DNA of 64,000 nucleotides from Candidatus Rifleibacteriota bacterium. Lineage in GTDB: Bacteria; Muiribacteriota; Ozemobacteria; Ozemobacterales; Ozemobacteraceae. The position numbers and the translations under genes were made by a program. The first letter of the stretch is position 1. Every line of letters begins with the position of its first letter. Below are positions 1 to 64,000 of this stretch, one piece after another. Below the pieces are notes generated by a model. It saw only the letters and a program-made list of their open reading frames with translations. It did no database searches and was not told the DNA's origin. Location of the stretch: contig JAAYNI010000067.1 in the NCBI GenBank assembly GCA_012520995.1, positions 1 through 64,000 of the forward strand. The letters run 5' to 3'.

Positions 1-1
1 G

Positions 2-400
2 ATTTTAAAGCAGAACATAGAGTTTACTCTTGAACAACGCTATGAAAATCCTTATGTAACAGGCGATCCAGATCAATTGAAACAAGTCTTTTTAAATATA
101 ATGACAAATGCTGTTCAATCTCAGCCTGACGGCGGTTCTTTAATTGTGGTGGTAGAAAAGACGGATAACAGCGAAAACAAAGAAATAGTTATATCCTTCA
201 AGGATAAAGGCGGGGGGATACCCAACGAAAAATTAAGTGATATATTCAATCCATTTATGACTACCAAAGAATATGGAACTGGACTGGGACTTTCTATGGC
301 TCAAAGAATAATTGAAGAGCACAAAGGCAAAATTGAAGTTAGCAGTGTGGTGGGCGAAGGTTCAGTTTTCTCTGTTACTTTGCCTGAGAAATCATCATGA
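2..400 (+). CDS. Sensor histidine kinase, C-terminal part (cut by window edge)
   Basis: The frame is open from the left edge to TGA at 398-400, so only the last ~132 residues are present. They form the HATPase_c ATP-binding domain: N box (LNIMTNAVQS), G1 box (DKGGGIP), F box (NPFMTTKE) and G2 box (GTGLGLSMAQRIIEEHKGKI). Order and spacing are those of NtrB/HydH-type kinases. The phosphoacceptor histidine and the sensor region lie outside the window. The stop overlaps the coaE start by 4 nt (ATGA), so the two genes are translationally coupled. The signal sensed cannot be inferred. Confidence 0.9.
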   Translation: MLKQNIEFTLEQRYENPYVTGDPDQLKQVFLNIMTNAVQSQPDGGSLIVVVEKTDNSENKEIVISFKDKGGGIPNEKLSDIFNPFMTTKEYGTGLGLSMAQRIIEEHKGKIEVSSVVGEGSVFSVTLPEKSS

Positions 401-993
401 AAATAATAGGAATATCGGGGCAATCTGGGGCAGGCAAGTCCGCCTTGGCTGAAATGTTGTCTTCTTTTGGTTTGGGCAGGAATATAGAGGTTGATTCTGT
501 GGGCCATGATTTGCTGGATGAGCCGGAAATATCTGAAAAACTTTGCGGCTATTTTGGCGAGGATATTAAGTCCGAAAAAGGTTTTATAGACCGTAAAAAA
601 CTTGGTGCCAAAGCATTTGCCACAAATAAATCTCTTGAATTTTTAAATTCAGTTATGCATCCGGCTATGAGAGAGCTGGTTCGCAAAGAAATCTCAATTG
701 ATAAAGCAAAGGGAGAGAAGTTTGCGATAATAAATGCGGCTCTTCTCTATAAAATGCGTCTTGATGAAATGTGCGATCTGGTGGTTTATGTGAGATCTAA
801 GCCTGAAGAACGTCTAGAGAGGCTCGTAAACTACAGAAATTGGACAAGAGAGTCAGCCAAAGAGAGACTTTTTTCTCAGGATCCGGAACCGGTTTCAGGA
901 AGCGGTATAGTTTTTATAGACAATAATGGTACTTTAAGTGATTTGCGAAACAAAGCAAAAGCCTTTGCTGAAAAACTCTTGAACAGCTGCTAG
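397..993 (+). CDS. coaE: Dephospho-CoA kinase
   Basis: Phosphorylates the 3'-hydroxyl of dephospho-CoA, the last step of coenzyme A synthesis, in the cytoplasm. The 198-residue length is typical. Visible are the P-loop GQSGAGKS (residues 7-14), the substrate-site segment VDSVGHDLL, the HPAMR motif and the lid region around RNWTRESAKERLFSQDP. The start overlaps the preceding kinase stop (ATGA). The stop codon TAG at 991-993 is also the beginning of a dispersed repeat element (CTAGTGC), so the exact C-terminus may have been set by that element. Nothing else unusual. Confidence 0.93.
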   Translation: MKIIGISGQSGAGKSALAEMLSSFGLGRNIEVDSVGHDLLDEPEISEKLCGYFGEDIKSEKGFIDRKKLGAKAFATNKSLEFLNSVMHPAMRELVRKEISIDKAKGEKFAIINAALLYKMRLDEMCDLVVYVRSKPEERLERLVNYRNWTRESAKERLFSQDPEPVSGSGIVFIDNNGTLSDLRNKAKAFAEKLLNSC

Positions 994-1420
994 TGCTGCT
1001 TTTTCACTAAAAATTGCGTATTAAATGACAATCAGTTAACAAGAACTTTATGCTTATCTGGTGCAGCAACAGCACCACCGTAGCGAGTGTCGAGTTGATT
1101 GTTTGAACTCGCTTGCTAAACTGATACTGCTTTTAGATGTTAATAAATAACCGTTGTTTATCTTTCTGTGACTTTTAAAAATCAACACAAATTGCAAGTC
1201 TATATTAATAGAATGCAATTTAAGTCGATTCTCGAAGTAAGACAGAGATTTTCAAGTTTATTTTTAAAATCAATGGCTTAAGCCGAGAACGAGAAAAAGC
1301 GGACATGCCTTTTTGGACTTTGTGCTCTGTAGGAGCTTTGTCCGCGTATTCTGTGTGTGTTCCGTGGTTTAAAAGGCTAATTTTCCCTCTCTGTCCACGG
1401 TCCACCGACCACTCATCAAT
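990..1420 (+). repeat. Mosaic intergenic repeat, longest copy (locus 1)
   Basis: Fills the gap between coaE and the ytfJ-like gene. In order: a ~94-bp unit from CTAGTGCTGC (990) to CACCGTAG (1083); a short degenerate 7-mer run (GTAGCGA GTGTCGA); an AT-rich block containing TTTTAGATGTTAATAAATAA; a ~200-bp middle part; a 9-mer array ending TTCCGTGGTTT (to 1370); and a 7-mer run GTCCACG GTCCACC GACCACT (1393-1413). The middle part aligns by eye with the reverse complement of 40,422-40,800, which shows that a long unit of ~400 bp exists. No ORF of note and no transposase. Confidence 0.75.
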
Positions 1421-1424
1421 ATTG

Positions 1425-1832
1425 TTATGAATCAGTTTGTGTTTCGGATAAATCTGAAGAAGTTGCAGAAGCGGTATCACTGGCTGGCTTGTCGCCTATT
1501 CCCATAATTTTGTTGTAAATCTGCTCGCCGACTTCTGGTTTGAGTATTTTTTCCCAAATAGTTTGTTTTTCGTTGAAAGAAACAAACTTAACTTCTTTTT
1601 CATTCATCGCAATAAAGGCAACCGGCTCAATAGAAGCTCCGCCCCCTGAACCGCCGCCGAAATCGGGGTCTTTCTCGCTTTGTCCGCCGCCAGCTCCGAA
1701 GCCGAAAGTGACTTTGGTTACTGGAATTACGGTCCATTTATTACAAGTAATGGGTTCTCCTATTACCGTTTTTGAGTTTACGGCCAGCTTAAGCTCGGAG
1801 AGAACAGTTTTAATTAAAGAATCTATGGCCAT
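1425..1832 (-). CDS. YtfJ/GerW-family protein
   Basis: The 135-residue product matches the YtfJ family (GerW in Bacillus, where it is needed for spore germination): N-terminal helix, then TVIGEPI, a glycine-rich segment (FGFGAGGGQSE ... FGGGSGGGASIEPVAFI) and a C-terminal segment ending in a Ser/Thr-rich tail. The start at 1832 (MAIDSL) is preferred over an upstream in-frame start because GGAGG lies 10 nt before it. Family members also occur in non-spore-formers, where their role is unknown. Upstream lies a 24-bp box shared with the next minus-strand gene. No spore genes are seen nearby, so a germination role should not be assumed. Confidence 0.82.
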   Translation of the reverse strand: MAIDSLIKTVLSELKLAVNSKTVIGEPITCNKWTVIPVTKVTFGFGAGGGQSEKDPDFGGGSGGGASIEPVAFIAMNEKEVKFVSFNEKQTIWEKILKPEVGEQIYNKIMGIGDKPASDTASATSSDLSETQTDS

Positions 1833-1888
1833 TGACGAAAAACCTCCAGAGTATATACGGATGCTATAGTAACAAAAAAACATTTTTT

Positions 1889-1912
1889 AACAAAGCAATA
1901 TTTTTTTTGTTT
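1889..1912 (-). promoter_or_regulatory. 24-bp upstream box, copy 1
   Basis: Plus-strand AACAAAGCAATATT followed by T-rich sequence to GTTT. It matches 23 of 24 bases at 2313-2336. On the minus strand it lies just upstream of a plausible promoter for the ytfJ-like gene (TTGTTA, 16-nt spacer, TACTAT). It may be an AT-rich UP element or an operator shared by the two genes. Confidence 0.45.
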
Positions 1913-1960
1913 AAGATTTGTTTTTTTCAGTCAGCTTCCGTAAGCGACAAGCAAAAACTT

Positions 1961-2212
1961 TCAAGCTGATTGTTCTGGTGTAAACATCAGATAGATGGAA
2001 GCTGCAAGACCCATCCAGCACAACAAACTCATAATTATGCGTATTGTTATGTTAGACCAGTAGGAGCTTGGATTTCCCGCTTTGGCATAAACATGCTTGC
2101 CATATTTGAGTTCGCCTTTTTTCCAGTTATTCCAAGCGATTTTTGTGAACTCCAGTCCAATGATTATGAAAATCACACAATAACCGATATACTCAGGGTT
2201 AAATGTAAACAT
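1961..2212 (-). CDS. Small two-TM membrane protein of unknown function
   Basis: 83 residues with two hydrophobic segments (about 8-23 and 60-78) joined by a basic loop (WNNWKKGELKYGKHVYAKAG). The start at 2212 (MFTFNPEY) is preferred because the upstream extension is Lys-rich and not protein-like, and AAGGAAAAG precedes this ATG. I do not recognise the family. It is followed, 128 bp downstream, by the ytfJ-like gene, and both carry the same 24-bp upstream box, which suggests common control. Confidence 0.6.
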   Translation of the reverse strand: MFTFNPEYIGYCVIFIIIGLEFTKIAWNNWKKGELKYGKHVYAKAGNPSSYWSNITIRIIMSLLCWMGLAASIYLMFTPEQSA

Positions 2213-2312
2213 AATTTTCTTTTCCTTTTTTGCTCGGTAAACTTGTATAAACAGCTTTTGCTTTTGATTACTTGTAATCGTGATTATTGTCATATTAACA
2301 AAAAACTTTTGG

Positions 2313-2336
2313 AACAAAGTAATATTTTTTTTGTTT
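2313..2336 (-). promoter_or_regulatory. 24-bp upstream box, copy 2
   Basis: Plus-strand AACAAAGTAATATT followed by a T run to GTTT. It differs at one base from the box at 1889-1912 and sits about 100 bp upstream of the two-TM protein start. See the finding on this pair. Confidence 0.45.
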
Positions 2337-2408
2337 CAAAAGCGTCTTTCTGCTTGCAAGATCTTTGCTGATCATATAAGCTCATAGAGAATGCTGAGAG
2401 GAGGTTAT

Positions 2409-3434
2409 ATGGACATTAGCCTTATTTTAATGCCTTTGCTGGCTGTTTTGGCAGCTGTTGCTGGAATACTTTTCATATTTGCTATAGTAATGGTTTTTCA
2501 GTTTGCAAACGTTGTTATGATTTACATGCGTTCCAAAGCGGCAGACGTAAATATAAGCATGTCTGACCTTATAGGTGCCCAGCTTAGAACAGCCTTTTTG
2601 CCATACAGCGATCCGGTCGGCACTCTTGTTGATGCAACTACCCAAGCGCAAAAAGCTAGAATTAATATTTCTTTTGATACCTTGGAAACTCACATGATGT
2701 CTGGCGGAAATGTAAATGTTCTTGTCAGATCTTTGATACAGGCTTCGCAATCTGGTATTCGCCTTAGCCAGGGGCAGGCTGCTGCTCTGGATTTGGCAGG
2801 TCATAATGTTTTGCAGGCCGTTAATATGTCTATCAACCCTAAAAACATCAGAAGCATAGGCATCAAAGGCGTTGCGAAAGACGGCATAGAGCTTGAGGTG
2901 AATGCAAGTATTACTGTCAGAGCCAATATAGACTCAATGATAGGCGGTGCTGGCGAAGAAACTGTTATTGCTCGCATTAATGAGGCTGTGGAGAGTGTTA
3001 TAGGTTCAGCTGAAAAACATTCTGATATTTTGAACAGACCTGCGCTTATTGCCGAAGAAGTTTTGAGAGCTGGACTTGATGCAGGCAGCGCCTACGAGAT
3101 AATTTCAATAGATATTGCTGATATTAGTGTGCTTCGCAATATCGGTGCCATGCTTAAAAATATGCAAGCGGAAGCTGATAGATGCGTGAGTGAATCTAGA
3201 GCCGAGGGCAGAAAAGCTCTTGCGGAAGCCATAGCTCAAGAAAATAAAGCTGCTGAGCAAGAAGCTAAAGCTAAGGTTTTGGCGGCTGAAATGTATGTTC
3301 CTCTCTCTATTGCAGCCGCTTACAAAAAAGGTTCTTTGTTGGTAGATAGAGACGAGATCTCGGGCAAGCAAGAGAAGGGTCGGTATAGCTATAGACCTGC
3401 AGGGTATGCTTTCTGCGATGACTTTGATCTGTGA
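2409..3434 (+). CDS. FloA-like SPFH (flotillin-like) protein, copy 1
   Basis: 341 residues, the size of bacterial FloA (YqfA/YdfA family), a membrane scaffold of functional microdomains. An N-terminal hydrophobic segment (about residues 5-32) is followed by the SPFH domain (SITVRAN, GGAGEETV, AEKHSDIL) and an Ala/Glu/Lys-rich helical C-terminus (AEGRKALAEAIAQENKAAEQ) that in this family drives oligomerisation. The start at 2409 follows GAGAGGAGG; the in-frame ATG at 2391 lies before that site. A second paralogue starts at 3628. The last ~230 bp are nearly identical at DNA level to that copy, while the N-terminal halves have diverged. A hairpin with a T run follows. Confidence 0.9.
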   Translation: MDISLILMPLLAVLAAVAGILFIFAIVMVFQFANVVMIYMRSKAADVNISMSDLIGAQLRTAFLPYSDPVGTLVDATTQAQKARINISFDTLETHMMSGGNVNVLVRSLIQASQSGIRLSQGQAAALDLAGHNVLQAVNMSINPKNIRSIGIKGVAKDGIELEVNASITVRANIDSMIGGAGEETVIARINEAVESVIGSAEKHSDILNRPALIAEEVLRAGLDAGSAYEIISIDIADISVLRNIGAMLKNMQAEADRCVSESRAEGRKALAEAIAQENKAAEQEAKAKVLAAEMYVPLSIAAAYKKGSLLVDRDEISGKQEKGRYSYRPAGYAFCDDFDL

Positions 3435-3470
3435 TGTGCCTTATTTAGACAAGACTTAATAAAGCAAAAC

Positions 3471-3513
3471 AGCTGATGAGTTCCAAGTTATGGACTTGTC
3501 AGCTTTCTTTTTT
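3471..3513 (+). terminator. Intrinsic terminator after floA copy 1
   Basis: AGCTGATGAGTTCC pairs imperfectly with TGGACTTGTCAGCT across a short loop, followed by TTTCTTTTTT. It implies that the two floA copies are at least partly transcribed separately. Confidence 0.65.
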
Positions 3514-3627
3514 AGGGAAAAATCAAGTAAGAAATTAATGTTTTTAGCCTTAAAAGAACATTTTTCTTGAAAGATTTTACACAATTTTATACCCTCTTAA
3601 ATGTGAACTCCAAAGGAGGCTTTTTTT

Positions 3628-4647
3628 ATGCTTGCTGAGCTATACGCGGCTATAGGTATTGTTTTGGGATTTCTCCTTATTATAGGGGGACTTTTCTTCT
3701 TGACTATGCTGTTGCAGTTTGCCGGCATCATTCAAATTTATATCAAATCTTGGACTACAGGCGTACGTTTAGGTTTTTTTGAACTTCTTGGAGCTAAAGT
3801 CAGAACAAGTACTCTGAACTATTATGATCCTGTTGATACCCTTGTTCAAGCTTTGACCCAGGCACGTAAAGCACATCTTAATATCTCTTTTGACGCTTTG
3901 GAGACTCATATGATGTCAGGCGGCGATGTTAACGCCATTGTCAGAGCCTTGATACAAGCATCGCAGTCAGGTATACGTCTTAGTTTTGGACAGGCTGCCG
4001 CTCTTGACTTGGCTGGACACAATGTTTTGCAGGCTGTCAATATGTCGATTAACCCTAAAAATATCAGAAGCAACAATATCAGAGGAGTTTCAAAAGACGG
4101 CATAGAGCTTGAGGTTTTTGCCAGTATTACTGTCAGAGCCAATATGGATGCAATGATCGGCGGAGCGGGAGAAGAAACTGTTGTGGCTCGTATCAATGAA
4201 GCGGCTGTCAGTATCATAGGCTCAGCAGAAAGACATTCGGATATTTTGAACAGGCCAGCAACTATTTCAGAAGAAATTTTGAAAGCGGGCTTAGATGCTG
4301 GCACTTTCTATGAAATTATTTCAGTTGATATTGCCGATGTTAACGTAATGCGTAACATAGGCGCTATTCTAAAAAATATGCAGGCTGAGGCTGACAGACG
4401 TGTAAGCGAATCTAGAGCAGAAGGCAGAAAAGCTCTTGCGGAAGCCATAGCTCAAGAAAATAAAGCTGCTGAGCAAGAAGCTAAAGCTAAGGTTTTGGCG
4501 GCTGAAATGTATGTTCCTCTCTCTATTGCGGCTGCTTACAAAAAAGGTTCTTTGCTGGTAGATAGAGCCGAGATCTCGGACAAACAAGAGAAGGGTCGGT
4601 ATAGCTACAGACCTGCGGGATATGCTTTCTGTGATGACTTTGATTGA
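3628..4647 (+). CDS. FloA-like SPFH (flotillin-like) protein, copy 2
   Basis: 339 residues with the architecture of the copy at 2409: hydrophobic N-terminus (about 5-30), SPFH domain, Ala/Glu-rich oligomerisation tail, and the same C-terminal end (GYAFCDDFD) including an unusual cysteine. The start follows CAAAGGAGGC. FloA proteins assemble at the inner membrane and help recruit signalling and secretion proteins; two paralogues may form mixed assemblies (inference). The 3' end overlaps the next small ORF by 26 bp. A tract of 107 bp (4423-4529) is identical to 3207-3313 in copy 1, while flanking codons differ, which suggests gene conversion rather than protein-level selection alone. Confidence 0.9.
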   Translation: MLAELYAAIGIVLGFLLIIGGLFFLTMLLQFAGIIQIYIKSWTTGVRLGFFELLGAKVRTSTLNYYDPVDTLVQALTQARKAHLNISFDALETHMMSGGDVNAIVRALIQASQSGIRLSFGQAAALDLAGHNVLQAVNMSINPKNIRSNNIRGVSKDGIELEVFASITVRANMDAMIGGAGEETVVARINEAAVSIIGSAERHSDILNRPATISEEILKAGLDAGTFYEIISVDIADVNVMRNIGAILKNMQAEADRRVSESRAEGRKALAEAIAQENKAAEQEAKAKVLAAEMYVPLSIAAAYKKGSLLVDRAEISDKQEKGRYSYRPAGYAFCDDFD

Positions 4648-4861
4648 GCCGACTGTCTTTCAGCTTGAGATGATGCGTAAAAAGCATTGCAAAGAGCTGA
4701 AACAGCTCGATAAAATGACTGATGCGCAATTTAACGCATTTAAAAGAAATTTTTCCTTCGGTTCAATAGAAGGAATTACAAAAGCTGAAGCCAGAGAGCT
4801 TTTAATGTCGATGTTGGCTCTTAATTTGAAGCTTTCCGAGAGTTACAAAAATAAAAAATGA
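4622..4861 (+). CDS. Small protein of unknown function overlapping floA copy 2
   Basis: 79 residues (or 75 if the second ATG at 4634 is used), charged and helical, with no membrane segment: KKHCKELKQLDKMTDAQFNA ... ITKAEARELLMSMLALNLKL. It overlaps the end of floA copy 2 in another frame and ends 24 bp before the DUF2971 gene, so co-translation is likely. The DNA that forms its start is also present at the end of floA copy 1, where the frame soon stops. I do not recognise the family. Confidence 0.55.
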   Translation: MLSVMTLIEPTVFQLEMMRKKHCKELKQLDKMTDAQFNAFKRNFSFGSIEGITKAEARELLMSMLALNLKLSESYKNKK

Positions 4862-4885
4862 ATTTACTGAATTCTGTCATATTCT

Positions 4886-5746
4886 ATGTTAGAGAATTTT
4901 GAAAAACATCTATATTCAACGATTTTTCCAGAACATTTGCCTAAAACTGTCTATCACTATACAACTCAGGGCGGTATTCTTGGCATAATACAGCAAGGAG
5001 AAATATGGGCTACTCAGGTGGCTTTTCTGAACGATAAAAATGAGGTTTATTTGACCTTCAGACTTTTGGCCAACGAGTTAAATAGAAGGCGCACTGCCAC
5101 TTCTGACCCTTATATGAGAGCCTTGCTTGCTGAGTTGCAAGAAATACTGAAGAAGGTGGACAGAACTCATATATGCATTTCTTCTTTTTGTGAAGAGGGT
5201 GATCTTTTGAGTCAATGGAGAGGTTACGGCAATCAAGGCAAGGGTTATTCTCTTGGCTTCGACTTGAACAAGCTTTTCAGTGCAGCTAAAAAGCAGGATT
5301 TTGTCATATGGCCTTGTGTTTATGACAATTCGACACACAATGAGCTTGTATCTTATCTTGTGGATTGTTGGCTGCAAAAGTATGGCAAGGGCCGAGCGGA
5401 ATATGACAATATGGTAGATGACATAACAAGCAACGTTTGCAGACTGGCTCCGATACTTAAAGACAGAAACTTTAAAGAAGAAAAAGAATGGCGTCTTGTG
5501 AATGCGGCTGTTGATGTAGCACCTTCTGATTTTTCGTTTCGCGAGGGGGCCTTTGCGATTATACCTTATCTTGCTTTCAAGCTTGGTTTTCGAGAGAGTG
5601 AAAATCAATGCCTTGAAAAGATAGTTTTGGGTCCCACTCCTCATAAAAAACTGGCGCTTAATAGCACTAGAATGTTCTTGCAGGCTAATGGGCTGAAAAA
5701 TACGGAAGTTGTTCTGTCCTCGATTCCCTTCAGAAATTGGAAGTGA
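4886..5746 (+). CDS. DUF2971-family protein
   Basis: 286 residues. Family hallmarks visible are the N-terminal VYHYTT (residues 22-27) followed by GILGIIQQGEIWAT and FLNDKNEV, then ISSFCEEGDLLSQWRGYG, and the C-terminal KEEKEWRLV. The function is not established. The pattern of a Tyr-His-Tyr-Thr strand, a Gly/Ile-rich helix and a late Glu resembles ADP-ribosyltransferase-fold proteins such as DarT, but this is my inference from motif order only. No SD-like sequence stands out before the ATG. The gene lies between the floA pair and a radical SAM gene, with tight spacing on both sides. Confidence 0.85.
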   Translation: MLENFEKHLYSTIFPEHLPKTVYHYTTQGGILGIIQQGEIWATQVAFLNDKNEVYLTFRLLANELNRRRTATSDPYMRALLAELQEILKKVDRTHICISSFCEEGDLLSQWRGYGNQGKGYSLGFDLNKLFSAAKKQDFVIWPCVYDNSTHNELVSYLVDCWLQKYGKGRAEYDNMVDDITSNVCRLAPILKDRNFKEEKEWRLVNAAVDVAPSDFSFREGAFAIIPYLAFKLGFRESENQCLEKIVLGPTPHKKLALNSTRMFLQANGLKNTEVVLSSIPFRNWK

Positions 5747-5750
5747 ACTC

Positions 5751-7016
5751 TTGCTTGCCAAACCTGTTTTGATACTGCGCATTCATAATTACAATAAAGT
5801 CAGTTTTGGGGCGATTTTAGGCTGTCTGGACGAATCGCTTTTATCTTCCTTTGATATCATTGCCTTTGAAGGATTTAAAGACTTCGACCTTCCCAGTTGG
5901 CAAGGAAGGCGTATCTTGGCTCTTTATTCCTTCATGCAGTCCCATATGCCTCAGGTATACAAGGAAATTCTTGAGTTTAAAGAAAATTATCCACAAGCTG
6001 AGTTTTTGGCGGGAGGAGCTCAGGCCACGGCAGCTCCTGAAACTATAGAGACCTTAGGGTTTGACTACGTATGCTCAGGCGAAGGCGAGAATTTTATAGG
6101 CGCTTTTTTGCTTAAATGGCTTGAAGGAAAGGCTGATAGGGGCATTCATAGAACGGGCAAGGCTCAAGTTGATTTGAATGCTTCGCCTGGATTTTCCAGA
6201 ATTATAGATTATTTGCCGCCTATAGAAATATCGCGCGGTTGCTCTTTTGGCTGTATGTTTTGCGGTGTTCCGGCTCTTTTTGCCGGCAAGGTGCGGCATA
6301 GATCGGTTGACTCTATTTGTTCAATAGCGGAAGAGTATCTTAGAATAAATCCTTCCAGACGAGTTATAAAATTTTTAGCACCTAATGCTTTCGCATATGG
6401 TTCGCATGATGGCAAACCTAATTTGCAGGCTATCAAGGAGCTTTTGGAGGGTCTTACTGATACGGGCATAAAGTCTATACAGATGGGCAGTTTTCCTGCA
6501 GAAGTGCGTCCCGATTTTGTAACCAGAGAGGTTATGGAGCTGGTTTCCAAGTATGCTAAGAACAAAACAATTGTAATGGGTTTGCAAACCGGCTCGGATG
6601 CTATGTTGAAAAAAATGAACCGTAGACATACGGTAGAGGACTCTTTAAGAGCAGTAGCCTTGATCAGGGAGTTTGGTTATACTCCTCATCTTGATTTTAT
6701 AGTCGGAAATCCAGGAGAAACCTATAAAGATCAGCTTGAAATGTTGGAGTTTATTTGGTTTCTTATAAAAACTTATGGAGCAAAAATACATATGCATGCT
6801 TTTACGCCTTTGCCTCATACTGCATGGGCAAAAGAGGAGCAATCTGAGATTTTTGATGACATAAAGGCTGAAATGAAAAGGATGCAGTCTGAAGGTCATT
6901 TGGACGGTTGGTGGGAAAATCATATTGGATATTATAGGGAAGGCAAAAACCTGGCAAAATCCTTGAGCAAAAAAGCAAAAAAAAGATTGTCAGACGATAA
7001 AAATAATGATATATAG
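5751..7016 (+). CDS. B12-binding radical SAM protein (MJ_1487-like)
   Basis: About 421 residues. The N-terminal part has a cobalamin-binding-like fold (FLAGGAQATAAPE, YVCSGEGE), then the radical SAM cluster motif CSFGCMFC (Cx3Cx2C, preceded by PPIEISRG), which binds a 4Fe-4S cluster and S-adenosylmethionine, and a TIM-barrel region (VMGLQTGSDAMLKKMNRRHT, DFIVGNPGET). Layout fits the TIGR04013 type; the reaction is unknown. I prefer the TTG start at 5751, just after the upstream stop, because GGAAGTG precedes it and the product then begins LLAKPVLILRIHNYNK, a natural domain start; a TTG at 5709 would overlap the previous gene. Confidence 0.85.
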   Translation: MLAKPVLILRIHNYNKVSFGAILGCLDESLLSSFDIIAFEGFKDFDLPSWQGRRILALYSFMQSHMPQVYKEILEFKENYPQAEFLAGGAQATAAPETIETLGFDYVCSGEGENFIGAFLLKWLEGKADRGIHRTGKAQVDLNASPGFSRIIDYLPPIEISRGCSFGCMFCGVPALFAGKVRHRSVDSICSIAEEYLRINPSRRVIKFLAPNAFAYGSHDGKPNLQAIKELLEGLTDTGIKSIQMGSFPAEVRPDFVTREVMELVSKYAKNKTIVMGLQTGSDAMLKKMNRRHTVEDSLRAVALIREFGYTPHLDFIVGNPGETYKDQLEMLEFIWFLIKTYGAKIHMHAFTPLPHTAWAKEEQSEIFDDIKAEMKRMQSEGHLDGWWENHIGYYREGKNLAKSLSKKAKKRLSDDKNNDI

Positions 7017-7031
7017 TTAGAACATACCTAC

Positions 7032-7102
7032 TGGGGTATCGTCTAGTGGTAGGACAGCAGTCTCTGGAACTGCCTGCCGGGGTTCGAATCCCTGTACCCC
7101 AG
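7032..7102 (+). tRNA. tRNA-Gln (anticodon CTG)
   Basis: 71 nt. The acceptor stem TGGGGTA pairs with TACCCCA (discriminator G), the anticodon stem is GCAGT/ACTGC with loop CTCTGGA (anticodon CTG at 7064-7066), and the T arm is GGGGTTCGAATCCC. No CCA is encoded. A strong terminator follows after 4 nt. Confidence 0.96.
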
Positions 7103-7106
7103 CTTA

Positions 7107-7145
7107 GCGGGAGTCTTAAATTTTTAAGACTCCCGCATTTTTTTT
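7107..7145 (+). terminator. Intrinsic terminator after tRNA-Gln
   Basis: GCGGGAGTCTTAAA pairs perfectly with TTTAAGACTCCCGC (7123-7136) across a 2-nt gap, followed by ATTTTTTTT. Confidence 0.9.
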
Positions 7146-7184
7146 GCTTTGTGATGAATTTCTCTAATTAAATTAAAACTAAAC

Positions 7185-7213
7185 TTGCATATTTATTCTA
7201 TTTAATGTAAAAT
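7185..7213 (+). promoter_or_regulatory. Sigma70-type promoter for cmk-rpsA
   Basis: TTGCAT, 17-nt spacer, TAAAAT (7208-7213), about 43 bp before the TTG start. The rimP operon promoter uses the same TTGCAT and spacing. Confidence 0.7.
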
Positions 7214-7256
7214 CGTCGCCGTTAATAGTAATGTTACGTTTTGAGGTCTAACGGAC

Positions 7257-9983
7257 TTGAGTTTTACAGCAAGTGAATTTTTTTCTGATGTTATAGCAAT
7301 CGACGGTCCTGCGGGAGCCGGTAAGAGCACAATTGCAAAATTGTTGGCTGAAAAGATGGGGTACAGTTACCTCGATACTGGCGCCATGTACAGAGCTGTG
7401 ACGTACAAAGCTCTTGCAGACAAAATTGACTTTTCCGATCCTGAAGCCCTCTCCCTCTCTGTTGATAGTGTCAGCATTCGCTTCGAGAAATGCCCTGAAG
7501 ATGGCAAGCAGCTGGTTTATCTGAACGGAACTGACGTGACAGACTCCATAAGAACACCGGAGGTTTCCCGGAAGGTGTCGGCGGTAGCCGCCAATCCCGC
7601 TGTCCGAGGCTCTATGACTTCTTTGCAGAGAAGAATAGGCTCTGAAGGCAAGTGGGTTGTGGACGGCCGTGATATAGGCAGCGTGGTTTTTCCTGATGCT
7701 AGAGTCAAAATTTTTCTGACTGCTTCAATAGATGCCAGAGCTGATAGACGCTACAAAGAACTTGTCGAAAAAGGTTTTTCCCAAAACTTGGACGAATTGA
7801 AGACCGAGATAGCTGATAGGGACAAAGCTGATTCGAGCCGCGAGGTTGCCCCCCTGATTCAAGCAGAAGATGCCGTTTATCTCGATACCACAGGCATGAA
7901 CATACCCGAGGTTGTGGAGCGGGCTATTAAAATTATTTCAACTGAAAACCGGGACGAAGAGATCCCAGTGGAGGAAAGTATGACCGAACAAGAAATCAAA
8001 CAACAGGAACAAAATGGAATGTCTGAAGAGACCATGACAATGGAAGAACTCATGGCTATGGAAGACAGCAAGTTCCGCCCAATCTCCAGAGGAGCTATCG
8101 TCACTGGCACTATTGTCACAAAGAACGAAAACGGCGTATATGTCGATCTCGGCTCCAAATCTGAAGGTATCATTGAGCCAGCGGAACTTGAAAATCTCGA
8201 AGGCGAACTTAACCCAGGCGACCAAGTCACTGTTTATATAGATCGCATCGAAAACGGCCAGCCGAAGCTTTCTATTAGCAAAGCTAAAGAGACTGCCGCT
8301 TGGGATGAGCTTGAAAAAGCTTATCATGCTAAAACTCCCATAAAAGTAACTATAGTCGAAAGAAAAAAAGGCGGATTCGATGCCAAATACAAAAACATCA
8401 CTGCCTTCTTGCCTCAGAGCCAGCTTTCTTTTTCCAAGAACAATAAAGACTCTATAGGCCAGACCTTTCCTATGCTTGTTATAGAATTCAGCAAAGCAGG
8501 CAGACGCAAAAACGTTGTAGTTTCAGAGAGAGCTTTGCAAGACAAAGTAAAAGACAAGAGACGCGATGAGCTTTTTGAACAATATAATGAAGGCGATGTA
8601 ATCAAGGGCAAAGTTTCCAGATTTGTTGATTACGGCGTGTTCCTTGATTTGGGCGATGGCGTTGAAGGCCTTGTTCATAGAAACGATTTGAGTTGGGCTT
8701 CTGCTGTTAATCCCAAAGACATTCTCAAGCAAGACGAAGAAATCGAAGTGAAAATTCTGAAGATGGTTAAAGAAAATCGCAGAAGCAGAATTTCTCTTGG
8801 TCTTAAACAAATGACAGAAAATCCTTGGGAAATCGTAGATGAAAGATATGTCGTTGGCAAAGTTTACAACGGCGTTGTCAAAAACCTCATGGATTTTGGC
8901 GCTTTTGTAGAGCTTGAAAGAGGCGTTGAAGGCCTTGTTCATATTTCAGACCTTTCTTGGGCAAGAAATATTAAGCATCCTAGCGAAGTGGTCGAATCAG
9001 GTGAAACGATTAAAGTTATGGTTAAGGGCATTGACAAAGAAGAAAAACGCATATCTTTGTCGCTCAAAGAAACGACCGAACATCCTTGGGAAACATTTGC
9101 AGCCAAATATCAAATTGGGCAGCTTGTAGAAGGCAAAGTAAACAACATGACCACATTTGGCGCTTTTATTGAAATAGAACCTGGCGTTGAAGGTCTGCTT
9201 CACGTATCGGATATGGACTGGGTGAAGAGAATCAACCATCCTTCTGAAGTATTGAAGCAAGATGAAGAAGTTCAGGTTAAAATTCTTAGCATTGATGTGG
9301 CGAATCGAAGACTCTCACTCGGTTTGAAACAGACTACTGAAGATCCTTGGACCAATGTTGATCAAGCTTATAAAGTAGGCGACCGCCTTACTGGCACCGT
9401 AACCAATCTGTTGCCATATGGTGCTTTGGTTAAATTGCCCAGCGGAGTAGAGGGCTTGCTCCACGTTTCAGAAATTTCATGGCAGGGCAATCTTTCTGAG
9501 CCTTCAGAGGTTTTGAAAGAAGGACAAGAGCTAGATGTTTGTGTTTATGAAATAGAAAAAGACAAACAGAAAATCGGTCTTTCAATGAAACGTCTTGAAA
9601 ATGATCCTTGGCTTGACGTAGCTCGCAAGTATCCCAAAGACTCTATTCATCAGGGTACAGTCTCAGCTATTCTGGATAACGGAATAGAAATAGACTTGGG
9701 TGATGAAGTTTCAGGCTTTGTGCATATTTCACAGCTTGCAGAACACAGAGTCAACAATCCTTCTGATGTTGTGAAGGTGGGCGATGAAGTTACTTACAAA
9801 GTTCTTGAACTTGACAGGAAGAACAGAAAACTTAAACTTTCTCTTAAAGAAGCAGCTATTGAACATGATAGCCAAGAACTGAAAAAGTATCAGGCAGAGT
9901 CGGAACAAGGTTTCTCAGATACAATCGGAGATCTCTTTGACCAGGCTGAACTTGCGGATCTGAAAGCCAGACTTGGCCGCTGA
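7257..9983 (+). CDS. cmk-rpsA: Cytidylate kinase fused to ribosomal protein S1
   Basis: 908 residues in one frame. Residues 1-~222 are cytidylate kinase (CMP/dCMP phosphorylation): P-loop GPAGAGKST, DTGAMYRA, VDGRDIG, and the DRDKADSSRE segment. After an acidic linker come seven S1 (OB-fold) repeats, the second degenerate; the clear ones carry signatures such as GVEGLVHISDLSW and GAFVELERG. E. coli S1 has six repeats and no kinase. The S1 part brings mRNA to the 30S subunit. Start is TTG at 7257 with GAGG upstream. An internal GGAGG-N5-ATG at 7970-7982 sits exactly at the domain junction and could also give free S1. Cmk-S1 fusions are known in some phyla. Confidence 0.93.
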   Translation: MSFTASEFFSDVIAIDGPAGAGKSTIAKLLAEKMGYSYLDTGAMYRAVTYKALADKIDFSDPEALSLSVDSVSIRFEKCPEDGKQLVYLNGTDVTDSIRTPEVSRKVSAVAANPAVRGSMTSLQRRIGSEGKWVVDGRDIGSVVFPDARVKIFLTASIDARADRRYKELVEKGFSQNLDELKTEIADRDKADSSREVAPLIQAEDAVYLDTTGMNIPEVVERAIKIISTENRDEEIPVEESMTEQEIKQQEQNGMSEETMTMEELMAMEDSKFRPISRGAIVTGTIVTKNENGVYVDLGSKSEGIIEPAELENLEGELNPGDQVTVYIDRIENGQPKLSISKAKETAAWDELEKAYHAKTPIKVTIVERKKGGFDAKYKNITAFLPQSQLSFSKNNKDSIGQTFPMLVIEFSKAGRRKNVVVSERALQDKVKDKRRDELFEQYNEGDVIKGKVSRFVDYGVFLDLGDGVEGLVHRNDLSWASAVNPKDILKQDEEIEVKILKMVKENRRSRISLGLKQMTENPWEIVDERYVVGKVYNGVVKNLMDFGAFVELERGVEGLVHISDLSWARNIKHPSEVVESGETIKVMVKGIDKEEKRISLSLKETTEHPWETFAAKYQIGQLVEGKVNNMTTFGAFIEIEPGVEGLLHVSDMDWVKRINHPSEVLKQDEEVQVKILSIDVANRRLSLGLKQTTEDPWTNVDQAYKVGDRLTGTVTNLLPYGALVKLPSGVEGLLHVSEISWQGNLSEPSEVLKEGQELDVCVYEIEKDKQKIGLSMKRLENDPWLDVARKYPKDSIHQGTVSAILDNGIEIDLGDEVSGFVHISQLAEHRVNNPSDVVKVGDEVTYKVLELDRKNRKLKLSLKEAAIEHDSQELKKYQAESEQGFSDTIGDLFDQAELADLKARLGR
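7970..7982 (+). promoter_or_regulatory. Internal ribosome binding site at the Cmk/S1 junction
   Basis: GGAGG at 7970-7974, 5-nt spacer, in-frame ATG at 7980 (codon 242). The product would start MTEQEIKQQEQNGM and contain all S1 repeats and no kinase. Confidence 0.6.
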
Positions 9984-10017
9984 ACAGGACTGACTAAGTA
10001 ATGTATATCACAAAGTT

Positions 10018-10046
10018 GCCCCGGAAATTAATTGAGGGGCTTCTTT
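10018..10046 (+). terminator. Probable terminator after cmk-rpsA
   Basis: GCCCC pairs with GGGGC (10036-10040), extended by outer AAG/CTT pairs across an internal loop, then TTCTTTGTTTCTT. Weak but well placed. Confidence 0.5.
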
Positions 10047-10101
10047 GTTTCTTGTGACCTTTTAAGTAATCCCTAATTTATTGCAGAATAAAGGAGACTG
10101 A

Positions 10102-11112
<1,011 letters not shown>

Positions 11113-11131
11113 GCAACAAAAGGTTGTAATA

Positions 11132-11168
11132 AAGAGAGCTTGAATCAAGAGTTTAAGCTCTCTTTTTT
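11132..11168 (+). terminator. Intrinsic terminator between gap and pgk
   Basis: AAGAGAGCTT pairs with AAGCTCTCTT (11155-11164) across a 13-nt loop, followed by a T run to 11168. The pgk ribosome binding site begins right after it. I see no clear promoter between this hairpin and pgk, so read-through probably feeds pgk-tpiA. Confidence 0.8.
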
Positions 11169-11184
11169 CGAAGAGGAGAATTCA

Positions 11185-12366
11185 ATGCTTAAAACAATTA
11201 AAAACGCGGAATTAAAAGATAAAACCGTTCTGCTTAGAGTAGATTTTAACGTTCCTCTGGATGATAATCTTGAAATAACAGATGACACTAGAATCAGAAG
11301 CGCTTTGCCAACCATTAAGTATATAATGGAAAAAGGCGGAAAAACTGTGATTGTCAGCCACTTGGGCAGACCAAAAGGTGCTGTAGTCGAAAAATATTCC
11401 CTTAAACCCGTTGTTAAGCACTTATCAAAGCTTTTAGGCAAACCTGTTAAATTTGCTGAAGATTGCATCGGTGAAAAGGCTGAAACACTTGCTGCTGGCT
11501 TGAAACCTGCTGAAGTAGGGGTTTTGGAAAATCTCAGGTTCCACAAAGAAGAAGAAAAGAATGATCCTGATTTCGCAAAAACTCTGGCTTCTTTGGCTGA
11601 TATTTTTGTCAGCGACGCTTTCGGAACAGCTCACAGAGCCCATGCTTCTACTGTCGGCGTAGCAGATTATATACCTGCTTATGCCGGCTTTTTGATTGAA
11701 AAAGAAGTCGAATATCTTACAAAAGTTACCTCTAACCCTGAAAAGCCTTTTGTCGCCATAATGGGCGGAGCCAAAGTCAGCGACAAAATCCAGGTTATAG
11801 AAAATCTTTTGACCAAAGTTGATACCTTGCTTATTGGCGGCGGTATGGCTTATACTTTCCAGAAGGCGGAAGGATACAAAATAGGTCTTTCTCTTTGTGA
11901 AGATGATAAACTTGATATGGCTAGAGATATCTTGAAGAAAGCTAAGGAACTTGGCAAAAAGATAATTTATACTCAAGATATGGTAGCAGCGAAAGAAATT
12001 AAAAAGGGCGTAGCCACTAAAGTTTATGTTAAAGGTGAAGTTCCTGATGATGAGGAAGCCTTGGATATAGGTCCTGAAACCCGCAAACTTTTTGAAGCTG
12101 AACTCAAAAAAGCCAAGACGGTTCTTTGGAACGGACCTATGGGTGTTTTTGAAGTAGAACCTTTTGACAAAGGAACTATGGCTATTGCAAAAGCAGTTGC
12201 CGCTCTTGATGCAGTCACAGTAGTTGGCGGCGGCGATTCGGTTGCAGCCGTTGAACAAATGGGCGCAGCTGATAAGATCAGCCACGTTTCCACTGGTGGC
12301 GGAGCTTGTCTTGAATTCTTGGAAGGAAAAGTTCTTCCTGGCATCAAGATTCTTTACGATAAATAA
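11185..12366 (+). CDS. pgk: Phosphoglycerate kinase
   Basis: 393 residues; makes ATP from 1,3-bisphosphoglycerate. Visible are RVDFNVPLD, the substrate-binding VSHLGRPKG, the [12 protein letters not shown] segment, GGAKVSDKI and the nucleotide site [10 protein letters not shown] with [14 protein letters not shown]. The start at 11185 (MLKTIKN) has GAGGAG upstream; an in-frame TTG at 11140 lies inside the terminator hairpin and is rejected. tpiA follows after 17 bp. Confidence 0.97.
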
Positions 12367-12383
12367 TTTCAGGGAGTTTAATA

Positions 12384-13136
12384 ATGACCAGAAAACCAAT
12401 GATTGCAGCTAACTGGAAGATGCACAAAACTATCAAGGAAGCTAAGGCTTTCATGGCAGAATTTCTTCCCAAAGTTGCAGGCATGAAACACACGGATATT
12501 CTGATTTGTCCTCCGTTTCCGCTGATTGCAGCTGTAAATGACTCAAGAGAAGGCACTGATATTTTGCTTGGCGCTCAGAATATGTATTTTGAAGAAAAGG
12601 GCGCTTTTACAGGCGAAGTAGCACCGGCCATGCTTAAAGAACTAGGTTGCGACTGCGTAATCTTGGGACACTCCGAAAGACGCTGGGTTTTCGGCGAAAC
12701 AAACGAGCTGATAAATAAAAAGGTTAAATCCGCTTTGGAACACGACTTGATCCCAGTTCTTTGCGTAGGCGAAAAACTTGAAGAACGAGAAGCTGAGCAG
12801 ACTGACCAAGTTTTGTTGCATCAGCTTGAAAAAGCTTTGGAAGGGGTCGAAGAAAGTTATATCGCCAACATAATTATAGCCTATGAACCTGTCTGGGCTA
12901 TAGGAACAGGTAAAAACGCCACTGCTGAAGATGCTGAAAAGGCAATCAGCCTGATTAGAGAATACATTCACAGCAAGTATGGTACAGATTCTTCTGATAA
13001 AATCAGAATTCTTTACGGCGGTTCTGTAAAACCTGCTAATATAGGCGAATACATGAAGCTGGAGACTGTTGACGGCGCATTGGTCGGCGGAGCCAGCTTG
13101 GAACCCGCTTCTTTCGCCGCTCTCATGGAATTCTGA
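12384..13136 (+). CDS. tpiA: Triosephosphate isomerase
   Basis: 250 residues; interconverts dihydroxyacetone phosphate and glyceraldehyde 3-phosphate. Catalytic residues are visible: Asn/Lys in AANWKM, His in ILGHSERR, Glu in AYEPVWAIGTG, and the phosphate-binding loop YGGSVKPAN. AGGGAG precedes the ATG. Last gene of the glycolytic run; a strong terminator follows. Confidence 0.97.
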   Translation: MTRKPMIAANWKMHKTIKEAKAFMAEFLPKVAGMKHTDILICPPFPLIAAVNDSREGTDILLGAQNMYFEEKGAFTGEVAPAMLKELGCDCVILGHSERRWVFGETNELINKKVKSALEHDLIPVLCVGEKLEEREAEQTDQVLLHQLEKALEGVEESYIANIIIAYEPVWAIGTGKNATAEDAEKAISLIREYIHSKYGTDSSDKIRILYGGSVKPANIGEYMKLETVDGALVGGASLEPASFAALMEF

Positions 13137-13171
13137 GTCACAGCTGGAACAAAAAGATTTCGGAGATAAGA

Positions 13172-13205
13172 CGGCAAAACTCCCTTTCGGGGTTTTGCCG
13201 TTTTT
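13172..13205 (+). terminator. Intrinsic terminator after tpiA
   Basis: CGGCAAAACTCC pairs with GGGGTTTTGCCG (ending at 13200, one G-T pair) around the loop CTTTC, followed by TTTTT. Confidence 0.9.
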
Positions 13206-13231
13206 GGCTTTTCCCGAAAGGTTTTTTTTCT

Positions 13232-14953
13232 TTGAGCATACGCGCAAAAATTATTCTGGCCTTTGTTTTTTTGGCTGCAGCTATTGCTTTTGTGGTCAGC
13301 TTTTGGGCAGCAAATACCATAGGCTTTCAAATAGACAGCTCAGACATGGGCAGGTTAGGCAATATTAAAAATGCCTTTTTAGACTCAGCTTTTAATCAGA
13401 AGCTTGAGTTGGACAGAATTAACCGGCAAATATCAGATACATTTGCAAAACTGGATATTCTCTCTTTTCCCGATGATATCCGAAAAACTATTTTTTCAGA
13501 AATACTGGACTCTTTAGAACTTGATTGTATAGCGATAACAGATAGAAAAAATACATTGTTTTCTTCTTGTGAATTTATTTTTAGTGAGCCGCCCAGCGAT
13601 TTTTCTTATCCCTTGCTTGTTCGTTTTTCCGGCAAAGAAGACTCTAACTATGTTCTGATTTCAAGCTTGCCTTTTAAAAAAAATGAAAACTTGAACCTTC
13701 TGGTTTTTCAAAAATTCAGGGCAGAGCTTCCTGGTGAAAATAACTTGTATTTTCTCTTGAAGAATGGCAAGACACGTTATGCATCAGATTTTTTATCAAT
13801 TGGCAACCAAGAGTTCTTGTCGTCGATTGACTTTGATGAGCGAACAAAACAGGTTGTTTTGAACGATTTTATTTTTAGACTTCGCTCTTATGCTTTAGAA
13901 AAAGATTTTACTCTTCTTTCCGGTTATATGGCACAAAAAGCTATAATCTCCAGCGAAAATATTTACCAGCTTTTGTTCAGATTAGCTCTTCTTCAGGTGG
14001 TCACTTTGATTGTTTTTGGATATTTTCTTGGTTCTAGTTTGCTGGCTCCTTTGAAACTTTTGAATGATACCATTGCAAGAACTTCCGATTATGAATTTGA
14101 AAAAATACCTTTGGATAAGCCTCCAATGATAAATAGCGGCTATGAAATCGAAAATACGGCAAAAGCTTTCAACGAAATGGCAGACAGGCTTACTGAGGCT
14201 AAGAAAACCTTGCTTGAAATGGAGCGAAAACGCAGTTCTGAAGAAAAACTGGTGGCTATAGGCCGTTTTTCAGGCAGCATTGCCCATGAAATCAATAATC
14301 CGCTGGGTATAATTTTGCTCTATGCACAGACCCTCAGAAAAGATTTAAGAGAAGGCAAAGAACTTGATGACGAGGATTTGAAAACAATTGAAGAAGAGGT
14401 CAAAAGATGCAAAAACATAATTGATGTCTTGCGTGTCTATACTAAGAAGAGCACTCCCGCCTTAACAGTTTATACGGCTCAAGACTTTATAAGTAAAATG
14501 AAGGAACTCATTTTAAAGGACCTTCCGCCAGAATTGCTTTGTAATTTTTCTCTTAAAGGCAAGTTTGACAATATAACTCTTAAGGCTGATTTTACCGCTT
14601 TGGCACAGGTATCTAAGAACCTTGTGGAAAATGCTGTCTATGCTTGCCTAGAGAGAAAAGAACCTAAAGTATTCGTATTATTTGAGCTTGAAGGCGATTT
14701 TTTGCGTTTTTCTTTCTCTGATAATGGCAAGGGATTTCAAGGAGAGCCTGACAAGCTTTTCGAGCCTCTGTACACCACCAGAGAAAGCGGTACCGGTTTG
14801 GGTTTATTAGTGATACAATCAATTGTGGAAGGGCATGGAGGGAAGATTTCAGCTTCAAGAGAAGAGGAGTTGACAACATTTGAACTGCTTTTCCCTATTA
14901 ACATGTATTCTGATACGCCTTCCCCTAAGCAACAAGAGGAGAATCACACTTGA
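13232..14953 (+). CDS. Transmembrane sensor histidine kinase (NtrB-like)
   Basis: 573 residues with a TTG start. TM1 at about 8-28, an extracytoplasmic sensor region to ~245, TM2 at about 246-268, a HAMP linker, then the phosphoacceptor helix with GSIAHEINNP (His352), and HATPase boxes: N (KNLVENAVYA), G1 (DNGKGF), F (LFEPLYTTRES), G2 (GTGLGLLVIQSIVEGHGGKI). The sensor region is not a family I recognise. The stop overlaps the response regulator start by 4 nt (TTGA). The two genes form a cognate two-component pair; the genes read with them encode exported and cell wall proteins, so an envelope signal is plausible (inference). Confidence 0.92.
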   Translation: MSIRAKIILAFVFLAAAIAFVVSFWAANTIGFQIDSSDMGRLGNIKNAFLDSAFNQKLELDRINRQISDTFAKLDILSFPDDIRKTIFSEILDSLELDCIAITDRKNTLFSSCEFIFSEPPSDFSYPLLVRFSGKEDSNYVLISSLPFKKNENLNLLVFQKFRAELPGENNLYFLLKNGKTRYASDFLSIGNQEFLSSIDFDERTKQVVLNDFIFRLRSYALEKDFTLLSGYMAQKAIISSENIYQLLFRLALLQVVTLIVFGYFLGSSLLAPLKLLNDTIARTSDYEFEKIPLDKPPMINSGYEIENTAKAFNEMADRLTEAKKTLLEMERKRSSEEKLVAIGRFSGSIAHEINNPLGIILLYAQTLRKDLREGKELDDEDLKTIEEEVKRCKNIIDVLRVYTKKSTPALTVYTAQDFISKMKELILKDLPPELLCNFSLKGKFDNITLKADFTALAQVSKNLVENAVYACLERKEPKVFVLFELEGDFLRFSFSDNGKGFQGEPDKLFEPLYTTRESGTGLGLLVIQSIVEGHGGKISASREEELTTFELLFPINMYSDTPSPKQQEENHT

Positions 14954-16263
14954 AATCTATTGTAATAGTCGATGATGAAGTTAAGATACTGGCTATTTTG
15001 GAAAGGGCTTTGGGAGATGAATATTCTGTAAAAACCTTCTCTAATCCGGAACACGCTTTTGAATGGCTAAAGTCAGAATCAGCTGATCTGGTTATTTCTG
15101 ATATAAGAATGAAGGAAATGTCTGGTATTGAGCTTTTGCAAAAAATCAGGCAATTGGATGAAAAGCTTCCTGTAATACTTATGACGGCTTGGTCTTCTGT
15201 TGAATCTGCCGTGACAGCTATAAAGCTTGGCGCAAGCGATTATTTGTTGAAACCCTTTGAACTGGAGGAGTGTAAAAGTTCCATCGCAAAAATTTTGAAA
15301 AAGCCTCAGGAACTTTTCAAGAATGAAGACAGAATTGTTTACGGCAAAGCTATGAAAGAGATTGAGCCTATAGCTTTAAAGGCTGCTTCCAATGATGTTC
15401 CTCTTTTGATTTGCGGTGAGCCGGGAACAGGAAAAGAATTTTTCGCGAAGGCAATTCATAATGCTTCTTCTAAAGCCAAAATGCCTATTGTTGAGATTCC
15501 TTGTGAAAATATTCTTTCCGAGCTCTTTGAACCTGAGGTTTTTGGGAATCGCAACGATAAAACCAGGTATTTTGGATTGCTTGAGCAAGCAAAGGCTTCT
15601 ACTGCCGTATTTGATGAAATATTTACTCTTTCTGCAAAAAATCAAGCTGCTCTTCTCAAATGTATAAAAGAGAGACAATTTACCCCTATAGGCCGTAGAG
15701 AGCCTGTTAAGTTGGATTGCAGATTAATGTTTCTTTCATCCCGTTCCCTTGAAACCGCAGTTAAAAGCGGCAGTTTCAGTGAGGAGCTTATGTACAAAGT
15801 TTCTGTTTTAAGAATCAGCTTGCCGCCTTTGAGAGAACGCCGTGAGGATATGAAAGAGTTGACAGAATATTTTCTCTCAATTTATACGAATAAACATGGA
15901 CGAGAGCCTGTTTCTCCTTCACCAAGTCTCATAGATAAGCTGGCTTCTTATAAATGGCCCGGCAATTTGAGACAGCTTGAGCATGTTATTGAAAGAGCTG
16001 TGATTTTAAGCAAGAAGCCTATACTTGAAGCTGATGATATAGAATTGCCCCATGATGATACTCTTAACTTGACTTCGCAGTTTGTATCTTCAGTTTCTTT
16101 GCCGGAAACCTTGGAACAAGTTGAAGAACAGATGATAATCCAGGCTTTGGAAGCTAGCAATTGGAACTATTCTCAGGCTGCTTCGATGTTGGGAGTGACA
16201 AGACAGAATTTTCACTATAGATTGCGGAAATACGGAATTAAAAAAGATGAAAATCAGGATTAA
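14950..16263 (+). CDS. NtrC-like response regulator with degenerate AAA+ domain
   Basis: 437 residues, TTG start after GAGGAG. Receiver domain 1-120 with VDDE, phosphoacceptor Asp in VISDIRM, and the LLKPFE lysine. AAA+ domain ~125-370: Walker A GEPGTGKE, Walker B-like TAVFDEI, and PPLRERREDM. A Fis-type helix-turn-helix ends the protein (NYSQAASMLGVTRQNFHYRL). The GAFTGA loop that contacts sigma54 is missing: the corresponding segment reads GNRNDKTRYFG. The usual FRxDLYYRL arginine-finger segment reads FSEELMYKV. It may therefore regulate without opening sigma54 promoters. Partner kinase is directly upstream; it overlaps the next gene by 17 nt. Confidence 0.9.
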   Translation: MKSIVIVDDEVKILAILERALGDEYSVKTFSNPEHAFEWLKSESADLVISDIRMKEMSGIELLQKIRQLDEKLPVILMTAWSSVESAVTAIKLGASDYLLKPFELEECKSSIAKILKKPQELFKNEDRIVYGKAMKEIEPIALKAASNDVPLLICGEPGTGKEFFAKAIHNASSKAKMPIVEIPCENILSELFEPEVFGNRNDKTRYFGLLEQAKASTAVFDEIFTLSAKNQAALLKCIKERQFTPIGRREPVKLDCRLMFLSSRSLETAVKSGSFSEELMYKVSVLRISLPPLRERREDMKELTEYFLSIYTNKHGREPVSPSPSLIDKLASYKWPGNLRQLEHVIERAVILSKKPILEADDIELPHDDTLNLTSQFVSSVSLPETLEQVEEQMIIQALEASNWNYSQAASMLGVTRQNFHYRLRKYGIKKDENQD

Positions 16264-17404
16264 GCGAAGCTTTTTCTCATGCTTTTTGCTCTTAATGAGC
16301 TTTTGCCATTTTGGGCTGCTAGCTGAGGAATTGACAATAAGCCGTCAAAATGCTCATATTACTTTGGATTATGGGAGAGAATGGTATTTTGACGAAATTC
16401 ATCTGCCTGTTAACTGTAAAGAGCTTTGGGAAGAAGCTAATCCTTGTAGGGCGGCATGTTTGAATCTGGGTGGAAAGAACTTTATCTCAGCAGCAGGTCC
16501 TGGAGAAAGTGTCATTTCTTTTAAAAACTGTAATAAGATTGCAGCATTAATAGAAATTAAGCCTTTGACAACACCTGATTCAAAAGAAGTTTATGCTCCA
16601 GTCGGATTGTCAGTAAAGGCTAAATCTCCATCGGTAAAGGCCTTGGAAGATGCAATTTCGGATTTGCCTGAGATTTTTTTGAAGGAAATGACTTCTGACA
16701 GTAGACTGTTTGAATATAAAGTTCTTTTATTGGCGGCAATATATGCAGAAGCAGATAAAAGAGGACTTCGATATTCTTTGGAAAGCAGAAAGCAGCTTTT
16801 TGAAAAAATGATTGCTGGACAAAGACAGTCTGGGGCTTTTTCATATCCGGAGTACACTCCGCAAAATCACAAAGCCTTAACCTTTGCTTTGTCTTTTCAT
16901 GTATATGAGACAGGGCTTTTAAAAAATGAGTTTTTAAAGGCATGCGAATACTTGGAAGAGCTGGAGAGAAAGAGTGACACTCTCTCTTCTGAACAAGTTT
17001 TTTTTCATAGCTTTATAATGAGTTTTGTTTTTTATCACCGCTATCTTGTTTTTTATCCTGATTTTCCTGAATTTCCTGCAAAGTTACAGAAGTATCGTGA
17101 AATATTGAAAAGCTTTGCAGATGTTTCTTCTCGTAACTTTCTTATTCTTGCCAATGGGGCTCCTTTGGTTTTTGAAACTCGTGATTTTCAAAGCTTCAAA
17201 GAAGCGAGCTCAAGGCTAATTGCAGGAAACTCCTTTTCAGATGAAGGTGAGGAGATACTGGCATATAGGCTTGCTGTCAGTTACTTTGGTTATCCAAGAG
17301 GTGAAGCTTTAAAAAAACTAATGAAAAGGGAGCTTTTTTACGATAATCTTTGGGGATTGTTTGCAAGAGTTCTCTTTTCGGAGCTTGAATATTTAAATGA
17401 ATAA
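16247..17404 (+). CDS. Exported protein of unknown function
   Basis: 385 residues with a signal peptide (basic MKIRIKRSFF, hydrophobic core, cleavage probably after GLLAE). The rest is soluble, rich in aromatic and Glu/Lys residues. Residues ~170-260 (AAIYAEADKRGL ... GQRQSGAFSYPEYTPQNHKA) recall alpha/alpha-barrel repeats seen in terpenoid cyclase/A2M complement-like folds, but I do not recognise a family with confidence. It overlaps the regulator by 17 nt and the next gene by 8 nt, so it belongs to the same operon as the two-component pair. Confidence 0.75.
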   Translation: MKIRIKRSFFSCFLLLMSFCHFGLLAEELTISRQNAHITLDYGREWYFDEIHLPVNCKELWEEANPCRAACLNLGGKNFISAAGPGESVISFKNCNKIAALIEIKPLTTPDSKEVYAPVGLSVKAKSPSVKALEDAISDLPEIFLKEMTSDSRLFEYKVLLLAAIYAEADKRGLRYSLESRKQLFEKMIAGQRQSGAFSYPEYTPQNHKALTFALSFHVYETGLLKNEFLKACEYLEELERKSDTLSSEQVFFHSFIMSFVFYHRYLVFYPDFPEFPAKLQKYREILKSFADVSSRNFLILANGAPLVFETRDFQSFKEASSRLIAGNSFSDEGEEILAYRLAVSYFGYPRGEALKKLMKRELFYDNLWGLFARVLFSELEYLNE

Positions 17405-18692
17405 GCGTTTCGTGTTGTTTGTTTACATAATGCTTTTTGTCTGGGTTTTTGCGGTAGGATTCAGGTCTGAAACAAAAACTGCTCCTCCTGAGGAGCAATT
17501 TAAGCATATTGTAAAGCGAATCAGAAAAAATCCGCAAGATGTGGATTCCATTAATGCCCTAGGCATTCTTTATGCTGAAGCGGGGCAACATAATGATGCT
17601 TTGCGTACTTGGAGTTATGCCTTACGCATTGAGCCTGAAAATGCTCATCTGTATAATAATATTGCCTCTGCTCTGAAAGAAATAGGACGAACTGAAGAAG
17701 CACTTTTGTGGTTTGAAAGAGGCAGCCAAGTAGCACCCTCTCATGTTCTTTATTACAATTATGGCCTTTTGCTGCTCGAAAGTGGTGATAGGAAAGGGGC
17801 GGCTGAATCTTTTCGCCAAGCGTTGAGTATTGCTCCTGGTTTCAAGGCGGCATCTGATAAGCTGAACAGTTTGGGTTCGGAAACATCTTTCACTCATACA
17901 GGTTCTGTCCCTGCAAAGTCTTTTGGACGAGCTTTGGAAAAAGACAGGAAGAGCCTTGTAGATGAGAACGAACTGCCGCTGCAAGCTGCAAGCGAGATTT
18001 CTGAAAAGTCTCTTAGCATAGATGATTGCATTAAAATAATAAAGTCTTTCAAAACAGATGAAAACTACAAGTTTATAGCTCTTACCTTTGATGACGGTCC
18101 TCATAAAAATCTTACGCCTCAACTTTTGGATTTGCTTGCCAAAGAACGGGTAAAAGCCACATTTTTTATTGTGGGACAACGTGCAAAAGCTCATCCTAAA
18201 ATAATTAAGAGAATGGCCTTGGAAGGTCATGATATAGAAAACCACACTTGGGAGCATATATCGCTTGCCAAGAATTCTGAGTATGCTGCTATAGAGTCAA
18301 TTGATAAAACAGACAGGCTTATTTACTCTCTGACAGGTAAGCATACCAAAGCTGTCAGACCGCCTTATGGAGCAAGCGGAAAAAAAGTTAGAAATCTCCT
18401 TGGCAATTACGGCTACTATGAAGTTTTATGGGACACTGACAGCAGAGACTGGGAAAATAAAAATCCTGCAGTCATACTCAGAAAGGTTATGAGAAGTATT
18501 AAGCCTGGCCATATTGTCTTGTTTCATGACATACATCCTGGAGCGGTCGCTGCTCTTCCAGTATTGATAAAGGCCTTTAAAGCTTGCGGTTATAGATTTG
18601 TGACAATTTCTGAATTGATTGAAATGTCAGATTTTGGAAATCTTGCTGCAAGCACCTCAAAAGCATATACTGCTGAGCAAGCTTACCGCTGA
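17397..18692 (+). CDS. TPR protein fused to polysaccharide deacetylase (CE4)
   Basis: 431 residues. N-terminal signal anchor (about 4-22), TPR repeats at ~35-160 (ALGILYAEAGQHNDALRTWS, NNIASALKEIGRTEEALLWF), a linker, then a NodB/CE4 domain from ~225: TFDDGPH (Asp232/233), the metal-binding ENHTWEH, RPPYGAS, the TDSRDW segment and VLFHDIH. All five CE4 motifs are present, so metal-dependent N-deacetylation of peptidoglycan or another amino-sugar polymer outside the membrane is expected. The TPR part may bind a wall-synthesis partner. Last gene of the two-component operon. Confidence 0.9.
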   Translation: MNKRFVLFVYIMLFVWVFAVGFRSETKTAPPEEQFKHIVKRIRKNPQDVDSINALGILYAEAGQHNDALRTWSYALRIEPENAHLYNNIASALKEIGRTEEALLWFERGSQVAPSHVLYYNYGLLLLESGDRKGAAESFRQALSIAPGFKAASDKLNSLGSETSFTHTGSVPAKSFGRALEKDRKSLVDENELPLQAASEISEKSLSIDDCIKIIKSFKTDENYKFIALTFDDGPHKNLTPQLLDLLAKERVKATFFIVGQRAKAHPKIIKRMALEGHDIENHTWEHISLAKNSEYAAIESIDKTDRLIYSLTGKHTKAVRPPYGASGKKVRNLLGNYGYYEVLWDTDSRDWENKNPAVILRKVMRSIKPGHIVLFHDIHPGAVAALPVLIKAFKACGYRFVTISELIEMSDFGNLAASTSKAYTAEQAYR

Positions 18693-18884
18693 GAAGACAG
18701 CTAAGAGAATCCAGAATGGAAATCTCATATTTTTCTCGTCGACAGGGATTTCCTCTGACTGTTCTTCCGAATTATCATTTTCATAGGCTCTATCACTGAA
18801 TACGTCAGTCCATAGGCCGCTTCCTGAAAAGAATAGATAGATGGCTGCCAGAAAGGCAGCAAAGTTTATAAGCAAAATTGTCAT
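18657..18884 (-). CDS. Small two-TM membrane protein, unknown
   Basis: 75 residues: TM at about 3-20, an acidic middle (YENDNSEEQSEEIPVDEKN), TM at about 55-74. It is convergent with the deacetylase gene and overlaps its 3' end by 36 bp. No SD is visible; TAAAAT ends 6 nt before the ATG, so a leaderless transcript is possible. The clean TM-acid-TM layout supports a real gene, but the family is unknown. Confidence 0.5.
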   Translation of the reverse strand: MTILLINFAAFLAAIYLFFSGSGLWTDVFSDRAYENDNSEEQSEEIPVDEKNMRFPFWILLAVFSAVSLLSSICF

Positions 18885-18902
18885 GCGGCTATTTTATCAT
18901 AG

Positions 18903-19077
18903 CAAGTGCTGCTTTTTCTCTAAAACTTTCCTGCCAGCCTTTCAAAATTCACAAGACAATATCTGCTGAAAAAATATGCATCGCACTAGAGTGGCGAGTG
19001 GAGCGTGGCGAGTTTTAATATCAATAAAAAGATCTCTTTTCTGAGCTTTTCCGTGTATTCTGTGTGTTCCGTGGTTT
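18903..19077 (+). repeat. Mosaic intergenic repeat (locus 2)
   Basis: CAAGTGCTGCTTTTTCTC at 18903 opens the unit, GCACTAG closes it at 18983-18989 (87 bp). Next come the 7-mer run GTGGCGA GTGGAGC GTGGCGA (18991-19011) and the 9-mer array CCGTGTATT CTGTGTGTT CCGTGGTTT (19051-19077). The AT-rich middle block is missing, so this is a shortened copy. It abuts the M48 peptidase gene. Confidence 0.75.
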
Positions 19078-19119
19078 ATAATGTAATTTGTGGTTATTAA
19101 GAAAATGGAGACGGGGAAC

Positions 19120-19986
19120 ATGCAAAATTTCAACTTTAATTCTTTAAAAGAATTTGACAATCTTCGTGCCGAAAGCTTTCAACATCCTTGGGATAGACAA
19201 GCGGTTACAGCTTTGCAAAGCATTCCTGGTTTTGAGTTCTTAGTTAAAAAGCTTATGGAAATTGGTTTCGAGCAGTTTTTTCGTATGACTAATTTGGCCA
19301 GCAATATACACCTGACTGGAAAAATGTTGCCGGAAGTTCAATATTTGCTTGAAAAAGCTTGCAATATACTTTCTGTTCCTAAGCCGGATCTTTATTTGCA
19401 AACTTCTCCGCTTCCTAACGCTTATACATATGGAGATACAAATCCCTTCGTAGTTGTGACATCTGGACTTTTGGATTTGATGGAACCAGAAGAACTTTTG
19501 TGCGTTTTTGCCCATGAAGTTGGACATATCAAGTGCGGCCATGTTTTATATAAAACTATGGCAAGGCATTTTAAATTTTTGCTTGAGCTGGCTTCGCAGG
19601 CTACATTAGGCTTTTCTTCATTGATAAGCGGCGGGTTGCAGGTTGCGATGTTCGATTGGGAACGCAAATCTGAACTTTCAGCTGACAGAGCGGCTTTGAT
19701 TGCTGTACAAAGCCAGAGCGTAGTCAACAGAATGTATATGAAGTTGGCTGGAGCTACCTCGAAATATGCTTCAAAACTTGATGAAAAAGAGTTCTTTGCT
19801 CAAATAAGAAATTATGAGGATGCGACTGACGAGTCATTTCTGAATAAAGCTTTTATCTCGTTGGTAACTATCCAGATGTCACATCCCTTTGTCATAGTTA
19901 GAGCCAAACATTTAGATAATTGGATAACTTCTGGTGAATTTACAAAACTGACTGATATACCTGTTGAAGAAGTGCGGGCATTTTAG
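19120..19986 (+). CDS. M48-family zinc metallopeptidase
   Basis: 288 residues. The zinc site HEVGHIKCGH (HExxH) and the third-ligand segment ERKSELSADRA are clear, so catalysis is probably intact. There is no N-terminal signal or obvious membrane helix bundle as in HtpX, so it is likely cytoplasmic or peripheral. I prefer the ATG at 19120 (MQNFNFNSLKEF) with GGAGACGGGG upstream; in-frame GTG 19090 and ATG 19105 are alternatives, but the stretch there derives from the repeat. The stop TAG (19984-19986) is also the start of the next repeat element. Confidence 0.88.
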   Translation: MQNFNFNSLKEFDNLRAESFQHPWDRQAVTALQSIPGFEFLVKKLMEIGFEQFFRMTNLASNIHLTGKMLPEVQYLLEKACNILSVPKPDLYLQTSPLPNAYTYGDTNPFVVVTSGLLDLMEPEELLCVFAHEVGHIKCGHVLYKTMARHFKFLLELASQATLGFSSLISGGLQVAMFDWERKSELSADRAALIAVQSQSVVNRMYMKLAGATSKYASKLDEKEFFAQIRNYEDATDESFLNKAFISLVTIQMSHPFVIVRAKHLDNWITSGEFTKLTDIPVEEVRAF

Positions 19987-20312
19987 TGCTGTGTTGCAGC
20001 TGAAAGTTACCTATTTAATGCTAAGCAAGTCAACAAACTCTTTATGCGTATCTGATGCAACTACCGCACTAGAGGGGGGCGTAGGGAGTAGGGGGTAGTA
20101 AAATTGTTCAGGCTCAATTGCTAAAACTAATAATTGTTTTTAGATGTTAATAAATGTGCGTTGTTTTTGTAGTTTCTGTCCCTCGTGTCACTCACCACTC
20201 GCCATTCATCATGGTTCTTAGGCTATTCCCCACACCCTAACCCCTACTCCCTTTGAGTTTTCGCCACTCGTCACTCGTGTTAATTGTCCTCTCTGTCCAC
20301 TGCCCATCGAAC
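19983..20312 (+). repeat. Mosaic intergenic repeat (locus 3)
   Basis: The 90-bp unit runs from TTAGTGCTG (19983) to CCGCACTAG (20072). A 7-mer run follows (GTAGGGA GTAGGGG GTAGTAA), then the AT-rich block with GGCTCAATTGCTAAAACT and TTTTAGATGTTAATAAAT, then four more 7-mer tracts: CACTCAC CACTCGC CATTCAT near 20200, CCCTAAC CCCTACT CCCTTTG near 20235, CACTCGT CACTCGT near 20265, and GTCCACT GCCCATC GAACACT near 20297. No coding sequence in this 350-bp gap. Confidence 0.75.
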
Positions 20313-20339
20313 ACTGTTTTTAATAGTTAGGAGAATAAA

Positions 20340-23096
20340 ATGAAATATTTGGAAAAGTTTTCTAAAAAAATAGCAGCCGCTTTGGCGTTAATATTTGCTG
20401 CAGGGGCAGGGGAGGCGGCTGTTCCGCTGAAACCTGCGCATTTGCGTGTAAACTATAATTATCAGGGCACAAAGTCTGAAAATCTTTCTATTTGGTTTTG
20501 GGACGATGTTCTTGAACCTTCTTCTGAGTGGCCTGCTGGAGCAACTGCTTTCAGCCAAACCAAAAAAGGCGGCTTTTATGTGGATATACCTCTTAAGCAG
20601 GAAGCTAATCGCGTAAGTTTCTTAATCTTGGACAAAGTTACAGGCGAAAAAATTGATGATAACAGAACAGCTGTATTATCAGGAAATGCCTTTGAAGTCT
20701 GGATAAAGCAAGGAGACTCAGCTGTGTACAATTCGGCTGATTATAAAATTATTCCTGTGCTTCGGGCAGCAGAGGTTACCGAGCCAGGCAAACTGTTTTT
20801 GTTTTTTAACTCTGTCTCTAATCTTGCTTTAGAAGATCTGGCTAAGGATTTGCGTTTAAAAGGCAAAGATGGCAAGAGAGTCAATTTGACTTCTCTGACT
20901 TTAAAGACTGGATATGATGCTGTTGCAGCTGAAACAGATTTCAATCTGAATGATTTGCCATTGTCTGTTTCTCATAAAGGCAGAGAAGTCTTGGGCGAAA
21001 CAAGCTGGCGTCTTATAGATAGAATATTTACCTATAACGGCAATGATCTGGGAGCTGTATATAGTGATGAGGGCGTTTCCTTCAAACTTTGGGCTCCGTT
21101 GGCTTCAGAAGTTAAATTGATGATATATGATAAAGATGATCAGACAAAGCTTCTGAAAAAGTTTGATATGACAAGAAGCTCCAGAGGAGTTTTCCAAATT
21201 CAATTGTCCCATAATGCAATAAAAGGCTATGAAACCTTGGAGTCTCTTTATTACTCTTATTTGGTCTCTAACCCGGGAAGCGAGCCGAAAATAGTTTTAG
21301 ACCCTTACGCTCGCTCCATGGCGCCTGTAACTGTGGGGCATAATGCTGCGGTTTTATCATTGGGCTCAAGCGGTGATGCGGTCGGCAAAGCAGCTATAGT
21401 AAACCCGAAAACCGCCCATTATCCTGTGAGAGAAGCTAACATTAAGGGATATAAAAACAGAGAAGACGCTATAATTTATGAAATTCATGTCAGGGATTTC
21501 ACTTCAGATCCTAATATTGCCGGCGATTTGAATGCTAGATGGGGCACTTTTAAAGCCTTCATAGAAAAGCTTCCCTATATTAAGTCGCTTGGAGTTACTC
21601 ATATTCAGCTTTTGCCTGTGATGGCTTGGTATTACGGCGATGAAACCGCAATGGATGAACGGGTAATGGAATATAAAAGTAAAGCTTGCAGTTATAACTG
21701 GGGTTATGACCCTCACAACTATTTTTCGCCCGATGGAGCCTACTCAGAGAATCCGCATGATCCTGCTTTGCGAATAAGAGAATTGAAAGAGCTAATTGAT
21801 GCTATCCATGAAGCAGGGATGGGAGTCATTTTAGACGTTGTTTATACTCATATGGCCAGTGCAAGCTTTTTGAATGATATAGTTCCTGACTACTATTTCT
21901 TTAAAGATCAGAATGGACATTTCTTGGGAGATTTTGGCAACAACTTGGCGACAAACCGCAATATGGCGGCAAAGTTTGTTTGCGATTCTGTTGAATATTG
22001 GTTCAGAGAATACAAAATCGATGGAATGCGCTGGGATATGATGGGCGATGCTACCAAAGGTCTCGTGCAGGAATGCTTTGACAGAGCGAAAAGGATTAAT
22101 CCTGATGTGATTTTCATAGGTGAAGGTTGGAGAACATTCAAAGGACATCTTTCTGATCCCACTCTTAAAGGCCAAGGCGCAGATCAAGATTGGCTTTGGG
22201 AAACTGCTGATGTGGGTTCTTTCGGTGACGAGCTTAGAAATTCCCTCAAATCAGGCTTTGGCGAAGAAGGCGAGCCCAAATTTTTGAGCGGAAAAGCAGG
22301 GGATATCAACCAAATTTTCAGAAACATGAAAGGCCAGCCGGATAACTTCAAAACCCATTCACCAGGCTCAGTTGTGCATTATACTGAAGCTCATGACAAC
22401 ATGACTGTGCATGACGTTTTGGCTAAAGCTCTCAAACTTGATCCGGAGATTCCTGCAAATGACAGTCAGATATTCAAACGCTGCAAGCTGGCTCTTGCAA
22501 TGACTTTGGCTGCTCAAGGCACGGCTTTTGTGCATGCTGGGCAAGAATATGGCAGAACCAAGCAATGGTTTGCTGACAGTGTACCAGAACAAAAGTTTGT
22601 TAAGGCGGTAGATAAAGGCGGAAAGCCCTTCAAGCATCCGTATTTTATTGCAGACTCCTACGCTTCTTCTGATGCGGTTAACAGATTTGAGTGGCAAAAG
22701 GCGACATCTGAAAAGCTTTATCCTGAAAATGTGGCAATGGTGAAGTATTTCCGCGAACTTACAGCTCTCAGAAAGGCATTTCCGACGCTTAGATATACGT
22801 CAAATGCTGATGCTGACAAATATATGACTTTGCTTAAATCTCCCGATTTGGCTGATATTGATTTAGCTATGGCTTATGAAATGCGTGATGCAAAAGGTTT
22901 GAGCCAAATATTCTTGGTGAATGCAGACAGCAAAGAACGAAGAATCCGCCTCTCAATTGATCTCAAAAAATATAAAGTCATACTGGATGCCGAAAAGGTT
23001 GAATTGAAGGGGATTAAGAATCCTTCTGGCGTGAGAATTGAAGGCAACACAGTTGTGCTTGCCCCTCTTATAGCTGCTTCACTTTTGAAAAACTGA
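20340..23096 (+). CDS. pulA: Secreted type I pullulanase
   Basis: 918 residues. Signal peptide (~1-26, ending GEAA), an N-terminal CBM41-like alpha-glucan-binding domain (LRVNYNYQ ... LSIWFWDD), a CBM48-type domain (VSFKLWAPLASEVKLMIYDK), then a GH13 barrel with the type I signature YNWGYDPHNYFSPDGAYS. Catalytic residues: nucleophile Asp566 (GMRWDMMG), acid/base Glu595 (FIGEGW), Asp686 (EAHDNMT). Expected to cleave alpha-1,6 branches of pullulan, amylopectin or glycogen outside the cell or in the periplasm. AGGAG precedes the ATG. A repeat lies upstream and a 17-bp hairpin downstream, so it appears monocistronic. Confidence 0.94.
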   Translation: MKYLEKFSKKIAAALALIFAAGAGEAAVPLKPAHLRVNYNYQGTKSENLSIWFWDDVLEPSSEWPAGATAFSQTKKGGFYVDIPLKQEANRVSFLILDKVTGEKIDDNRTAVLSGNAFEVWIKQGDSAVYNSADYKIIPVLRAAEVTEPGKLFLFFNSVSNLALEDLAKDLRLKGKDGKRVNLTSLTLKTGYDAVAAETDFNLNDLPLSVSHKGREVLGETSWRLIDRIFTYNGNDLGAVYSDEGVSFKLWAPLASEVKLMIYDKDDQTKLLKKFDMTRSSRGVFQIQLSHNAIKGYETLESLYYSYLVSNPGSEPKIVLDPYARSMAPVTVGHNAAVLSLGSSGDAVGKAAIVNPKTAHYPVREANIKGYKNREDAIIYEIHVRDFTSDPNIAGDLNARWGTFKAFIEKLPYIKSLGVTHIQLLPVMAWYYGDETAMDERVMEYKSKACSYNWGYDPHNYFSPDGAYSENPHDPALRIRELKELIDAIHEAGMGVILDVVYTHMASASFLNDIVPDYYFFKDQNGHFLGDFGNNLATNRNMAAKFVCDSVEYWFREYKIDGMRWDMMGDATKGLVQECFDRAKRINPDVIFIGEGWRTFKGHLSDPTLKGQGADQDWLWETADVGSFGDELRNSLKSGFGEEGEPKFLSGKAGDINQIFRNMKGQPDNFKTHSPGSVVHYTEAHDNMTVHDVLAKALKLDPEIPANDSQIFKRCKLALAMTLAAQGTAFVHAGQEYGRTKQWFADSVPEQKFVKAVDKGGKPFKHPYFIADSYASSDAVNRFEWQKATSEKLYPENVAMVKYFRELTALRKAFPTLRYTSNADADKYMTLLKSPDLADIDLAMAYEMRDAKGLSQIFLVNADSKERRIRLSIDLKKYKVILDAEKVELKGIKNPSGVRIEGNTVVLAPLIAASLLKN

Positions 23097-23104
23097 CATA
23101 TTTT

Positions 23105-23232
23105 AAAGCACGAAATACACGAAAGAGGCCAGGTCAAAAATTCTGATTATGCACTAGCAGAATTTTTGACCTGGTTTCTCCTTATCTGTGGATAATTTTT
23201 CTATCCGCTGCCCACTATTCACTAATCACTGT
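23105..23232 (-). repeat. Mosaic repeat remnant with long hairpin (locus 4)
   Basis: Begins with CACGAAATACACGAAA (9-mer array vocabulary, minus orientation), contains the perfect hairpin at 23129-23174 whose loop reads GCACTAG, then ATCTGTGGATAAT as in locus 6, and the 7-mer run GCCCACT ATTCACT AATCACT (ending near 23230). Confidence 0.55.
23129..23180 (+). terminator. Terminator-like hairpin after pullulanase gene
   Basis: CCAGGTCAAAAATTCTG (23129-23145) pairs perfectly over 17 bp with 23158-23174, 12-nt loop, followed by TTTCTCCTT. The stem is longer than needed for termination. Confidence 0.65.
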
Positions 23233-23307
23233 TTTTCGTTGTTTGACACTTGTGCTTTCGATAACTATAATTAAGATGATAAGCTAGTACATAATCGGAG
23301 GGATTCC

Positions 23308-26034
23308 GTGAATAATAAGAAAATAAGAAAAACAGGCGTCTTTTTCCTCTTTGCTCTGATGCTGTTTGCAACGGTTTTGTTGCATGCGGCGCCGAAAGAG
23401 TGGACCTTCATGATCTACATGGCAGGTGACAACAACCTTGAAAATGTCGCTATGCGCAATATAAATCAGCTTGAAAAAGTAGGTTCCACTAATGCTGTTA
23501 ACTTTGTGGTTCAGGCTGACAGAAGCGGCTCCTACTCATCCAATGTACAGGGCGGCTGGACGGGCGCAAGACGTTATTATATCCATAAAGATTCAGATTT
23601 TGAAAAGATCTCTTCACCTGTTTTGCAAGACTTGGGCAATACAAACATGGCAGATCCCAAGGTTCTTGTCGACTTTGTTGCTTGGGCCAAGCAGAATTAT
23701 CCTGCTAAAAGATACGCTCTTATAATCTGGAATCACGGCACAGGATGGAAAGCTATTCCTCAAAACAGAACAGTAGGCTCTTCTGTACAGAATTCAAACA
23801 ACAGGTTTATTTCTGATCCTCTTGCAGCTACTTTGAAGAAGTCTGTTCAGGAGGTTGATGTTAACAGCATAAGTGGTCTTTCTCACAGACAAAATAACTA
23901 TTCTTACGGCAACAGCGGCATGCAAATAGATGTGGCTCAGAATATAGCTTATGATGACACTTCAGGCACTTCCATGGATTTGCCTTCTTTGCAAGGAGCT
24001 TTGTCAGAAATACACAAGATATTGGGACAAAAACTTGATATTGTCGGTTTTGACGCTTGTCTTATGCAGATGGCTGAAGTCGGCCATTTGGCATCGCCTC
24101 ATGCTCTTTATCAAGTAGCTGCTCCTGATTTGGAACCGGAAAGAGGCTGGCCATATGACGTAATAGCCGCAAAAATAGCATCATCTCCTGAAATAGGAAG
24201 TGGCGCTGTGGCAGCGTTTATTTGCGATGCTTTTGCAAAATCTTATTCAAACGGTTCTCAGGGAAATACGGCTGTTGCTCTTTCGGCTTTGAATTTGAGC
24301 AGAGCAGGACAATTCAACGCTGCTTTGAATGCTTTCGCTTCAACTGCAGCAAAGAACATCTCTGATATAGAAAAATATGAAAAAGCTAGAGAGTCTTCTC
24401 TCAAATATTCTTATACAGACTACTTGGATCTTTGCCACTTCTTGACTCTTCTTCTCAAGTCTGATGTTGCCAAGGATACTCAAGCGGCTGCCAGAAACTT
24501 GCTTGTTGCAACTTGCGGTACAAAGGAACAGCCTGGATATGTAATGAAACTTGCTGTAAATTCTCCAAAATTCCAAGAGAGCAGGGGACTCTCGATCTTT
24601 TTCCCGACTCGCCAAGGTTTCAGAACACATGGAGAAGCTTATCGCAGTTTGAGCTTTGCAAGGCAAACGGCTTGGTATTCTTTCCTAAACGAGATCTCTT
24701 CGCCTAGAGTTTCTTATCTGCAAATTGCAGATGTTGTTGCCAAAGACGCTAATAATGACGGCAAGTTTGCTCCAGGCGAAACCTTTACTATTTCTCTTTT
24801 AATTCGCAATACAGGCCAGCAAAAAGCTGCCTCTGCAGAGGCTCTCATTGAGTCCTCTTCTCCTTACGTTATGCCCAAGCAGGCAAAAGCTAACTTTACA
24901 TCATTGCCTTTGCCGGGAAAACAGTCGCTTTTACAGGCATTTAAGCTGAAAATAGCTGACAACGCTCCTGTAAATACTGAGATACCCTTCAAGCTGACAT
25001 TGAGCAGCCAAGGTATGCCTGCCTCTACATTAGAGTTGGGCTTGACAGTTCAAAAGGGCTTTGAGGCTTCAGGCAATATGTTGCTTGTTCTGACAGATGC
25101 TTCTACAAAATCTGCCAATGTTCTGAAGCAGATGCTTCAAAAGAACGGTGCCGTTCCTGATGTCTGGGACAGAATGGAAGATGGTGAAATCAGAAGCGAA
25201 GTTCTTGCTCGTTATTTGAATGGCTGGGTTCTTGTCAGCGTTCAAGACTCCGCTACAGAAGAAGGTTTGACCAACTCTGAAATCGCAGTGCTTGATAATT
25301 TCTTGGGCAAAGGCGGGCGTCTGCTTTTGAATGGACAAGATATGGCTTTTGCTCTTAGAGATCATCCTTTCTTCCCGAAGCGTGTTAAAGCTAAGTTTGT
25401 GCAAGACGATGTGAATGTTCGTGTAGTTACCGGCGTAAACTTTATGGGCGGACAAAATATAACAATATTTGGCGGTAACGGAGCTAACAATCAAAAATGG
25501 CCTGACGAGATTGATCCTATGTCCGGTGCCAAGGTGCTTTTCAAATATAATGAAAGTGCCAGGCTTATGGATGATGAAATCGAAATAGAACACAGGGTTC
25601 TTAAGCTGGGCTCTGCTTCCAGAGGTGTTGTTTCCAAAGGTGCAGCGGCGGTGTCTGTAACAAGCGGTTATAAGCTTATGTTCTTCGCTTTCAATATTGA
25701 GGCTATAAGCACTGATGTTCATAGAGACGGTCTTATGAAAGAAATAGTTGCTTTCATGAAGCCCAACGTCGCAGGTGAGCTTTCAAACTATGCTGCTTGT
25801 GTTGCGGAAAAAATTGAACCCAACATGCTTGATTCCTACGAAGATCTGTTGCTTGAAAAGACAATGATGATTGAAAACTTGGAAGCTCGGATATTGAGGC
25901 AAGTTAAATACGACCTTCAGCATAAGCCTGGCTTTGATATTGAGCTGAAACAGACTATAGATGACTTCTCTGCAAGTGCTAGCCGTGATCATGTTTCAGG
26001 CCTTGTTCGAAAGATTCGAGCCATTTTGCGATAA
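23308..26034 (+). CDS. Secreted clostripain-like (C11) cysteine protease
   Basis: 908 residues, GTG start after GGAGGG. Signal peptide with long hydrophobic core (about 10-28, ending LLHAA). The C11 domain (~30-450) has MIYMAGDNNLE, catalytic His143 in IIWNHGTGW and Cys251 in VGFDACLMQMAEV, the caspase-fold arrangement that cleaves after Arg/Lys. Then DANNDGKFAPGE, an EF-hand/dockerin-like calcium loop leading into a CARDB-like beta domain (ISLLIRNTGQQKAASAEA), and a C-terminal ~300-residue region with GRLLLNGQDMAFALRD, resembling a flavodoxin/GATase-like fold. Likely an extracellular, calcium-stabilised protease. A strong terminator follows. Confidence 0.88.
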   Translation: MNNKKIRKTGVFFLFALMLFATVLLHAAPKEWTFMIYMAGDNNLENVAMRNINQLEKVGSTNAVNFVVQADRSGSYSSNVQGGWTGARRYYIHKDSDFEKISSPVLQDLGNTNMADPKVLVDFVAWAKQNYPAKRYALIIWNHGTGWKAIPQNRTVGSSVQNSNNRFISDPLAATLKKSVQEVDVNSISGLSHRQNNYSYGNSGMQIDVAQNIAYDDTSGTSMDLPSLQGALSEIHKILGQKLDIVGFDACLMQMAEVGHLASPHALYQVAAPDLEPERGWPYDVIAAKIASSPEIGSGAVAAFICDAFAKSYSNGSQGNTAVALSALNLSRAGQFNAALNAFASTAAKNISDIEKYEKARESSLKYSYTDYLDLCHFLTLLLKSDVAKDTQAAARNLLVATCGTKEQPGYVMKLAVNSPKFQESRGLSIFFPTRQGFRTHGEAYRSLSFARQTAWYSFLNEISSPRVSYLQIADVVAKDANNDGKFAPGETFTISLLIRNTGQQKAASAEALIESSSPYVMPKQAKANFTSLPLPGKQSLLQAFKLKIADNAPVNTEIPFKLTLSSQGMPASTLELGLTVQKGFEASGNMLLVLTDASTKSANVLKQMLQKNGAVPDVWDRMEDGEIRSEVLARYLNGWVLVSVQDSATEEGLTNSEIAVLDNFLGKGGRLLLNGQDMAFALRDHPFFPKRVKAKFVQDDVNVRVVTGVNFMGGQNITIFGGNGANNQKWPDEIDPMSGAKVLFKYNESARLMDDEIEIEHRVLKLGSASRGVVSKGAAAVSVTSGYKLMFFAFNIEAISTDVHRDGLMKEIVAFMKPNVAGELSNYAACVAEKIEPNMLDSYEDLLLEKTMMIENLEARILRQVKYDLQHKPGFDIELKQTIDDFSASASRDHVSGLVRKIRAILR

Positions 26035-26140
26035 AGACAGTATTCAGGCCAGCGGTCAGTTTTAACAGTGTAAAGTTAAATAGCCAAGACCGAATACATA
26101 AATAGAATAAACGAATTTTCTGGATTTAGAACAAAACAAC

Positions 26141-26186
26141 AGCCTCGTTGCTAGACTTCAAAATCTTGCAACGAGGCTATTTGTTT
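26141..26186 (+). terminator. Intrinsic terminator after C11 protease gene
   Basis: AGCCTCGTTGC pairs perfectly with GCAACGAGGCT (26168-26178) across a 16-nt loop, followed by ATTTGTTTT. The rest of the 26,035-26,400 gap holds no gene. Confidence 0.85.
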
Positions 26187-26333
26187 TATTGAAAAACTGA
26201 TTTTAAATGCTTCAAGAAACTTTGAAGGATCTCAAAATTCTTAATTTTATCAGCCCTTTGCTATTCTTTAATGAAAATTGAGCATAAATTCTGATTTCCG
26301 ATTTACTAGGACTTTATCCTCTTTTTTGATTTT

Positions 26334-26361
26334 TACACTCTACATTCTACATTTTACACTA
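26334..26361 (+). repeat. Degenerate 7-bp tandem repeat (locus 5)
   Basis: TACACTC TACATTC TACATTT TACACTA: four units of 7 bp, immediately upstream of the ftsL -35 box. Same vocabulary as the 7-mer tracts elsewhere in the window, but without the rest of the mosaic. Confidence 0.7.
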
Positions 26362-26390
26362 TTGAAGTCTTTATGATGGTTTGTTAAAAT
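26362..26390 (+). promoter_or_regulatory. Promoter of the division/wall cluster
   Basis: TTGAAG, 17-nt spacer, TAAAAT (26385-26390). The ATG at 26400 follows after only 9 nt, so the transcript would have almost no leader. Confidence 0.7.
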
Positions 26391-26399
26391 ACAGCGATC

Positions 26400-26795
26400 A
26401 TGAGTAAAAGATTTTCCAGAGCTCCTTACAAAAAACTGTCTGATTCTCTTTCAGCTAATGTTAAAGTGACGCAAGTGCTTGATGTTGAGAGCATTAAGAG
26501 AAAGCGCAAAATCATCAGGCTTTATCTTACGGCTATGCTTTTGCTGAGCCTAATGCTAGTTGTTTACATTTGGCAATCTACTAAGCTGGTAGAAATAAAA
26601 ATGCGTATAGAAAATTTGAATCTGACAGTGAAAAACTTGGAAGAAGCCAATGCGGAATTGATTGCGGAGATAACCAAGAAAAAGGCTTTGTCCAAAAATG
26701 AACAAGAGGCTAAGGAAAAGCTGGGAATGATAGAACCCACAAATGATATGCGAATTTTTATCGACATGAGCGATTTTTATGAACAGCAAAATTGA
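26400..26795 (+). CDS. ftsL: FtsL-like cell division protein
   Basis: 131 residues: cytoplasmic basic N-terminus, one TM (about 42-60), then a coiled coil (KMRIENLNLTVKNLEEANAE) and a short tail with LGMIEP. This is the size and layout of FtsL/DivIC proteins, which link the FtsQBL complex to septal wall synthesis; sequence alone does not separate FtsL from DivIC. It lies before rsmH and overlaps it by 17 nt, whereas the usual dcw order is mraZ-rsmH-ftsL-ftsI. No SD is visible; a promoter 9 nt upstream suggests a leaderless mRNA. Confidence 0.75.
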   Translation: MSKRFSRAPYKKLSDSLSANVKVTQVLDVESIKRKRKIIRLYLTAMLLLSLMLVVYIWQSTKLVEIKMRIENLNLTVKNLEEANAELIAEITKKKALSKNEQEAKEKLGMIEPTNDMRIFIDMSDFYEQQN

Positions 26796-27735
26796 GCATA
26801 AACCTGTTTTGCTGAATGAAGTGCTGAAATATGTTTTGCCTCCAAATCCTGAGACTTTTGCTGATGTGACTTTGGGTTTGGCAGGACATACAAAAGCTGT
26901 TCTGGAAAAATATCCCGCCTTGAAAGCAGCTGTGGGTATTGATAAAGATGGCGAGATACTTAAGTATTCAGAAGAACGCTGTTCGGATCCGCGTTTAAAG
27001 CGTTTTAAAGCTGCGGCTTCTGATATTTTGTCTGTTATGAATAAGGCAGGGCTATCAGGTTTTGATGGCATATTGGCTGATCTGGGAGTTTCATCTTATC
27101 AGCTAAATGCTCCTCAAAGAGGTTTTTCTTTCATGAATTCTGGTCTTTTAGATATGAGGATGGATCAAGAATTTGGAGCTACAGCAGCTGATTTGGTGAA
27201 TAACCTTGATGAACAGGAGTTGGCGAAAATCTTTTTTGAATATGGAGAAGAGAAGTTTTCCAGAAAGATTGCCAAATTAATAGTTGAAAAAAGAGCGGTA
27301 AAACCTATAGAAACTACTGAAGAGCTGGCTCAGATTGCTATGGACTCTATTCCGGCAAAAGAAAAAAATCGAATGAAGATACATCCTGCAACAAAGATTT
27401 TTCAGGCTCTCAGAATCAAGGTTAATGGCGAGTTGGACGAATTGTCCGCGTTCTTGCCAGCTGCTTTGGAAGCATTGAATCCAGGCGGCAGACTTACAGT
27501 AATATCTTTCCATTCTTTGGAAGACCGCATTGTAAAACAATTTTTTAATCGAATGAAGCAAGGCTGTGTTTGTCCTCCTAAGTTTCCGATTTGTACGTGC
27601 GGCAAAAAGCCTGTTATCGAAGTTCTTACTTCCAAAGCGATTTTTGCTGAGGATTCAGAGATTGAAGAAAATCCTAGAGCAAGATCTGCTCGGCTTCGCT
27701 CTTGTCGTAAATTGCCAGAGGGGCCTGTATCATGA
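26779..27735 (+). CDS. rsmH: 16S rRNA (cytosine1402-N4)-methyltransferase
   Basis: 318 residues, the usual size. Visible: HKPVLLNEVL at the N-terminus, the SAM-binding FADVTLGLAGHT and VGIDKD, ADLGVSSYQLN, RGFSF, LDMRMDQ, the HPATKIFQALRIKVNGEL core and VISFHSLEDRIVKQFF. A Cys-rich segment (GCVCPPKFPICTCGKKP) near the C-terminus is typical of the family. It overlaps ftsL by 17 nt and ftsI by 4 nt (ATGA). Confidence 0.97.
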   Translation: MNSKIEHKPVLLNEVLKYVLPPNPETFADVTLGLAGHTKAVLEKYPALKAAVGIDKDGEILKYSEERCSDPRLKRFKAAASDILSVMNKAGLSGFDGILADLGVSSYQLNAPQRGFSFMNSGLLDMRMDQEFGATAADLVNNLDEQELAKIFFEYGEEKFSRKIAKLIVEKRAVKPIETTEELAQIAMDSIPAKEKNRMKIHPATKIFQALRIKVNGELDELSAFLPAALEALNPGGRLTVISFHSLEDRIVKQFFNRMKQGCVCPPKFPICTCGKKPVIEVLTSKAIFAEDSEIEENPRARSARLRSCRKLPEGPVS

Positions 27736-29741
27736 GTAAAAGCAGAACTGTAATAAGAACCAGGACTTGGCGAAGCATTATTCTCTTACTTATAGGCTTT
27801 GGGGCATTAGGAATTTTCCTTTTAAGACTGATTCACTTGCAGGTCTTTCAGCATGAGCAGTGGTCGCGCCGTTCAGTTGATAACCATGTTAAAAAGCGGG
27901 ATGTTAATCTTAAACGTGGAAATATTCTGGATCGCAACGGTAATGAGTTGGCAATTTCGATAGATACTTATGATATTTATGTATATAAGCCAGAAGTTAA
28001 ATCGGAGAAGAATCTTGCGGATAAGCTTTCCAGTATTCTTCCTATGACTTCTGATGAGATACAAAAGAAGCTGCAATCCTCTTCAAGATACGTTTCTATA
28101 GGCAAAAGTATTGATTTCGCTTCTTCGGATAAAATTAAAAAGCTGCGGATTCCTGGTGTGGTTTTGGAAGAAAACTATGTGAGGTTTTATCCGCAAAACT
28201 CTTTAGCATCTAATATTATTGGATTTATCGGAAAAGACAAGACTGCTCTTGAAGGCTTGGAGCTTTATTTTGACAAGACTTTGAAAGGGTATCCTGGCTT
28301 AGAAATCCGTGAAGACATAAGCTTCAGCGATTCAGCCGACACTAAAGTTAGACAGGTAGTGCCTCCGATGGGCGGCAGCAATATAACTCTCACAATCGAC
28401 AGCTATATACAGCATCTTGTAGAGTCTGAGCTCAAATATATGGCAGAGCGTTTTCGCCCGATAGATGCGACTGCGGTCGTTATGCAGCCTTATACAGGCG
28501 AAATTCTTGCTATGGCTACTTATCCTACTTATGATTTGAACAATTTTTCAAAGAGCAAGCCTGAGGAGCGTCGTAACCGTCCAATAACCGATATGTTCGA
28601 CCCTGGCTCTTGTTTGAAGGTAGTGACCATGGCATCGGCAATAGAAAATAATGTTGTGGATGATGACAGCAGGTTTTATTGTAAAGGTTTCGCGCTTGTT
28701 GATAAGAAAAAAAATACCGGGATACGTTGTCAAGGCCGGCACGGTCTTGTGGATATAAATGCGGCTTTGGCGAATTCTTGTAATACGGCAATGGTTCAAA
28801 TAGCTCAAATGATGAATCCTGAAGATTTTTATCGTACCTACAAGCGTTTTGGAATAGGAGAACCTACTGGTATTCAGGCTATGGGCGAGGTTGCTGGTAA
28901 GATTTCTCCTCCTTCAAAATGGTCTCTTTTCTCAATGCCCTCTCTGTCTATAGGACAAGAACTTTCGGTTACGGCATTACAAGTTACTCAAATATATGCG
29001 GCTATAGCCAATGGCGGCAATTTAATGCGGCCTTTGCTTGTTAAAACTATCGCTTCCAATGATGGCAAAAATGCGGCTGAATTTAAGCCGGAAGTTGTAA
29101 GGCGGGTTCTTTCGCCTGAATTAGCCAATCGTCTCAAAAACATGCTGAGATTAGTTATTGATGAAGGCGGCGGTAAACTTGCTATGCTGGACTATTATAC
29201 CAGCGCGGGTAAAACCAGTACGGCTCAAAAGTATGACCCGAAAATTAAAAGTTATTCCCGCAATAAGTTAGTAACTTCTTTTGTTGGTTTGGCGCCTGTG
29301 ACTAAGCCGGAAATAGTTCTTTTTATAGCATTAAATGAACCTCAAAGCGACGGCAAAACCGCAATGTTCGGCGGCAAAATAGCTGCTCCTGCTTTTTCAA
29401 GGCTTGCCGAGAAAATATTGACATATATGAAAGTTGTTCCGGATAAGAACGATTTTGAAGAGATCAGAAAAAAAGTTGTTCAAAACGTTGAAGCTGCTGA
29501 AATTGTATCAACGACCGCATCCACAATAGTTTCTTCTGAAGAAGAAATCATTGTAGGTGAAAATGTGCCTGATTTATCAGGTCTTTCACTCAGAGGCGCA
29601 ATGCTGAAAGTGGCTTCTCACAATTTGAAGGCTATTTACGAAGGCGACGGAGTAGTGATCGGGCAGTTGCCGAAAGCCGGTTCTCCATTGCCTCGTACCA
29701 GAATTATGAGAGTCAAACTTTCTCCCGAACCTCAAAAATGA
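27732..29741 (+). CDS. ftsI: Septal transpeptidase FtsI/PBP2x with one PASTA domain
   Basis: 669 residues. Short cytoplasmic tail, one TM (about 14-35), PBP dimer domain (KRGNILDRNGNELA), transpeptidase domain with SxxK = SCLK (DPGSCLKVV), SxN = SCN (NSCNTAM) and a third motif that reads KTS (AGKTSTAQK) where KTG is usual. One PASTA domain closes the protein (~610-668: VPDLSGLSLRGAMLKV ... GQLPKAGSPL), as in PBP2x and SpoVD. Cross-links peptidoglycan at the septum. Four-nt overlap with rsmH; murE follows at once. Confidence 0.95.
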   Translation: MSKSRTVIRTRTWRSIILLLIGFGALGIFLLRLIHLQVFQHEQWSRRSVDNHVKKRDVNLKRGNILDRNGNELAISIDTYDIYVYKPEVKSEKNLADKLSSILPMTSDEIQKKLQSSSRYVSIGKSIDFASSDKIKKLRIPGVVLEENYVRFYPQNSLASNIIGFIGKDKTALEGLELYFDKTLKGYPGLEIREDISFSDSADTKVRQVVPPMGGSNITLTIDSYIQHLVESELKYMAERFRPIDATAVVMQPYTGEILAMATYPTYDLNNFSKSKPEERRNRPITDMFDPGSCLKVVTMASAIENNVVDDDSRFYCKGFALVDKKKNTGIRCQGRHGLVDINAALANSCNTAMVQIAQMMNPEDFYRTYKRFGIGEPTGIQAMGEVAGKISPPSKWSLFSMPSLSIGQELSVTALQVTQIYAAIANGGNLMRPLLVKTIASNDGKNAAEFKPEVVRRVLSPELANRLKNMLRLVIDEGGGKLAMLDYYTSAGKTSTAQKYDPKIKSYSRNKLVTSFVGLAPVTKPEIVLFIALNEPQSDGKTAMFGGKIAAPAFSRLAEKILTYMKVVPDKNDFEEIRKKVVQNVEAAEIVSTTASTIVSSEEEIIVGENVPDLSGLSLRGAMLKVASHNLKAIYEGDGVVIGQLPKAGSPLPRTRIMRVKLSPEPQK

Positions 29742-29753
29742 ATGCACGGAGCT

Positions 29754-31247
29754 ATGATGAAAAGCTTAAAAAACTTGTTGCCCAACAATTTATTGCATTT
29801 AATTGGCGAAGCGGATATCAACATAAACGATGTGGTTTTTGATTCACGCAAGGCTTCTCCTTCTTCTCTGTTTGTGGCTTTGCCAGGCTCTAAAGCTGAT
29901 GGGTCTGCATTTATAAAAGACGCTGTATCTAAAGGCTCTGTTTGTGTTGCTGCTGAAACTTCTTATGATGAGTCTTTTGGTGTTAAAGCTTTTCTGCAGG
30001 TTGCGGATGCCAGAAGGGCTCTTTCTGATATAGCCTCCAAGTTTTATGAATTTCCATCCTCAAAACAGAAAATAGCTGCTGTAACAGGAACTAAGGGTAA
30101 AACCACAGTAACCTATTTGCTTCAGAGTATTTTGCAGCAAACTCAGATAGAAGCTTTTAGAATAGGCACGGTAAACTATGACATGGTTTATGATATCTTT
30201 CCTGCATTGAATACCACGCCTGAATCGCTTGTTTTGCAGCAAATGCTGAAAAAAGCCTTGGAGCATGGCGTTGAATACGGAGCAATGGAAGTCAGTTCTC
30301 ATGCCTTAAAAACTTGCAGAGTCGAGGATTTGGAGTTTGAAGCTGCGGCCTTTACAAATCTTTCTCTTGAACATACGGAATTTCATCCTGATATGGAGGA
30401 CTATTATCAGGCTAAAAAACGTTTGTTTTTTGAGCTGGGACGCAAGAATAAAAAATGCGTAATATGCACTGATACGGCTTATGGGGAACGCTTGGCAAAA
30501 GAATGCTCGGAAGCGAAAATGGATGTCTGGACAGTACATCCTGATGATCCTTCCAAAGGTTTGATTTATGCCTCTGATATAGTCATGGATATATCAGGTT
30601 CTTCTTTTGCTATTAACTTGCCTCAAGGAAAGATAACTTGCAAAATACCTCAGCCAGGCGTTTATAATATAAGCAATGCTTTGATCGCCGCATCCTTGGC
30701 TTTAGCTCTTTCGGAAGACACTTATAAATCGATTAAACCAGGCTTGGAAAAACAAAGCTTGATTCCTGGACGCTTTGAAAGAATAGAAAATTCTCGAGGA
30801 GTCAACGCCGTGGTTGATTTCGCTCATACGCCTTTGTCTTTGGAAAATGTAATAAAAAGTGCCAAGGAATTAACTAAAGGAAAGGTGATAGCGGTTTTTG
30901 GTTGCGGCGGTGACAGATCCAAAGAAAAGAGACCTTTAATGGGAGCTGCGGCAGCATTGCATGCAGATAGGGTAGTAGTGACTAGTGACAATCCGCGATC
31001 TGAAAATCCTGAAAGCATTATAGATCAAATATTCGCAGGGATTCCTTCTGAGAAAAAAGAAGTTTTCAGGGAATCCGACAGAAAGAAAGCTATAGAAATG
31101 GCTCTGTCTATGGCCGAGAGCGGTGACACTGTCATAATAGCTGGCAAAGGTCACGAGGAAAATCAAATTATAGGCAGTAAAGTGCTGCATTTTAGCGATC
31201 GTGAAACAATAGAGGAATATTTTAAAAAAACTTATGATAGAAATTAA
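29754..31247 (+). CDS. murE: UDP-MurNAc-tripeptide synthetase (meso-DAP-adding)
   Basis: About 497 residues; adds the third amino acid to UDP-MurNAc-Ala-Glu. Mur ligase motifs: ATP loop GTKGKTTVTY, EVSSHAL, and the C-terminal DNPRSENP, the signature for meso-diaminopimelate rather than lysine. I place the start at 29754 (ATG ATG) because CGGAG precedes it; an ATG at 29742 directly after the ftsI stop is in frame and possible. Overlaps murF by 14 nt. Confidence 0.95.
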   Translation: MMKSLKNLLPNNLLHLIGEADININDVVFDSRKASPSSLFVALPGSKADGSAFIKDAVSKGSVCVAAETSYDESFGVKAFLQVADARRALSDIASKFYEFPSSKQKIAAVTGTKGKTTVTYLLQSILQQTQIEAFRIGTVNYDMVYDIFPALNTTPESLVLQQMLKKALEHGVEYGAMEVSSHALKTCRVEDLEFEAAAFTNLSLEHTEFHPDMEDYYQAKKRLFFELGRKNKKCVICTDTAYGERLAKECSEAKMDVWTVHPDDPSKGLIYASDIVMDISGSSFAINLPQGKITCKIPQPGVYNISNALIAASLALALSEDTYKSIKPGLEKQSLIPGRFERIENSRGVNAVVDFAHTPLSLENVIKSAKELTKGKVIAVFGCGGDRSKEKRPLMGAAAALHADRVVVTSDNPRSENPESIIDQIFAGIPSEKKEVFRESDRKKAIEMALSMAESGDTVIIAGKGHEENQIIGSKVLHFSDRETIEEYFKKTYDRN

Positions 31248-32622
31248 TGCTCAGATGTTGGCTCAACTTTGTAATGGAGAGCTTCTTAATGATAACGGCA
31301 GAACTTTTAAGACTCTTTCCATAGACAGCAGGCGTATTGACAGTGCTTGTCTTTTTGTCGCTTTAAAAGGTGAAAACCATGACGCTCACGATTTTGTGGT
31401 TTCAGCGATTGAAAAGGGAGCGGCGGGTGTTTTGATTTCCGAGATTCGCCCTGAATATGACTTGCATTCAAGCTGTTTCATAAAATGTGCGGATACTCTC
31501 GCTTCTTTACAGTTTTTGGCCAAAAATCTTAGAGCTGTGACAAAGTCCCGCTTTATTGGTGTTACGGGCAGTAACGGTAAAACAACAGTCCGCTCTATGA
31601 TTGCTCATTTGCTTTCAGAGAAATATTCTTGTTACTCGACAGAAGGAAATTTGAACAATCATATAGGCTTGCCCCTGACTATTGCTAATTCACCTGGAGA
31701 TGAAGATTTCACGGTTTTGGAAATGGGTATGAACAATGAAGGGGAGATAAGATTCTTGGCTGACATAGCAAAGCCAGATATAGCAGTTATAACCAATGTC
31801 GGTACTGCTCACATTGGAAATTTTGAATCGGCAGAAGGCATAGCAGAAGCTAAAGCCGAGATACTTGAAGGTCTGAGACCTGGCGGTTTTGCAATATTGC
31901 CTGGAGATACGCCAATGAAACGTTTTTTTCATCTTCCAGAAGGGGTTAAGGCAATATATTTCGGAACTTCTCCCGATAATAACGCTTTGATAGAAAATAT
32001 CCAAACCGAGTCTTATTCATCGACCTTTGATTTGACTATAGACAAACAGAAGATGAAGTTTCAGATAAATATTCCAGGGACTCACAATGTTTATAATGCA
32101 GCAGCAGCTTTAGCTCTCTGTCATAATGTGGGATTATCCTTTGATTATCTTGCTGAAAGAATTAAGAGTTTTGTGCCTGTGGGAGCTCGTCTTGAGATTC
32201 TGGAACGTGACGGAGTCCGTATTTTATTGGACTGTTACAACGCAAATCCCGATTCTATGCGAGAAGCTCTGACATATTTGGCTTCTTGCAAATCGCCGAA
32301 AATAGCGGTTCTTGGTGAGATGCGCGAACTTGGCTCCATGTCGGTTCACTTGCATAAAAAAATAGGCGCTTATGCGGCAGAATGTGAGCTGGATTGGCTT
32401 ATTTGCTTAGGAAAAGACGCTGAATATATAGCTTCTCAAGCTATAGAATGCGGTTTTTCTCCAGAGCGAGCAATATCGTTAAATTCTTTCGACAAAGCAG
32501 CCGATCTCTTAAGAGAGCTTCTGAAAGAAGGCGCTGTTGTCTTGTTTAAAGCAAGTCGGGGAATGCGTTTTGAAAAAATAGTGCAAAAGCTCTGGTCAGA
32601 CGTTGGCAAAGACCTGCACTGA
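31234..32622 (+). CDS. murF: UDP-MurNAc-tripeptide-D-Ala-D-Ala ligase
   Basis: 462 residues. N-terminal MurF domain (SIDSRRIDSACLFVALKGE), ATP loop GVTGSNGKTTVRSM, EMGMNNEGEI, TNVGTAHIGNF, and the C-terminal LDCYNANPDSMREAL and VLGEMRELG. Completes the UDP-MurNAc-pentapeptide that MraY uses. Fourteen-nt overlap with murE. A mosaic repeat begins one base after its TGA, separating it from mraY by 355 bp. Confidence 0.96.
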   Translation: MIEINAQMLAQLCNGELLNDNGRTFKTLSIDSRRIDSACLFVALKGENHDAHDFVVSAIEKGAAGVLISEIRPEYDLHSSCFIKCADTLASLQFLAKNLRAVTKSRFIGVTGSNGKTTVRSMIAHLLSEKYSCYSTEGNLNNHIGLPLTIANSPGDEDFTVLEMGMNNEGEIRFLADIAKPDIAVITNVGTAHIGNFESAEGIAEAKAEILEGLRPGGFAILPGDTPMKRFFHLPEGVKAIYFGTSPDNNALIENIQTESYSSTFDLTIDKQKMKFQINIPGTHNVYNAAAALALCHNVGLSFDYLAERIKSFVPVGARLEILERDGVRILLDCYNANPDSMREALTYLASCKSPKIAVLGEMRELGSMSVHLHKKIGAYAAECELDWLICLGKDAEYIASQAIECGFSPERAISLNSFDKAADLLRELLKEGAVVLFKASRGMRFEKIVQKLWSDVGKDLH

Positions 32623-32940
32623 CTAGTGCGGCCTTTTCTCTAAGAGTTGCCTGTAAAATCTTATCTTGCTGTTTAACAGCTTAGTCTATTTCAGATGCTA
32701 CTGTCCCACTAGTTAGTGGGTAGTGGGTGGTGGTAGTGAAATTCTTTAGGCTCAATTGCTGAAAATTGGCAATTGCTTGAAAATCTAGATAAATAACTCG
32801 TTTGAAGTAAGACGCAGACAAAAATTATAGAATATAATTTTTCAAAAAGCATTGGTTCTTCATCTGTGTAAATCTGTGTAATCTGTGGATAATATGTAGT
32901 TTGGAATTTTTTCGTGTATTCCGTGTGTTCTGTGGTTCCA
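32623..32940 (+). repeat. Mosaic intergenic repeat (locus 6)
   Basis: 90-bp unit CTAGTGCGGC (32623) to CCCACTAG (32712); 7-mer run AGTGGGT AGTGGGT GGTGGTA; AT-rich block with GGCTCAATTGCTGAAAAT; GAAGTAAGACGCAGA as in locus 1; a run ATCTGTGTAA ATCTGTGTA ATCTGTGGA; and the 9-mer array TTCGTGTATTCCGTGTGTTC then TGTGGTT. It separates murF from mraY inside the wall cluster. No gene in the gap. Confidence 0.75.
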
Positions 32941-32977
32941 AAAATGGTATTTCAATTCAGGCTTGGAGGCTTAAGAC

Positions 32978-34072
32978 TTGTTTAATGTGTGGTTTGAGCC
33001 CTTATCTATAAGGATAATTTTTTCTTTGGTGACTTCTTTTGTACTTTCCATGATTATAGCTCCAAGTGTAATAGCCAATTTGAAAAATAGGCAAATAGGG
33101 CAAAATGTTCGTGAAGAAGGTGTTAAGGAGCATTTAAGCAAGTCAGGCACTCCTACTATGGGCGGTGTCATAATATTAATTCCGTTGTTTGTAACCACTT
33201 TGCTTTGGGCAAAATACAATATTTTTGTCTTGACGGCCTTGGGAGTTACCGTGGGCATGGGTATTATTGGTCTTTTTGATGATATTACCAAAGTGGTTAA
33301 GGCTCGTTCTTTGGGATTTACTGCCAGACAAAAGCTTGTGGCTCAAATTCTTGTAGCTGTTATTGCTGCCTGTGTTATACAGTTTTCTCCAGGTATCAAG
33401 ATAAGTATCAGTGAGCCTGGCAATCCCGAGTCCAGCATTCAGATGGCAAATACCGCTATTCAAGTTCCTGTTTTTGGAATGATAGATTTAGGCTGGTTCT
33501 TTTTGCCCTTCGCTGTCTTTGTTTTGGTTGGTTCTACCAATGCTGTGAATCTGACTGACGGCTTAGATGGGTTAGCTGCGGGGACTGTCGGTGTTTCTGC
33601 CGCTCCTTTTCTGGTGTTTGTTTATATTTGCGGTCACAGCATTTTCGCGAGGCACTTGGGTGTGGCTTATATACCAGGAGTGGGGGAGCTTACAATTCTG
33701 TGTGCTTCAATAATAGGCGGCTGCCTAGGCTTTTTATGGCATAATTCGCATCCTGCTACAGTATTTATGGGAGATACAGGTTCTTTAGCTCTGGGTGGAG
33801 CTTTGGGTGCCGTGGCTCTTTGCAGCAAAACAGAAGCTTATTTAGCTATAGCAGGTGGAATCTTTGTAATAGAGGCTCTTTCAGTTATATTGCAGGTGAG
33901 CTACTTTAAGATAAGCAAAGGAAAACGCATTTTCAAGATGAGCCCGATTCATCACCACTTTGAACTATGCGGCTGGCCTGAACAAAAGGTTGTCATGCGC
34001 TTTTGGACAGTAGGTCTTATGTTTGCTCTTGTAAGCTTGACACTGTTCGCTTCAAGATTAGTCGCACTCTGA
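32978..34072 (+). CDS. mraY: Phospho-MurNAc-pentapeptide translocase
   Basis: 364 residues, TTG start after GGAGG. Polytopic membrane enzyme making lipid I from UDP-MurNAc-pentapeptide and undecaprenyl phosphate. Motifs: PTMGGVII, catalytic-site GLFDDITK, NAVNLTDGLDGLA, HPATVFMGDTGSLALGG and HHHFELCGW. Last gene of the cluster here; murD, ftsW and murG are not next to it. A long hairpin follows. Confidence 0.96.
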   Translation: MFNVWFEPLSIRIIFSLVTSFVLSMIIAPSVIANLKNRQIGQNVREEGVKEHLSKSGTPTMGGVIILIPLFVTTLLWAKYNIFVLTALGVTVGMGIIGLFDDITKVVKARSLGFTARQKLVAQILVAVIAACVIQFSPGIKISISEPGNPESSIQMANTAIQVPVFGMIDLGWFFLPFAVFVLVGSTNAVNLTDGLDGLAAGTVGVSAAPFLVFVYICGHSIFARHLGVAYIPGVGELTILCASIIGGCLGFLWHNSHPATVFMGDTGSLALGGALGAVALCSKTEAYLAIAGGIFVIEALSVILQVSYFKISKGKRIFKMSPIHHHFELCGWPEQKVVMRFWTVGLMFALVSLTLFASRLVAL

Positions 34073-34116
34073 AACAAACAGGGATTAGTGGATAGAAAAA
34101 TAATCCGAAGATTACG

Positions 34117-34153
34117 CAGACGGGATTTTAAGCACAGCTTAAAATCCCGTCTG
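34117..34153 (+). terminator. 17-bp perfect hairpin after mraY
   Basis: CAGACGGGATTTTAAGC, loop ACA, then the perfect complement to 34153; GTTTTTG lies ~15 nt later. It sits in a short repeat remnant: AATCCGAAGATTACGCAGAC before it and ACTAGTGCCCACT near 34184. It probably stops transcription between convergent genes, although the T run is not adjacent. Confidence 0.55.
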
Positions 34154-34203
34154 TGGTTAAAGGGTTTTTGCTTCTAAAACAAATACTAGTGCCCACTGTT
34201 AAT

Positions 34204-34230
34204 AAATGAGATTATAAGAGAATCTCATTT
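34204..34230 (-). terminator. Hairpin overlapping the nucleotidase stop
   Basis: AAATGAGATT pairs perfectly with AATCTCATTT across a 7-nt loop. The TGA stop of the minus-strand gene lies within the stem. Confidence 0.45.
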
Positions 34231-35760
34231 GTGAACTTTAAGAGGAAAGTGTCCTTCATAATCAGGAACTATGCGAATGTGCTTGGTGTAGTCGATCATA
34301 GCGTTTCTGATAAAGAGAGGGGTTCTTTCTATTCTTTCAACGCTTGAGAAAAGCTCTGTTCCGCCTGAGTTGCCGTTGGCCATAAACGAAGAAGTGGTAA
34401 CTTTATAAATCTTTGAAGGTTCAATAGGAAGGTTGCCTATTCTGATATTTTTTGCTCCTTCAGGATATAGATCCGCTTCTACGCCTGCTGTCTGATAAAC
34501 CTCAGGGTTTGTATTGCCGCTTTTGGCTATAAAGTCGAGCATTTTTTGGACTTGTCTGCCAGTCATTTCAAAGATCGTTAAAGTGTTGTTATAAGGCATT
34601 ATTTCATATATTTGCTGTTTGTTAATATTGCCTGCTTTGAGTCCAGCTTTTATTCCGCCAGCATTGGTGATTGCTATATCAGCATTTGCACCGAATTTCA
34701 TGGCTTCAGCACAGAATTGCCCTGCTGGCTGAGGTTCTATCCTTCTTCCGTCTCTATTATAGATCAGATCTTTTTCAATATGGCCTATGATTTCGGACAT
34801 TTCAGCTTCAAATGCTTTTTCATAGGCTCTGATTCTTTTGACGACATGAGGTCTTGCATGAATTTCATAATCAGGAGTGACAGGTATAAGTTTTCCATCC
34901 CATTTTTTGATTTTGCCGTCCTTGCTCACTACCAAATCAAGCTTTCCGAGTCTGGTTCCCCATTCGCCGGCTTCTACAAATATAGTACCGCCGAGTCCAT
35001 TGTCGTAATCTGATCTGACTTTGGATTTGATTACATAGGGTTTTTCAATGAATTTGTGTGAATGTCCGCCTATGAGAATGTCTACTTCTGGAACCTGCTC
35101 AGCGAGTTTTGTGTCATTTTCGATTTCAGAGTGGGATATGACTATTACTAAGTCTACATATGGTCTTATGCGTTTTGCATATTTGCGCACTGTGGCTGTA
35201 TCGTCAAGAAAGTCCATTTTTGCTCTGTAAGCAATATCACAGTCGTTCCAAGCATCGTGACCCATACGGCCTATGACGCCTATTTTAAGATCATTTCGTT
35301 TGAGCACTTTGTAAGGGCGAAAGACTGTTTTCTTGGTTCCTTTCCACAAGAGGTTACAACAGATAAGTTCCAGTTCTGTTTCGGAAAGGGCTTTGAGCAA
35401 ATCGTCCAAGCCATTATCCATCTCGTGGTTTCCCATAGTGGTGGCATCATAGCCGAGCAGGTCGGCTCCTACAAAGCCTACCTGATGACCGAAATAACAG
35501 AAGTAAGCTGTGCCTTGAGAGGTGTCGCCAGCATCAAGAAGCAGCATGTTGTTTTCGCCAACTTCGCGTTTGATAAGCTGTAAGAGTCCGTCTCTGGCTA
35601 TCAGGCCTCCCATTGTCTTTCCTTTGTAATCAATAGAAGAGATGCGGGAGTGCGTGTCATTTGTATGAAGAACTGTCAGGGCTTTGTCGGCGAAGACAGG
35701 TGTGAGAACTAAGAAACACAAAACAAAGGTTAAGAGTCTCGTTGATTTTTTGGTTTTCAT
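34225..35760 (-). CDS. Secreted 5'-nucleotidase / UshA-like metallophosphoesterase
   Basis: 511 residues. Signal peptide (about 1-25, ending PVFA), metallophosphatase domain with HTNDTHSR, DAGDTSQG, TMGNHEMDNG, SHSEIENDT and GGHSHKF, and a 5'-nucleotidase C-terminal domain (ITNAGGIKAG, PYNNTLTIFEMTG, TSSFMANGNSGG). Expected to hydrolyse nucleotides or UDP-sugars in the periplasm. The start at 35760 (MKTKK) follows GAGGTG; two more codons upstream are in frame. It ends 40 bp after the pepD stop in the same direction, so the two may be co-transcribed. Confidence 0.92.
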   Translation of the reverse strand: MKTKKSTRLLTFVLCFLVLTPVFADKALTVLHTNDTHSRISSIDYKGKTMGGLIARDGLLQLIKREVGENNMLLLDAGDTSQGTAYFCYFGHQVGFVGADLLGYDATTMGNHEMDNGLDDLLKALSETELELICCNLLWKGTKKTVFRPYKVLKRNDLKIGVIGRMGHDAWNDCDIAYRAKMDFLDDTATVRKYAKRIRPYVDLVIVISHSEIENDTKLAEQVPEVDILIGGHSHKFIEKPYVIKSKVRSDYDNGLGGTIFVEAGEWGTRLGKLDLVVSKDGKIKKWDGKLIPVTPDYEIHARPHVVKRIRAYEKAFEAEMSEIIGHIEKDLIYNRDGRRIEPQPAGQFCAEAMKFGANADIAITNAGGIKAGLKAGNINKQQIYEIMPYNNTLTIFEMTGRQVQKMLDFIAKSGNTNPEVYQTAGVEADLYPEGAKNIRIGNLPIEPSKIYKVTTSSFMANGNSGGTELFSSVERIERTPLFIRNAMIDYTKHIRIVPDYEGHFPLKVHK

Positions 35761-35800
35761 AAGCACCTCAATAATTCGTCGTTATCTTCAGTTTTCTTGT

Positions 35801-37279
35801 TTAGATCATTTTGAATATTTGCACAACCAAATCATATATTTTGCTGATTGCGGGCAAATATAGAGCTTCATCGGGAGAGTGGGGGTTAATAATATCGGGA
35901 CCTATGGAAATCATCTCCATGCCGCTGTGTTTGTCGCCAATTATGCCGCATTCAAGACCAGCGTGTATAACTGTTACCGTAGGTTCTTTGTCATATAGTT
36001 TATTATAGGCTTCTTCAGCAATTTTGGTAAGCTTGGAGTCTGTTTTTGGAGCCCAAGACGGATAACCTTTGTCACTCTTTACATGAGCGTTTGCAAGGCG
36101 AGCTACAGCTTCGACTCTTTCTGTTATCGCATTCAAACGTGAAGGAACGGAGCTTCTTTGACTGGTGTATACAAATAGTTTTCCGTCGGCTACCCATGTT
36201 TTTGCGAGGTTCAAAGAGGTTTCAACTTTTCCATGCATTTGTTTGGAGTATGCGATGGGACCGTGTGGCATAGCTCTCAGAAGGTTGATTGAATGTCTGG
36301 TAAGATATGAAAGCATCGCCCTTCTGTCAGGCAAATCGGAAATCGGCGATATTGAAACTGCAAGGTTAGGTTCTGTGAGGACAAATTCTTGTTTTATAAT
36401 ACCGTGCATCTCAGAAACTATATTTTTTACTTTGTCGACAGCCGCGGCAGGAATGAAAAATTTGGCTTCGGCGTTTCTTGGAATGGCGTTGTGAGCTGTT
36501 CCAGCTTGAACCCCTATAAGTCTGATGTCAGCAAAGTAAGAAATATGCTGCAATATTCTTGCCATGACTCTGATTGCGTTTGCTTTTCCATCTGCAATAT
36601 TTTCGCCGGAATGGCCGCCAGTGCAACCTGAAACTTCCAACGTGAAAGGCATGTAGTCGTTGTCGACTTCTTCATAGTTGAGGTGAAGCTCTATTTGTGT
36701 GTCTCTTCCGCCAGCACAGCCGATAATTATAACTCCTTCTTCTTCTGAGTCGAGATTGATCAAATATTTGCCTTCAAGAGTTTCAGGCTTCAGTTCATTT
36801 GCGCCTGTAAGTCCAGTTTCTTCTTCAACCGTGAAGAGAAGTTCAAGTTTCGGATGGCTTATATTTCTGTCTGTGGCTAAGCTCATAGCCATAGCCATAG
36901 CAATGCCGTTATCTGCTCCAAGAGTGGTTTTGTCAGCCTTAAGCCATTCTCCGTCATAAACGAATTTAATGGGATCTTTTGAAAAGTCGTGGTCTGAATC
37001 AGGAGTCTTTTCACAAACCATGTCCATATGGCCTTGCAGAACTACTATGGGCTTCTTCTCCATCCCTTTTGAAGCTGGAACTTTTATAATGACGTTGCCC
37101 GCTTCGTCTGCAAATGCTTTGAAATTGTTTGTATTTGCCCATTTCAACATAAAGTTTCTTATTTCTTCTTCGTTGCCGGAACCTCTTGGGATATCACTTA
37201 TCATTTTAAAATTGGCCAAAATGTCTTTTGTAATTTGGTCGGGTTTATATTGGCTTACAGGGTTCTTATTCGTCATCAT
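35801..37279 (-). CDS. pepD: Cytosolic dipeptidase PepD (M20C, Xaa-His)
   Basis: 492 residues, the usual length. Metal-site motifs of M20 peptidases: LQGHMDMVCEK, LGADNGIA, VEEETGLTG, and LDSEEEG; lid-domain features include SGCTGGHSGENI and the C-terminal HAGLECGII. Hydrolyses dipeptides with broad specificity in the cytoplasm. GAAGGAGC precedes two tandem ATGs (37279 and 37276); either may be used. First gene of a probable two-gene minus-strand unit with the nucleotidase. Confidence 0.94.
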   Translation of the reverse strand: MMTNKNPVSQYKPDQITKDILANFKMISDIPRGSGNEEEIRNFMLKWANTNNFKAFADEAGNVIIKVPASKGMEKKPIVVLQGHMDMVCEKTPDSDHDFSKDPIKFVYDGEWLKADKTTLGADNGIAMAMAMSLATDRNISHPKLELLFTVEEETGLTGANELKPETLEGKYLINLDSEEEGVIIIGCAGGRDTQIELHLNYEEVDNDYMPFTLEVSGCTGGHSGENIADGKANAIRVMARILQHISYFADIRLIGVQAGTAHNAIPRNAEAKFFIPAAAVDKVKNIVSEMHGIIKQEFVLTEPNLAVSISPISDLPDRRAMLSYLTRHSINLLRAMPHGPIAYSKQMHGKVETSLNLAKTWVADGKLFVYTSQRSSVPSRLNAITERVEAVARLANAHVKSDKGYPSWAPKTDSKLTKIAEEAYNKLYDKEPTVTVIHAGLECGIIGDKHSGMEMISIGPDIINPHSPDEALYLPAISKIYDLVVQIFKMI

Positions 37280-37395
37280 ATTGCTCCTTCAATTTATTAA
37301 AAGACAGTATATCATAATTAAATTGAAGCTTGTAAAAATGCCTTTTGAGGAGTAAATTAATTCTGTTCAATATTAAATTTAATGAGAGGCAAATT

Positions 37396-38058
37396 ATGAA
37401 TTGTGAGATTTTATTCCAAGGCGATTATCCGATAGTTAAATGTTCTCTTGCAGCCAATGAAGAATTGATTGGCGAATCAGGCTGTATGCTTGCTATGTCC
37501 ACCAATATAGATATTAAAAGCTCTTCTGGCGGAACTGGCATAGGCGGTATGTTCAAAAGGGCTATTACTGGCGAAAGCCTGTTGTTGACTACTTTTACTG
37601 CTAAGAATACTCCAGGCGAAGTTTATGTTGCTCCTGCTTCAAATGGAGACCTCAGAGTAATTGACTTGGTGCCCGGCAAAACCATTATAGCTCAAAAAGG
37701 TTCTTTCTTAGCCAGTGAGAAAACAGTTAAAATGGAAATGGCTATGCAGTCACTTTCAAAAGGTTTATTCAGCGGCGAAGGCTTCTTTCAGCAAAAGTTT
37801 TCTGGCTCCGGCAAACTGATTATAGGCTCTCACGGCAACATTATGGAATTTGATTTGGCTGCTGGTCAGGAAATAATTATAGACAATGGTCACCTTGTTG
37901 CATGGGATAGCACTATAACCTATGAAATACAAAGAGCCGCCAAAGGAATTGTCTCCACATTTGCTTCAGGTGAAGGTTTTGTGTGCCGCATGAAGGGAGC
38001 AGGCAAAGTATTGGTTCAAACTAGGACTCCACCTCCTTTGGTAGTTCCATCGAAATAA
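37396..38058 (+). CDS. AIM24 / TIGR00266-family protein
   Basis: 220 residues of beta-rich sequence typical of the AIM24 family: SGCMLAMS, GGIGGMFKRAITGES-like segment, GEVYVAP, FSGSGKLIIGSHGNI, IDNGHLVAWD and the C-terminal GEGFVCRMKGAGKVLVQTR. Function is unknown; mitochondrial AIM24 affects inner-membrane organisation. The start at 37396 has GAGAGG upstream and the preceding in-frame codons look non-coding. No partner gene in the same operon. Confidence 0.88.
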   Translation: MNCEILFQGDYPIVKCSLAANEELIGESGCMLAMSTNIDIKSSSGGTGIGGMFKRAITGESLLLTTFTAKNTPGEVYVAPASNGDLRVIDLVPGKTIIAQKGSFLASEKTVKMEMAMQSLSKGLFSGEGFFQQKFSGSGKLIIGSHGNIMEFDLAAGQEIIIDNGHLVAWDSTITYEIQRAAKGIVSTFASGEGFVCRMKGAGKVLVQTRTPPPLVVPSK

Positions 38059-38116
38059 CTTTTGAATTTTAAAGCTTCTTAATTCAAGTTTAAAACTAAT
38101 TAAAGATTAATAAAAG

Positions 38117-38166
38117 ACCGCAATCTGTCGATGTGCCTTGGAGAAAATATCGGAGATTGCGGTTTT
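38117..38166 (+). terminator. Hairpin at the start of the GAF membrane protein gene
   Basis: ACCGCAATCT pairs perfectly with AGATTGCGGT (38154-38163), then TTTT runs into the ATG at 38167. It can terminate the AIM24 transcript and also hides the only GGAG (38152-38155) in front of that ATG. Confidence 0.6.
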
Positions 38167-40233
38167 ATGTATTCAGCAGAAGAGAGTCTGGCATTTCACA
38201 GCTTTGCCAAGAGTCTGATTAAAGTCAGATGGATTACCGTTCCGTTGACTGTTGCATTTGCATACTTGGCAGTTTATAAGCTTGGCATGAGTTTCAAAGC
38301 AATGCCTGTTTTTGTGCTCTCTACTCTTTTAGCTGCAGTAAATATATATTTGACGGTTCATGCTTCTTTTTTGAGCCGACAGCGCTATATAACAAGAGGC
38401 CAGACAACTCTTCGCCGTCTTCTCTCCTATTTGCTTACCAAGTTTTCTTTATCTTTGAAAGAGTCAGGTCTTAAATATCTCTTGTGTCTGCCAGCTCTTT
38501 TAATCAAAATATTGGGCATCATCTACCTGATGATTTTGGAAGCTCTTAGGGATTTTCATTTCAATCCCTTAAGCTTGGCTAATCAGATGCATTTGCAGGT
38601 AATCTGTGATCTCCTTTTTGTTGTTGCTCTTATAAGGCTTACGGGCACTACAGAAAGTCCAGCTTTTATTTTAGCTGTTTTGCCTATTGCAGTTGCAGGC
38701 TATTCTATGGGTTCCAAGGTTGGTTATGTCTATGCGGCTTTAACATCTATAAGTTCTATAGGACTGGCTTTGGCTGTTAAAAAAGGTCTTTTGCAACATT
38801 GGAAATTTTATTCGCCTATGCTTGGAGATCTAAGTCAGAGCGGAGGTTGGATAGCGGCAGCCGGTTTTGTTATGGTAGGCAGTTTTTTCTCTGTTGCTCA
38901 TATTTCAGGACAATTTGCTAAAGCTTTGCTTGAGCAGATGGCTTTAAAATCAGAAAAAATTGCAGATTTGAAGGTAGTCGTAGAGAAAAAAGAAGATTTG
39001 TTGAGAGAACAAAAAGAAGAGCTTCTTTCTGCGACAGCAGAAAGAGAAGCGGCTATCAAATCTGAGACTGAAGCCAAAAATGATATGAAGGTTCTGCAAG
39101 AACGCTTTGAAGATGAGAAAAAACGTGCTCTTTCCCTTATAGACAGTAATGAGATCCAGATATGTAAAATTCATGATTTGGAGAAAGAAGTAGCAGAGAA
39201 GAATTGCCAATTGCATATTTCGGATGAAGGTAAAGATTTTTTGCGTTTTACTTTGAATGAAATGGCTGATTTGAGGACTATGACAAACTCAGAACCGAAG
39301 AGCCTTTTTGAATTCGCTGCTCAAGCTTTGTCAGAGAAATTGGGTTGCAATACATATTTTGCTTACATAATGGAGGATTCTACCTTAGAGAGAAACTTGA
39401 AGATTCTCTTGGACTCGGAAAACTTATCTTTGAGGCTTACTTCTGTGTTGGCTGCCACTGACAATGCTCTTAGAACAGCTATGGAAGAAAAAAATGCGTG
39501 TTTGGCGCCTCACTCTGTACTTTTGAACGAGCGGTGCAAAGAGAAGGCTTATGTTGCTTTCCTTCCATTGATTTCCAAAGATAAAATAAAAGCGCTTTTC
39601 ATTTATGAAAAGTCATATTTTTCTGAAGAGCATGCTACTGATGCCAGCAGAGATTTCAGAGCGGCTCTTCTTCACCTTAGCAATGTCAAAAATGTAATTG
39701 AGGACAGAGAGTTAAGCCAAGAGCGTGAAAAAGAAAAAGGCCAGCTAAACAGAAAAATCCAAAATATTTATACTCAGCTGGATTTGTTCAAGTCTATTGT
39801 ATCTTTCAATAGAAGTTCCTCTCAGGAAGATTTTATGTGGCTTTTAATGGAAGCCAGCAAGATTCTTTCCGTTAAAGATGCCGCAATTTTGCGTATGGAT
39901 AGTGAGACTGATGAGGCTTATGTCAGGCTTGATAGAACTAGAAGTTTAAAGTTGCTATACGGCGAAGCGGAAGCTCTAGAACTATTGAAAGCTGTCTTTT
40001 TTAGAGAACCTGTTCAACATAAACTGGGAGATTCCTTTGAATGTGTTGCTTTTCCTCTTACTTATGCTGATAAACGTCTCGGAGTTCTATTTTTACATCG
40101 AAGCACGCAAAGAATTGATCAAGAGGCGACAAGCTTTTGTGTAAGAGTGATAAACGACAACTTCGCTTTGCATGTAATGAATCATGAAAGACGTCTCTGG
40201 GAATCTTTTTATCAAGAAAACTTGTCGGCCTGA
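38167..40233 (+). CDS. Multi-TM protein with coiled coil and two GAF-like domains
   Basis: 688 residues. About six TM segments in the first ~250 residues, a long coiled coil (~255-350: EKKEDLLREQKEELLSATAE), then two GAF-like modules (~370-510 and ~545-685; LFEFAAQALSEKLGCNTYFA and DFMWLLMEASKILSVKDAAI). No kinase, cyclase or phosphatase output domain follows, so it may signal through a partner. The start at 38167 is preferred over an ATG at 38131 that lies inside the upstream hairpin. Function otherwise unknown. Confidence 0.8.
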   Translation: MYSAEESLAFHSFAKSLIKVRWITVPLTVAFAYLAVYKLGMSFKAMPVFVLSTLLAAVNIYLTVHASFLSRQRYITRGQTTLRRLLSYLLTKFSLSLKESGLKYLLCLPALLIKILGIIYLMILEALRDFHFNPLSLANQMHLQVICDLLFVVALIRLTGTTESPAFILAVLPIAVAGYSMGSKVGYVYAALTSISSIGLALAVKKGLLQHWKFYSPMLGDLSQSGGWIAAAGFVMVGSFFSVAHISGQFAKALLEQMALKSEKIADLKVVVEKKEDLLREQKEELLSATAEREAAIKSETEAKNDMKVLQERFEDEKKRALSLIDSNEIQICKIHDLEKEVAEKNCQLHISDEGKDFLRFTLNEMADLRTMTNSEPKSLFEFAAQALSEKLGCNTYFAYIMEDSTLERNLKILLDSENLSLRLTSVLAATDNALRTAMEEKNACLAPHSVLLNERCKEKAYVAFLPLISKDKIKALFIYEKSYFSEEHATDASRDFRAALLHLSNVKNVIEDRELSQEREKEKGQLNRKIQNIYTQLDLFKSIVSFNRSSSQEDFMWLLMEASKILSVKDAAILRMDSETDEAYVRLDRTRSLKLLYGEAEALELLKAVFFREPVQHKLGDSFECVAFPLTYADKRLGVLFLHRSTQRIDQEATSFCVRVINDNFALHVMNHERRLWESFYQENLSA

Positions 40234-40277
40234 TTTTTCGGTTTGTTATTTTAAGCGATTAGTAGTATAATCTGCCT

Positions 40278-40308
40278 GCTGCCTTTGAAGCTATTGCTCT
40301 AAGGCAGC
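40278..40308 (+). terminator. Possible weak terminator before tRNA-Ser
   Basis: GCTGCCTT pairs with AAGGCAGC across a 15-nt loop, followed by CATTTTG. It separates the GAF protein gene from tRNA-Ser. Confidence 0.4.
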
Positions 40309-40318
40309 CATTTTGAAT

Positions 40319-40404
40319 GGAAGTGTATCGAAGTGGTCATAACGAGCCGCACTCGAAATGCGGTGATCCGCAAGGGTCCGTGGGTTCGAATCCCACCGCT
40401 TCCG
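40319..40404 (+). tRNA. tRNA-Ser (anticodon CGA)
   Basis: 86 nt with the long variable arm of class II tRNAs. Acceptor GGAAGTG/CGCTTCC (one G-T pair), discriminator G, anticodon loop CTCGAAA with CGA at 40354-40356, T arm GTGGGTTCGAATCCCAC. T-rich sequence follows directly. Confidence 0.95.
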
Positions 40405-40421
40405 TTTTTTTATTTTAGAAC

Positions 40422-40800
40422 GAAGAACCACGAACCACAAGAAAAACACGAACTAAAAATCTTTTGGAACCACGGAATACACAGAATACACGGAAAAACA
40501 TCTAAAACATCTGGAACAGCAAAACTAGCTGCTTTTGCTAAGTTTCGACTTAAGCCAGCGATTCTACAAGTAAACTTGCAAATTTCTATCTTTCCCCAAG
40601 ACTTGTTCTAAATTGTATTTTATTGCATAGAATAGCAATTTGTTTTTATTTTTGCCAAGAAACATTAAAGAAGCAGAAAGGTAGGGGGCTACAGAAAGAT
40701 AAACAACGCTTATTTATTATCTTCTTAAAGCAGCTGTTAGTTTTAGCATTGAGTTCTAAACCATTTAACTCGCACGCGACACTCATCACTCGCCACTTTT
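40422..40800 (-). repeat. Mosaic intergenic repeat, reverse copy (locus 8)
   Basis: Read on the minus strand: 7-mer run matching CACTCAT CACTCGC (40771-40799), the AT-rich block GAACTCAATGCTAAAACT and AATAAATAAGCGTTGTTTAT, a ~200-bp middle part that aligns with locus 1 (for example TGGCTTAAG), the 9-mer array at 40468-40497, and a further array of CACGAA-type units (40431-40455). The 90-bp left unit is missing; the copy ends near the rsmA stop. No gene in this gap. Confidence 0.72.
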
Positions 40801-41589
40801 CTTAAATAGCAGCAGGTATTGTTCCGGCGAGATGTTCTCTGGTCTGGCTTCAGGGGAGAGGTTCATTGAAATAAAGCGATCTGCGAAGTCGGTATTGGGG
40901 AATCCCTTTTTTAGACGGGGTAAAACCATCTTGCGTCTTTGGGTGAAAAGAACGGAGACTTTTTTCAAAACTTCAATTCTTTCTTTTTTTTCTTCTTGCG
41001 TGAGTAACAGAGGCTCCAAGGCTAAAAGTTTGCTCATGACTTTGGGTTTAGGGATGAAGTTCTCTGGAGAAAATTTTTTGCCGGTTTGTGCTTTGGCGAA
41101 AAAGGCTCTATGTACGGAGAGATAGCCGTATTCTTTTTCGTTCACTGAGGCTGCGGCTTTGACGGCTACTTCCTCTTGAAGCAAAAATACAAGTCGGCGT
41201 GGATTTAAGGAACTTTCCAGTATCTGTGTGATGATATGGGTTGCTGAACAATATGGGAGATTGCCGCAAATGTAGAAGTCATTTGCTGGCTTTGGCAACT
41301 TCGAAAAGTCAGTTTTTAAGAAGTCTCCAAAAATAATGCGATCGGGCGATGCGATTTTTTCTAAGTCTTCTTTTAGTCTTTCATCTATCTCAAAAAGCAG
41401 ATAATCGTCAGTTTTTTCTATTATTTTTTCAGATAAAGCGCCTTTGCCTGGGCCTATTTCCCAGATTGTGGCATTGTCAGCAGGGGCTAATAGTTCTATT
41501 AAGGAATCGCATAGGTTTGGATTAATGCAAAAATTTTGTCCTAGAGATTTTTTGTGCTGAAAATCTCGTGATGATTGCTTATCTCTCAT
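40786..41589 (-). CDS. rsmA: 16S rRNA dimethyladenosine transferase
   Basis: 267 residues; dimethylates A1518 and A1519 of 16S rRNA late in 30S assembly. Motifs: KKSLGQNFCINPNL, WEIGPGKGALSE (SAM site), catalytic NLPYCSATHI and the C-terminal FTQRRKMVLPRLKKG. It starts 4 nt inside the end of the S4-domain gene, so the two are coupled. Its 3' end runs into the mosaic repeat. Confidence 0.96.
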   Translation of the reverse strand: MRDKQSSRDFQHKKSLGQNFCINPNLCDSLIELLAPADNATIWEIGPGKGALSEKIIEKTDDYLLFEIDERLKEDLEKIASPDRIIFGDFLKTDFSKLPKPANDFYICGNLPYCSATHIITQILESSLNPRRLVFLLQEEVAVKAAASVNEKEYGYLSVHRAFFAKAQTGKKFSPENFIPKPKVMSKLLALEPLLLTQEEKKERIEVLKKVSVLFTQRRKMVLPRLKKGFPNTDFADRFISMNLSPEARPENISPEQYLLLFKKSGE

Positions 41590-41879
41590 AATTCATCGAA
41601 AAAGGATTCGGGATCAAAGACCTTGTCATCAGTCTTCAGAATGTTAATGTATTGGCTGCGATCGCTTTTGCGTATGTTCTTGATTTCAGGAACTTCTAAA
41701 ACTTCAAAAAGAATGGTTTTTCTTGCGAGATTTACCTCGACCTGATCGCCAGGCTTGACTTGAAGGGTTGGCTTAGCAGTTTTACCATTGACTTCAACGA
41801 GAGAGAGTTTACAAGCCTCGTTGGCTAACTCTCTTCTTTTTATTATTCCGGTTGTTTGTAAAAATTTATCTAATCTCAT
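41586..41879 (-). CDS. S4-domain RNA-binding protein (RqcP/YabO/Hsp15-like)
   Basis: 97 residues starting MRLDKFLQTTGIIKRRELANE, a classic S4 RNA-binding fold, with VEVNGKTAKPTLQVKPGD and a short C-terminal extension. Relatives bind 50S subunits in ribosome-associated quality control (RqcP) or heat-shock recycling (Hsp15). The frame is open further upstream, but that part is repeat sequence (locus 9), so 41879 is chosen although no good SD is visible. Coupled to rsmA. Confidence 0.85.
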   Translation of the reverse strand: MRLDKFLQTTGIIKRRELANEACKLSLVEVNGKTAKPTLQVKPGDQVEVNLARKTILFEVLEVPEIKNIRKSDRSQYINILKTDDKVFDPESFFDEL

Positions 41880-41880
41880 A

Positions 41881-41990
41881 GTGTAAAAACAGTTGATAGC
41901 TGTTGGTGGGGTGTGGAAAGTGGAATTATTTCGACTCAATATTTGTGGCAAATAATTGCTTTGCAAACTTGTATAAGCATCAGTTGCTTT
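41881..41990 (+). repeat. Mosaic repeat fragment (locus 9)
   Basis: 7-mer-like run GTTGGTG GGGTGTG GAAAGTG followed by TTCGACTCAATATTTGTGGC and AATTGCTTT, the AT-rich block as in locus 10. Only the central part of the mosaic is present. It abuts the S4 gene start. Confidence 0.5.
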
Positions 41991-42063
41991 TGATTCGCTT
42001 TATTCCAAATCATTATAATTATCCAAAAAATGAAAACGAAGATTTATATGTTGTAAATTGCTA

Positions 42064-42101
42064 GAAAAAAAGCCGCATTCGTCTTTATTACGAATGCGGC
42101 T
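42064..42101 (-). terminator. Intrinsic terminator of the PpiD-like gene
   Basis: AGCCGCATTCG pairs perfectly with CGAATGCGGCT (42091-42101); on the minus strand a run of seven T follows the stem. Confidence 0.88.
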
Positions 42102-42110
42102 CTATTATTC

Positions 42111-45092
42111 TTATCTGGCGTTGAGCCTGATTTGATCTAGTATGTCTTGGCGCTTGTTAACCTCCGTTTTGTCTTGGATCGACTTAAGCAGATACTGGGT
42201 TAAAAGCTCGCGGTTTTGTTGTTGGAGCTTAAGAGTGAGATACTGTTCTGATTTTTCAAAACTAGCTTCTTCAGCAGGTTTTTCGGGCTCAGTCATCAGG
42301 GTTATTATATAAGCTTCGTTGCTCTTTACGGGCTTGGTGTATTCGCCTGGGTTGAGTTGCCAAATTGCTTCTGCGAGTTCAGGTGCAAGGTTGTCTTTTG
42401 TTACGGTTATTACTCTGGAAGAGCTTTTTTGCCCAGTTCTAGCGTAATATCTTTGTACAACCACATCAAAAGCTTCGCCTTCTGAAAGTTGCTTATAAAT
42501 TATGTCCGCATCAGCTTCGTCATAGAGGAAAACTTGTCTTACACGTCTCATTGCAGGAGTTGCAAGGGAGTCTTTTTCCTCTTCGAATAGCTCCTGAATT
42601 TCTTTTTTGAGAGGTTTCATTACAGCTATACGTCTGACATCATCTTTGACTTCGTCATAGGACTTGTAAGATACCGGGGAGAATTCAAGGAACTGCACTA
42701 TATGTGTGCCAAACTCTGATTGGAACGGTTTGATTATTCCTGTTGGAACTTCAGCGGGAGTCAGAGACTCCAGTTTGTCCATGATGGGCTTTACGAAGGT
42801 TCGGCCATCAGTTGTAAACATGCCTAAGCCTTCGGCTAAGCTGTAGTCGTTGGGAGAGGGGTTGAGATTGTAGGGCAGATCCTTAAAATAGGTCTGTCTA
42901 TGTTCTTGATCATATTTGTAGGCAGATGCTAAGTCGCCGAACGTTGTGTAATTCTTGTAAAGAGCGGCCGCTTCAAGATTTGCCATGTTCTTTTTTGCTT
43001 GATCTTCGAGAACTTTCTTTATTTCTTTTGTCAGATTTTCGCCCAATAGACGTTGAACAGGTTCTATTTCGTTGTTTTCCATGTAGAAAAGATGGTAGCC
43101 CTTTGGAGAGGAAAGGACTTCGCTGATTTGATCTTTTTCAAGATTGAAGATAACTCTTTCCAGGTTCGTGGAGATAGAGTCGGTCAGACCGCAAATTTCA
43201 GCTTTCAAGAGGGCTTTGTCTTCTTGAGAATATTCTTCGCCTACAACACCTTTAAAGAAGGGAGGCAATAGTCCGTCTTTTTCCTTGGATTTCGCTGTTG
43301 AGAGTTTTTGAACGCCGTCTTTAAATATTTTCTTCTTCTGTTCAGGAGATGTTTGAGCTTCAGCAGAAAGCTTGAGAGCGTTGAGGTCTTTTTGGGCTTT
43401 TTCTGCTGCTTTTTCTTTTTTGAGGTCATTAATTATCTGAGCTTTTACTTCAGAGAAGGGGGTAATGCTCTCTGGAAGCTTTTCTTCTGTTTTGATTATG
43501 TGGTATCCGTATGCGGTTCTTATCGGAGCGCTTACTTCGCCAGGGTTTTGAGCAAAGGCTGTTTCCTCGAAGGGTTTTACCATTACGCCACGCTGGAAGA
43601 GACCGAGGCTGCCGCCTTTTGTAGCTGAACCTGGATCCTCGGAGAATCTTTTGGCTAATTCACCAAAGGGTTTTCCATCTTCTACTTCCTTGGCCAGTCT
43701 CTCAATTTCTGTTTTGGCAGCAGCAAAGGCTTTTTCAATATCAAAAGCGTTGGCGATTGTTAGAGACCAGTCGTCATTTTCAGCATCTTTGGATTTGAGT
43801 ATGAAAGTTTCAGGCATTTCTGATTCAGGCAGATAAAAAGCCACATATCCTGATGCTGAAACGCTTTCTGCTGCATCGATTGGCAGTTGCAGGTTATTGG
43901 TAATAGATTCGGCGGCCGCTGGAGTTGCAACTATTTTGTTTTGTTTGTTAGTGACTATTGTAAAGTCATCGTAATCGTAGATGGTGTCAGGGGACATATT
44001 TTCAAGATCTACGTAGAAAACAGCTTTTTTCGTTTTTGCGTTTTCGCTATCAGTTTCAATAGAGAAGTTAGAAATTGAAATAGATGAGTCTTGAATATTA
44101 GCAGAGAATGTATTTTTAGGCTTGATAAGTATGTGAGATGCTCTGACTTTTTCTGGCTGTTTGTAGGCTTCTTGGTGCATTTGATATCTTGCTTCAGCTT
44201 CAGTTTCGTTCACAGGCATACCTTGTATATAGAGCGGGTTAGCGGCGTCTATAAGGATATGTGAAACTTGCACTCTGTTAGATGACATAAGTTCATTCTT
44301 GTGTGACTCGTAATATGAGCGAATAGACTTGTTGTCTATATTTGTTCTGCCATCAAAGTCTTTCGGGGCTACGAGCAGGTGATTCATAGAAAGCTTGCCG
44401 GTATCTTTGAAGAAGCCTTTGTTTTTTTCATAATAGTTCTTCAGCTCTTCTTCGGAAGCATTTTCTTGCAATGTTTGGGAAGTAGCCAGATTCATAACGT
44501 TTGAAACAAAAATGCTGTCTCTGAATGATGCAAGATAGTCCTGCAGGCTTAGTTTCTTGTTCTTGGCTTCGCGTTCTACATGTTCTCTGGAAACCTGCAA
44601 GAAATTTGCTTCAGTCATCAAGTTAGCTTGTTCTTCCAAGCCAGCGTCTTTGGCATAAAGATGCAGGAGAACGGGTGCGGTCATTTCGTTAAGCATCTGG
44701 TCTTTCATGAAAGGCTCATAAAAAGCCATTTCATCAGTATATTTTGCTCTAAATGTGTCGTAATATTCGGTTTGTTTGAAATTGTTCCAAAATTGCTTAA
44801 CAGTCAGCACAGTTTTATAGGCTGCCTTGTCGCCTTTGTATGTGAATTCTGCTACAGGCTCATTTTCAATGGCTTTTAGCGATTCAGGAATAGATGTTTC
44901 TTTTTGATGTTCAGCTTCCATGCGCTGCATATACTCTTGTTGTTTTTTATCGTGGTTGCGCATTTCCAGGAGGCTTCCGAATCCAACTGCAAAAAGGGAG
45001 AGGATGAAAAGTATAGTGATAGTCCAAATGATTAGTTGACCATTTTGATTCATCCATGCCATAGACATGAAAGTCGGAGATTTTTTTGACAT
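42111..45092 (-). CDS. PpiD-like membrane-anchored peptidyl-prolyl isomerase
   Basis: 993 residues, longer than E. coli PpiD (623). One N-terminal TM (about 18-42), a SurA/PpiD-like helical region, then parvulin elements: RVQVSHILIDAAN (~275), KVRASHILIKP (~317), and the rest of that rotamase (GKPFGELAKRFSEDPGS, GSLGLFQRGVMVKPFEETAF, TAYGYHIIKTEE) only from ~460. Between them lies an inserted beta-rich domain (~328-460) that resembles DUF4352. More parvulin-like segments follow (YHLFYMENNE; GTHIVQFLEFSPV; VRQVFLYDEADAD). Expected role: folding of exported or outer-membrane proteins at the periplasmic face of the membrane. Confidence 0.88.
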   Translation of the reverse strand: MSKKSPTFMSMAWMNQNGQLIIWTITILFILSLFAVGFGSLLEMRNHDKKQQEYMQRMEAEHQKETSIPESLKAIENEPVAEFTYKGDKAAYKTVLTVKQFWNNFKQTEYYDTFRAKYTDEMAFYEPFMKDQMLNEMTAPVLLHLYAKDAGLEEQANLMTEANFLQVSREHVEREAKNKKLSLQDYLASFRDSIFVSNVMNLATSQTLQENASEEELKNYYEKNKGFFKDTGKLSMNHLLVAPKDFDGRTNIDNKSIRSYYESHKNELMSSNRVQVSHILIDAANPLYIQGMPVNETEAEARYQMHQEAYKQPEKVRASHILIKPKNTFSANIQDSSISISNFSIETDSENAKTKKAVFYVDLENMSPDTIYDYDDFTIVTNKQNKIVATPAAAESITNNLQLPIDAAESVSASGYVAFYLPESEMPETFILKSKDAENDDWSLTIANAFDIEKAFAAAKTEIERLAKEVEDGKPFGELAKRFSEDPGSATKGGSLGLFQRGVMVKPFEETAFAQNPGEVSAPIRTAYGYHIIKTEEKLPESITPFSEVKAQIINDLKKEKAAEKAQKDLNALKLSAEAQTSPEQKKKIFKDGVQKLSTAKSKEKDGLLPPFFKGVVGEEYSQEDKALLKAEICGLTDSISTNLERVIFNLEKDQISEVLSSPKGYHLFYMENNEIEPVQRLLGENLTKEIKKVLEDQAKKNMANLEAAALYKNYTTFGDLASAYKYDQEHRQTYFKDLPYNLNPSPNDYSLAEGLGMFTTDGRTFVKPIMDKLESLTPAEVPTGIIKPFQSEFGTHIVQFLEFSPVSYKSYDEVKDDVRRIAVMKPLKKEIQELFEEEKDSLATPAMRRVRQVFLYDEADADIIYKQLSEGEAFDVVVQRYYARTGQKSSSRVITVTKDNLAPELAEAIWQLNPGEYTKPVKSNEAYIITLMTEPEKPAEEASFEKSEQYLTLKLQQQNRELLTQYLLKSIQDKTEVNKRQDILDQIRLNAR

Positions 45093-45147
45093 GCTGTTAA
45101 GTCCTCTTAAGTGTTAATTTCTCGGATGAGTTAGCGGTTTTATAAAA

Positions 45148-45221
45148 CGCACCCGGCAAGATTCGAACTTGCGACTCCAGGATTAGGAATCCTGTGCTCT
45201 ATCCAACTGAGCTACGGGTGC
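45148..45221 (-). tRNA. tRNA-Arg (anticodon CCT)
   Basis: 74 nt on the minus strand. Acceptor GCACCCG/CGGGTGC, discriminator G, anticodon stem CAGGA/TCCTG with loop TTCCTAA (anticodon CCT), T arm GCAAGTTCGAATCTTGC. No encoded CCA. Confidence 0.95.
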
Positions 45222-45316
45222 ATGCGTCACGGTTGGTTATATTATCAGTCTTCAATCGCAAAATCAAGCTTTTGTATTATCTTGAGATTGGATTTTAGGC
45301 TTCGGAGTTTTCGCTC

Positions 45317-45346
45317 TTGTGTGTAGCAGATGAATTGTGCTATCCT
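45317..45346 (+). promoter_or_regulatory. Probable recA promoter
   Basis: TTGTGT, 18-nt spacer, TATCCT (45341-45346) with an extended -10 TG. I see no LexA box of the usual CGAACN4GTTCG or CTGTN8ACAG type here. Confidence 0.5.
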
Positions 45347-45379
45347 TCAGCCAGAAAAAAAATGCTAAGGAGCAACAAA

Positions 45380-46501
45380 TTGGCAAACCTTAAGAAAACA
45401 TCTCAAACCTCACCATCACAGCCATCTGACGACGAAAAACGTAAATCTCTGGAAACCGCAATTGCAGGTATTGAAAAGCAATTTGGCAAGGGTTCTATAA
45501 TGCTGTTGGGCAGTTCGAAACATTTGCAGGTCGAAGCTATACCGACTGGCAGTATCAGTCTTGACTACGCTCTTGGAGTTGGCGGCTTGCCGCGCGGCAG
45601 AATTGTGGAAATATACGGCCCTGAATCTTCGGGAAAAACCACTTTGACATTGCATGCGGTAGCTCAAGCTCAAAAACTTGGCGGACAAGCTGCTTTTATT
45701 GACGTGGAGCATGCGCTTGATCCTGAATATGCCAAAAAACTGGGAGTAGATGTTGACAGTTTGCTTGTTTCGCAGCCGGATAGCGGAGAAGAAGCACTTG
45801 AAATAGTTGAAATGCTTGTTAGAAGCAACGCTATAGATATTATAGTGGTCGACTCTGTTGCTGCTCTTACAAGCAAAGCCGAGATAGAAGGCGAAATGGG
45901 TGCGGCTACAGTCGGCATGCAAGCCAGACTTATGTCACAGGCTATGAGAAAGCTTACTCCGGTTGTCGGCCGCTCTAAGTGTGTTTGTATTTTCATTAAC
46001 CAGATCCGTGAAAAAATCGGTGTAGTGTATGGTAATCCTGAAACCACGCCAGGCGGCAGGGCGCTCAAGTTTTTCTCTTCCGTCAGATTGGATATCAGGC
46101 GCAAAGATGCTATCAAAGAAGGCGATGGAATAGTAGGGCACGTTACTGAGGTCAAGGTAAAGAAGAACAAAGTAGCTCCCCCCTTCAAGACAGCGAAGTT
46201 CGATATGCTTTTTGGAAAAGGCATATCAGCTGAATCAGAACTGGTTGACTTGGCATCGGAAGCCAAGATTATTGAAAAGGCTGGCTCATGGTATTCTTAT
46301 GGCGACATCAGAATAGGTCAGGGCAAAGATAATGCCAGAAGATTTTTTGAGGAAAATCCTGACATATTTGCGGAAGTTGCGATGAAATTCAAGGAAGCCA
46401 TGGGAATGGGTGCTGCTACTATAACGTCTGCCTCGGCATCTGATGATGATGAAGTGGAAGTTGAAGCTCCGTCTAAACCTGCCAGAACGGCAAAAAAATA
46501 A
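45380..46501 (+). CDS. recA: Recombinase RecA
   Basis: 373 residues. Walker [10 protein letters not shown], the L1/L2 DNA-binding region ([39 protein letters not shown]), [34 protein letters not shown], and the acidic flexible tail ([11 protein letters not shown]). Drives homologous recombination and, where LexA exists, its cleavage. I choose the TTG at 45380 because AAGGAG lies 7-8 nt before it; ATG 45362 would place that SD inside the gene. A terminator follows. Confidence 0.97.
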
Positions 46502-46525
46502 CCTGTATGTAACATGAACTTCTTG

Positions 46526-46557
46526 GACGGCTGCAATAATTAAGGCAGCCGTCTTTC
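46526..46557 (+). terminator. Intrinsic terminator after recA
   Basis: GACGGCTGC pairs perfectly with GCAGCCGTC (46545-46553) across a 10-nt loop, followed by TTTCATTCTT. Confidence 0.8.
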
Positions 46558-46575
46558 ATTCTTAAAGAAAAACAG

Positions 46576-47175
46576 ATGAAATATATTAAAAAATTATATG
46601 ATTGGGTTTTAGCTTGGTCTGAAACAAAATGGGCTGTTTTGGCTCTTTTCTTGATTGCCTTTGTAGAATCCAGTTTTTTTCCTATTCCACCCGATGTGCT
46701 TCTTATTGCCATGGCTTTAGCTAAGCCAGCATATGCTTTGTCCTATGCCACAGTTTGTACTGCAGGTTCTGTTTTGGGAGCCTTATTCGGTTATGCGATA
46801 GGGCATTGGGCTTGGCAAATTGTCGGCGTTTACTTTTTCAAGTATATTCCTGGATTTACGCCAGAAGTCTTTCAGCAGGTTGCAGAAAAATATGAAACTC
46901 ATTCGGTCGCAATAGTTTTTACGGCGGCTTTTACACCTATTCCATATAAGGTTTTTAGTATAGCTGGGGGGGTTGCGAAGGTTTCTTTGATTCCTTTTGT
47001 AGTGGCTTCGATTTTCGGCAGGGGAGGCCGTTTCTATTTGGTAGCTATATTGCTTAAGATTTTCGGAGAAAAAGTTAAAGTTTATATAGACAAATACTTT
47101 AATTTGTTAACTCTCTTGGTAGTTATAATCTATTTTTTGGCATTCTATTTAATTCCCAAAATTTTTGGAAGCTGA
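46576..47175 (+). CDS. DedA-family membrane protein (YqaA-like)
   Basis: 199 residues with 4-5 hydrophobic segments. DedA/VTT motifs: FVESSFFPIPPDVLLIAM near the N-terminus, GALFGYAIGHWA, and the re-entrant FTPIPYKVFSIAGGVAKV. Relatives flip or recycle lipid carriers such as undecaprenyl phosphate and affect envelope stress resistance; which substrate this one takes cannot be read from sequence. It stands alone between recA and a bidirectional terminator. Confidence 0.92.
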   Translation: MKYIKKLYDWVLAWSETKWAVLALFLIAFVESSFFPIPPDVLLIAMALAKPAYALSYATVCTAGSVLGALFGYAIGHWAWQIVGVYFFKYIPGFTPEVFQQVAEKYETHSVAIVFTAAFTPIPYKVFSIAGGVAKVSLIPFVVASIFGRGGRFYLVAILLKIFGEKVKVYIDKYFNLLTLLVVIIYFLAFYLIPKIFGS

Positions 47176-47202
47176 TGCTTTCTGGAAGTCTATAAGGATA
47201 AT

Positions 47203-47236
47203 AAAAAGACCCCAGACAATTGTCTGGGGTCTTTTT
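47203..47236. terminator. Bidirectional terminator
   Basis: Perfect 34-bp palindrome: AAAAAGACCCCAGACA, AT, then its complement ending CTTTTT. It has a T run on both strands and serves dedA (+) and the Fn3 lipoprotein gene (-). Confidence 0.93.
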
Positions 47237-47269
47237 ATTAAGCAATCCCTTTTGGGAAAATCTCTTGTC

Positions 47270-49222
47270 TTATTGAACTCTCACGAATACCAGCGCATCC
47301 AAGAAGAGGGTGCAGTGTCCGCCTGTTCCTGCTGCAAGAGCTGTAAGATCTATGTCTATGCCTTTGACTCCGTTGCGTATTTGAATCTGCCCAAGATTGA
47401 GAACTGTTCTGCCTTTGTTAATGTTGCTGTGAGCAGGGATATCTCTTTGGAGAAGAGCGTTGGAAAGAATTCCGTCTTCTCTGATTTGGCAGCGCCATGT
47501 TCCGCTGGTAGTATGAGGATAGTAGTATGCGTAAACGTTATATCTGTAGACTCCGCCGCTATTAGGAGGAGAGGGGAGTCGGAAGTAGGAGGAGCTTAAG
47601 AAGGTGCCTGTTCCAAATCTGTATCTGTCTCCATTTTCGCCTGCAGATGTGGGAACAAGGAGAATGCTGCCTGAACCTGAGTAGTAATCTATGTTCGGGT
47701 ATTCATTTGAGTTGTAGGCCAAGAATACATGCTGAGCATTGTCATTTACAGCAGGTTCAAATTCCCAGTTGGTGGCTTCGCCTTCCAGCATGGCCACATA
47801 GGCGCCGCCTGGATAAGCGCTTACGGCAGTGCTGAGTTCGCTTTCTTTGCCTGATGAGCTGACGGCTGAAACCTTGAAGAAGTATGGCAGACCGAACTCA
47901 AATTTTTGTCCTTTTTTCGATGGGTCTTGATTAAAGTTTGAAGGGTAAGAGGTCAAGACATACGAAGAGCTTTCGCTGAGATGAGGCATGCCGGTTGCGT
48001 ATAGAGTATAACCGCCGTCTTTCACGGTGGAAAAGTAGATATTATAGCTTGCAGCGTTGCTGGCAGAGTTCCAGGCAAGTTTAATGCCTGATTCTGTAGC
48101 ACTGGAAGACCAAGCTTTAACGTTCATGGGAACAGATGGAATGTTAACGTCGGAAGCCATAGTGGTTACAGAGCTGAGTTTGCTGACGTTTCCGTTTGTG
48201 TCCAAAGCTCTGACAGCATAAAGGTTATAGGTGCTTCCATTTATATCTTTGAAGCTCTGGGTCATATTTGCCGGACCATTGTCTTCAACAATGCCTATGA
48301 GGTTAAACAGACCGTCGCTGGAATTAGCTCTGAAGATAAGATAGGCTGCCAAGTCTTTTGTGGCAAATTCTCCGGAGAAAATTAGGGAGCCGTCTTCGTT
48401 GTTCAGAGGTTTGCTCCATGTGAGAACAGGGTCTACGTCGTTGGTGAGTTTGAGATTAAATGGAGGTGAGGGAATTGTGTCATCGCCCGATTTGATACTG
48501 ACTTGAACGGGATCAGAGTTTTCACTTTCGCCGAAGGTATCGTTGAAAGATCTTATGACATATGTGTAGTTTTCAGCAGAGGATTTGCTGACGGAAACGT
48601 CCAAGTAAGCTGGTGAATGCTGAGGAACAGAAGCTATCCAAGTAACTCCGCCAGCTGTTGCGCTAAGACCTCTGTATATATTGTAGCCTCTGATTTTTCC
48701 TGAAGTGATTTTGTCCCAAGCTATATATACTGCTTCAGTGGAAGCTCTGGCTTTGAGGTTTACTACTCTGGGAGGTTTCTCTTCGGAGGGAAGTCCGGCT
48801 TTTACTTGAATAGCGTTGGTTTTAGCTATGTCAGATTCTTTGCCCTGAGTATCAAAGGCAGCTATTTTGTAGTAGTAATACTGATCGTTTACCAGTTTGT
48901 TACCCTGATTATCGTCATAATAGTTCGGAGCTGCCATTGAAGAAACAGTGGCTATCAGAACGAATGGACCGCCTGAGTTTGTAGAGCGATAAACCTTGTA
49001 GCCAACCAAGTCGGCTTCAGTGTTGGCACTCCATGTTATAAAACAGGCGCCTTCTTTTCCCGTGCCTATTACATTGAGGGGGATGTTAGGGGCTTCAAAG
49101 TCGGTTAGACCTGCGTCCTTCTTTGTTCCCGTTGTGCATCCAAAAAGGCTTACAACGGACAGAATCAAGAGAAGAGACAGAAGTCGCTTCGCCTTGAGGC
49201 TGCTTTTAAATTTTTTTGGCAT
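47270..49222 (-). CDS. Lipoprotein with four fibronectin type III domains
   Basis: 650 residues. Lipoprotein signal peptide with lipobox LFGC (cysteine ~29). Four Fn3 domains follow at about 45-140, 148-242, 250-355 and 360-468, recognisable by repeats such as ITWSANTEADLVGYKVYRST, IAWDKITSGKIRGYNIYRG and LAWNSASNAASYNIYFST. The last ~180 residues form a separate beta-rich domain (GVYRYNVYAYYYPHTTSGTW, CTLFLDALVFVRV) resembling the golvesin/xanthan-lyase CBM-like fold. Likely a surface or periplasmic binding protein. GGAGAA precedes the ATG. Confidence 0.85.
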   Translation of the reverse strand: MPKKFKSSLKAKRLLSLLLILSVVSLFGCTTGTKKDAGLTDFEAPNIPLNVIGTGKEGACFITWSANTEADLVGYKVYRSTNSGGPFVLIATVSSMAAPNYYDDNQGNKLVNDQYYYYKIAAFDTQGKESDIAKTNAIQVKAGLPSEEKPPRVVNLKARASTEAVYIAWDKITSGKIRGYNIYRGLSATAGGVTWIASVPQHSPAYLDVSVSKSSAENYTYVIRSFNDTFGESENSDPVQVSIKSGDDTIPSPPFNLKLTNDVDPVLTWSKPLNNEDGSLIFSGEFATKDLAAYLIFRANSSDGLFNLIGIVEDNGPANMTQSFKDINGSTYNLYAVRALDTNGNVSKLSSVTTMASDVNIPSVPMNVKAWSSSATESGIKLAWNSASNAASYNIYFSTVKDGGYTLYATGMPHLSESSSYVLTSYPSNFNQDPSKKGQKFEFGLPYFFKVSAVSSSGKESELSTAVSAYPGGAYVAMLEGEATNWEFEPAVNDNAQHVFLAYNSNEYPNIDYYSGSGSILLVPTSAGENGDRYRFGTGTFLSSSYFRLPSPPNSGGVYRYNVYAYYYPHTTSGTWRCQIREDGILSNALLQRDIPAHSNINKGRTVLNLGQIQIRNGVKGIDIDLTALAAGTGGHCTLFLDALVFVRVQ

Positions 49223-49291
49223 GAGGTTTTCTCCTTATTTAGGATTGCTTTTACTAAACAACATCGTCATTTACGAAAAAAAGATTAATTT

Positions 49292-50029
49292 TTATTTGAG
49301 CTTGACGGCGAAAGAGAACATGCTTTTGCGTCGTTCTTTTTCGCGTCTGTAAGAAAAGTAATTGTAATTGCCAGTTTCAGGGTCTTTTGAACAGCAAGTG
49401 CATTTGTCCAGAATTGTTATGTTTTCTAAGGGAATTCCACTTTCTAAGAGCTGCTTTTTGGCAATGCCTTGGGTATCCAAGTAGTATTTATTGTCTGCCG
49501 ACTTTGAAGCTTTAAAAAAGTTGGAGTAAGACGGATCCGCCTCAATAAAAGAATCCAAGAGCTCTTTTCCAACCTCGTAGCAACATTGTTGGATGCAGGG
49601 GCCTATGTAAGCTTTCAGTTGTCTTGGTTCTGCGGCAAAATCTTTTTTCATGCTTTTGATGGTTGCTCCAGCTATGTTCAGCTTTAGGCCTCTCCAGCCT
49701 GAATGAGCAGCTGCCGCAGCTTGATTGGAAGTTAAAATCAAGGGGATGCAGTCTGCTGTGAAAACTCCGACGGTTGTCATTGGAAGGTCAGTTGATAGAG
49801 CATCTGCTCTGATTGCTGATACATCTATGCTTGGATCAGTGATTTTCAGAACGCTTTTGCCATGTTCCTGGAAAGTAAACTTCGGGAGGCTCAGATTATA
49901 TTTTTTTGTTATTTCAAGCCTGTTCCAAGCTTTCAAAGCTTCTTCTTCGGAAAAGGCGAAGAATGAAAGATCTTCGTCTGAGGCTTCTGAAAATGCGATC
50001 AGAATATTATCTTTAATGAAACTTTTCAT
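49292..50029 (-). CDS. pgeF: Peptidoglycan editing factor / purine nucleoside phosphorylase
   Basis: 245 residues of the laccase-domain (YfiH) family: GVFTADCIPLIL, AAHSGWRGLKLNIAG, YIGPCIQQCCYEVG and the C-terminal CTCCSKDPETGNYNYFSYRR, giving the Cys/His zinc site. Members act on purine nucleosides and in E. coli remove misincorporated L-Ser from wall precursors. The start at 50029 is chosen because it lies one base after the upstream stop and a conserved-looking N-terminus begins there. Co-transcribed with the TPR gene. Confidence 0.92.
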   Translation of the reverse strand: MKSFIKDNILIAFSEASDEDLSFFAFSEEEALKAWNRLEITKKYNLSLPKFTFQEHGKSVLKITDPSIDVSAIRADALSTDLPMTTVGVFTADCIPLILTSNQAAAAAHSGWRGLKLNIAGATIKSMKKDFAAEPRQLKAYIGPCIQQCCYEVGKELLDSFIEADPSYSNFFKASKSADNKYYLDTQGIAKKQLLESGIPLENITILDKCTCCSKDPETGNYNYFSYRREKERRKSMFSFAVKLK

Positions 50030-50030
50030 T

Positions 50031-51644
50031 TTAATAACCTGCAGAGACAGAAAGTGAAGAAAGCATTCGCTCGGCCAGTTCGTCAACCGCATCTTTGTTT
50101 TTGGAGACTTCTTTGACTCTTCTTAAAGCTTGAACAGCTTCTTCATTTCTGCCTTTTTGTGCGTATAGAGAAGCGAGTACCACATAAGCTTCTTTTTGTG
50201 TCCGATCCAGAGCTATGGCTCTTTTTGTGTGTTCATAAGCTGCGTCAAAGCTGCCGCGATTGTAGTTGAGCAAAGCCAAATCTTTGTAAATTTCAGCATT
50301 TTCTGGATCCTTGGCAAGGGCTTTATTGTATTCCATTTCAGCTAGTTGATACTGGCCGGATCTGAAAAAGTCTTTGCCCAAATCCAAGTGCTTGGAAGCT
50401 TTTTCTTCTTGTTTTTGTTCCAGAATTTTTTTAACTCTGAGCATCAAGGTTCTGGACTGTCTTCCGACCATAGAGGTTTCCGGAGCCATATTCAGTATAA
50501 AGTTGAGTTCATTTGCTGCGTCATTGACCAAACCTCTGTCCAAGTAAGATTTGGCGAGCGAATACTTTCTTTCGAGTTCTCTTTCTTGGCTGATGCTTAT
50601 TTGAGAAGGAGTGTTAACATAGGTGGAGGTATAGTCGTATGAGCGTGCTATCTTATTTGTATCTTTAGCGTTTCTGGCGGCTATGGCTTGTTTGTTTGCA
50701 AGGGCTTGGTTGGCAGCATTGGCTGAAGAATTCTGCATGTTGTAACTTGCTATATTGACTGGAGTAAAGCTGGTGTTGGAAGGGGTTTTTGTGCTGTTCC
50801 TTTTGTTTATGAAACTTTGCATTTTGGCGCTTCCATAACCTTTCTTTACATTTTGATTCAAAGCTGTGAAATACTGTTGTTTAGAATCTCTCGAAAGCTG
50901 TTTTACCTTGGTTTCCAAGTGGCGTTTGATCGGGTCGGAAGCCGGAGTTTTAACATCTGCTTGTCTGTAATAATGGAGAGCCTGCGAGAGGTTTCCTGTT
51001 TTTTCCATGGAGTCGGCTAGAGAAATATAAGATTTCGCGTGTTCAGGGTCGTGTTTGATAGCCTGCTGGAAATAGTTTATGGCAGCCGAATAATTTTTAT
51101 TCATGTATTCCATCAGACCGAGATTGAAATAGGATTTCCCAAAGGTCGGATCCAGTCTGAGGGCATGCTGAAATTGAAAGGCTGCTTCTTGGTTGCGGTT
51201 GCCCTTGTAGAGAGCCCAGCCTAGAGAGTCTCTGAAAGCAGCTGATTTAGGATTTAGCTCTACTGCCTTTTGGCAAAGCATTATGCCTTGAGCGACATCG
51301 CTGCCTGTTGATGCGAGTATGAAGCCTAAATTGTTTAAAGCTGACGGGTAAGAGGGCTTTAAGTGTAAAGCTCTTTCATAAGCTCTTATAGCATTTTTAT
51401 AATCGCCTGATTTTTCATAGGCAAAACCGAGATTATGGAAGGCTTCTGCCATGTCCGGCCTCAGCTTTACCGATTTGGATAAATCTGCAAGAGCTGTTGA
51501 AAGATCTCCCTCTTGCAACTTGATTGTTCCAGATATGTAAAGCTTCATGCCTTCATCCTTGTATTCGCCGCCTGATGAGAATGAAAGGGCAAAAACCGGA
51601 TTGACAGCCAAAAGCGAGAGTAGTAAACAAATAAGCTTTTTCAT
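50031..51644 (-). CDS. Exported TPR-repeat protein
   Basis: 537 residues. Signal peptide (1-~20, ending PVFA), one block of TPRs at about 35-250 (FHNLGFAYEKSGDYKNAIRA, YFNLGLMEYMNKNYSAAINY), a Ser/Asn/Ala-rich linker (~280-350), and a second TPR block to the end (KDLALLNYNRGSFDAAYEHT). It probably serves as a periplasmic scaffold; partner unknown. CAGGAGGCGACAG precedes the ATG at 51644; the longer in-frame version is rejected. Adjacent (1 nt) to pgeF. Confidence 0.87.
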   Translation of the reverse strand: MKKLICLLLSLLAVNPVFALSFSSGGEYKDEGMKLYISGTIKLQEGDLSTALADLSKSVKLRPDMAEAFHNLGFAYEKSGDYKNAIRAYERALHLKPSYPSALNNLGFILASTGSDVAQGIMLCQKAVELNPKSAAFRDSLGWALYKGNRNQEAAFQFQHALRLDPTFGKSYFNLGLMEYMNKNYSAAINYFQQAIKHDPEHAKSYISLADSMEKTGNLSQALHYYRQADVKTPASDPIKRHLETKVKQLSRDSKQQYFTALNQNVKKGYGSAKMQSFINKRNSTKTPSNTSFTPVNIASYNMQNSSANAANQALANKQAIAARNAKDTNKIARSYDYTSTYVNTPSQISISQERELERKYSLAKSYLDRGLVNDAANELNFILNMAPETSMVGRQSRTLMLRVKKILEQKQEEKASKHLDLGKDFFRSGQYQLAEMEYNKALAKDPENAEIYKDLALLNYNRGSFDAAYEHTKRAIALDRTQKEAYVVLASLYAQKGRNEEAVQALRRVKEVSKNKDAVDELAERMLSSLSVSAGY

Positions 51645-51789
51645 CTGTCGCCTCCTGAACACAATTTTTCTATATAGGTGATGTATCGGCAATAATTTTG
51701 TAAAAATGAGAAAAATTAAAGGAGTGCTGAGAGAAAAAGATGCAAAAAACTTTAGTGAATGGTAACCTGTCGGAAGGAGTGGACAGACT

Positions 51790-52632
51790 ATGGATTATAT
51801 ATTTAAAATGCTAGAGTTCAGAAAGTTTTTCTACGAGGAAGATCCTGAAGCTATCACTGATATGCATTATTCGGCTGAAGCTCTTGAGGGTTCATGGTTT
51901 GACTCAGCAGTCACCTGCCAAATGCACAGCAAAATTGTAACAGATACTCCGGGCAGCACTTGGATAGTATCTTACAAAGGCATAGTTTTCGCACATGCGG
52001 ATCTAATTAAAAACCCTAATTCAGAAGGAGCAGTTTTCAACTTCAGAATTCACACTGATTATCGTTATCCTCAAGTCACGCGTATTATGCTCAATGGTTT
52101 GAAAGAAGAGGCGAAAAAGCGTGAGTGTTCTTCTTTAATCATTTATTCTGATCATCAACAGGTTGAAGATGCCATGGCTCATATAGGCGCTAAGCCCGAT
52201 CGCACTTATGCCTACTCCAGCACTCATGAAATTTATGGAGGCAAGCTTCTCAGAAATGAAAGAGTCGTTCTTCATAAAGACGACATAAGCAATATGAATC
52301 TGTACTCATTTATAGGTTTGCCTTTGCCCCCTCATTACTTGCTTAATAGAGCCTATTCGGCAGCTGATTATGCTGTTTTCAGTTTTCAAAAACCTGTTCT
52401 GTACAGAGTTACTCGCAAAGGACAAGTTTTTTATGCGTGTTTTGACGGCCGTGAGTGGTTTGTTTTCAAAGACGGAGACTTCAAAATAGAAGATAACCCC
52501 ATTCCCGACGTTCTCTGCACTTTGCATGAGCTGCAGCCAGGTTACATCATGCTTTCGGAAAAAGCGGCGGAACTTGCTTCTACGGTTCCGGTCGATGCTA
52601 AGAGGTTCAGAGATTATTATTGCCCTCTTTGA
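51790..52632 (+). CDS. GNAT-like acetyltransferase-fold protein, unknown substrate
   Basis: 280 residues. The N-terminal ~140 residues have the GNAT strand/helix pattern (STWIVSYKGIVFAHADLI, YRYPQVTRIMLNGLKEEAKK, LIIYSDHQQVEDAMAHIGAK); the acetyl-CoA loop is not canonical (no clear RxxGxG/A). The C-terminal half (~150-280) is a separate domain with VLYRVTRKGQVFYACFDGRE. GGAAGGAG is upstream of the ATG. It precedes the rimP operon but a strong promoter separates them. Confidence 0.6.
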   Translation: MDYIFKMLEFRKFFYEEDPEAITDMHYSAEALEGSWFDSAVTCQMHSKIVTDTPGSTWIVSYKGIVFAHADLIKNPNSEGAVFNFRIHTDYRYPQVTRIMLNGLKEEAKKRECSSLIIYSDHQQVEDAMAHIGAKPDRTYAYSSTHEIYGGKLLRNERVVLHKDDISNMNLYSFIGLPLPPHYLLNRAYSAADYAVFSFQKPVLYRVTRKGQVFYACFDGREWFVFKDGDFKIEDNPIPDVLCTLHELQPGYIMLSEKAAELASTVPVDAKRFRDYYCPL

Positions 52633-52657
52633 GGTTGTACAATCACCCCTCGCTTTC

Positions 52658-52686
52658 TTGCATTAATATTTAAAGTGTGATAATAT
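52658..52686 (+). promoter_or_regulatory. Promoter of the rimP-nusA-infB operon
   Basis: TTGCAT, 17-nt spacer, TAATAT (52681-52686), close to consensus. Leader of ~125 nt before rimP. Confidence 0.8.
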
Positions 52687-52769
52687 TGTCGTCGGTTTGA
52701 ATTGTCGCCTTGCAGTTGTATGTTTCCTTGCGAACATTGCCTGCAAAGGCAGATGACAAGCTTGAAAAG

Positions 52770-52790
52770 AGCCGCTTTATGCGGCTTTCT
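52770..52790 (+). promoter_or_regulatory. Attenuator-like hairpin in the rimP leader
   Basis: AGCCGC, loop TTTAT, GCGGCT, then TTCTGT. Placed between the operon promoter and rimP; NusA autocontrol of such operons is known in E. coli, so an attenuator is plausible. Confidence 0.45.
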
Positions 52791-52817
52791 GTAAATTTGC
52801 GAAAGGGGGCAGTCTTG

Positions 52818-53312
52818 ATGGAAGAGCTGACACAGCAAGTCATTGATGTTGTCTGGCGCTTGGTGGAAGAGAAAACCCCTTACGAGGTTTACGATGTGGC
52901 TTTCAGGCAGATGAACCGCCAAATGGTTCTCACGGTGTATATTGACTCTCCCGATGGCATAACCATCAGGGATTGTGAGACGGTTTCACGAACTTTGAGC
53001 GATTACCTGGATCAAAACGATCTCATACACAGGGCTTATACCTTGGAGGTCTCTTCGCCGGGAATTGAACGTCTTTTCAAACGACAGGTCGACTACGAGA
53101 GGCATGTGGGAAAGCTGGTGAAATGGCGCCTATATGACAAAGCCAAGAAAAAGAAAGAGGTTTTTCAAGCCAGGCTTCAGCAGTTTTCACCCGAAAAAAT
53201 AGTAGTCAGCACTGAAAAGGGGTTGCGAGAATTCGAATTAGGCGATGTGTTGGAGGCTAGAGCGGTATTTGAGTTTCCCGCTAAGCCGAAAAAGAAAGGG
53301 AAAAAGGGGTAG
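52818..53312 (+). CDS. rimP: Ribosome maturation factor RimP
   Basis: 164 residues; assists 30S subunit maturation. Two-domain RimP pattern: VWRLVEEKTPYEVYDVAFR, LTVYIDSPDGITIRDCETVS, YTLEVSSPGIERLFKRQVDY, then the Sm-like C-terminal domain and a Lys-rich tail. The start at 52818 (MEELTQQ) has AAAGGGGG upstream; longer in-frame starts include the leader hairpin and are rejected. nusA follows after 6 bp. Confidence 0.95.
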   Translation: MEELTQQVIDVVWRLVEEKTPYEVYDVAFRQMNRQMVLTVYIDSPDGITIRDCETVSRTLSDYLDQNDLIHRAYTLEVSSPGIERLFKRQVDYERHVGKLVKWRLYDKAKKKKEVFQARLQQFSPEKIVVSTEKGLREFELGDVLEARAVFEFPAKPKKKGKKG

Positions 53313-53318
53313 TCGAAC

Positions 53319-54404
53319 ATGAAAGTAGATATTAGAGAGGCATTGCGCGAACTTACAGACGAGAAGTCTATTCCGGTAGAAGTTTTAATTCAAGCGATTG
53401 AAGAAGCGCTTGCAGTTGCATATAAAAGAAATTTTGATTCTGACGAAGTAGTCAGAGTTTCTCTGGATGAGAAAAACGGAGAGTTTAAGGTCTACTCACG
53501 AAAGACAGTCGTAGAAGACGAAGCTTTTGAAGATCCTAACTCGGAATACTCTCTGACTCAGGCACAAAAGCTTGCTGATGGTGCAAAAGTTGGCAACATA
53601 ATTGAAAAAAACATCACTCCTCCTTCTTTTGGCCGAATTGCCGCACAAACGACCAGGCAAGTTGTCAGTCAGAAATTGCGTGAAGTGGAGCGTGACAGAG
53701 TTTCCGAAGAATATCGAAAACGTGTTGGAGAGCTGGTTACTGGCAAGGTTCAGCATGTTGATCGCGGAAATGTATATGTAGAGTTTGATAAGGCTATAGC
53801 TGTGCTTCAGAATAAAGATCAGATTCCTGGAGAATTCTTTAGGACAAACGACAGAATTAAAAGCTGCATTCAGGATGTAAAAGTGACTCCAAAGGGACCG
53901 CAAATCATTCTGACGCGCAATTCTTCCAAGTTTGTGGAACTTCTTTTCTCTCAAGCTGTTCCTGAGATAGCTGATGGGACAGTAGAAATAAAAGCCTCTT
54001 CAAGAGAGCCTGGCTTAAGAGTTAAACTTTCTGTTTATACGGAAGATGATAGAATAGATCCTTTGGGTGCTTGTGTTGGACTCAAAGGCAGCAGAATTAA
54101 AACTGTGGTTGATGAGCTTAACGGTGAAAAGATTGATATAGTCAAATACAGCGATAATCTTGTCGAATATGTAATGAATGCTCTTAGTCCAGCCAAAGTA
54201 AAAGAAGTAAGAGTAGATGAAGAAAACAGGACTGCTTTGGCGATTGTTCCGCAAAACCAATTGTCTTTGGCAATAGGCAAAGAAGGACAGAATGTTAAAC
54301 TCGCTTCCAAACTGACTGGAATTAAAATAGATATTAAAACAGAACAAGACATAGCTCAACAGGAACTGCCTGATGTGGGTGCAGATTCAGATAAAGAAGA
54401 TTAA
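53319..54404 (+). CDS. nusA: Transcription elongation/termination factor NusA
   Basis: 361 residues: N-terminal RNAP-binding domain (IQAIEEALAVAYKR), S1 domain (GELVTGKVQHVDRGNVYVEF), KH1 and KH2 (KASSREPGLRVKLSV, DPLGACVGLKGSRIKTVVDE, LAIGKEGQNVKLASKLTG). It lacks the C-terminal acidic repeats of E. coli NusA, like most non-proteobacterial homologues. Binds RNA polymerase and modulates pausing and termination. The usual ylxR/ylxQ genes between nusA and infB are absent. Confidence 0.96.
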   Translation: MKVDIREALRELTDEKSIPVEVLIQAIEEALAVAYKRNFDSDEVVRVSLDEKNGEFKVYSRKTVVEDEAFEDPNSEYSLTQAQKLADGAKVGNIIEKNITPPSFGRIAAQTTRQVVSQKLREVERDRVSEEYRKRVGELVTGKVQHVDRGNVYVEFDKAIAVLQNKDQIPGEFFRTNDRIKSCIQDVKVTPKGPQIILTRNSSKFVELLFSQAVPEIADGTVEIKASSREPGLRVKLSVYTEDDRIDPLGACVGLKGSRIKTVVDELNGEKIDIVKYSDNLVEYVMNALSPAKVKEVRVDEENRTALAIVPQNQLSLAIGKEGQNVKLASKLTGIKIDIKTEQDIAQQELPDVGADSDKED

Positions 54405-54435
54405 AACACTGACAACGACTGAATGGAGATAATGG

Positions 54436-56790
54436 ATGGGTATTAGAATATACGAAGCAGCAAAAAAATTTAAAATGAGTTCTTCGGAGTTGGTAGACCT
54501 TCTCCTGGAACTTGGTTATAAAGGTAAAACTAACGCATTGGCTACTCTTAAAGATGATATGTTGAAGCTTCTTGAAAAAAGATTTGCTTCATCAAAAAAG
54601 CCTGATGCAAGTCCGAAGTCAGTATCAAAAAAAGAAGTTATAAGTGATTCACCGCATATGAAAGACAAACAAGAAGAACCAGTCCCTGAAAAGAAGGCTC
54701 CTGAGGTTTCCATCCAACCTGAGGATCCTCCGCAGAAACCCTCCAAAAAGTCACTCAAGGGCGAGAAGAAGACCGAGAAACCGTATAAGTCATCAGCTTC
54801 ATACAGACACGATTCTGATGATGACGAGCTTGAGTCAGCCGATGGTATTACTATTATAAACACCACTGGCGGAAAAAAAGCTGAAAAAGTTCAAGGCAAA
54901 AAGAAACCTCCCAAGGGCAAAGCTCGCAGAGCACCTTTTTCTAAAAAAGTTCAGGCTGAACTCCAAGAAGAAGAGCGTCAAAAAGAAGAGACTCTTACGC
55001 ATTATAAGCATAAGTCAGAAGAAACTGAAGTGTCTGATTATCAGAGATTACAGATTCCTCCAAATCTGACTGTTACCGAGCTTGCAAAATATTTGGATGT
55101 TGAACCTGTTGTAGTAGTTAAAAAGCTCTTTTCAATGGGAATAGTTGCAAGTTTGAACCAGCGCCTCGATAAAGACAATATTCAACTGGTCGGAGCAGAA
55201 TTCGGCAAAGATATCGTTTTCAGAGAAAGTGTATTTGAAGAGGAACCCGATGAGGCGCCAGATGCTGAGGATGAATTGGTTCCAAGACCTCCGGTTGTGA
55301 CTGTTATGGGACACGTTGACCATGGCAAAACTTCTCTGATTGACTATATCAGAAAAGCCCATGTGGCAGCAGGCGAAGCAGGCGGAATAACTCAGCATAT
55401 AGGTGCATATCAAGTAAAGGTTCCTTCAGGCGGAGTTATAACATTCATAGACACGCCCGGTCACGAAGCTTTTACTGCCATGAGAGCTCAAGGAGCCATG
55501 GTAACCGACTTGGCTATTTTGATTGTGGCTGCTGATGACGGCGTTCAGCCTCAGACGGTTGAAGCTATTCACCACGCGCAAGCGGCGAATGTGCATATAA
55601 TAGTGGCTATAAACAAGATTGATAAGCCAGAAGCCAATGTGGACAGAGTTAAACAGCAGCTGATGCAACATAACTTGATTGCGGAAGAGTGGGGCGGTCA
55701 AGTGACTATGGTTCCGATATCCGCTAAAAAAGGCACGGGTATTGATGATTTGCTTGAAATGGTGCTTTTGCAAGCTGAGATGCTTGAGCTGAAAGCTAAT
55801 CCTAAAAAACACGCAACAGGCGTGGTTATAGAAGCCAGATTAGAACATGGCATGGGAGCTACAGCTACTGTTCTCGTACGAAATGGCACTATACGCAAGG
55901 GTGATGATATCATCTGTGGCACCTCTTTTGGCAGAGTCAAAGCTCTTATCAACGATGCGGGCAAAAGGGTGAAAGAAGCTGGTCCCGCTATGCCCATTAA
56001 AGTTATGGGTTTGAACGATGTTCCGCGAGTCGGCGATCAAATGGCTGTAGTGGAAAGCGCTAAATTTGCTAGATACGTGGGCGAACTTCGACAGCAGAGA
56101 GACAGAGAAGAACGTTTGGCTCGTGATAACAAGATCAAACTTGCTGATTTGTTCAAACGTGTCACAGAGGGCGAAGCTAAAGAGCTTAATATTATTATTA
56201 AAGCTGACGTCCAGGGTTCGGCCGGAGCGATCAGAGACTCCTTGGAAGGTCTTGGTAACGACGAAGTGAAAGTCAATGTTATTCACTCGGCTGTTGGTCC
56301 CGTCGTAGAAACAGACGTGAACTTGGCTTCTGCCAGCAATGCGATTATAGTTGGTTTCCACGTTAGAGTAATGCCGCATGTCATGGAACTTGCAAAAGCT
56401 GAAGGCGTTGAAATAAAAACCTTCAGAATTATTTATGACATAGTGGATGCTGTGAAAATGGCTCTTAAAGGCTTGTATGAGCCTGTTTATGAAGAAGAAG
56501 TCATTGGCAGCGCTGAAGTCAGAAAAGTCTATAAAGTTTCTGGCGTTGGTTCTATATGCGGTTCCTATGTTCTCCATGGAATTGTAAACCGACAGGCTTC
56601 TGTCAGAGTTATGCGCGACGGAATAGAAGTTTACGCTGGCAAATTAGGTTCTTTGAAACGCTTCAAAGATGACGTTAGAGAAGTGAACAGCGGTTACGAA
56701 TGCGGCATTAGTGTGCAGAACTTCAACGATGTGAAAGAAGGCGACGTTCTGGAATTCTTTAAACTCAAAGAAGTAGAAAGAACCATTTGA
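54436..56790 (+). CDS. infB: Translation initiation factor IF-2
   Basis: 784 residues. IF2 N-terminal domain (RIYEAAKKFKMSSSELVDLL), a long charged linker (~60-200), a second IF2_N-like part (PPNLTVTELAKYLDVEP), then the GTPase domain: G1 GHVDHGKTSL, G2 GGITQHIGAY, G3 DTPGHEAF, G4 NKID, followed by domains II, III and IV (GTSFGRVKALINDAGKRV, KADVQGSAGAI). Delivers initiator tRNA to the 30S subunit. GGAGATAATGG precedes the coding start. Confidence 0.97.
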   Translation: MGIRIYEAAKKFKMSSSELVDLLLELGYKGKTNALATLKDDMLKLLEKRFASSKKPDASPKSVSKKEVISDSPHMKDKQEEPVPEKKAPEVSIQPEDPPQKPSKKSLKGEKKTEKPYKSSASYRHDSDDDELESADGITIINTTGGKKAEKVQGKKKPPKGKARRAPFSKKVQAELQEEERQKEETLTHYKHKSEETEVSDYQRLQIPPNLTVTELAKYLDVEPVVVVKKLFSMGIVASLNQRLDKDNIQLVGAEFGKDIVFRESVFEEEPDEAPDAEDELVPRPPVVTVMGHVDHGKTSLIDYIRKAHVAAGEAGGITQHIGAYQVKVPSGGVITFIDTPGHEAFTAMRAQGAMVTDLAILIVAADDGVQPQTVEAIHHAQAANVHIIVAINKIDKPEANVDRVKQQLMQHNLIAEEWGGQVTMVPISAKKGTGIDDLLEMVLLQAEMLELKANPKKHATGVVIEARLEHGMGATATVLVRNGTIRKGDDIICGTSFGRVKALINDAGKRVKEAGPAMPIKVMGLNDVPRVGDQMAVVESAKFARYVGELRQQRDREERLARDNKIKLADLFKRVTEGEAKELNIIIKADVQGSAGAIRDSLEGLGNDEVKVNVIHSAVGPVVETDVNLASASNAIIVGFHVRVMPHVMELAKAEGVEIKTFRIIYDIVDAVKMALKGLYEPVYEEEVIGSAEVRKVYKVSGVGSICGSYVLHGIVNRQASVRVMRDGIEVYAGKLGSLKRFKDDVREVNSGYECGISVQNFNDVKEGDVLEFFKLKEVERTI

Positions 56791-56800
56791 GCATAGAGAT

Positions 56801-57139
56801 ATGACCAGAAGACAGGAACGAGTATCGGCTCTCATAATGCGCGATCTATCTGAGATTATCCAAAGAAGGTTGCAAGATCCTCGTATTAAAAATGTTCACA
56901 TTGTAAACATTGAGATAAGCCCGGATTTCAGTTTTGCTAAAGTTTATTACAGCTTTCTGGGCGAATCTGAACAGTGTGACGAGATACAAAAAGGCCTTGA
57001 TTCGGCAAAAGGCTTCATGAGGCGTGAGCTGAAGAAAAAGCTTGATTTACGAGTGATACCCGAGCTTGCCTTTTTCTATGATTCCTCTGTCAAGAGGGGT
57101 GATCATATATTGGAGCTTCTCAAAAAAATCAACAACTAA
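56801..57139 (+). CDS. rbfA: Ribosome-binding factor A
   Basis: 112 residues, single KH-like domain: ALIMRDLSEIIQRRLQDPRI, VHIVNIEISPDFSFAKVYYS, FMRRELKKKLDLRVIPELAF, and DHILELLKKI. Needed for 16S rRNA 5'-end processing in cold. Ten bp after infB, in its usual place. Confidence 0.95.
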   Translation: MTRRQERVSALIMRDLSEIIQRRLQDPRIKNVHIVNIEISPDFSFAKVYYSFLGESEQCDEIQKGLDSAKGFMRRELKKKLDLRVIPELAFFYDSSVKRGDHILELLKKINN

Positions 57140-57172
57140 TTTTATATACAGCAACAGAATAGGACACACCAC

Positions 57173-58195
57173 ATGCCAATGCCATTAATCCCTGCGGAAT
57201 TTGAAGAACTTATTAAACAAGCAGCTGAAGAGCTGAATAAAGCGAAAACTGTTTTTGCCATTGCACATCCATTTGCTGATGGTGACGCTTTGGGTTCTCA
57301 ACTTGCTCTTTGGCATTTCTGTGAAGAAAACGACAAAGAATGTCTTTGCTTGAACTTTGATCCTATACCTGAGCAGATATCTTGGCTGGACGGTTCAGAA
57401 TACTGCGTCGATCATCTCCCCGAAGGTAAAACTTTTGATCTGGGTTTTTTAATGGAAACCACTGATGCCTCCAGAATGGGGGACAGAGTTCGCTTTTTTG
57501 AACGTGCGGCCAAGACAATACATCTGGATCATCACGTAAAAGTTAAAGGCTTAGCTGACTTGAATATTCTTGACGAGAAGGCTTCTTCAACCTGTGAAAT
57601 TCTTTATCACGTTTTGAGAGCAACGGGCAAGCCTATGTCTAAAGCTGCGGCTGAAGCTCTTTACGTCGGAATTGTCACAGATACTGGCAACTTTAGGCAT
57701 AAAAGCACGACTCCTGCAGCTCATCATATTACAGGCAAGCTTATTGAAGATTTTGACTTGGATACTGATGAAATTTACAAAAAAGTTTACGATTCTACCA
57801 ACTATCAGCGTGTCATGCTTCACGGACTTTCGATGTCCAGATGCCGCCTTGAAAATGATGGCAAAATAATACACAGTTATTTGAAGCTTGAAGATTTTGA
57901 AAAGCTCAATGCTAATGAAGCCGAAGCAGACGGAGCAATACGCAATTATACCAATTGCAAGGGAGTTGAAGTTGCTTTGCTTTTCAAGGAAGTGGAAGGC
58001 GGCAAAGTCAAGATCAGCTTTAGGTCAACCGGCAATATAAATGTTATGCAAATCGCTAAAAAGTATTCCGGCGGCGGCCATGTCTTGGCAGCAGGCGCCA
58101 CAGCTGAAGGCAGTGTTGAAAGTGTAACCAAAGATGTTATAGCTGCTTGTTGCGAGGCATTGAAGGAATATGAAGGTAACTCAGGGAGAAGTTAG
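57173..58195 (+). CDS. nrnA: DHH-family oligoribonuclease/phosphatase (NrnA-like)
   Basis: 340 residues. DHH motifs for metal binding: AHPFADGDALGSQ, LMETTDASR, HLDHHVKVKG, VTDTGNFRHK, and the DHHA1 substrate motif SGGGHVLAAG. NrnA homologues degrade nano-RNA and pAp or cyclic dinucleotide products; position between rbfA and truB is conserved in many bacteria. Overlaps truB by 26 nt. Confidence 0.93.
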   Translation: MPMPLIPAEFEELIKQAAEELNKAKTVFAIAHPFADGDALGSQLALWHFCEENDKECLCLNFDPIPEQISWLDGSEYCVDHLPEGKTFDLGFLMETTDASRMGDRVRFFERAAKTIHLDHHVKVKGLADLNILDEKASSTCEILYHVLRATGKPMSKAAAEALYVGIVTDTGNFRHKSTTPAAHHITGKLIEDFDLDTDEIYKKVYDSTNYQRVMLHGLSMSRCRLENDGKIIHSYLKLEDFEKLNANEAEADGAIRNYTNCKGVEVALLFKEVEGGKVKISFRSTGNINVMQIAKKYSGGGHVLAAGATAEGSVESVTKDVIAACCEALKEYEGNSGRS

Positions 58196-59129
58196 CGGAC
58201 TGCTTGTTGTAGACAAGCCAAAAGGCTGGACTTCTCATGATGTGATTGCGAAGATCCGAAGAAAGTTTAAGGTCAAATGTGGCCATTCGGGAACATTGGA
58301 TCCTATGGCAACAGGTGTTTTGCTGGTTTTTACCGAGAAGGCTCTGAAGCTTTTAAGTCTTATTGAGCCTGAAGAAATGGATAAAACCTACAGTTTTGTA
58401 GTCACTTTGGGTGCAACTACCGACACTTATGATGCTGAGGGCACAGTAGTCAGCCGTTTTGAAGGCGAGATTGATTTCACTCCTGAAGAACTTGAAAAAG
58501 CCGTTAAGGCTTTCACAGGAACTATTAAACAGACACCGCCAGATTTTTCGGCAGTCAAAATAAAAGGTCAGCCTGCTTACAAGCTTGCCAGAAAAGGCAA
58601 AGAAGTAACAATACCTCCCAGAGAAGTGCATGTGGAGTCTTTGGAATGCTTAGAAGATTTTGTCGAGAACGGAGAACGCAAGCTTCGTATGCGAGTCTCC
58701 TGTTCAAGGGGGACTTATATAAGATCCTTGGCTCATGATTTAGCAGCAAATCTGGGATTTGGCGGGCATCTCTCTTTTCTTAGACGCGAGAGGGTGGGGC
58801 GCTGGTCAGAAGATATGGCTATAAGCATGGAAATCTTGGAAAACACTGAAAACTTTGCTTTAACACCTTCTTTTATACAAGATAAGGAGCTTACTGGTTT
58901 TCCTAAACTTATAGTAACAGAGGATGGTGAGAGAAATGTTTCAAATGGAAGAAAAATTTTCTTATCCGATATTCTTTCTGTGAAACCAGGTGAAAAAGAT
59001 TCTCCTTATACAGATGTTCTCAGTAAAGACGGAGACCTTATTGCGGTTTATGAGATTACTTCGGAGTCTTCTTCTGACGGAACTTTGTCGTGTTTTAAAC
59101 CTGTAAAGGTGTTTAATGCTGGCAACTAA
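58170..59129 (+). CDS. truB: tRNA pseudouridine55 synthase
   Basis: 319 residues. LLVVDKPKGWTSHDV, the catalytic GHSGTLDPMATGVLLV with the conserved Asp, TYSFVVTLGATTDTYDAEG, QTPPDFSAVKIKGQPAYKLA and SCSRGTYIRSLAHDLA. The C-terminal part is a PUA-like domain. Overlaps nrnA by 26 nt and ribF by 14 nt, so translation is coupled. Confidence 0.96.
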   Translation: MKVTQGEVSGLLVVDKPKGWTSHDVIAKIRRKFKVKCGHSGTLDPMATGVLLVFTEKALKLLSLIEPEEMDKTYSFVVTLGATTDTYDAEGTVVSRFEGEIDFTPEELEKAVKAFTGTIKQTPPDFSAVKIKGQPAYKLARKGKEVTIPPREVHVESLECLEDFVENGERKLRMRVSCSRGTYIRSLAHDLAANLGFGGHLSFLRRERVGRWSEDMAISMEILENTENFALTPSFIQDKELTGFPKLIVTEDGERNVSNGRKIFLSDILSVKPGEKDSPYTDVLSKDGDLIAVYEITSESSSDGTLSCFKPVKVFNAGN

Positions 59130-60081
59130 CTGCGAAATACACGAACTTTGTGCTTTGCCTGAACCTTTAATGCCAGCAGTTTATGCTATTGGAGTTTTTG
59201 ACGGAGTACATATAGGCCATAAGGAATTGATTCGCCGTATGGCGGAATATGCTCAGGACAACTCTTTTGTGCCAGGAGTTTTTACTTATTCGAATTCGCC
59301 GCGAGAAATGCTTTCTCCTGAGACCTTTCCTGGCTATATAACTGATTTTTCTGAAAAGTTGAGGTTGCTTGAAGAAGCTGGTGCAAAAAGAATAGTATAC
59401 AGAACCTTTGATAGAGATTTTGCTTCCAAAAGCGCTGAATATTTTATACAGGAAGTACTTCTCAAAAAACTTGCTGCTAAAGCTGTTTTTGTGGGTTTTA
59501 ACTTTAGATTTGGCTCAGGCAGAACCAAAGGAGCGGAATATCTTTCAGAAGCCCTCAAAATAGCAGGTTGTGAATGTTTTATTATGGAACCCTATGAGTA
59601 TAGAGAAATGCAGATTTCTTCTACATTAATTCGCAGAAAGATTCATAGAGGCGATTTTCCATGCGTTGAGTTTATGCTCGGACGTAAAATTAGCTTTGAG
59701 GGCAAAGTTATAAGCGGCAATCGTATTGCGAGACGTTTGGGTTATCCCACCGCCAACATTTCAGTTGAAGATTCACATCTTGTATTGCCTGCCAACGGTG
59801 TTTATTCTGCAGTTGCAGAAGTTGCCGGGAAAAAATATGCGTCTGCAGCTAATCTGGGCATGCGACCTACTTTTAACGGTAAAGTTAAACTTCTTGAGGT
59901 TCACCTCTTTGACTTTTCCGGAGACTTATACGGAAAAGTCATCAAAGTCAGATTTATCAATAAAATACGTGACGAGGTTAAATTTCCATCCGAAGAAGCT
60001 TTAAAAGAACAGCTTTTCCAAGATGAAGAGAACATCCGACAAATGCTTGCAACGCCTCTTCTGCCTCATTGCCAAGGCTAG
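59116..60081 (+). CDS. ribF: Bifunctional riboflavin kinase / FAD synthetase
   Basis: 321 residues. FAD synthetase domain first (AIGVFDGVHIGHKELIR, FVGFNFRFGSGRTKGAEYL, ISSTLIRRKIHRGD), riboflavin kinase domain second (GNRIARRLGYPTANISVE, NLGMRPTFNG, EVHLFDFSGDLYG). Makes FMN and FAD. Last gene of the operon in its usual position after truB. Its TAG stop (60079-60081) is part of the left end of a mosaic repeat. Confidence 0.96.
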   Translation: MLATNCEIHELCALPEPLMPAVYAIGVFDGVHIGHKELIRRMAEYAQDNSFVPGVFTYSNSPREMLSPETFPGYITDFSEKLRLLEEAGAKRIVYRTFDRDFASKSAEYFIQEVLLKKLAAKAVFVGFNFRFGSGRTKGAEYLSEALKIAGCECFIMEPYEYREMQISSTLIRRKIHRGDFPCVEFMLGRKISFEGKVISGNRIARRLGYPTANISVEDSHLVLPANGVYSAVAEVAGKKYASAANLGMRPTFNGKVKLLEVHLFDFSGDLYGKVIKVRFINKIRDEVKFPSEEALKEQLFQDEENIRQMLATPLLPHCQG

Positions 60082-60270
60082 TGCTTTGTTGCAGCCAATA
60101 CTTCTCTATTCAATGACAAGCAAGACAACAAATTATTCATGGTTATTTGATGCAACAATCGCACTAGAGGGAGTAGGGCGTAGGGGGTAGAGGGTAGTCA
60201 AATACTTTTCAACTCAATTTTTGGACAGACAACTGCTTTAAGATATTAAAAGTTGTTTACATAATAAAAA
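60078..60270 (+). repeat. Mosaic intergenic repeat (locus 10)
   Basis: The clearest 90-bp unit: CTAGTGCTTTGTTGCA at 60078-60093 is nearly the reverse complement of TGCAACAATCGCACTAG at 60151-60167. Then the 7-mer run GTAGGGC GTAGGGG GTAGAGG GTAGTCA, and the AT-rich block (CAACTCAATTTTTGGACAG, ACTGCTTTAAGAT, AAAAGTTGTTTAC). Confidence 0.78.
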
Positions 60271-60305
60271 TTATTTTGATGATGTATTTTTTTCGTTTTT
60301 TTTAT

Positions 60306-60325
60306 CTTGTTTCATGTGAAACAAG
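60306..60325. promoter_or_regulatory. parS-like palindrome
   Basis: CTTGTTTCATGTGAAACAAG: two 9-bp arms around TG. The inner 16 bp (60308-60323) match the bacterial parS consensus TGTTTCACGTGAAACA at 15 positions. It could instead be an operator for brnQ. Confidence 0.5.
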
Positions 60326-60350
60326 AAAATCATTTTAATATTTACATGAG

Positions 60351-60378
60351 TTGATCTTGGCAAAGATTATGATAAAAT
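60351..60378 (+). promoter_or_regulatory. Probable brnQ promoter
   Basis: TTGATC, 16-nt spacer, TAAAAT (60373-60378), 34 bp before the ATG; AAGGAATGAGG precedes the start codon. Confidence 0.6.
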
Positions 60379-60412
60379 CTTTTTGTAGAAAAAATACAAG
60401 GAATGAGGATAT

Positions 60413-62029
60413 ATGAAAAAATTTACTGACGTAATAGTCTTGGGATTTGCTCTCTTTTCTATGTTCTTAGGTGCAGGAAATCTGATTTTTCCGCCTACGC
60501 TGGGGCAAATAGCAGTATCTAAGTGGTGGTTGGCTCTGATAGGATTTTTAGTTACAGGGGTTGGGTTGCCTGTTTTGGGAGTGCTTGCAGTAACTTTCAG
60601 AGAAGGCAATTTGGATAAATTTACCAGAGGTATGCCTACAATAGTCAATACTATTTTTATTTCTACCATAATCTTGATTATAGGACCTCTCTCCGCGATT
60701 CCCAGAACAGCTGCAACTACTTATGAAATAGGCATTGCTCCGGTAGTAGAAAAAATGGCGGTTTCAAAAAAAGCCAAGATAGAAGCTTGGAAAACGGAAA
60801 AGAGTGCTCAGCAGCCATATGAACTGACAGAGAAGGCAAGAGCTGCTCATAAGAAGGGACTGAAACTTGCCGAGCTTGGCGAAACGCATGAAGCTGTTGA
60901 AACAGCAGCAACTGCAGCAACTGCAGCAACTGCTGCCAAAAGACCTTCTTCCCCATTCTTGCTTTATTTGACTTCCTTTATTTATTTTGCAATAGTTACT
61001 CTTTTTGTTTTAAATCCAGGGAAAATAATAGATCAATTAGGCGCTGTTCTGACACCTGCTTTGATAATAATTTTAGCTCTCTTGATAGGCCGAGGAATTG
61101 TGGCTCCGGTAGGAAAGCCTATGCCTTATGAGCAGAAAGTTGCGGGAAGTCCAACTGCAGCAGCCGATCTTAAGTTCGCGAATGCGACCAATTTCCAGAG
61201 GGGTTTCAAAGAAGGGTACCAAACGATGGACGCTTTGGCCTCCATTTTGTTTACAACTATAGTTATAGCTGGCGTTCTTGAAAGAGGCTATAAAGGACGC
61301 AGCATGCTTTTGATTACCCTTGCGGCAGGTCTTGTAGCTTGTTTTGGTTTAGCCTGTGCCTATGGAGGGTTGTCTTATATAGGAGCCTGTTCCAGCAGCG
61401 ATCCTGTGAGATTTCCGCCTACTTTGACCAGGACACAGTTGCTGGTTAAATTGACTGATGCTTTGTGGGGCAATTTGGGAACCTATATATTGGCAGCCGC
61501 CATTGCTTTAGCTTGTCTGACTACGGCTATAGGTATGACTGCTACTGCTGCTAAGTATTTCAGCGATAAATTTGCGGATGATATAAGCTATAGGGCTACA
61601 ACATTGATTATAGTTATAATCAGCTTTTTCCTTTCAACTCTCGGAGTTGACAGCATCATCAGAATAGCTGGTCCTGTTTTGGAAATAATGTATCCTATCG
61701 CCATAGTCTTTATTATACTGAATCTTTTTGATAAATTTATTCCCAATTCAGGCTACTATGTGGGCGCTGTTATAGGCGCTGTGACTGTCAGCTTGTTACA
61801 GGTTTGGTCTTCTGCTCAGGGCCTGATACAGAAGTTCTTTACAAGCGACATTATTTCCCCTTCTACCTTAGAGGCCTTAAACTTTGAGGCGACGGCGGTC
61901 TTTGTGGAAAGTCTGCCTCTTGAGAAATGGGGCTTTCCATGGGTTGTACCTGCCGTTATAACTTCTATAGTTTTCGGTTTAGTTTGCCAGATAAGGAAAT
62001 CTTTGGAGGCCAAGGGCAAAGAAGCGTAA
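60413..62029 (+). CDS. brnQ: Branched-chain amino acid transporter with inserted loop
   Basis: 538 residues, ~100 longer than typical BrnQ (about 430-440). The N-terminal signature FSMFLGAGNLIFPPTLG is clear, with about 12 TM segments of the LIVCS family and GPLSAIPRTAATTYEIG. A hydrophilic insert occupies roughly residues 112-178 (KAKIEAWKTEKSAQQPYELT ... GETHEAVETAAT) and contains a 9-bp tandem repeat. Imports Leu, Ile and Val with Na+ or H+. A terminator follows, so it is likely monocistronic. Confidence 0.93.
   Translation: MKKFTDVIVLGFALFSMFLGAGNLIFPPTLGQIAVSKWWLALIGFLVTGVGLPVLGVLAVTFREGNLDKFTRGMPTIVNTIFISTIILIIGPLSAIPRTAATTYEIGIAPVVEKMAVSKKAKIEAWKTEKSAQQPYELTEKARAAHKKGLKLAELGETHEAVETAATAATAATAAKRPSSPFLLYLTSFIYFAIVTLFVLNPGKIIDQLGAVLTPALIIILALLIGRGIVAPVGKPMPYEQKVAGSPTAAADLKFANATNFQRGFKEGYQTMDALASILFTTIVIAGVLERGYKGRSMLLITLAAGLVACFGLACAYGGLSYIGACSSSDPVRFPPTLTRTQLLVKLTDALWGNLGTYILAAAIALACLTTAIGMTATAAKYFSDKFADDISYRATTLIIVIISFFLSTLGVDSIIRIAGPVLEIMYPIAIVFIILNLFDKFIPNSGYYVGAVIGAVTVSLLQVWSSAQGLIQKFFTSDIISPSTLEALNFEATAVFVESLPLEKWGFPWVVPAVITSIVFGLVCQIRKSLEAKGKEA
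60905..60931 (+). repeat. 9-bp tandem repeat inside brnQ
   Basis: GCAGCAACT three times, perfect, in frame, encoding repeated Ala-Ala-Thr units; a partial fourth follows. Confidence 0.9.
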
Positions 62030-62035
62030 AGTTCC

Positions 62036-62071
62036 AAGGTTCAGACGCTTTTGGCGTCTGAACCTTTTTTT
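62036..62071 (+). terminator. Intrinsic terminator after brnQ
   Basis: AAGGTTCAGACGC pairs perfectly with GCGTCTGAACCTT (62054-62066), loop TTTTG, then a T run to 62071. Confidence 0.93.
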
Positions 62072-62089
62072 AGCTAAGGAGAAATTTAA

Positions 62090-63109
62090 ATGAAAGTTTT
62101 GTTAACGGGCGGTGCAGGCTTTATTGGCAGTCATTGTGCGGTGGAGTTGTACAATGAAGGTTTTGAGCCTTATATTTTGGACAATTTTGTAAATAGCAAG
62201 CCCGCAGTTGCAGACAGAATCCGCAAGATTACCGGCAAAGATATTCCGCTGTTTGAAGGGGATATTCTTGATACCGCTTATTTGGAACAGATTCTTGAGG
62301 AAAATAAAATAGAAGCTGTTATGCACTTTGCGGCTCTCAAATCTGTTGGCGAGTCGGTAGGAATGCCTCTTGAATATTATAAAAACAATGTGGCAGGAAC
62401 TCTTTCCATACTTGAAGCTATTAAGCGTTGTTCCGTGAAAAACTTTCTTTTCAGTTCCTCTTGCACTGTTTACGGTGAAAATGCTCTTTCACCAGTAACA
62501 GAAGGCTTGCCTCTTGGAGGAACGACTAATCCTTATGGAACAAGCAAGTTCATGGTTGAACTCATTTTGAGGGATTTCAAACGTGCTTTCAAAGACTTTC
62601 AACTCATTTCCCTGCGCTATTTTAACCCAATTGGAGCTCATCCGTCAGGGCATATTGGGGAAGACTCTAGAACAAAGCCTACTAATCTGATGCCTCTTAT
62701 TATGAAAGCGGTTTCAGGTCAAATAAAAGAGTTGAGCGTTTTTGGCAATGATTACCCTACGCATGATGGAACTTGTATCAGAGATTATATTCATGTGGTT
62801 GACTTGGCTAGAGCCCATGTGGCTGCTATAAAGAGGGCTAAGTTTTCTCCGGATGAGGTTGTGACTTACAACATTGGAACAGGTCATGGTTTTTCAGTAA
62901 TGGAGATGCTTGAAACATTTGAAAAGACCACAGGTGAAACAGTACCCTTTAAAATAGTTGGACGCAGACCTGGGGATTTAACAGAAATATATGCTGATCC
63001 TTCAAAAGCTTTAAATGAATTGGGATGGAAGGCAGAAAAAACTTTGGAAGATATGTGTAAAGATTCTTGGAATTGGCAGACTCTGAACCCTGAAGGCTAC
63101 CCTGATTAA
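62090..63109 (+). CDS. galE: UDP-glucose 4-epimerase
   Basis: 339 residues, extended SDR. NAD site LLTGGAGFIGSH (residues 4-15), HFAALKSVGESV, catalytic Ser in FSSSCTVYG and YxxxK in PYGTSK, RYFNPIGAHPSGHIGEDS, and CIRDYIHVVDLARAH. Interconverts UDP-glucose and UDP-galactose for surface polysaccharide or galactose use. CTAAGGAG precedes the ATG. Confidence 0.96.
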   Translation: MKVLLTGGAGFIGSHCAVELYNEGFEPYILDNFVNSKPAVADRIRKITGKDIPLFEGDILDTAYLEQILEENKIEAVMHFAALKSVGESVGMPLEYYKNNVAGTLSILEAIKRCSVKNFLFSSSCTVYGENALSPVTEGLPLGGTTNPYGTSKFMVELILRDFKRAFKDFQLISLRYFNPIGAHPSGHIGEDSRTKPTNLMPLIMKAVSGQIKELSVFGNDYPTHDGTCIRDYIHVVDLARAHVAAIKRAKFSPDEVVTYNIGTGHGFSVMEMLETFEKTTGETVPFKIVGRRPGDLTEIYADPSKALNELGWKAEKTLEDMCKDSWNWQTLNPEGYPD

Positions 63110-63190
63110 TACAGTGACTAGTGGGCAGAGAGGGCGACGATGCCAGTGATAAGTGACGAAAACTTCAAGGGAGTAGGGGAGCTTGTCCGA
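63110..63190 (+). repeat. Mosaic repeat fragment (locus 11)
   Basis: GACTAGTGGGCAGAG just after galE, then a degraded 7-mer run (GCGACGA TGCCAGT GATAAGT) and GGGAGTAGGGG. No TIR unit is complete and I see no gene before tRNA-Pro. Confidence 0.4.
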
Positions 63191-63292
63191 AAAATGGCAA
63201 AAAACTCAAAACTTGAAAAAGCGCATCTGATGAAACAGCTATAAACAGCGAGTTTTTAAAATGCAAAATCCTAAAATTCAGGCATAAAAAAA

Positions 63293-63365
63293 TCGGGGCG
63301 GCCGGGCTCGAACCGGCGACCTCATGGTCCCGAACCATGCACGCTGCCAACTGCGCTACGCCCCG
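63293..63365 (-). tRNA. tRNA-Pro (anticodon CGG)
   Basis: 73 nt on the minus strand. Acceptor CGGGGCG/CGCCCCG, discriminator A, anticodon stem CATGG/CCATG with loop TTCGGGA (CGG), T arm GCCGGTTCGAGCCCGGC. No encoded CCA. Confidence 0.95.
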
Positions 63366-63413
63366 TTGTTGCTGAAGTATAGCAGATAGGTTGTGGCATT
63401 GCAAGATAAAAAA

Positions 63414-63442
63414 TTGTGAAGTTCTCACTCTTGTGCTATCAT
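63414..63442 (+). promoter_or_regulatory. Probable promoter of the last gene, leaderless
   Basis: TTGTGA, 17-nt spacer, TATCAT (63437-63442) with extended -10 TG. The ATG at 63449 is where transcription would be expected to begin. Confidence 0.55.
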
Positions 63443-63448
63443 TTTGCA

Positions 63449-64000
63449 ATGTTTGGCAAGCTAATAAAAATTATGAGTCTTGGATTTTCCGCTACTTTCA
63501 GTACAGTGGCAGGAATTGTTTTTCTAATTATTTTTACTGTTCGCTTGGAATTGCCCCTTTCAAAATTTGATACTTTCTTGCTGATTTCCTCAATACTTCC
63601 TTTTCTTCTAGGAGATACTGTTAATGCCTATGTTATGAGCCGTCTGAAACATGATATTGAATCAGAATGGTATGACATAGCTATAGCAATAAATTCAAAA
63701 CAAATAGTTGCAAAATACTATCGCTGGATAAGGAGCGTGTCTGTAGTTTCTGCGTTTTCCGGGGTTTTGGTTTTCTTGCTTTCCCATTTCAATCTATTTC
63801 CAAAATTGCTCTATGTTCTGAAGTTTGTTTTTCCTGTTTCCTTCGCTATTTTAGGCATTATATGTTTGCAAAACATCGTTTTTGCCATTGATAAAGAAGT
63901 CAACGCAAATCTCCGCAAGAAAATAACCTTTTCAGCTTTGACCGTGCCCCCTGTTTTTCTGTTGTTATATGCTTATTTGCTTTTGAATCCTCAAATGTTT
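63449..64000 (+). CDS. Multi-TM membrane protein, N-terminal part (cut by window edge)
   Basis: Open for 184 codons to the right edge with no stop. Four to five hydrophobic segments are visible (LGFSATFSTVAGIVFLIIFT; LLISSILPFLLGD; VVSAFSGVLVFLLS; FVFPVSFAILGIICL; VPPVFLLLYAYLLL) with a charged loop (SRLKHDIESEWYD) between the second and third. Such N-termini often precede a cyclase, GGDEF or kinase domain, but nothing downstream can be seen. No SD; a promoter 7 nt upstream suggests leaderless expression. Confidence 0.7.
   Translation, partial: MFGKLIKIMSLGFSATFSTVAGIVFLIIFTVRLELPLSKFDTFLLISSILPFLLGDTVNAYVMSRLKHDIESEWYDIAIAINSKQIVAKYYRWIRSVSVVSAFSGVLVFLLSHFNLFPKLLYVLKFVFPVSFAILGIICLQNIVFAIDKEVNANLRKKITFSALTVPPVFLLLYAYLLLNPQMF

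Follow-up and report, generated by a model that had tools for sequence, protein, structure and literature searches.

The repeat mosaic in the intergenic gaps of this genome is best read, with a probability of roughly 0.7, as consisting chiefly of remnants of a single family of non-autonomous elements (MITEs) that proliferated in this Riflebacteria lineage and were moved in trans by an IS5-type transposase. We call the element non-autonomous because of (i) its copy number, (ii) the lack of an open reading frame, (iii) its terminal inverted repeats, (iv) a sharp left boundary, (v) its restriction to one genome and (vi) an empty site. The copy number, the inverted ends, the sharp left boundary, target-like outer tetramers, the fixed order of the parts, the coincidence with stop codons and one empty site are observed; mobility, an IS5 origin, mobilisation in trans and a role of selection we infer.

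The window, i.e., the whole stretch of 64,000 nt analysed, comprises bases 1-64000 of contig C27 (201,502 bp), and the genome amounts to 2.84 Mb in 101 contigs. Its MraY is 70-74% identical to that of Riflebacteria, Candidatus Rifleibacterium amylolyticum among them, and less than 55% identical to all else, which places the organism in the Riflebacteria. As relatives we searched 39 further genomes from the phylum, including 23 from the same family, in collections that contain no congener. Genes were called with a home-made codon-score caller, which overlooked some of them (e.g., ksgA, 40786-41589). Profile counts refer to 1.09 Mb and end-matrix counts to ~1.46 Mb of the 2.84-Mb genome, and reversed sequence served as the control for profile counts.

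Parts, copy number and boundaries of the element

An nhmmer profile of the ~92-bp unit, termed module A, was built on the five window copies (989, 18902, 19982, 32622 and 60077). In 1.09 Mb it recovered 83 copies, versus 0 when the sequence was reversed, and a calibrated covariance-model scan found 150 copies in the whole 2.84-Mb genome. The copies have diverged to about 65-70% identity, with indels. A consistently open reading frame was sought among them and none was found, which speaks against hidden coding; Rfam matches within the window were limited to tRNAs. An earlier note, made from the window sequence, had proposed an element without an ORF, either non-autonomous or structural/regulatory, and a genome-wide profile search for it. 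The search bore fruit, and the non-autonomous option is supported by the 150 copies without an open frame, the terminal inverted repeats and the empty murF-mraY site described below.

The same note had placed one shared set of parts at eleven non-coding spots. Module A is present at five of these (990, 18903, 19983, 32623 and 60078) and absent from the other six. The spot at 40422 has the 7-mer array, the AT-rich block (block B) and the 9-mer array without the unit, and those at 23105, 26334, 34100, 41881 and 63118 have only arrays, hairpins or, by profile, nothing. The parts located in the window are:

989-1083 (+), module A (left inverted end and variable segment); TAG at 991-993 is the stop codon of coaE (397-993)
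1098-1191 (+), block B (AT-rich)
1345-1374 (+), 9-mer array ending TTCCGTGGTTT
1397-1413 (-), 7-mer array, just downstream of a minus-strand gene ending at 1425
18902-18994 (+), module A
18990-19006 (+), 7-mer array
19049-19073 (+), 9-mer array
19982-20077 (+), module A; TAG at 19984-19986 is the stop codon of an HtpX-like gene
20080-20096 (+), 7-mer array
20103-20182 (+), block B
23108-23123 (-), 9-mer array of the CACGAAA type, without the unit
23214-23230 (-), 7-mer array, without the unit
32622-32717 (+), module A, immediately following the murF stop TGA (32620-32622); site empty in six relatives
32715-32731 (+), 7-mer array
32741-32818 (+), block B
32862-32877 (+), 9-mer array of the ATCTGTG type
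32919-32934 (+), 9-mer array of the TTCYGTG type
40471-40495 (-), 9-mer array
40669-40764 (-), block B without module A
40781-40797 (-), 7-mer array containing the stop TGA (40786-40788) of ksgA (40786-41589)
60077-60172 (+), module A; TAG at 60079-60081 is the stop codon of ribF
60172-60195 (+), 7-mer array
60202-60269 (+), block B, a weak match (E=0.009)

The 7-mer array at 40781-40797 includes the ksgA stop codon and so provides the protein's end. Elsewhere in the window, a 300-nt direct repeat (76% identity) between 2610-2909, in the flotillin-like gene FloA, and 3826-4125, in the next ORF, suggests a tandem gene duplication.

Block B, with the consensus ATTGTTTAGACTCAATTGCTGAAACTGATAACTGCTTTAAGATGCTGATAAATAA, occurs 97 times in 1.09 Mb, 96 of them intergenic, and is missing from the control. 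It follows module A in 39 cases, at a spacing of 100-149 bp in all but one (194 bp), and stands without it in the other 58, in keeping with the earlier statement that copies lose parts rather than whole elements. Strict patterns matched 52 TTCYGTG-type arrays and 108 intergenic 7-mer arrays versus one inside a gene. For the 7-mer pattern the in-gene count (1/109) was used in place of the reversed-sequence control, which is invalid there because a reversed array fits the same pattern. On the same strand the unit precedes the 7-mer array in 40 cases versus 1 and the 9-mer array in 17 versus 1, and the 7-mer precedes the 9-mer array in 14 versus 0; the fixed order of the four parts, first noticed in the window, is borne out by these counts. 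At least one part lies in 100 of the 170 intergenic gaps of at least 300 bp (59%), compared with 0.3% of gaps shorter than 40 bp. The view that the family occupies most long gaps holds for the number of gaps but not for their bases, strictly matched sequence making up ~11% of all intergenic bases.

Alignments between copies begin sharply at the CTAG of module A, run past the inner GCACTAG and, in the best copy pairs, continue across the 7-mer array and block B to a length of 170-285 bp. The left end recurs inverted (~26 bp) at the far side in about 25 copies. Since this inverted copy lies beyond block B, the ~90-bp unit is the left third of a longer element. The unit with inverted ends described in the earlier note thus exists, but its two ends are not the outer ends, the far terminal repeat being 255-330 bp from the left one. 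In full, the element measures 255-330 bp and consists of the left inverted end (CTAG)TGCTGTGTTGCANCTAAAACTT, followed by a variable segment (~65 bp) with an inner, inverted GCACTAG at its close, the 7-mer array, block B and an inverted right end. The element end sequence is (CTAG)TGCTKTGTTGCANCTAAAACTT. At the right end there is a variant, (CTAG)TAGACTGTTGCA; AGACTGTTGCA, the core of an IS5-family end, is present in some of the right ends.

When a matrix of 27 positions was used to find ends, there were 176 in 1.46 Mb versus 9 in controls; a retrained right-end matrix was dropped after drifting to the control rate. Most of the 26 convergent end pairs are 255-330 bp apart, and the longer ones (416, 444 and 574 bp) have extra sequence, which in two cases inspected consisted of nonamer arrays or hairpins. 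Downstream of block B an inverted right end was found in 12 of 39 copies with both A and B and in 7 of 57 with B only (controls, 0 and 1), a recognisable right end being missing in about 70% of the A+B copies. Units also stand back to back with one common CTAG (C92:217814-217997, C66:12582-12763, C70:61674-61823 and C84:73932-74059), as expected if one element had been inserted at the end of another. Since three of these four pairs are located at the ends of contigs, the assembly may have collapsed recent copies that are nearly identical.

Outer tetramers, stop codons and distribution

Among 158 well-scored ends the outer tetramer is CTAG in 116 (73%), TTAG in 11 and CTGG in 6, with CTAA and CAAG also present. 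Tabulated IS5 targets comprise CTAG (15/24), CTAA (3), TTAG (3) and CAAG (1) (PMC5493358). The outer tetramers resemble these targets and follow the form Py-T-A-Pu, mostly as CTAG. A target duplication was looked for: many copies have CTAG at both ends, but CTAG is palindromic and the copies are mutated, and the non-palindromic end tetramers disagree. A TA duplication read from one copy (C56:46051-46359) was abandoned, a CTAG target being the better fit to the outer tetramers of the full set of ends.

The gene context, missing from the earlier note, is that the left end lies at a stop codon or a short way behind it. In 31 of 112 ends the left TAG of the element is the in-frame stop of the upstream gene (30 TAG, 1 TAA), in the window that of coaE, ribF and the HtpX-like gene. 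Ends face the 3' side of a gene in 72 cases versus the 5' side in 30, and of these 72 about 55 are no more than about 12 bp from the stop. Outside the elements there are 263 non-coding CTAG sites, 27 of them stop codons; with the 31 occupied stops added to both counts, the expected stop share is 58/294 (~20%) versus 28% observed (p=0.026). CTAG targeting together with the removal of in-gene insertions explains most of the coincidence with stop codons, and the residual excess may be due solely to ancestral gaps that were shorter than today's. Units point away from a gene end in 62 of 76 cases. Their orientation in tandem gene pairs is biased 30 versus 5 (p=2e-5), and the end-based count is weaker at 33 versus 15 (p=0.013). 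The locus at 40422, whose inversion the earlier note took as an argument against simple local duplication, is no exception to this, for the gene before it, ksgA, likewise lies on the minus strand.

In the mechanism that we propose, an IS5-type transposase acting in trans would move the element into CTAG-like sites. As CTAG contains TAG, insertion at a stop codon of this form would spare the protein, giving a CTAG-targeting element a simple route into a gene end with the product unchanged. Insertions within genes would be purged by selection, so that surviving copies would gather at gene ends. The 7-mer and 9-mer arrays would be tandem-repeat cargo or neighbours that change in length and take up further small insertions. 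Nine genes were checked for C-termini shortened by insertion, with no clear difference from other genes.

The spacing between murF and mraY is 355 bp here; six relatives have 22-25 bp at this place, and two rumen genomes 65-68 bp. The extra DNA starts directly after the murF TGA and consists of module A, the 7-mer array, block B and 9-mer arrays. This locus is the one empty site, with a single junction resolved and relatives at family level. Synteny with 800 kb of Rifleibacterium amylolyticum was too diverged, giving just 2 informative pairs. Module A and its 23-bp end are absent from the 39 other genomes of the phylum (23 in the same family); nine named Riflebacteria gave only weak scores, at most about 18 bits, and the 23-bp end was not found in IMG/VR viral contigs. 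Of what the earlier note counted as support, the many intergenic copies were found in this genome and in none of the 39 others, and an empty site in six relatives.

The nonamer array is distributed differently from module A. Strict matches number 128 here and 35 in one other genus of the family, with 0 in the other member of that second genus, 1 in a further genome of the phylum and 0 in 23 genomes reached through non-Riflebacteria loci. Another 23 stretches occur in IMG/VR contigs of 42-70% GC and close nearly always in TTCCGTGG. The nonamer array is a separate cross-lineage repeat, contained in or adjoining these elements, and in the IMG/VR contigs it looks like a cross-lineage repeat without a known carrier. 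The parts thus do not form a single exclusive family, as both another genus and unrelated viral contigs have the array but not the unit. Across IMG/VR contigs L210-L232 the array TTCCGTGTATTCCGTG(T/G)NTTC is almost letter-identical. Small hairpins are found within nonamer arrays (window 34095-34160 and 23115-23175, e.g., CGGGATTTTAAGCACAGCTTAAAATCCCG; TTCACAATTTTATGTTGCTTAAAATTGTTCC in the IMG/VR contig L219), which gives the impression that tandem arrays serve as targets for tiny insertions.

Putative source of mobility and alternative readings

The genome has one IS5-family transposase gene (C93:4368-5224), in an apparently intact IS with ends GGGTCTGTTGAACATT and TA flanks. These ends are not significantly similar to those of the element, so this transposase is a candidate only. 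An IS with matching ends was not found in this genome; the assembly is fragmented, and the IS partner may therefore be missing. The right end TAGACTGTTGCA matches the core of GAGACTGTTGCA, the end of the IS5-family member ISPg4 and likewise of MITE464 of Porphyromonas gingivalis (PMC4596501). The element looks, and probably works, like an IS5-type MITE, judging from its sequence; we word it in this way, rather than classing it as one, because no IS found in the genome has common ends with it.

The polar order of the parts could also be a chronology, in which three families are independent of each other, namely module A (about 92 bp, bounded by CTAG on either side), block B together with the 7-mer array, and the 9-mer arrays, and the newest arrival lands by the stop and pushes the older ones downstream. 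With 58 of the 97 copies of block B lacking module A, the two may be separate elements. In addition, 7-mer arrays without module A lie within 15 bp of stops in 19 of 74 cases facing a gene end versus 1 of 27 otherwise, 9-mer arrays are present in a genus without module A, and a solo module A, with a gene end at its inner side, stands at C27:86214-86119. Independent arrival nevertheless fits poorly with the near-constant A-B spacing of 100-149 bp, with inverted ends that bracket A and B together, and with three copies (C4:3323, C56:6308 and C8:16820) that are 85-89% identical through module A, the 7-mer array and block B. We consider such layering possible but unlikely. That stop codons, or the transcript ends that follow them, are preferred landing sites of small elements and of heptamer and nonamer arrays alike, with new material added beside the stop in fixed order and strand and the intergenic regions forming a layered insertion record, seems to us quite improbable.

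A regulatory or structural 3' UTR element, kept for a role in the transcript such as termination or mRNA stability, would suit a strand and position that follow the upstream gene (62/76 away from the gene end; 30 versus 5 in tandem pairs). It is made very unlikely by the lack of consensus RNA pairs for the unit (RNAalifold, 72 copies; single folds disagree), by the divergence of the units to about 65-70% with indels, and by their absence at the same genes in all relatives. High copy number, extragenic location, inverted ends and a mosaic layout are also properties of REP/BIME-type elements, which are moved by a RAYT (Y1) transposase. However, PF01797 has no match in this genome, the same search being positive in control genomes, and the ends are long (~26 bp) with a defined target tetramer rather than short hairpins; this origin we can practically dismiss. 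Integron attC sites, considered for the inverted ends beside stops, were put aside in view of the housekeeping nature of the flanking genes in the window.

Comparison with described repeats

On the MITE reading, a high-copy mobile family in Riflebacteria would account for parts of most long intergenic gaps here. This family of small, gene-less, probably transposable elements, with internal tandem repeats and a tendency to lie at gene ends, appears to be previously undescribed. Our search of the open-licence literature found no description of such repeats in Riflebacteria, which is weak evidence of novelty.

Correia/NEMIS, RUP and ERIC are likewise small (<200 bp), gene-less, high-copy and AT-rich, with inverted ends and a short target motif, and RUP is tied to IS630, with inferred mobilisation in trans (PMC2229807). 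They have TA termini, whereas the present element has CTAG-type outer tetramers, is longer and contains tandem arrays, and its genome has no IS630-type transposase (0 matches to PF13358). The TAACTGA arrays of Beggiatoaceae, Cyanobacteria and Bacteroidetes are also abundant intergenic direct repeats of a heptamer, patchy across distant lineages and with no known transfer mechanism (PMC4679880). Theirs is another heptamer, however, mostly just upstream of start codons, and none is described inside a transposable element (PMC4679880).

Most similar among the elements already described are BrickBuilt and MITE464/MITEPgRS of Porphyromonas gingivalis, intergenic MITEs with a leader and tail that have inverted ends and with internal tandem repeats (PMC4596501). 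The ends of MITE464 and ISPg4 are IS5-like (GAGACTGTTGCA), as are those of the element here, and most BrickBuilt copies, too, have lost one end, both being kept in 4 of 19 (PMC4596501). Their repeats, in contrast, are 23 or 41 nt long, they number about 10-20 copies and their outer end sequences are different; their description mentions no stop-codon placement, inner inverted end or A/B modularity (PMC4596501). The element described here thus differs from BrickBuilt and MITE464 in its heptamer interior, its roughly tenfold copy number, its inner inverted end, the modularity of A and B and its placement at stop codons.

Follow-up and report, generated by a model that had tools for sequence, protein, structure and literature searches.

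The unit and its copies in the window

The window, the whole 64,000-nt stretch of DNA analysed, carries a 90-bp unit with CTAG-bounded inverted ends (CTAGTGC...GCACTAG) at 60078–60167 on the forward strand, 3′ of ribF. It was recognised from its sequence, its 43 genomic matches and the pairing of its ends. The ribF open reading frame (59116–60081), in which the RibF domains are complete, stops at the TAG (60079–60081, forward strand) of the unit's left CTAG. The ends CTAGTGCTTTGTTGCA and TGCAACAATCGCACTAG pair over 16 of 17 bp (z = -2.4 vs shuffles), in agreement with the roughly 16 bp proposed in an earlier note on this DNA. Downstream, a composite element continues on the same strand with a degenerate 7-bp array of GTAGGGC type (60168–60200), the same block as follows most copies, and with a block common to composite copies, TTTTCAACTCAATT...ACTGCTTTAAGATATTA (60201–60255), found by comparing their sequences.

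Units of exactly 90 bp also lie at 19983–20072 and 32623–32712, with coordinates and lengths as previously given. The ends CTAGTGC and GCACTAG, which the earlier note ascribed to the unit in general, are both present at 60078–60167; the copy at 19983 starts TTAGTGC, and that at 32623–32712, the most diverged of the three, ends in CCCACTAG. The copy at 19983 (forward strand, left end TTAG) is 3′ of an M48 peptidase gene whose stop codon is the TAG at 19984–19986. Its composite continuation of 7-bp arrays and common blocks occupies 20073–20332 (forward strand), and its far end is unrecognisable. The diverged copy (forward strand) begins with CTAG directly after the murF TGA (32620–32622), the abutment previously described. 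Two further copies had been counted and were found on the forward strand. One, 3′ of coaE at ~990–1077 (CTAGTGCTGCTTTTTCAC...), is older and has lost its right CTAG; TAG 991–993 is the coaE stop. The other, at 18904–18989, has a different interior (AAGTGCTGCTTTTTCTC...TCGCACTAG) and is not at a stop. As had been proposed, coaE, the M48 gene and ribF all terminate at the left-end TAG. The host genes are those named in the earlier note (CoaE, M48 peptidase, MurF, RibF).

The 7-mer CTAGTGC alone occurs 9 times in the window against 5.4 expected, which is not significant. The full unit, unlike this 7-mer, is present far beyond chance. CTAG itself is depleted about two-fold across the window (57 found vs 114 expected from trinucleotides). 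Elsewhere in the window, 300-bp tandem stretches at 2610–2909 and 3826–4125 are 76% alike and lie inside neighbouring ORFs; they are probably a flotillin-like gene duplication, the first ORF (2391–3434) being FloA-like.

Ends, modules and genomic distribution

The source genome is 2.84 Mb in 101 contigs and 96% complete. It yields 43 BLAST matches to the unit, the best paralogue being 95% identical over 121 bp; no match was obtained at E ≤ 1e-3 in 36 relatives. The end motif is found at 75 sites vs 0 for the reversed motif, and the left-end motif with at most two mismatches at 346 sites vs 105 for the reversed control. Stretches fetched around the BLAST matches, and therefore element-centred, contain 87 left ends; the 90-mer's right end occurs 36 times in them, and there are 27 far ends of two types, FE and FE2, with another count giving 21 far ends.

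Most complete 90-mers are 87–92 bp long, with CTAG or a one-base variant on either side and terminal inverted repeats CTAGTGCTTTGTTGCA / CTAGTGCGATTGTTGCA. The end motifs are TGCTKTGTTGCA (left), TAGACTGTTGCA (far) and TGCGATTGTTGCA (right end of the 90-mer). The spacing of the two 90-mer ends differs by one base, which is unusual for classic terminal inverted repeats. Two copies stand alone, with CTAG at either end and neighbouring sequence that is unrelated: one at 86122–86213 of contig C27, between two convergent ORFs, and one at 13339–13429 of C89, identical over 90 bp to a copy at C56:46052.

More often, the right end is followed by a degenerate 7-bp array, with common blocks beyond it. 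The 90-mer is in this way also the left module of larger elements of ~250–350 bp with a matching far end. Recognisable far ends read CTAGTAGACTGTTGCAGCTAAAAGTTCGTTATC, or a variant of it, in the opposite orientation, and the elements that have one are mostly 253–346 bp; the left and far ends of the larger form (LE and FE) are identical at 21 of 26 bases. Many composites have no recognisable far end, their interiors are mosaic, and some copies share a left end and differ entirely inside. The family is one set of ends with a mosaic of interiors. All forms are short (90–350 bp) and have no transposase gene of their own, and complete copies are intergenic.

Intergenic mosaic sequence is seen in the window at 60168–60200, 20073–20332, 1078–1410 and 34100–34165, and at many loci outside it. 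Its modules are degenerate 7-bp arrays (GTAGGGC, GAGTGGC, CTGTCCA), ATCTGTGTAATCTGTGGATA, TTCGTGTATTCCGTGTGTTCTGTGGTT and a hairpin, GATTTTAAGCTATGCTTAAAATC. In the fetched stretches, roughly half of all non-coding sequence falls at most 420 bp inside an element end.

Probable insertion at CTAG and the position at stop codons

The 90-bp unit is best read as a family of non-autonomous, MITE-like mobile elements that insert at CTAG, and as the left module of their ~250–350-bp relatives; we give this reading a probability of roughly 0.83. Copies are dispersed through the genome and their boundaries are sharp. Twenty-one far-end pairs and 17 left-end pairs are at least 97% identical inside, their outer 40 bases are unrelated, and the break falls at CTAG; flank identity is ~12–55% outside copy pairs that are 97–100% identical inside. 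Nine or more contigs have an end within near-identical copies, a pattern to be expected if the assembly broke at recent copies.

CTAG precedes 51 of 70 left ends and 19 of 20 far ends. Adjacent elements have a single CTAG in common, as insertion of one element into the flanking CTAG of another would produce. These boundaries and shared sites support CTAG as the preferred target, as suggested before. CTAG flanks both sides in 10 of 13 complete larger elements, in which target and element end, both being CTAG, are inseparable, and duplications of 2 bp (TA) and 4 bp (CTAG) look the same in these flanks. A search for paralogous empty sites within the source genome returned trivial self-matches only. 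A putative transposase acting in trans would recognise the end motif and insert the element at CTAG, probably with duplication of the CTAG.

An insertion is seen between murF and mraY. The gap is 355 bp here (32623–32977), running from the CTAGTGC directly after the TGA, vs 4–105 bp in 18 relatives of the same family but other genera, for which gaps were extrapolated from match starts. A gap that is short in relatives and long here means presence or absence of an inserted element, not a conserved RNA. The MurF C-terminus ends ..LH* in 19 of 19 family relatives examined and is unchanged here.

The elements are concentrated at stop codons. For 52 of 87 left ends, the stop of an ORF of 80 or more codons is no more than 12 bases away, and 35 of them supply that stop with the TAG of the element itself. 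In the element-centred sequence, 30 of 44 CTAG stops have an element end, compared with 25 of 269 stops of other kinds. The window was not selected for its elements, and both of its ORFs ending in CTAG carry an element. Coding CTAG is avoided: three coding sites are occupied by an element, while 257 of the 326 unoccupied sites in the fetched stretches are coding. Among non-coding CTAG sites, those at or within ~10 bases of a stop make up 43 of 84 occupied sites (51%) vs 20 of 69 unoccupied sites (29%; odds ratio 2.6, p = 0.008). Site and stop counts are estimates, since they come from element-centred sequence and mechanical ORF calls.

The target itself offers an explanation. Because CTAG contains TAG, a gene ending nnC-TAG, or a pair of convergent genes meeting at CTAG, would take an insertion without change to the protein. 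Insertions inside genes would be lost by selection, which presumably accounts for the position at gene ends. A large fraction of the CTAG sites outside coding sequence are stops at which an insertion does no harm, and stops are favoured for this reason. Target choice together with loss of harmful insertions explains most, though not all, of the gene-end pattern; a modest residual excess at stops could come from selection against promoter insertions. Alternatively, the element may actively seek gene ends, for example through a transposase linked to termination of translation or transcription, in which case the excess at stops would be due to targeting, and TAGs brought by the element would now be the usual context of CTAG stops in the host; we consider this improbable. 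The target tetranucleotide includes a stop codon and is underrepresented in the genome, and insertions land where proteins stay intact; in this way a compact genome can be filled with a mobile element at little apparent cost. The recurring gene-end repeat of this genome is accounted for by the element family.

Candidate transposases, other readings and known systems

A parent was sought with PF01609, PF13358, PF01797, PF13340 and the protein of locus L031, and one IS with unmatched ends was found. This single 857-bp IS (L031 1161–2018, contig C93 of the source genome, G000) encodes DUF4096 and DDE_Tnp_1 domains, is flanked by TTAG and CTAG, and carries a terminal inverted repeat of 17/18 bp, TAGGGTCTGTTGAACATT. 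A narrower form of the MITE reading is that the elements are mobilised by an IS5-family, IS427-like transposase such as this one. Its domains, repeat and flanks are suitable, and MITEPsy1 is a precedent for a MITE with a CTAG/YTAA target (PMC3189936). Its end GGTCTGTTG also resembles a palindrome, TGGTCTGTTGCAC, of genome G028, from another family of the same phylum, at 12 of 19 positions (shuffle P 0.004). Against it, the match to element ends of its own genome is weak (10/19, P ~0.04, one-base offset), the IS has one copy only, and no homologue was found in G028. No transposase with matching ends, as the earlier note proposed to search for, was found; the sole DUF4096/DDE_Tnp_1 IS of the source genome matches weakly, and an IS5-family parent is a reasonable but tentative guess.

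Genome G028 carries 110-bp near-palindromes, CTAGTGGTCTGTTGCACTT (also CTAGTGGTCTGTTGCACTTAATT)...ACAGACCACTAG, with CTAG on both sides. They resemble the present family in an end, CTAGTGGTCTGTTGCA, close to CTAGTAGACTGTTGCA, in their CTAG flanks and in adjacent copies that share a CTAG; they differ in being near-perfect palindromes with a central hairpin and without 7-bp arrays. That this arrangement of ends recurs in a second genome speaks for a transposon family and not for a local oddity. The G028 palindrome had no match in plasmid records.

A conserved structured RNA or a 3′-end/terminator module, kept at gene ends for its fold, is very unlikely. The unit's ends can pair, with z -2.4 in the best copy, and many copies lie directly 3′ of stops. 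However, other copies fold at best slightly better than chance (z -1.4 and -0.4), and the stem is without covariation: one pair has double changes vs 1.5 in shuffles, and the covariation score is no better than that of shuffles. An Rfam scan returned tRNAs only and no family for the unit. One copy separates murF from mraY, a position at which termination would do harm. The unit is also absent from relatives. The earlier note had set a mobile unit against a structured RNA on whether relatives keep the same 90 bp with covariation; they do not carry it at murF–mraY, and the answer favours mobility.

The same note had allowed either a MITE or a REP-type unit. The MITE part is upheld by the dispersed copies, the murF–mraY insertion and the shared CTAGs; a REP/BIME-type palindrome spread by a Y1 (RAYT) transposase has very little probability. 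GTAG REPs do lie near gene 3′ ends, tandem and convergent, and their termini often give TAG stops (PMC3733652). They are 20–40-bp hairpins tied to Y1 transposases (PMC3733652), with GTAG on one side, REP/RAYT hairpins in general having a GTAG or CGTC tag, whereas the present elements are 90–350 bp with bipartite ends and CTAG on both sides, so that neither length nor ends fit. The Y1/RAYT transposase that had been proposed as a search target was not found: PF01797 (Y1_Tnp) had no match in the 96% complete genome, and control genomes were positive. A REP/RAYT origin is unsupported for this reason.

Integron-like attC sites, at which cassettes recombine 3′ of a stop codon, are comparable in size, imperfect inverted ends and place directly after genes, but the ends CTAGTGC/GCACTAG are not attC RYYYAAC/GTTRRRY and the copies are genome-wide, some between convergent genes, and not arrayed as attC, which makes this reading extremely improbable. 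In viral contigs, the three end motifs gave matches without a convincing inverted partner, these being one recurrent unrelated viral sequence and chance matches.

The closest precedents are MITEPsy1, for the CTAG target, and GTAG REPs, for repeat-supplied TAG stops. MITEPsy1, a 100-bp MITE of Pseudomonas syringae, has CTAG or YTAA as its insertion site and duplicates 4 bp there (PMC3189936). It is likewise non-autonomous, with inverted ends and a CTAG target, and differs in its ends (GGAAGGTCTGAAAAAGCC), its demonstrated duplication, its likely parent ISPsy2 and its six copies (PMC3189936), compared with more than 40 copies and mosaic larger forms here. Correia/NEMIS, RUP and ERIC are short intergenic MITEs with TA termini, some in long and short forms; their end sequences are different, and RUP is tied to IS630-Spn1 (PMC2229807). 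An IS630/Tc1 transposase of the RUP/Correia type was sought with PF13358 (DDE_3), which had no match in the source genome or in G028. The sequence family appears new to the literature searched, and its combined features are precedented part by part. A phylum with only 40 genomes in the compared set thereby gains a MITE family. At a further locus of G028 (L098 1059–1273), two different CTAG-bounded palindromes abut through one CTAG, the second having ends CTAGTGGTCTGTAACATAAGTTC.
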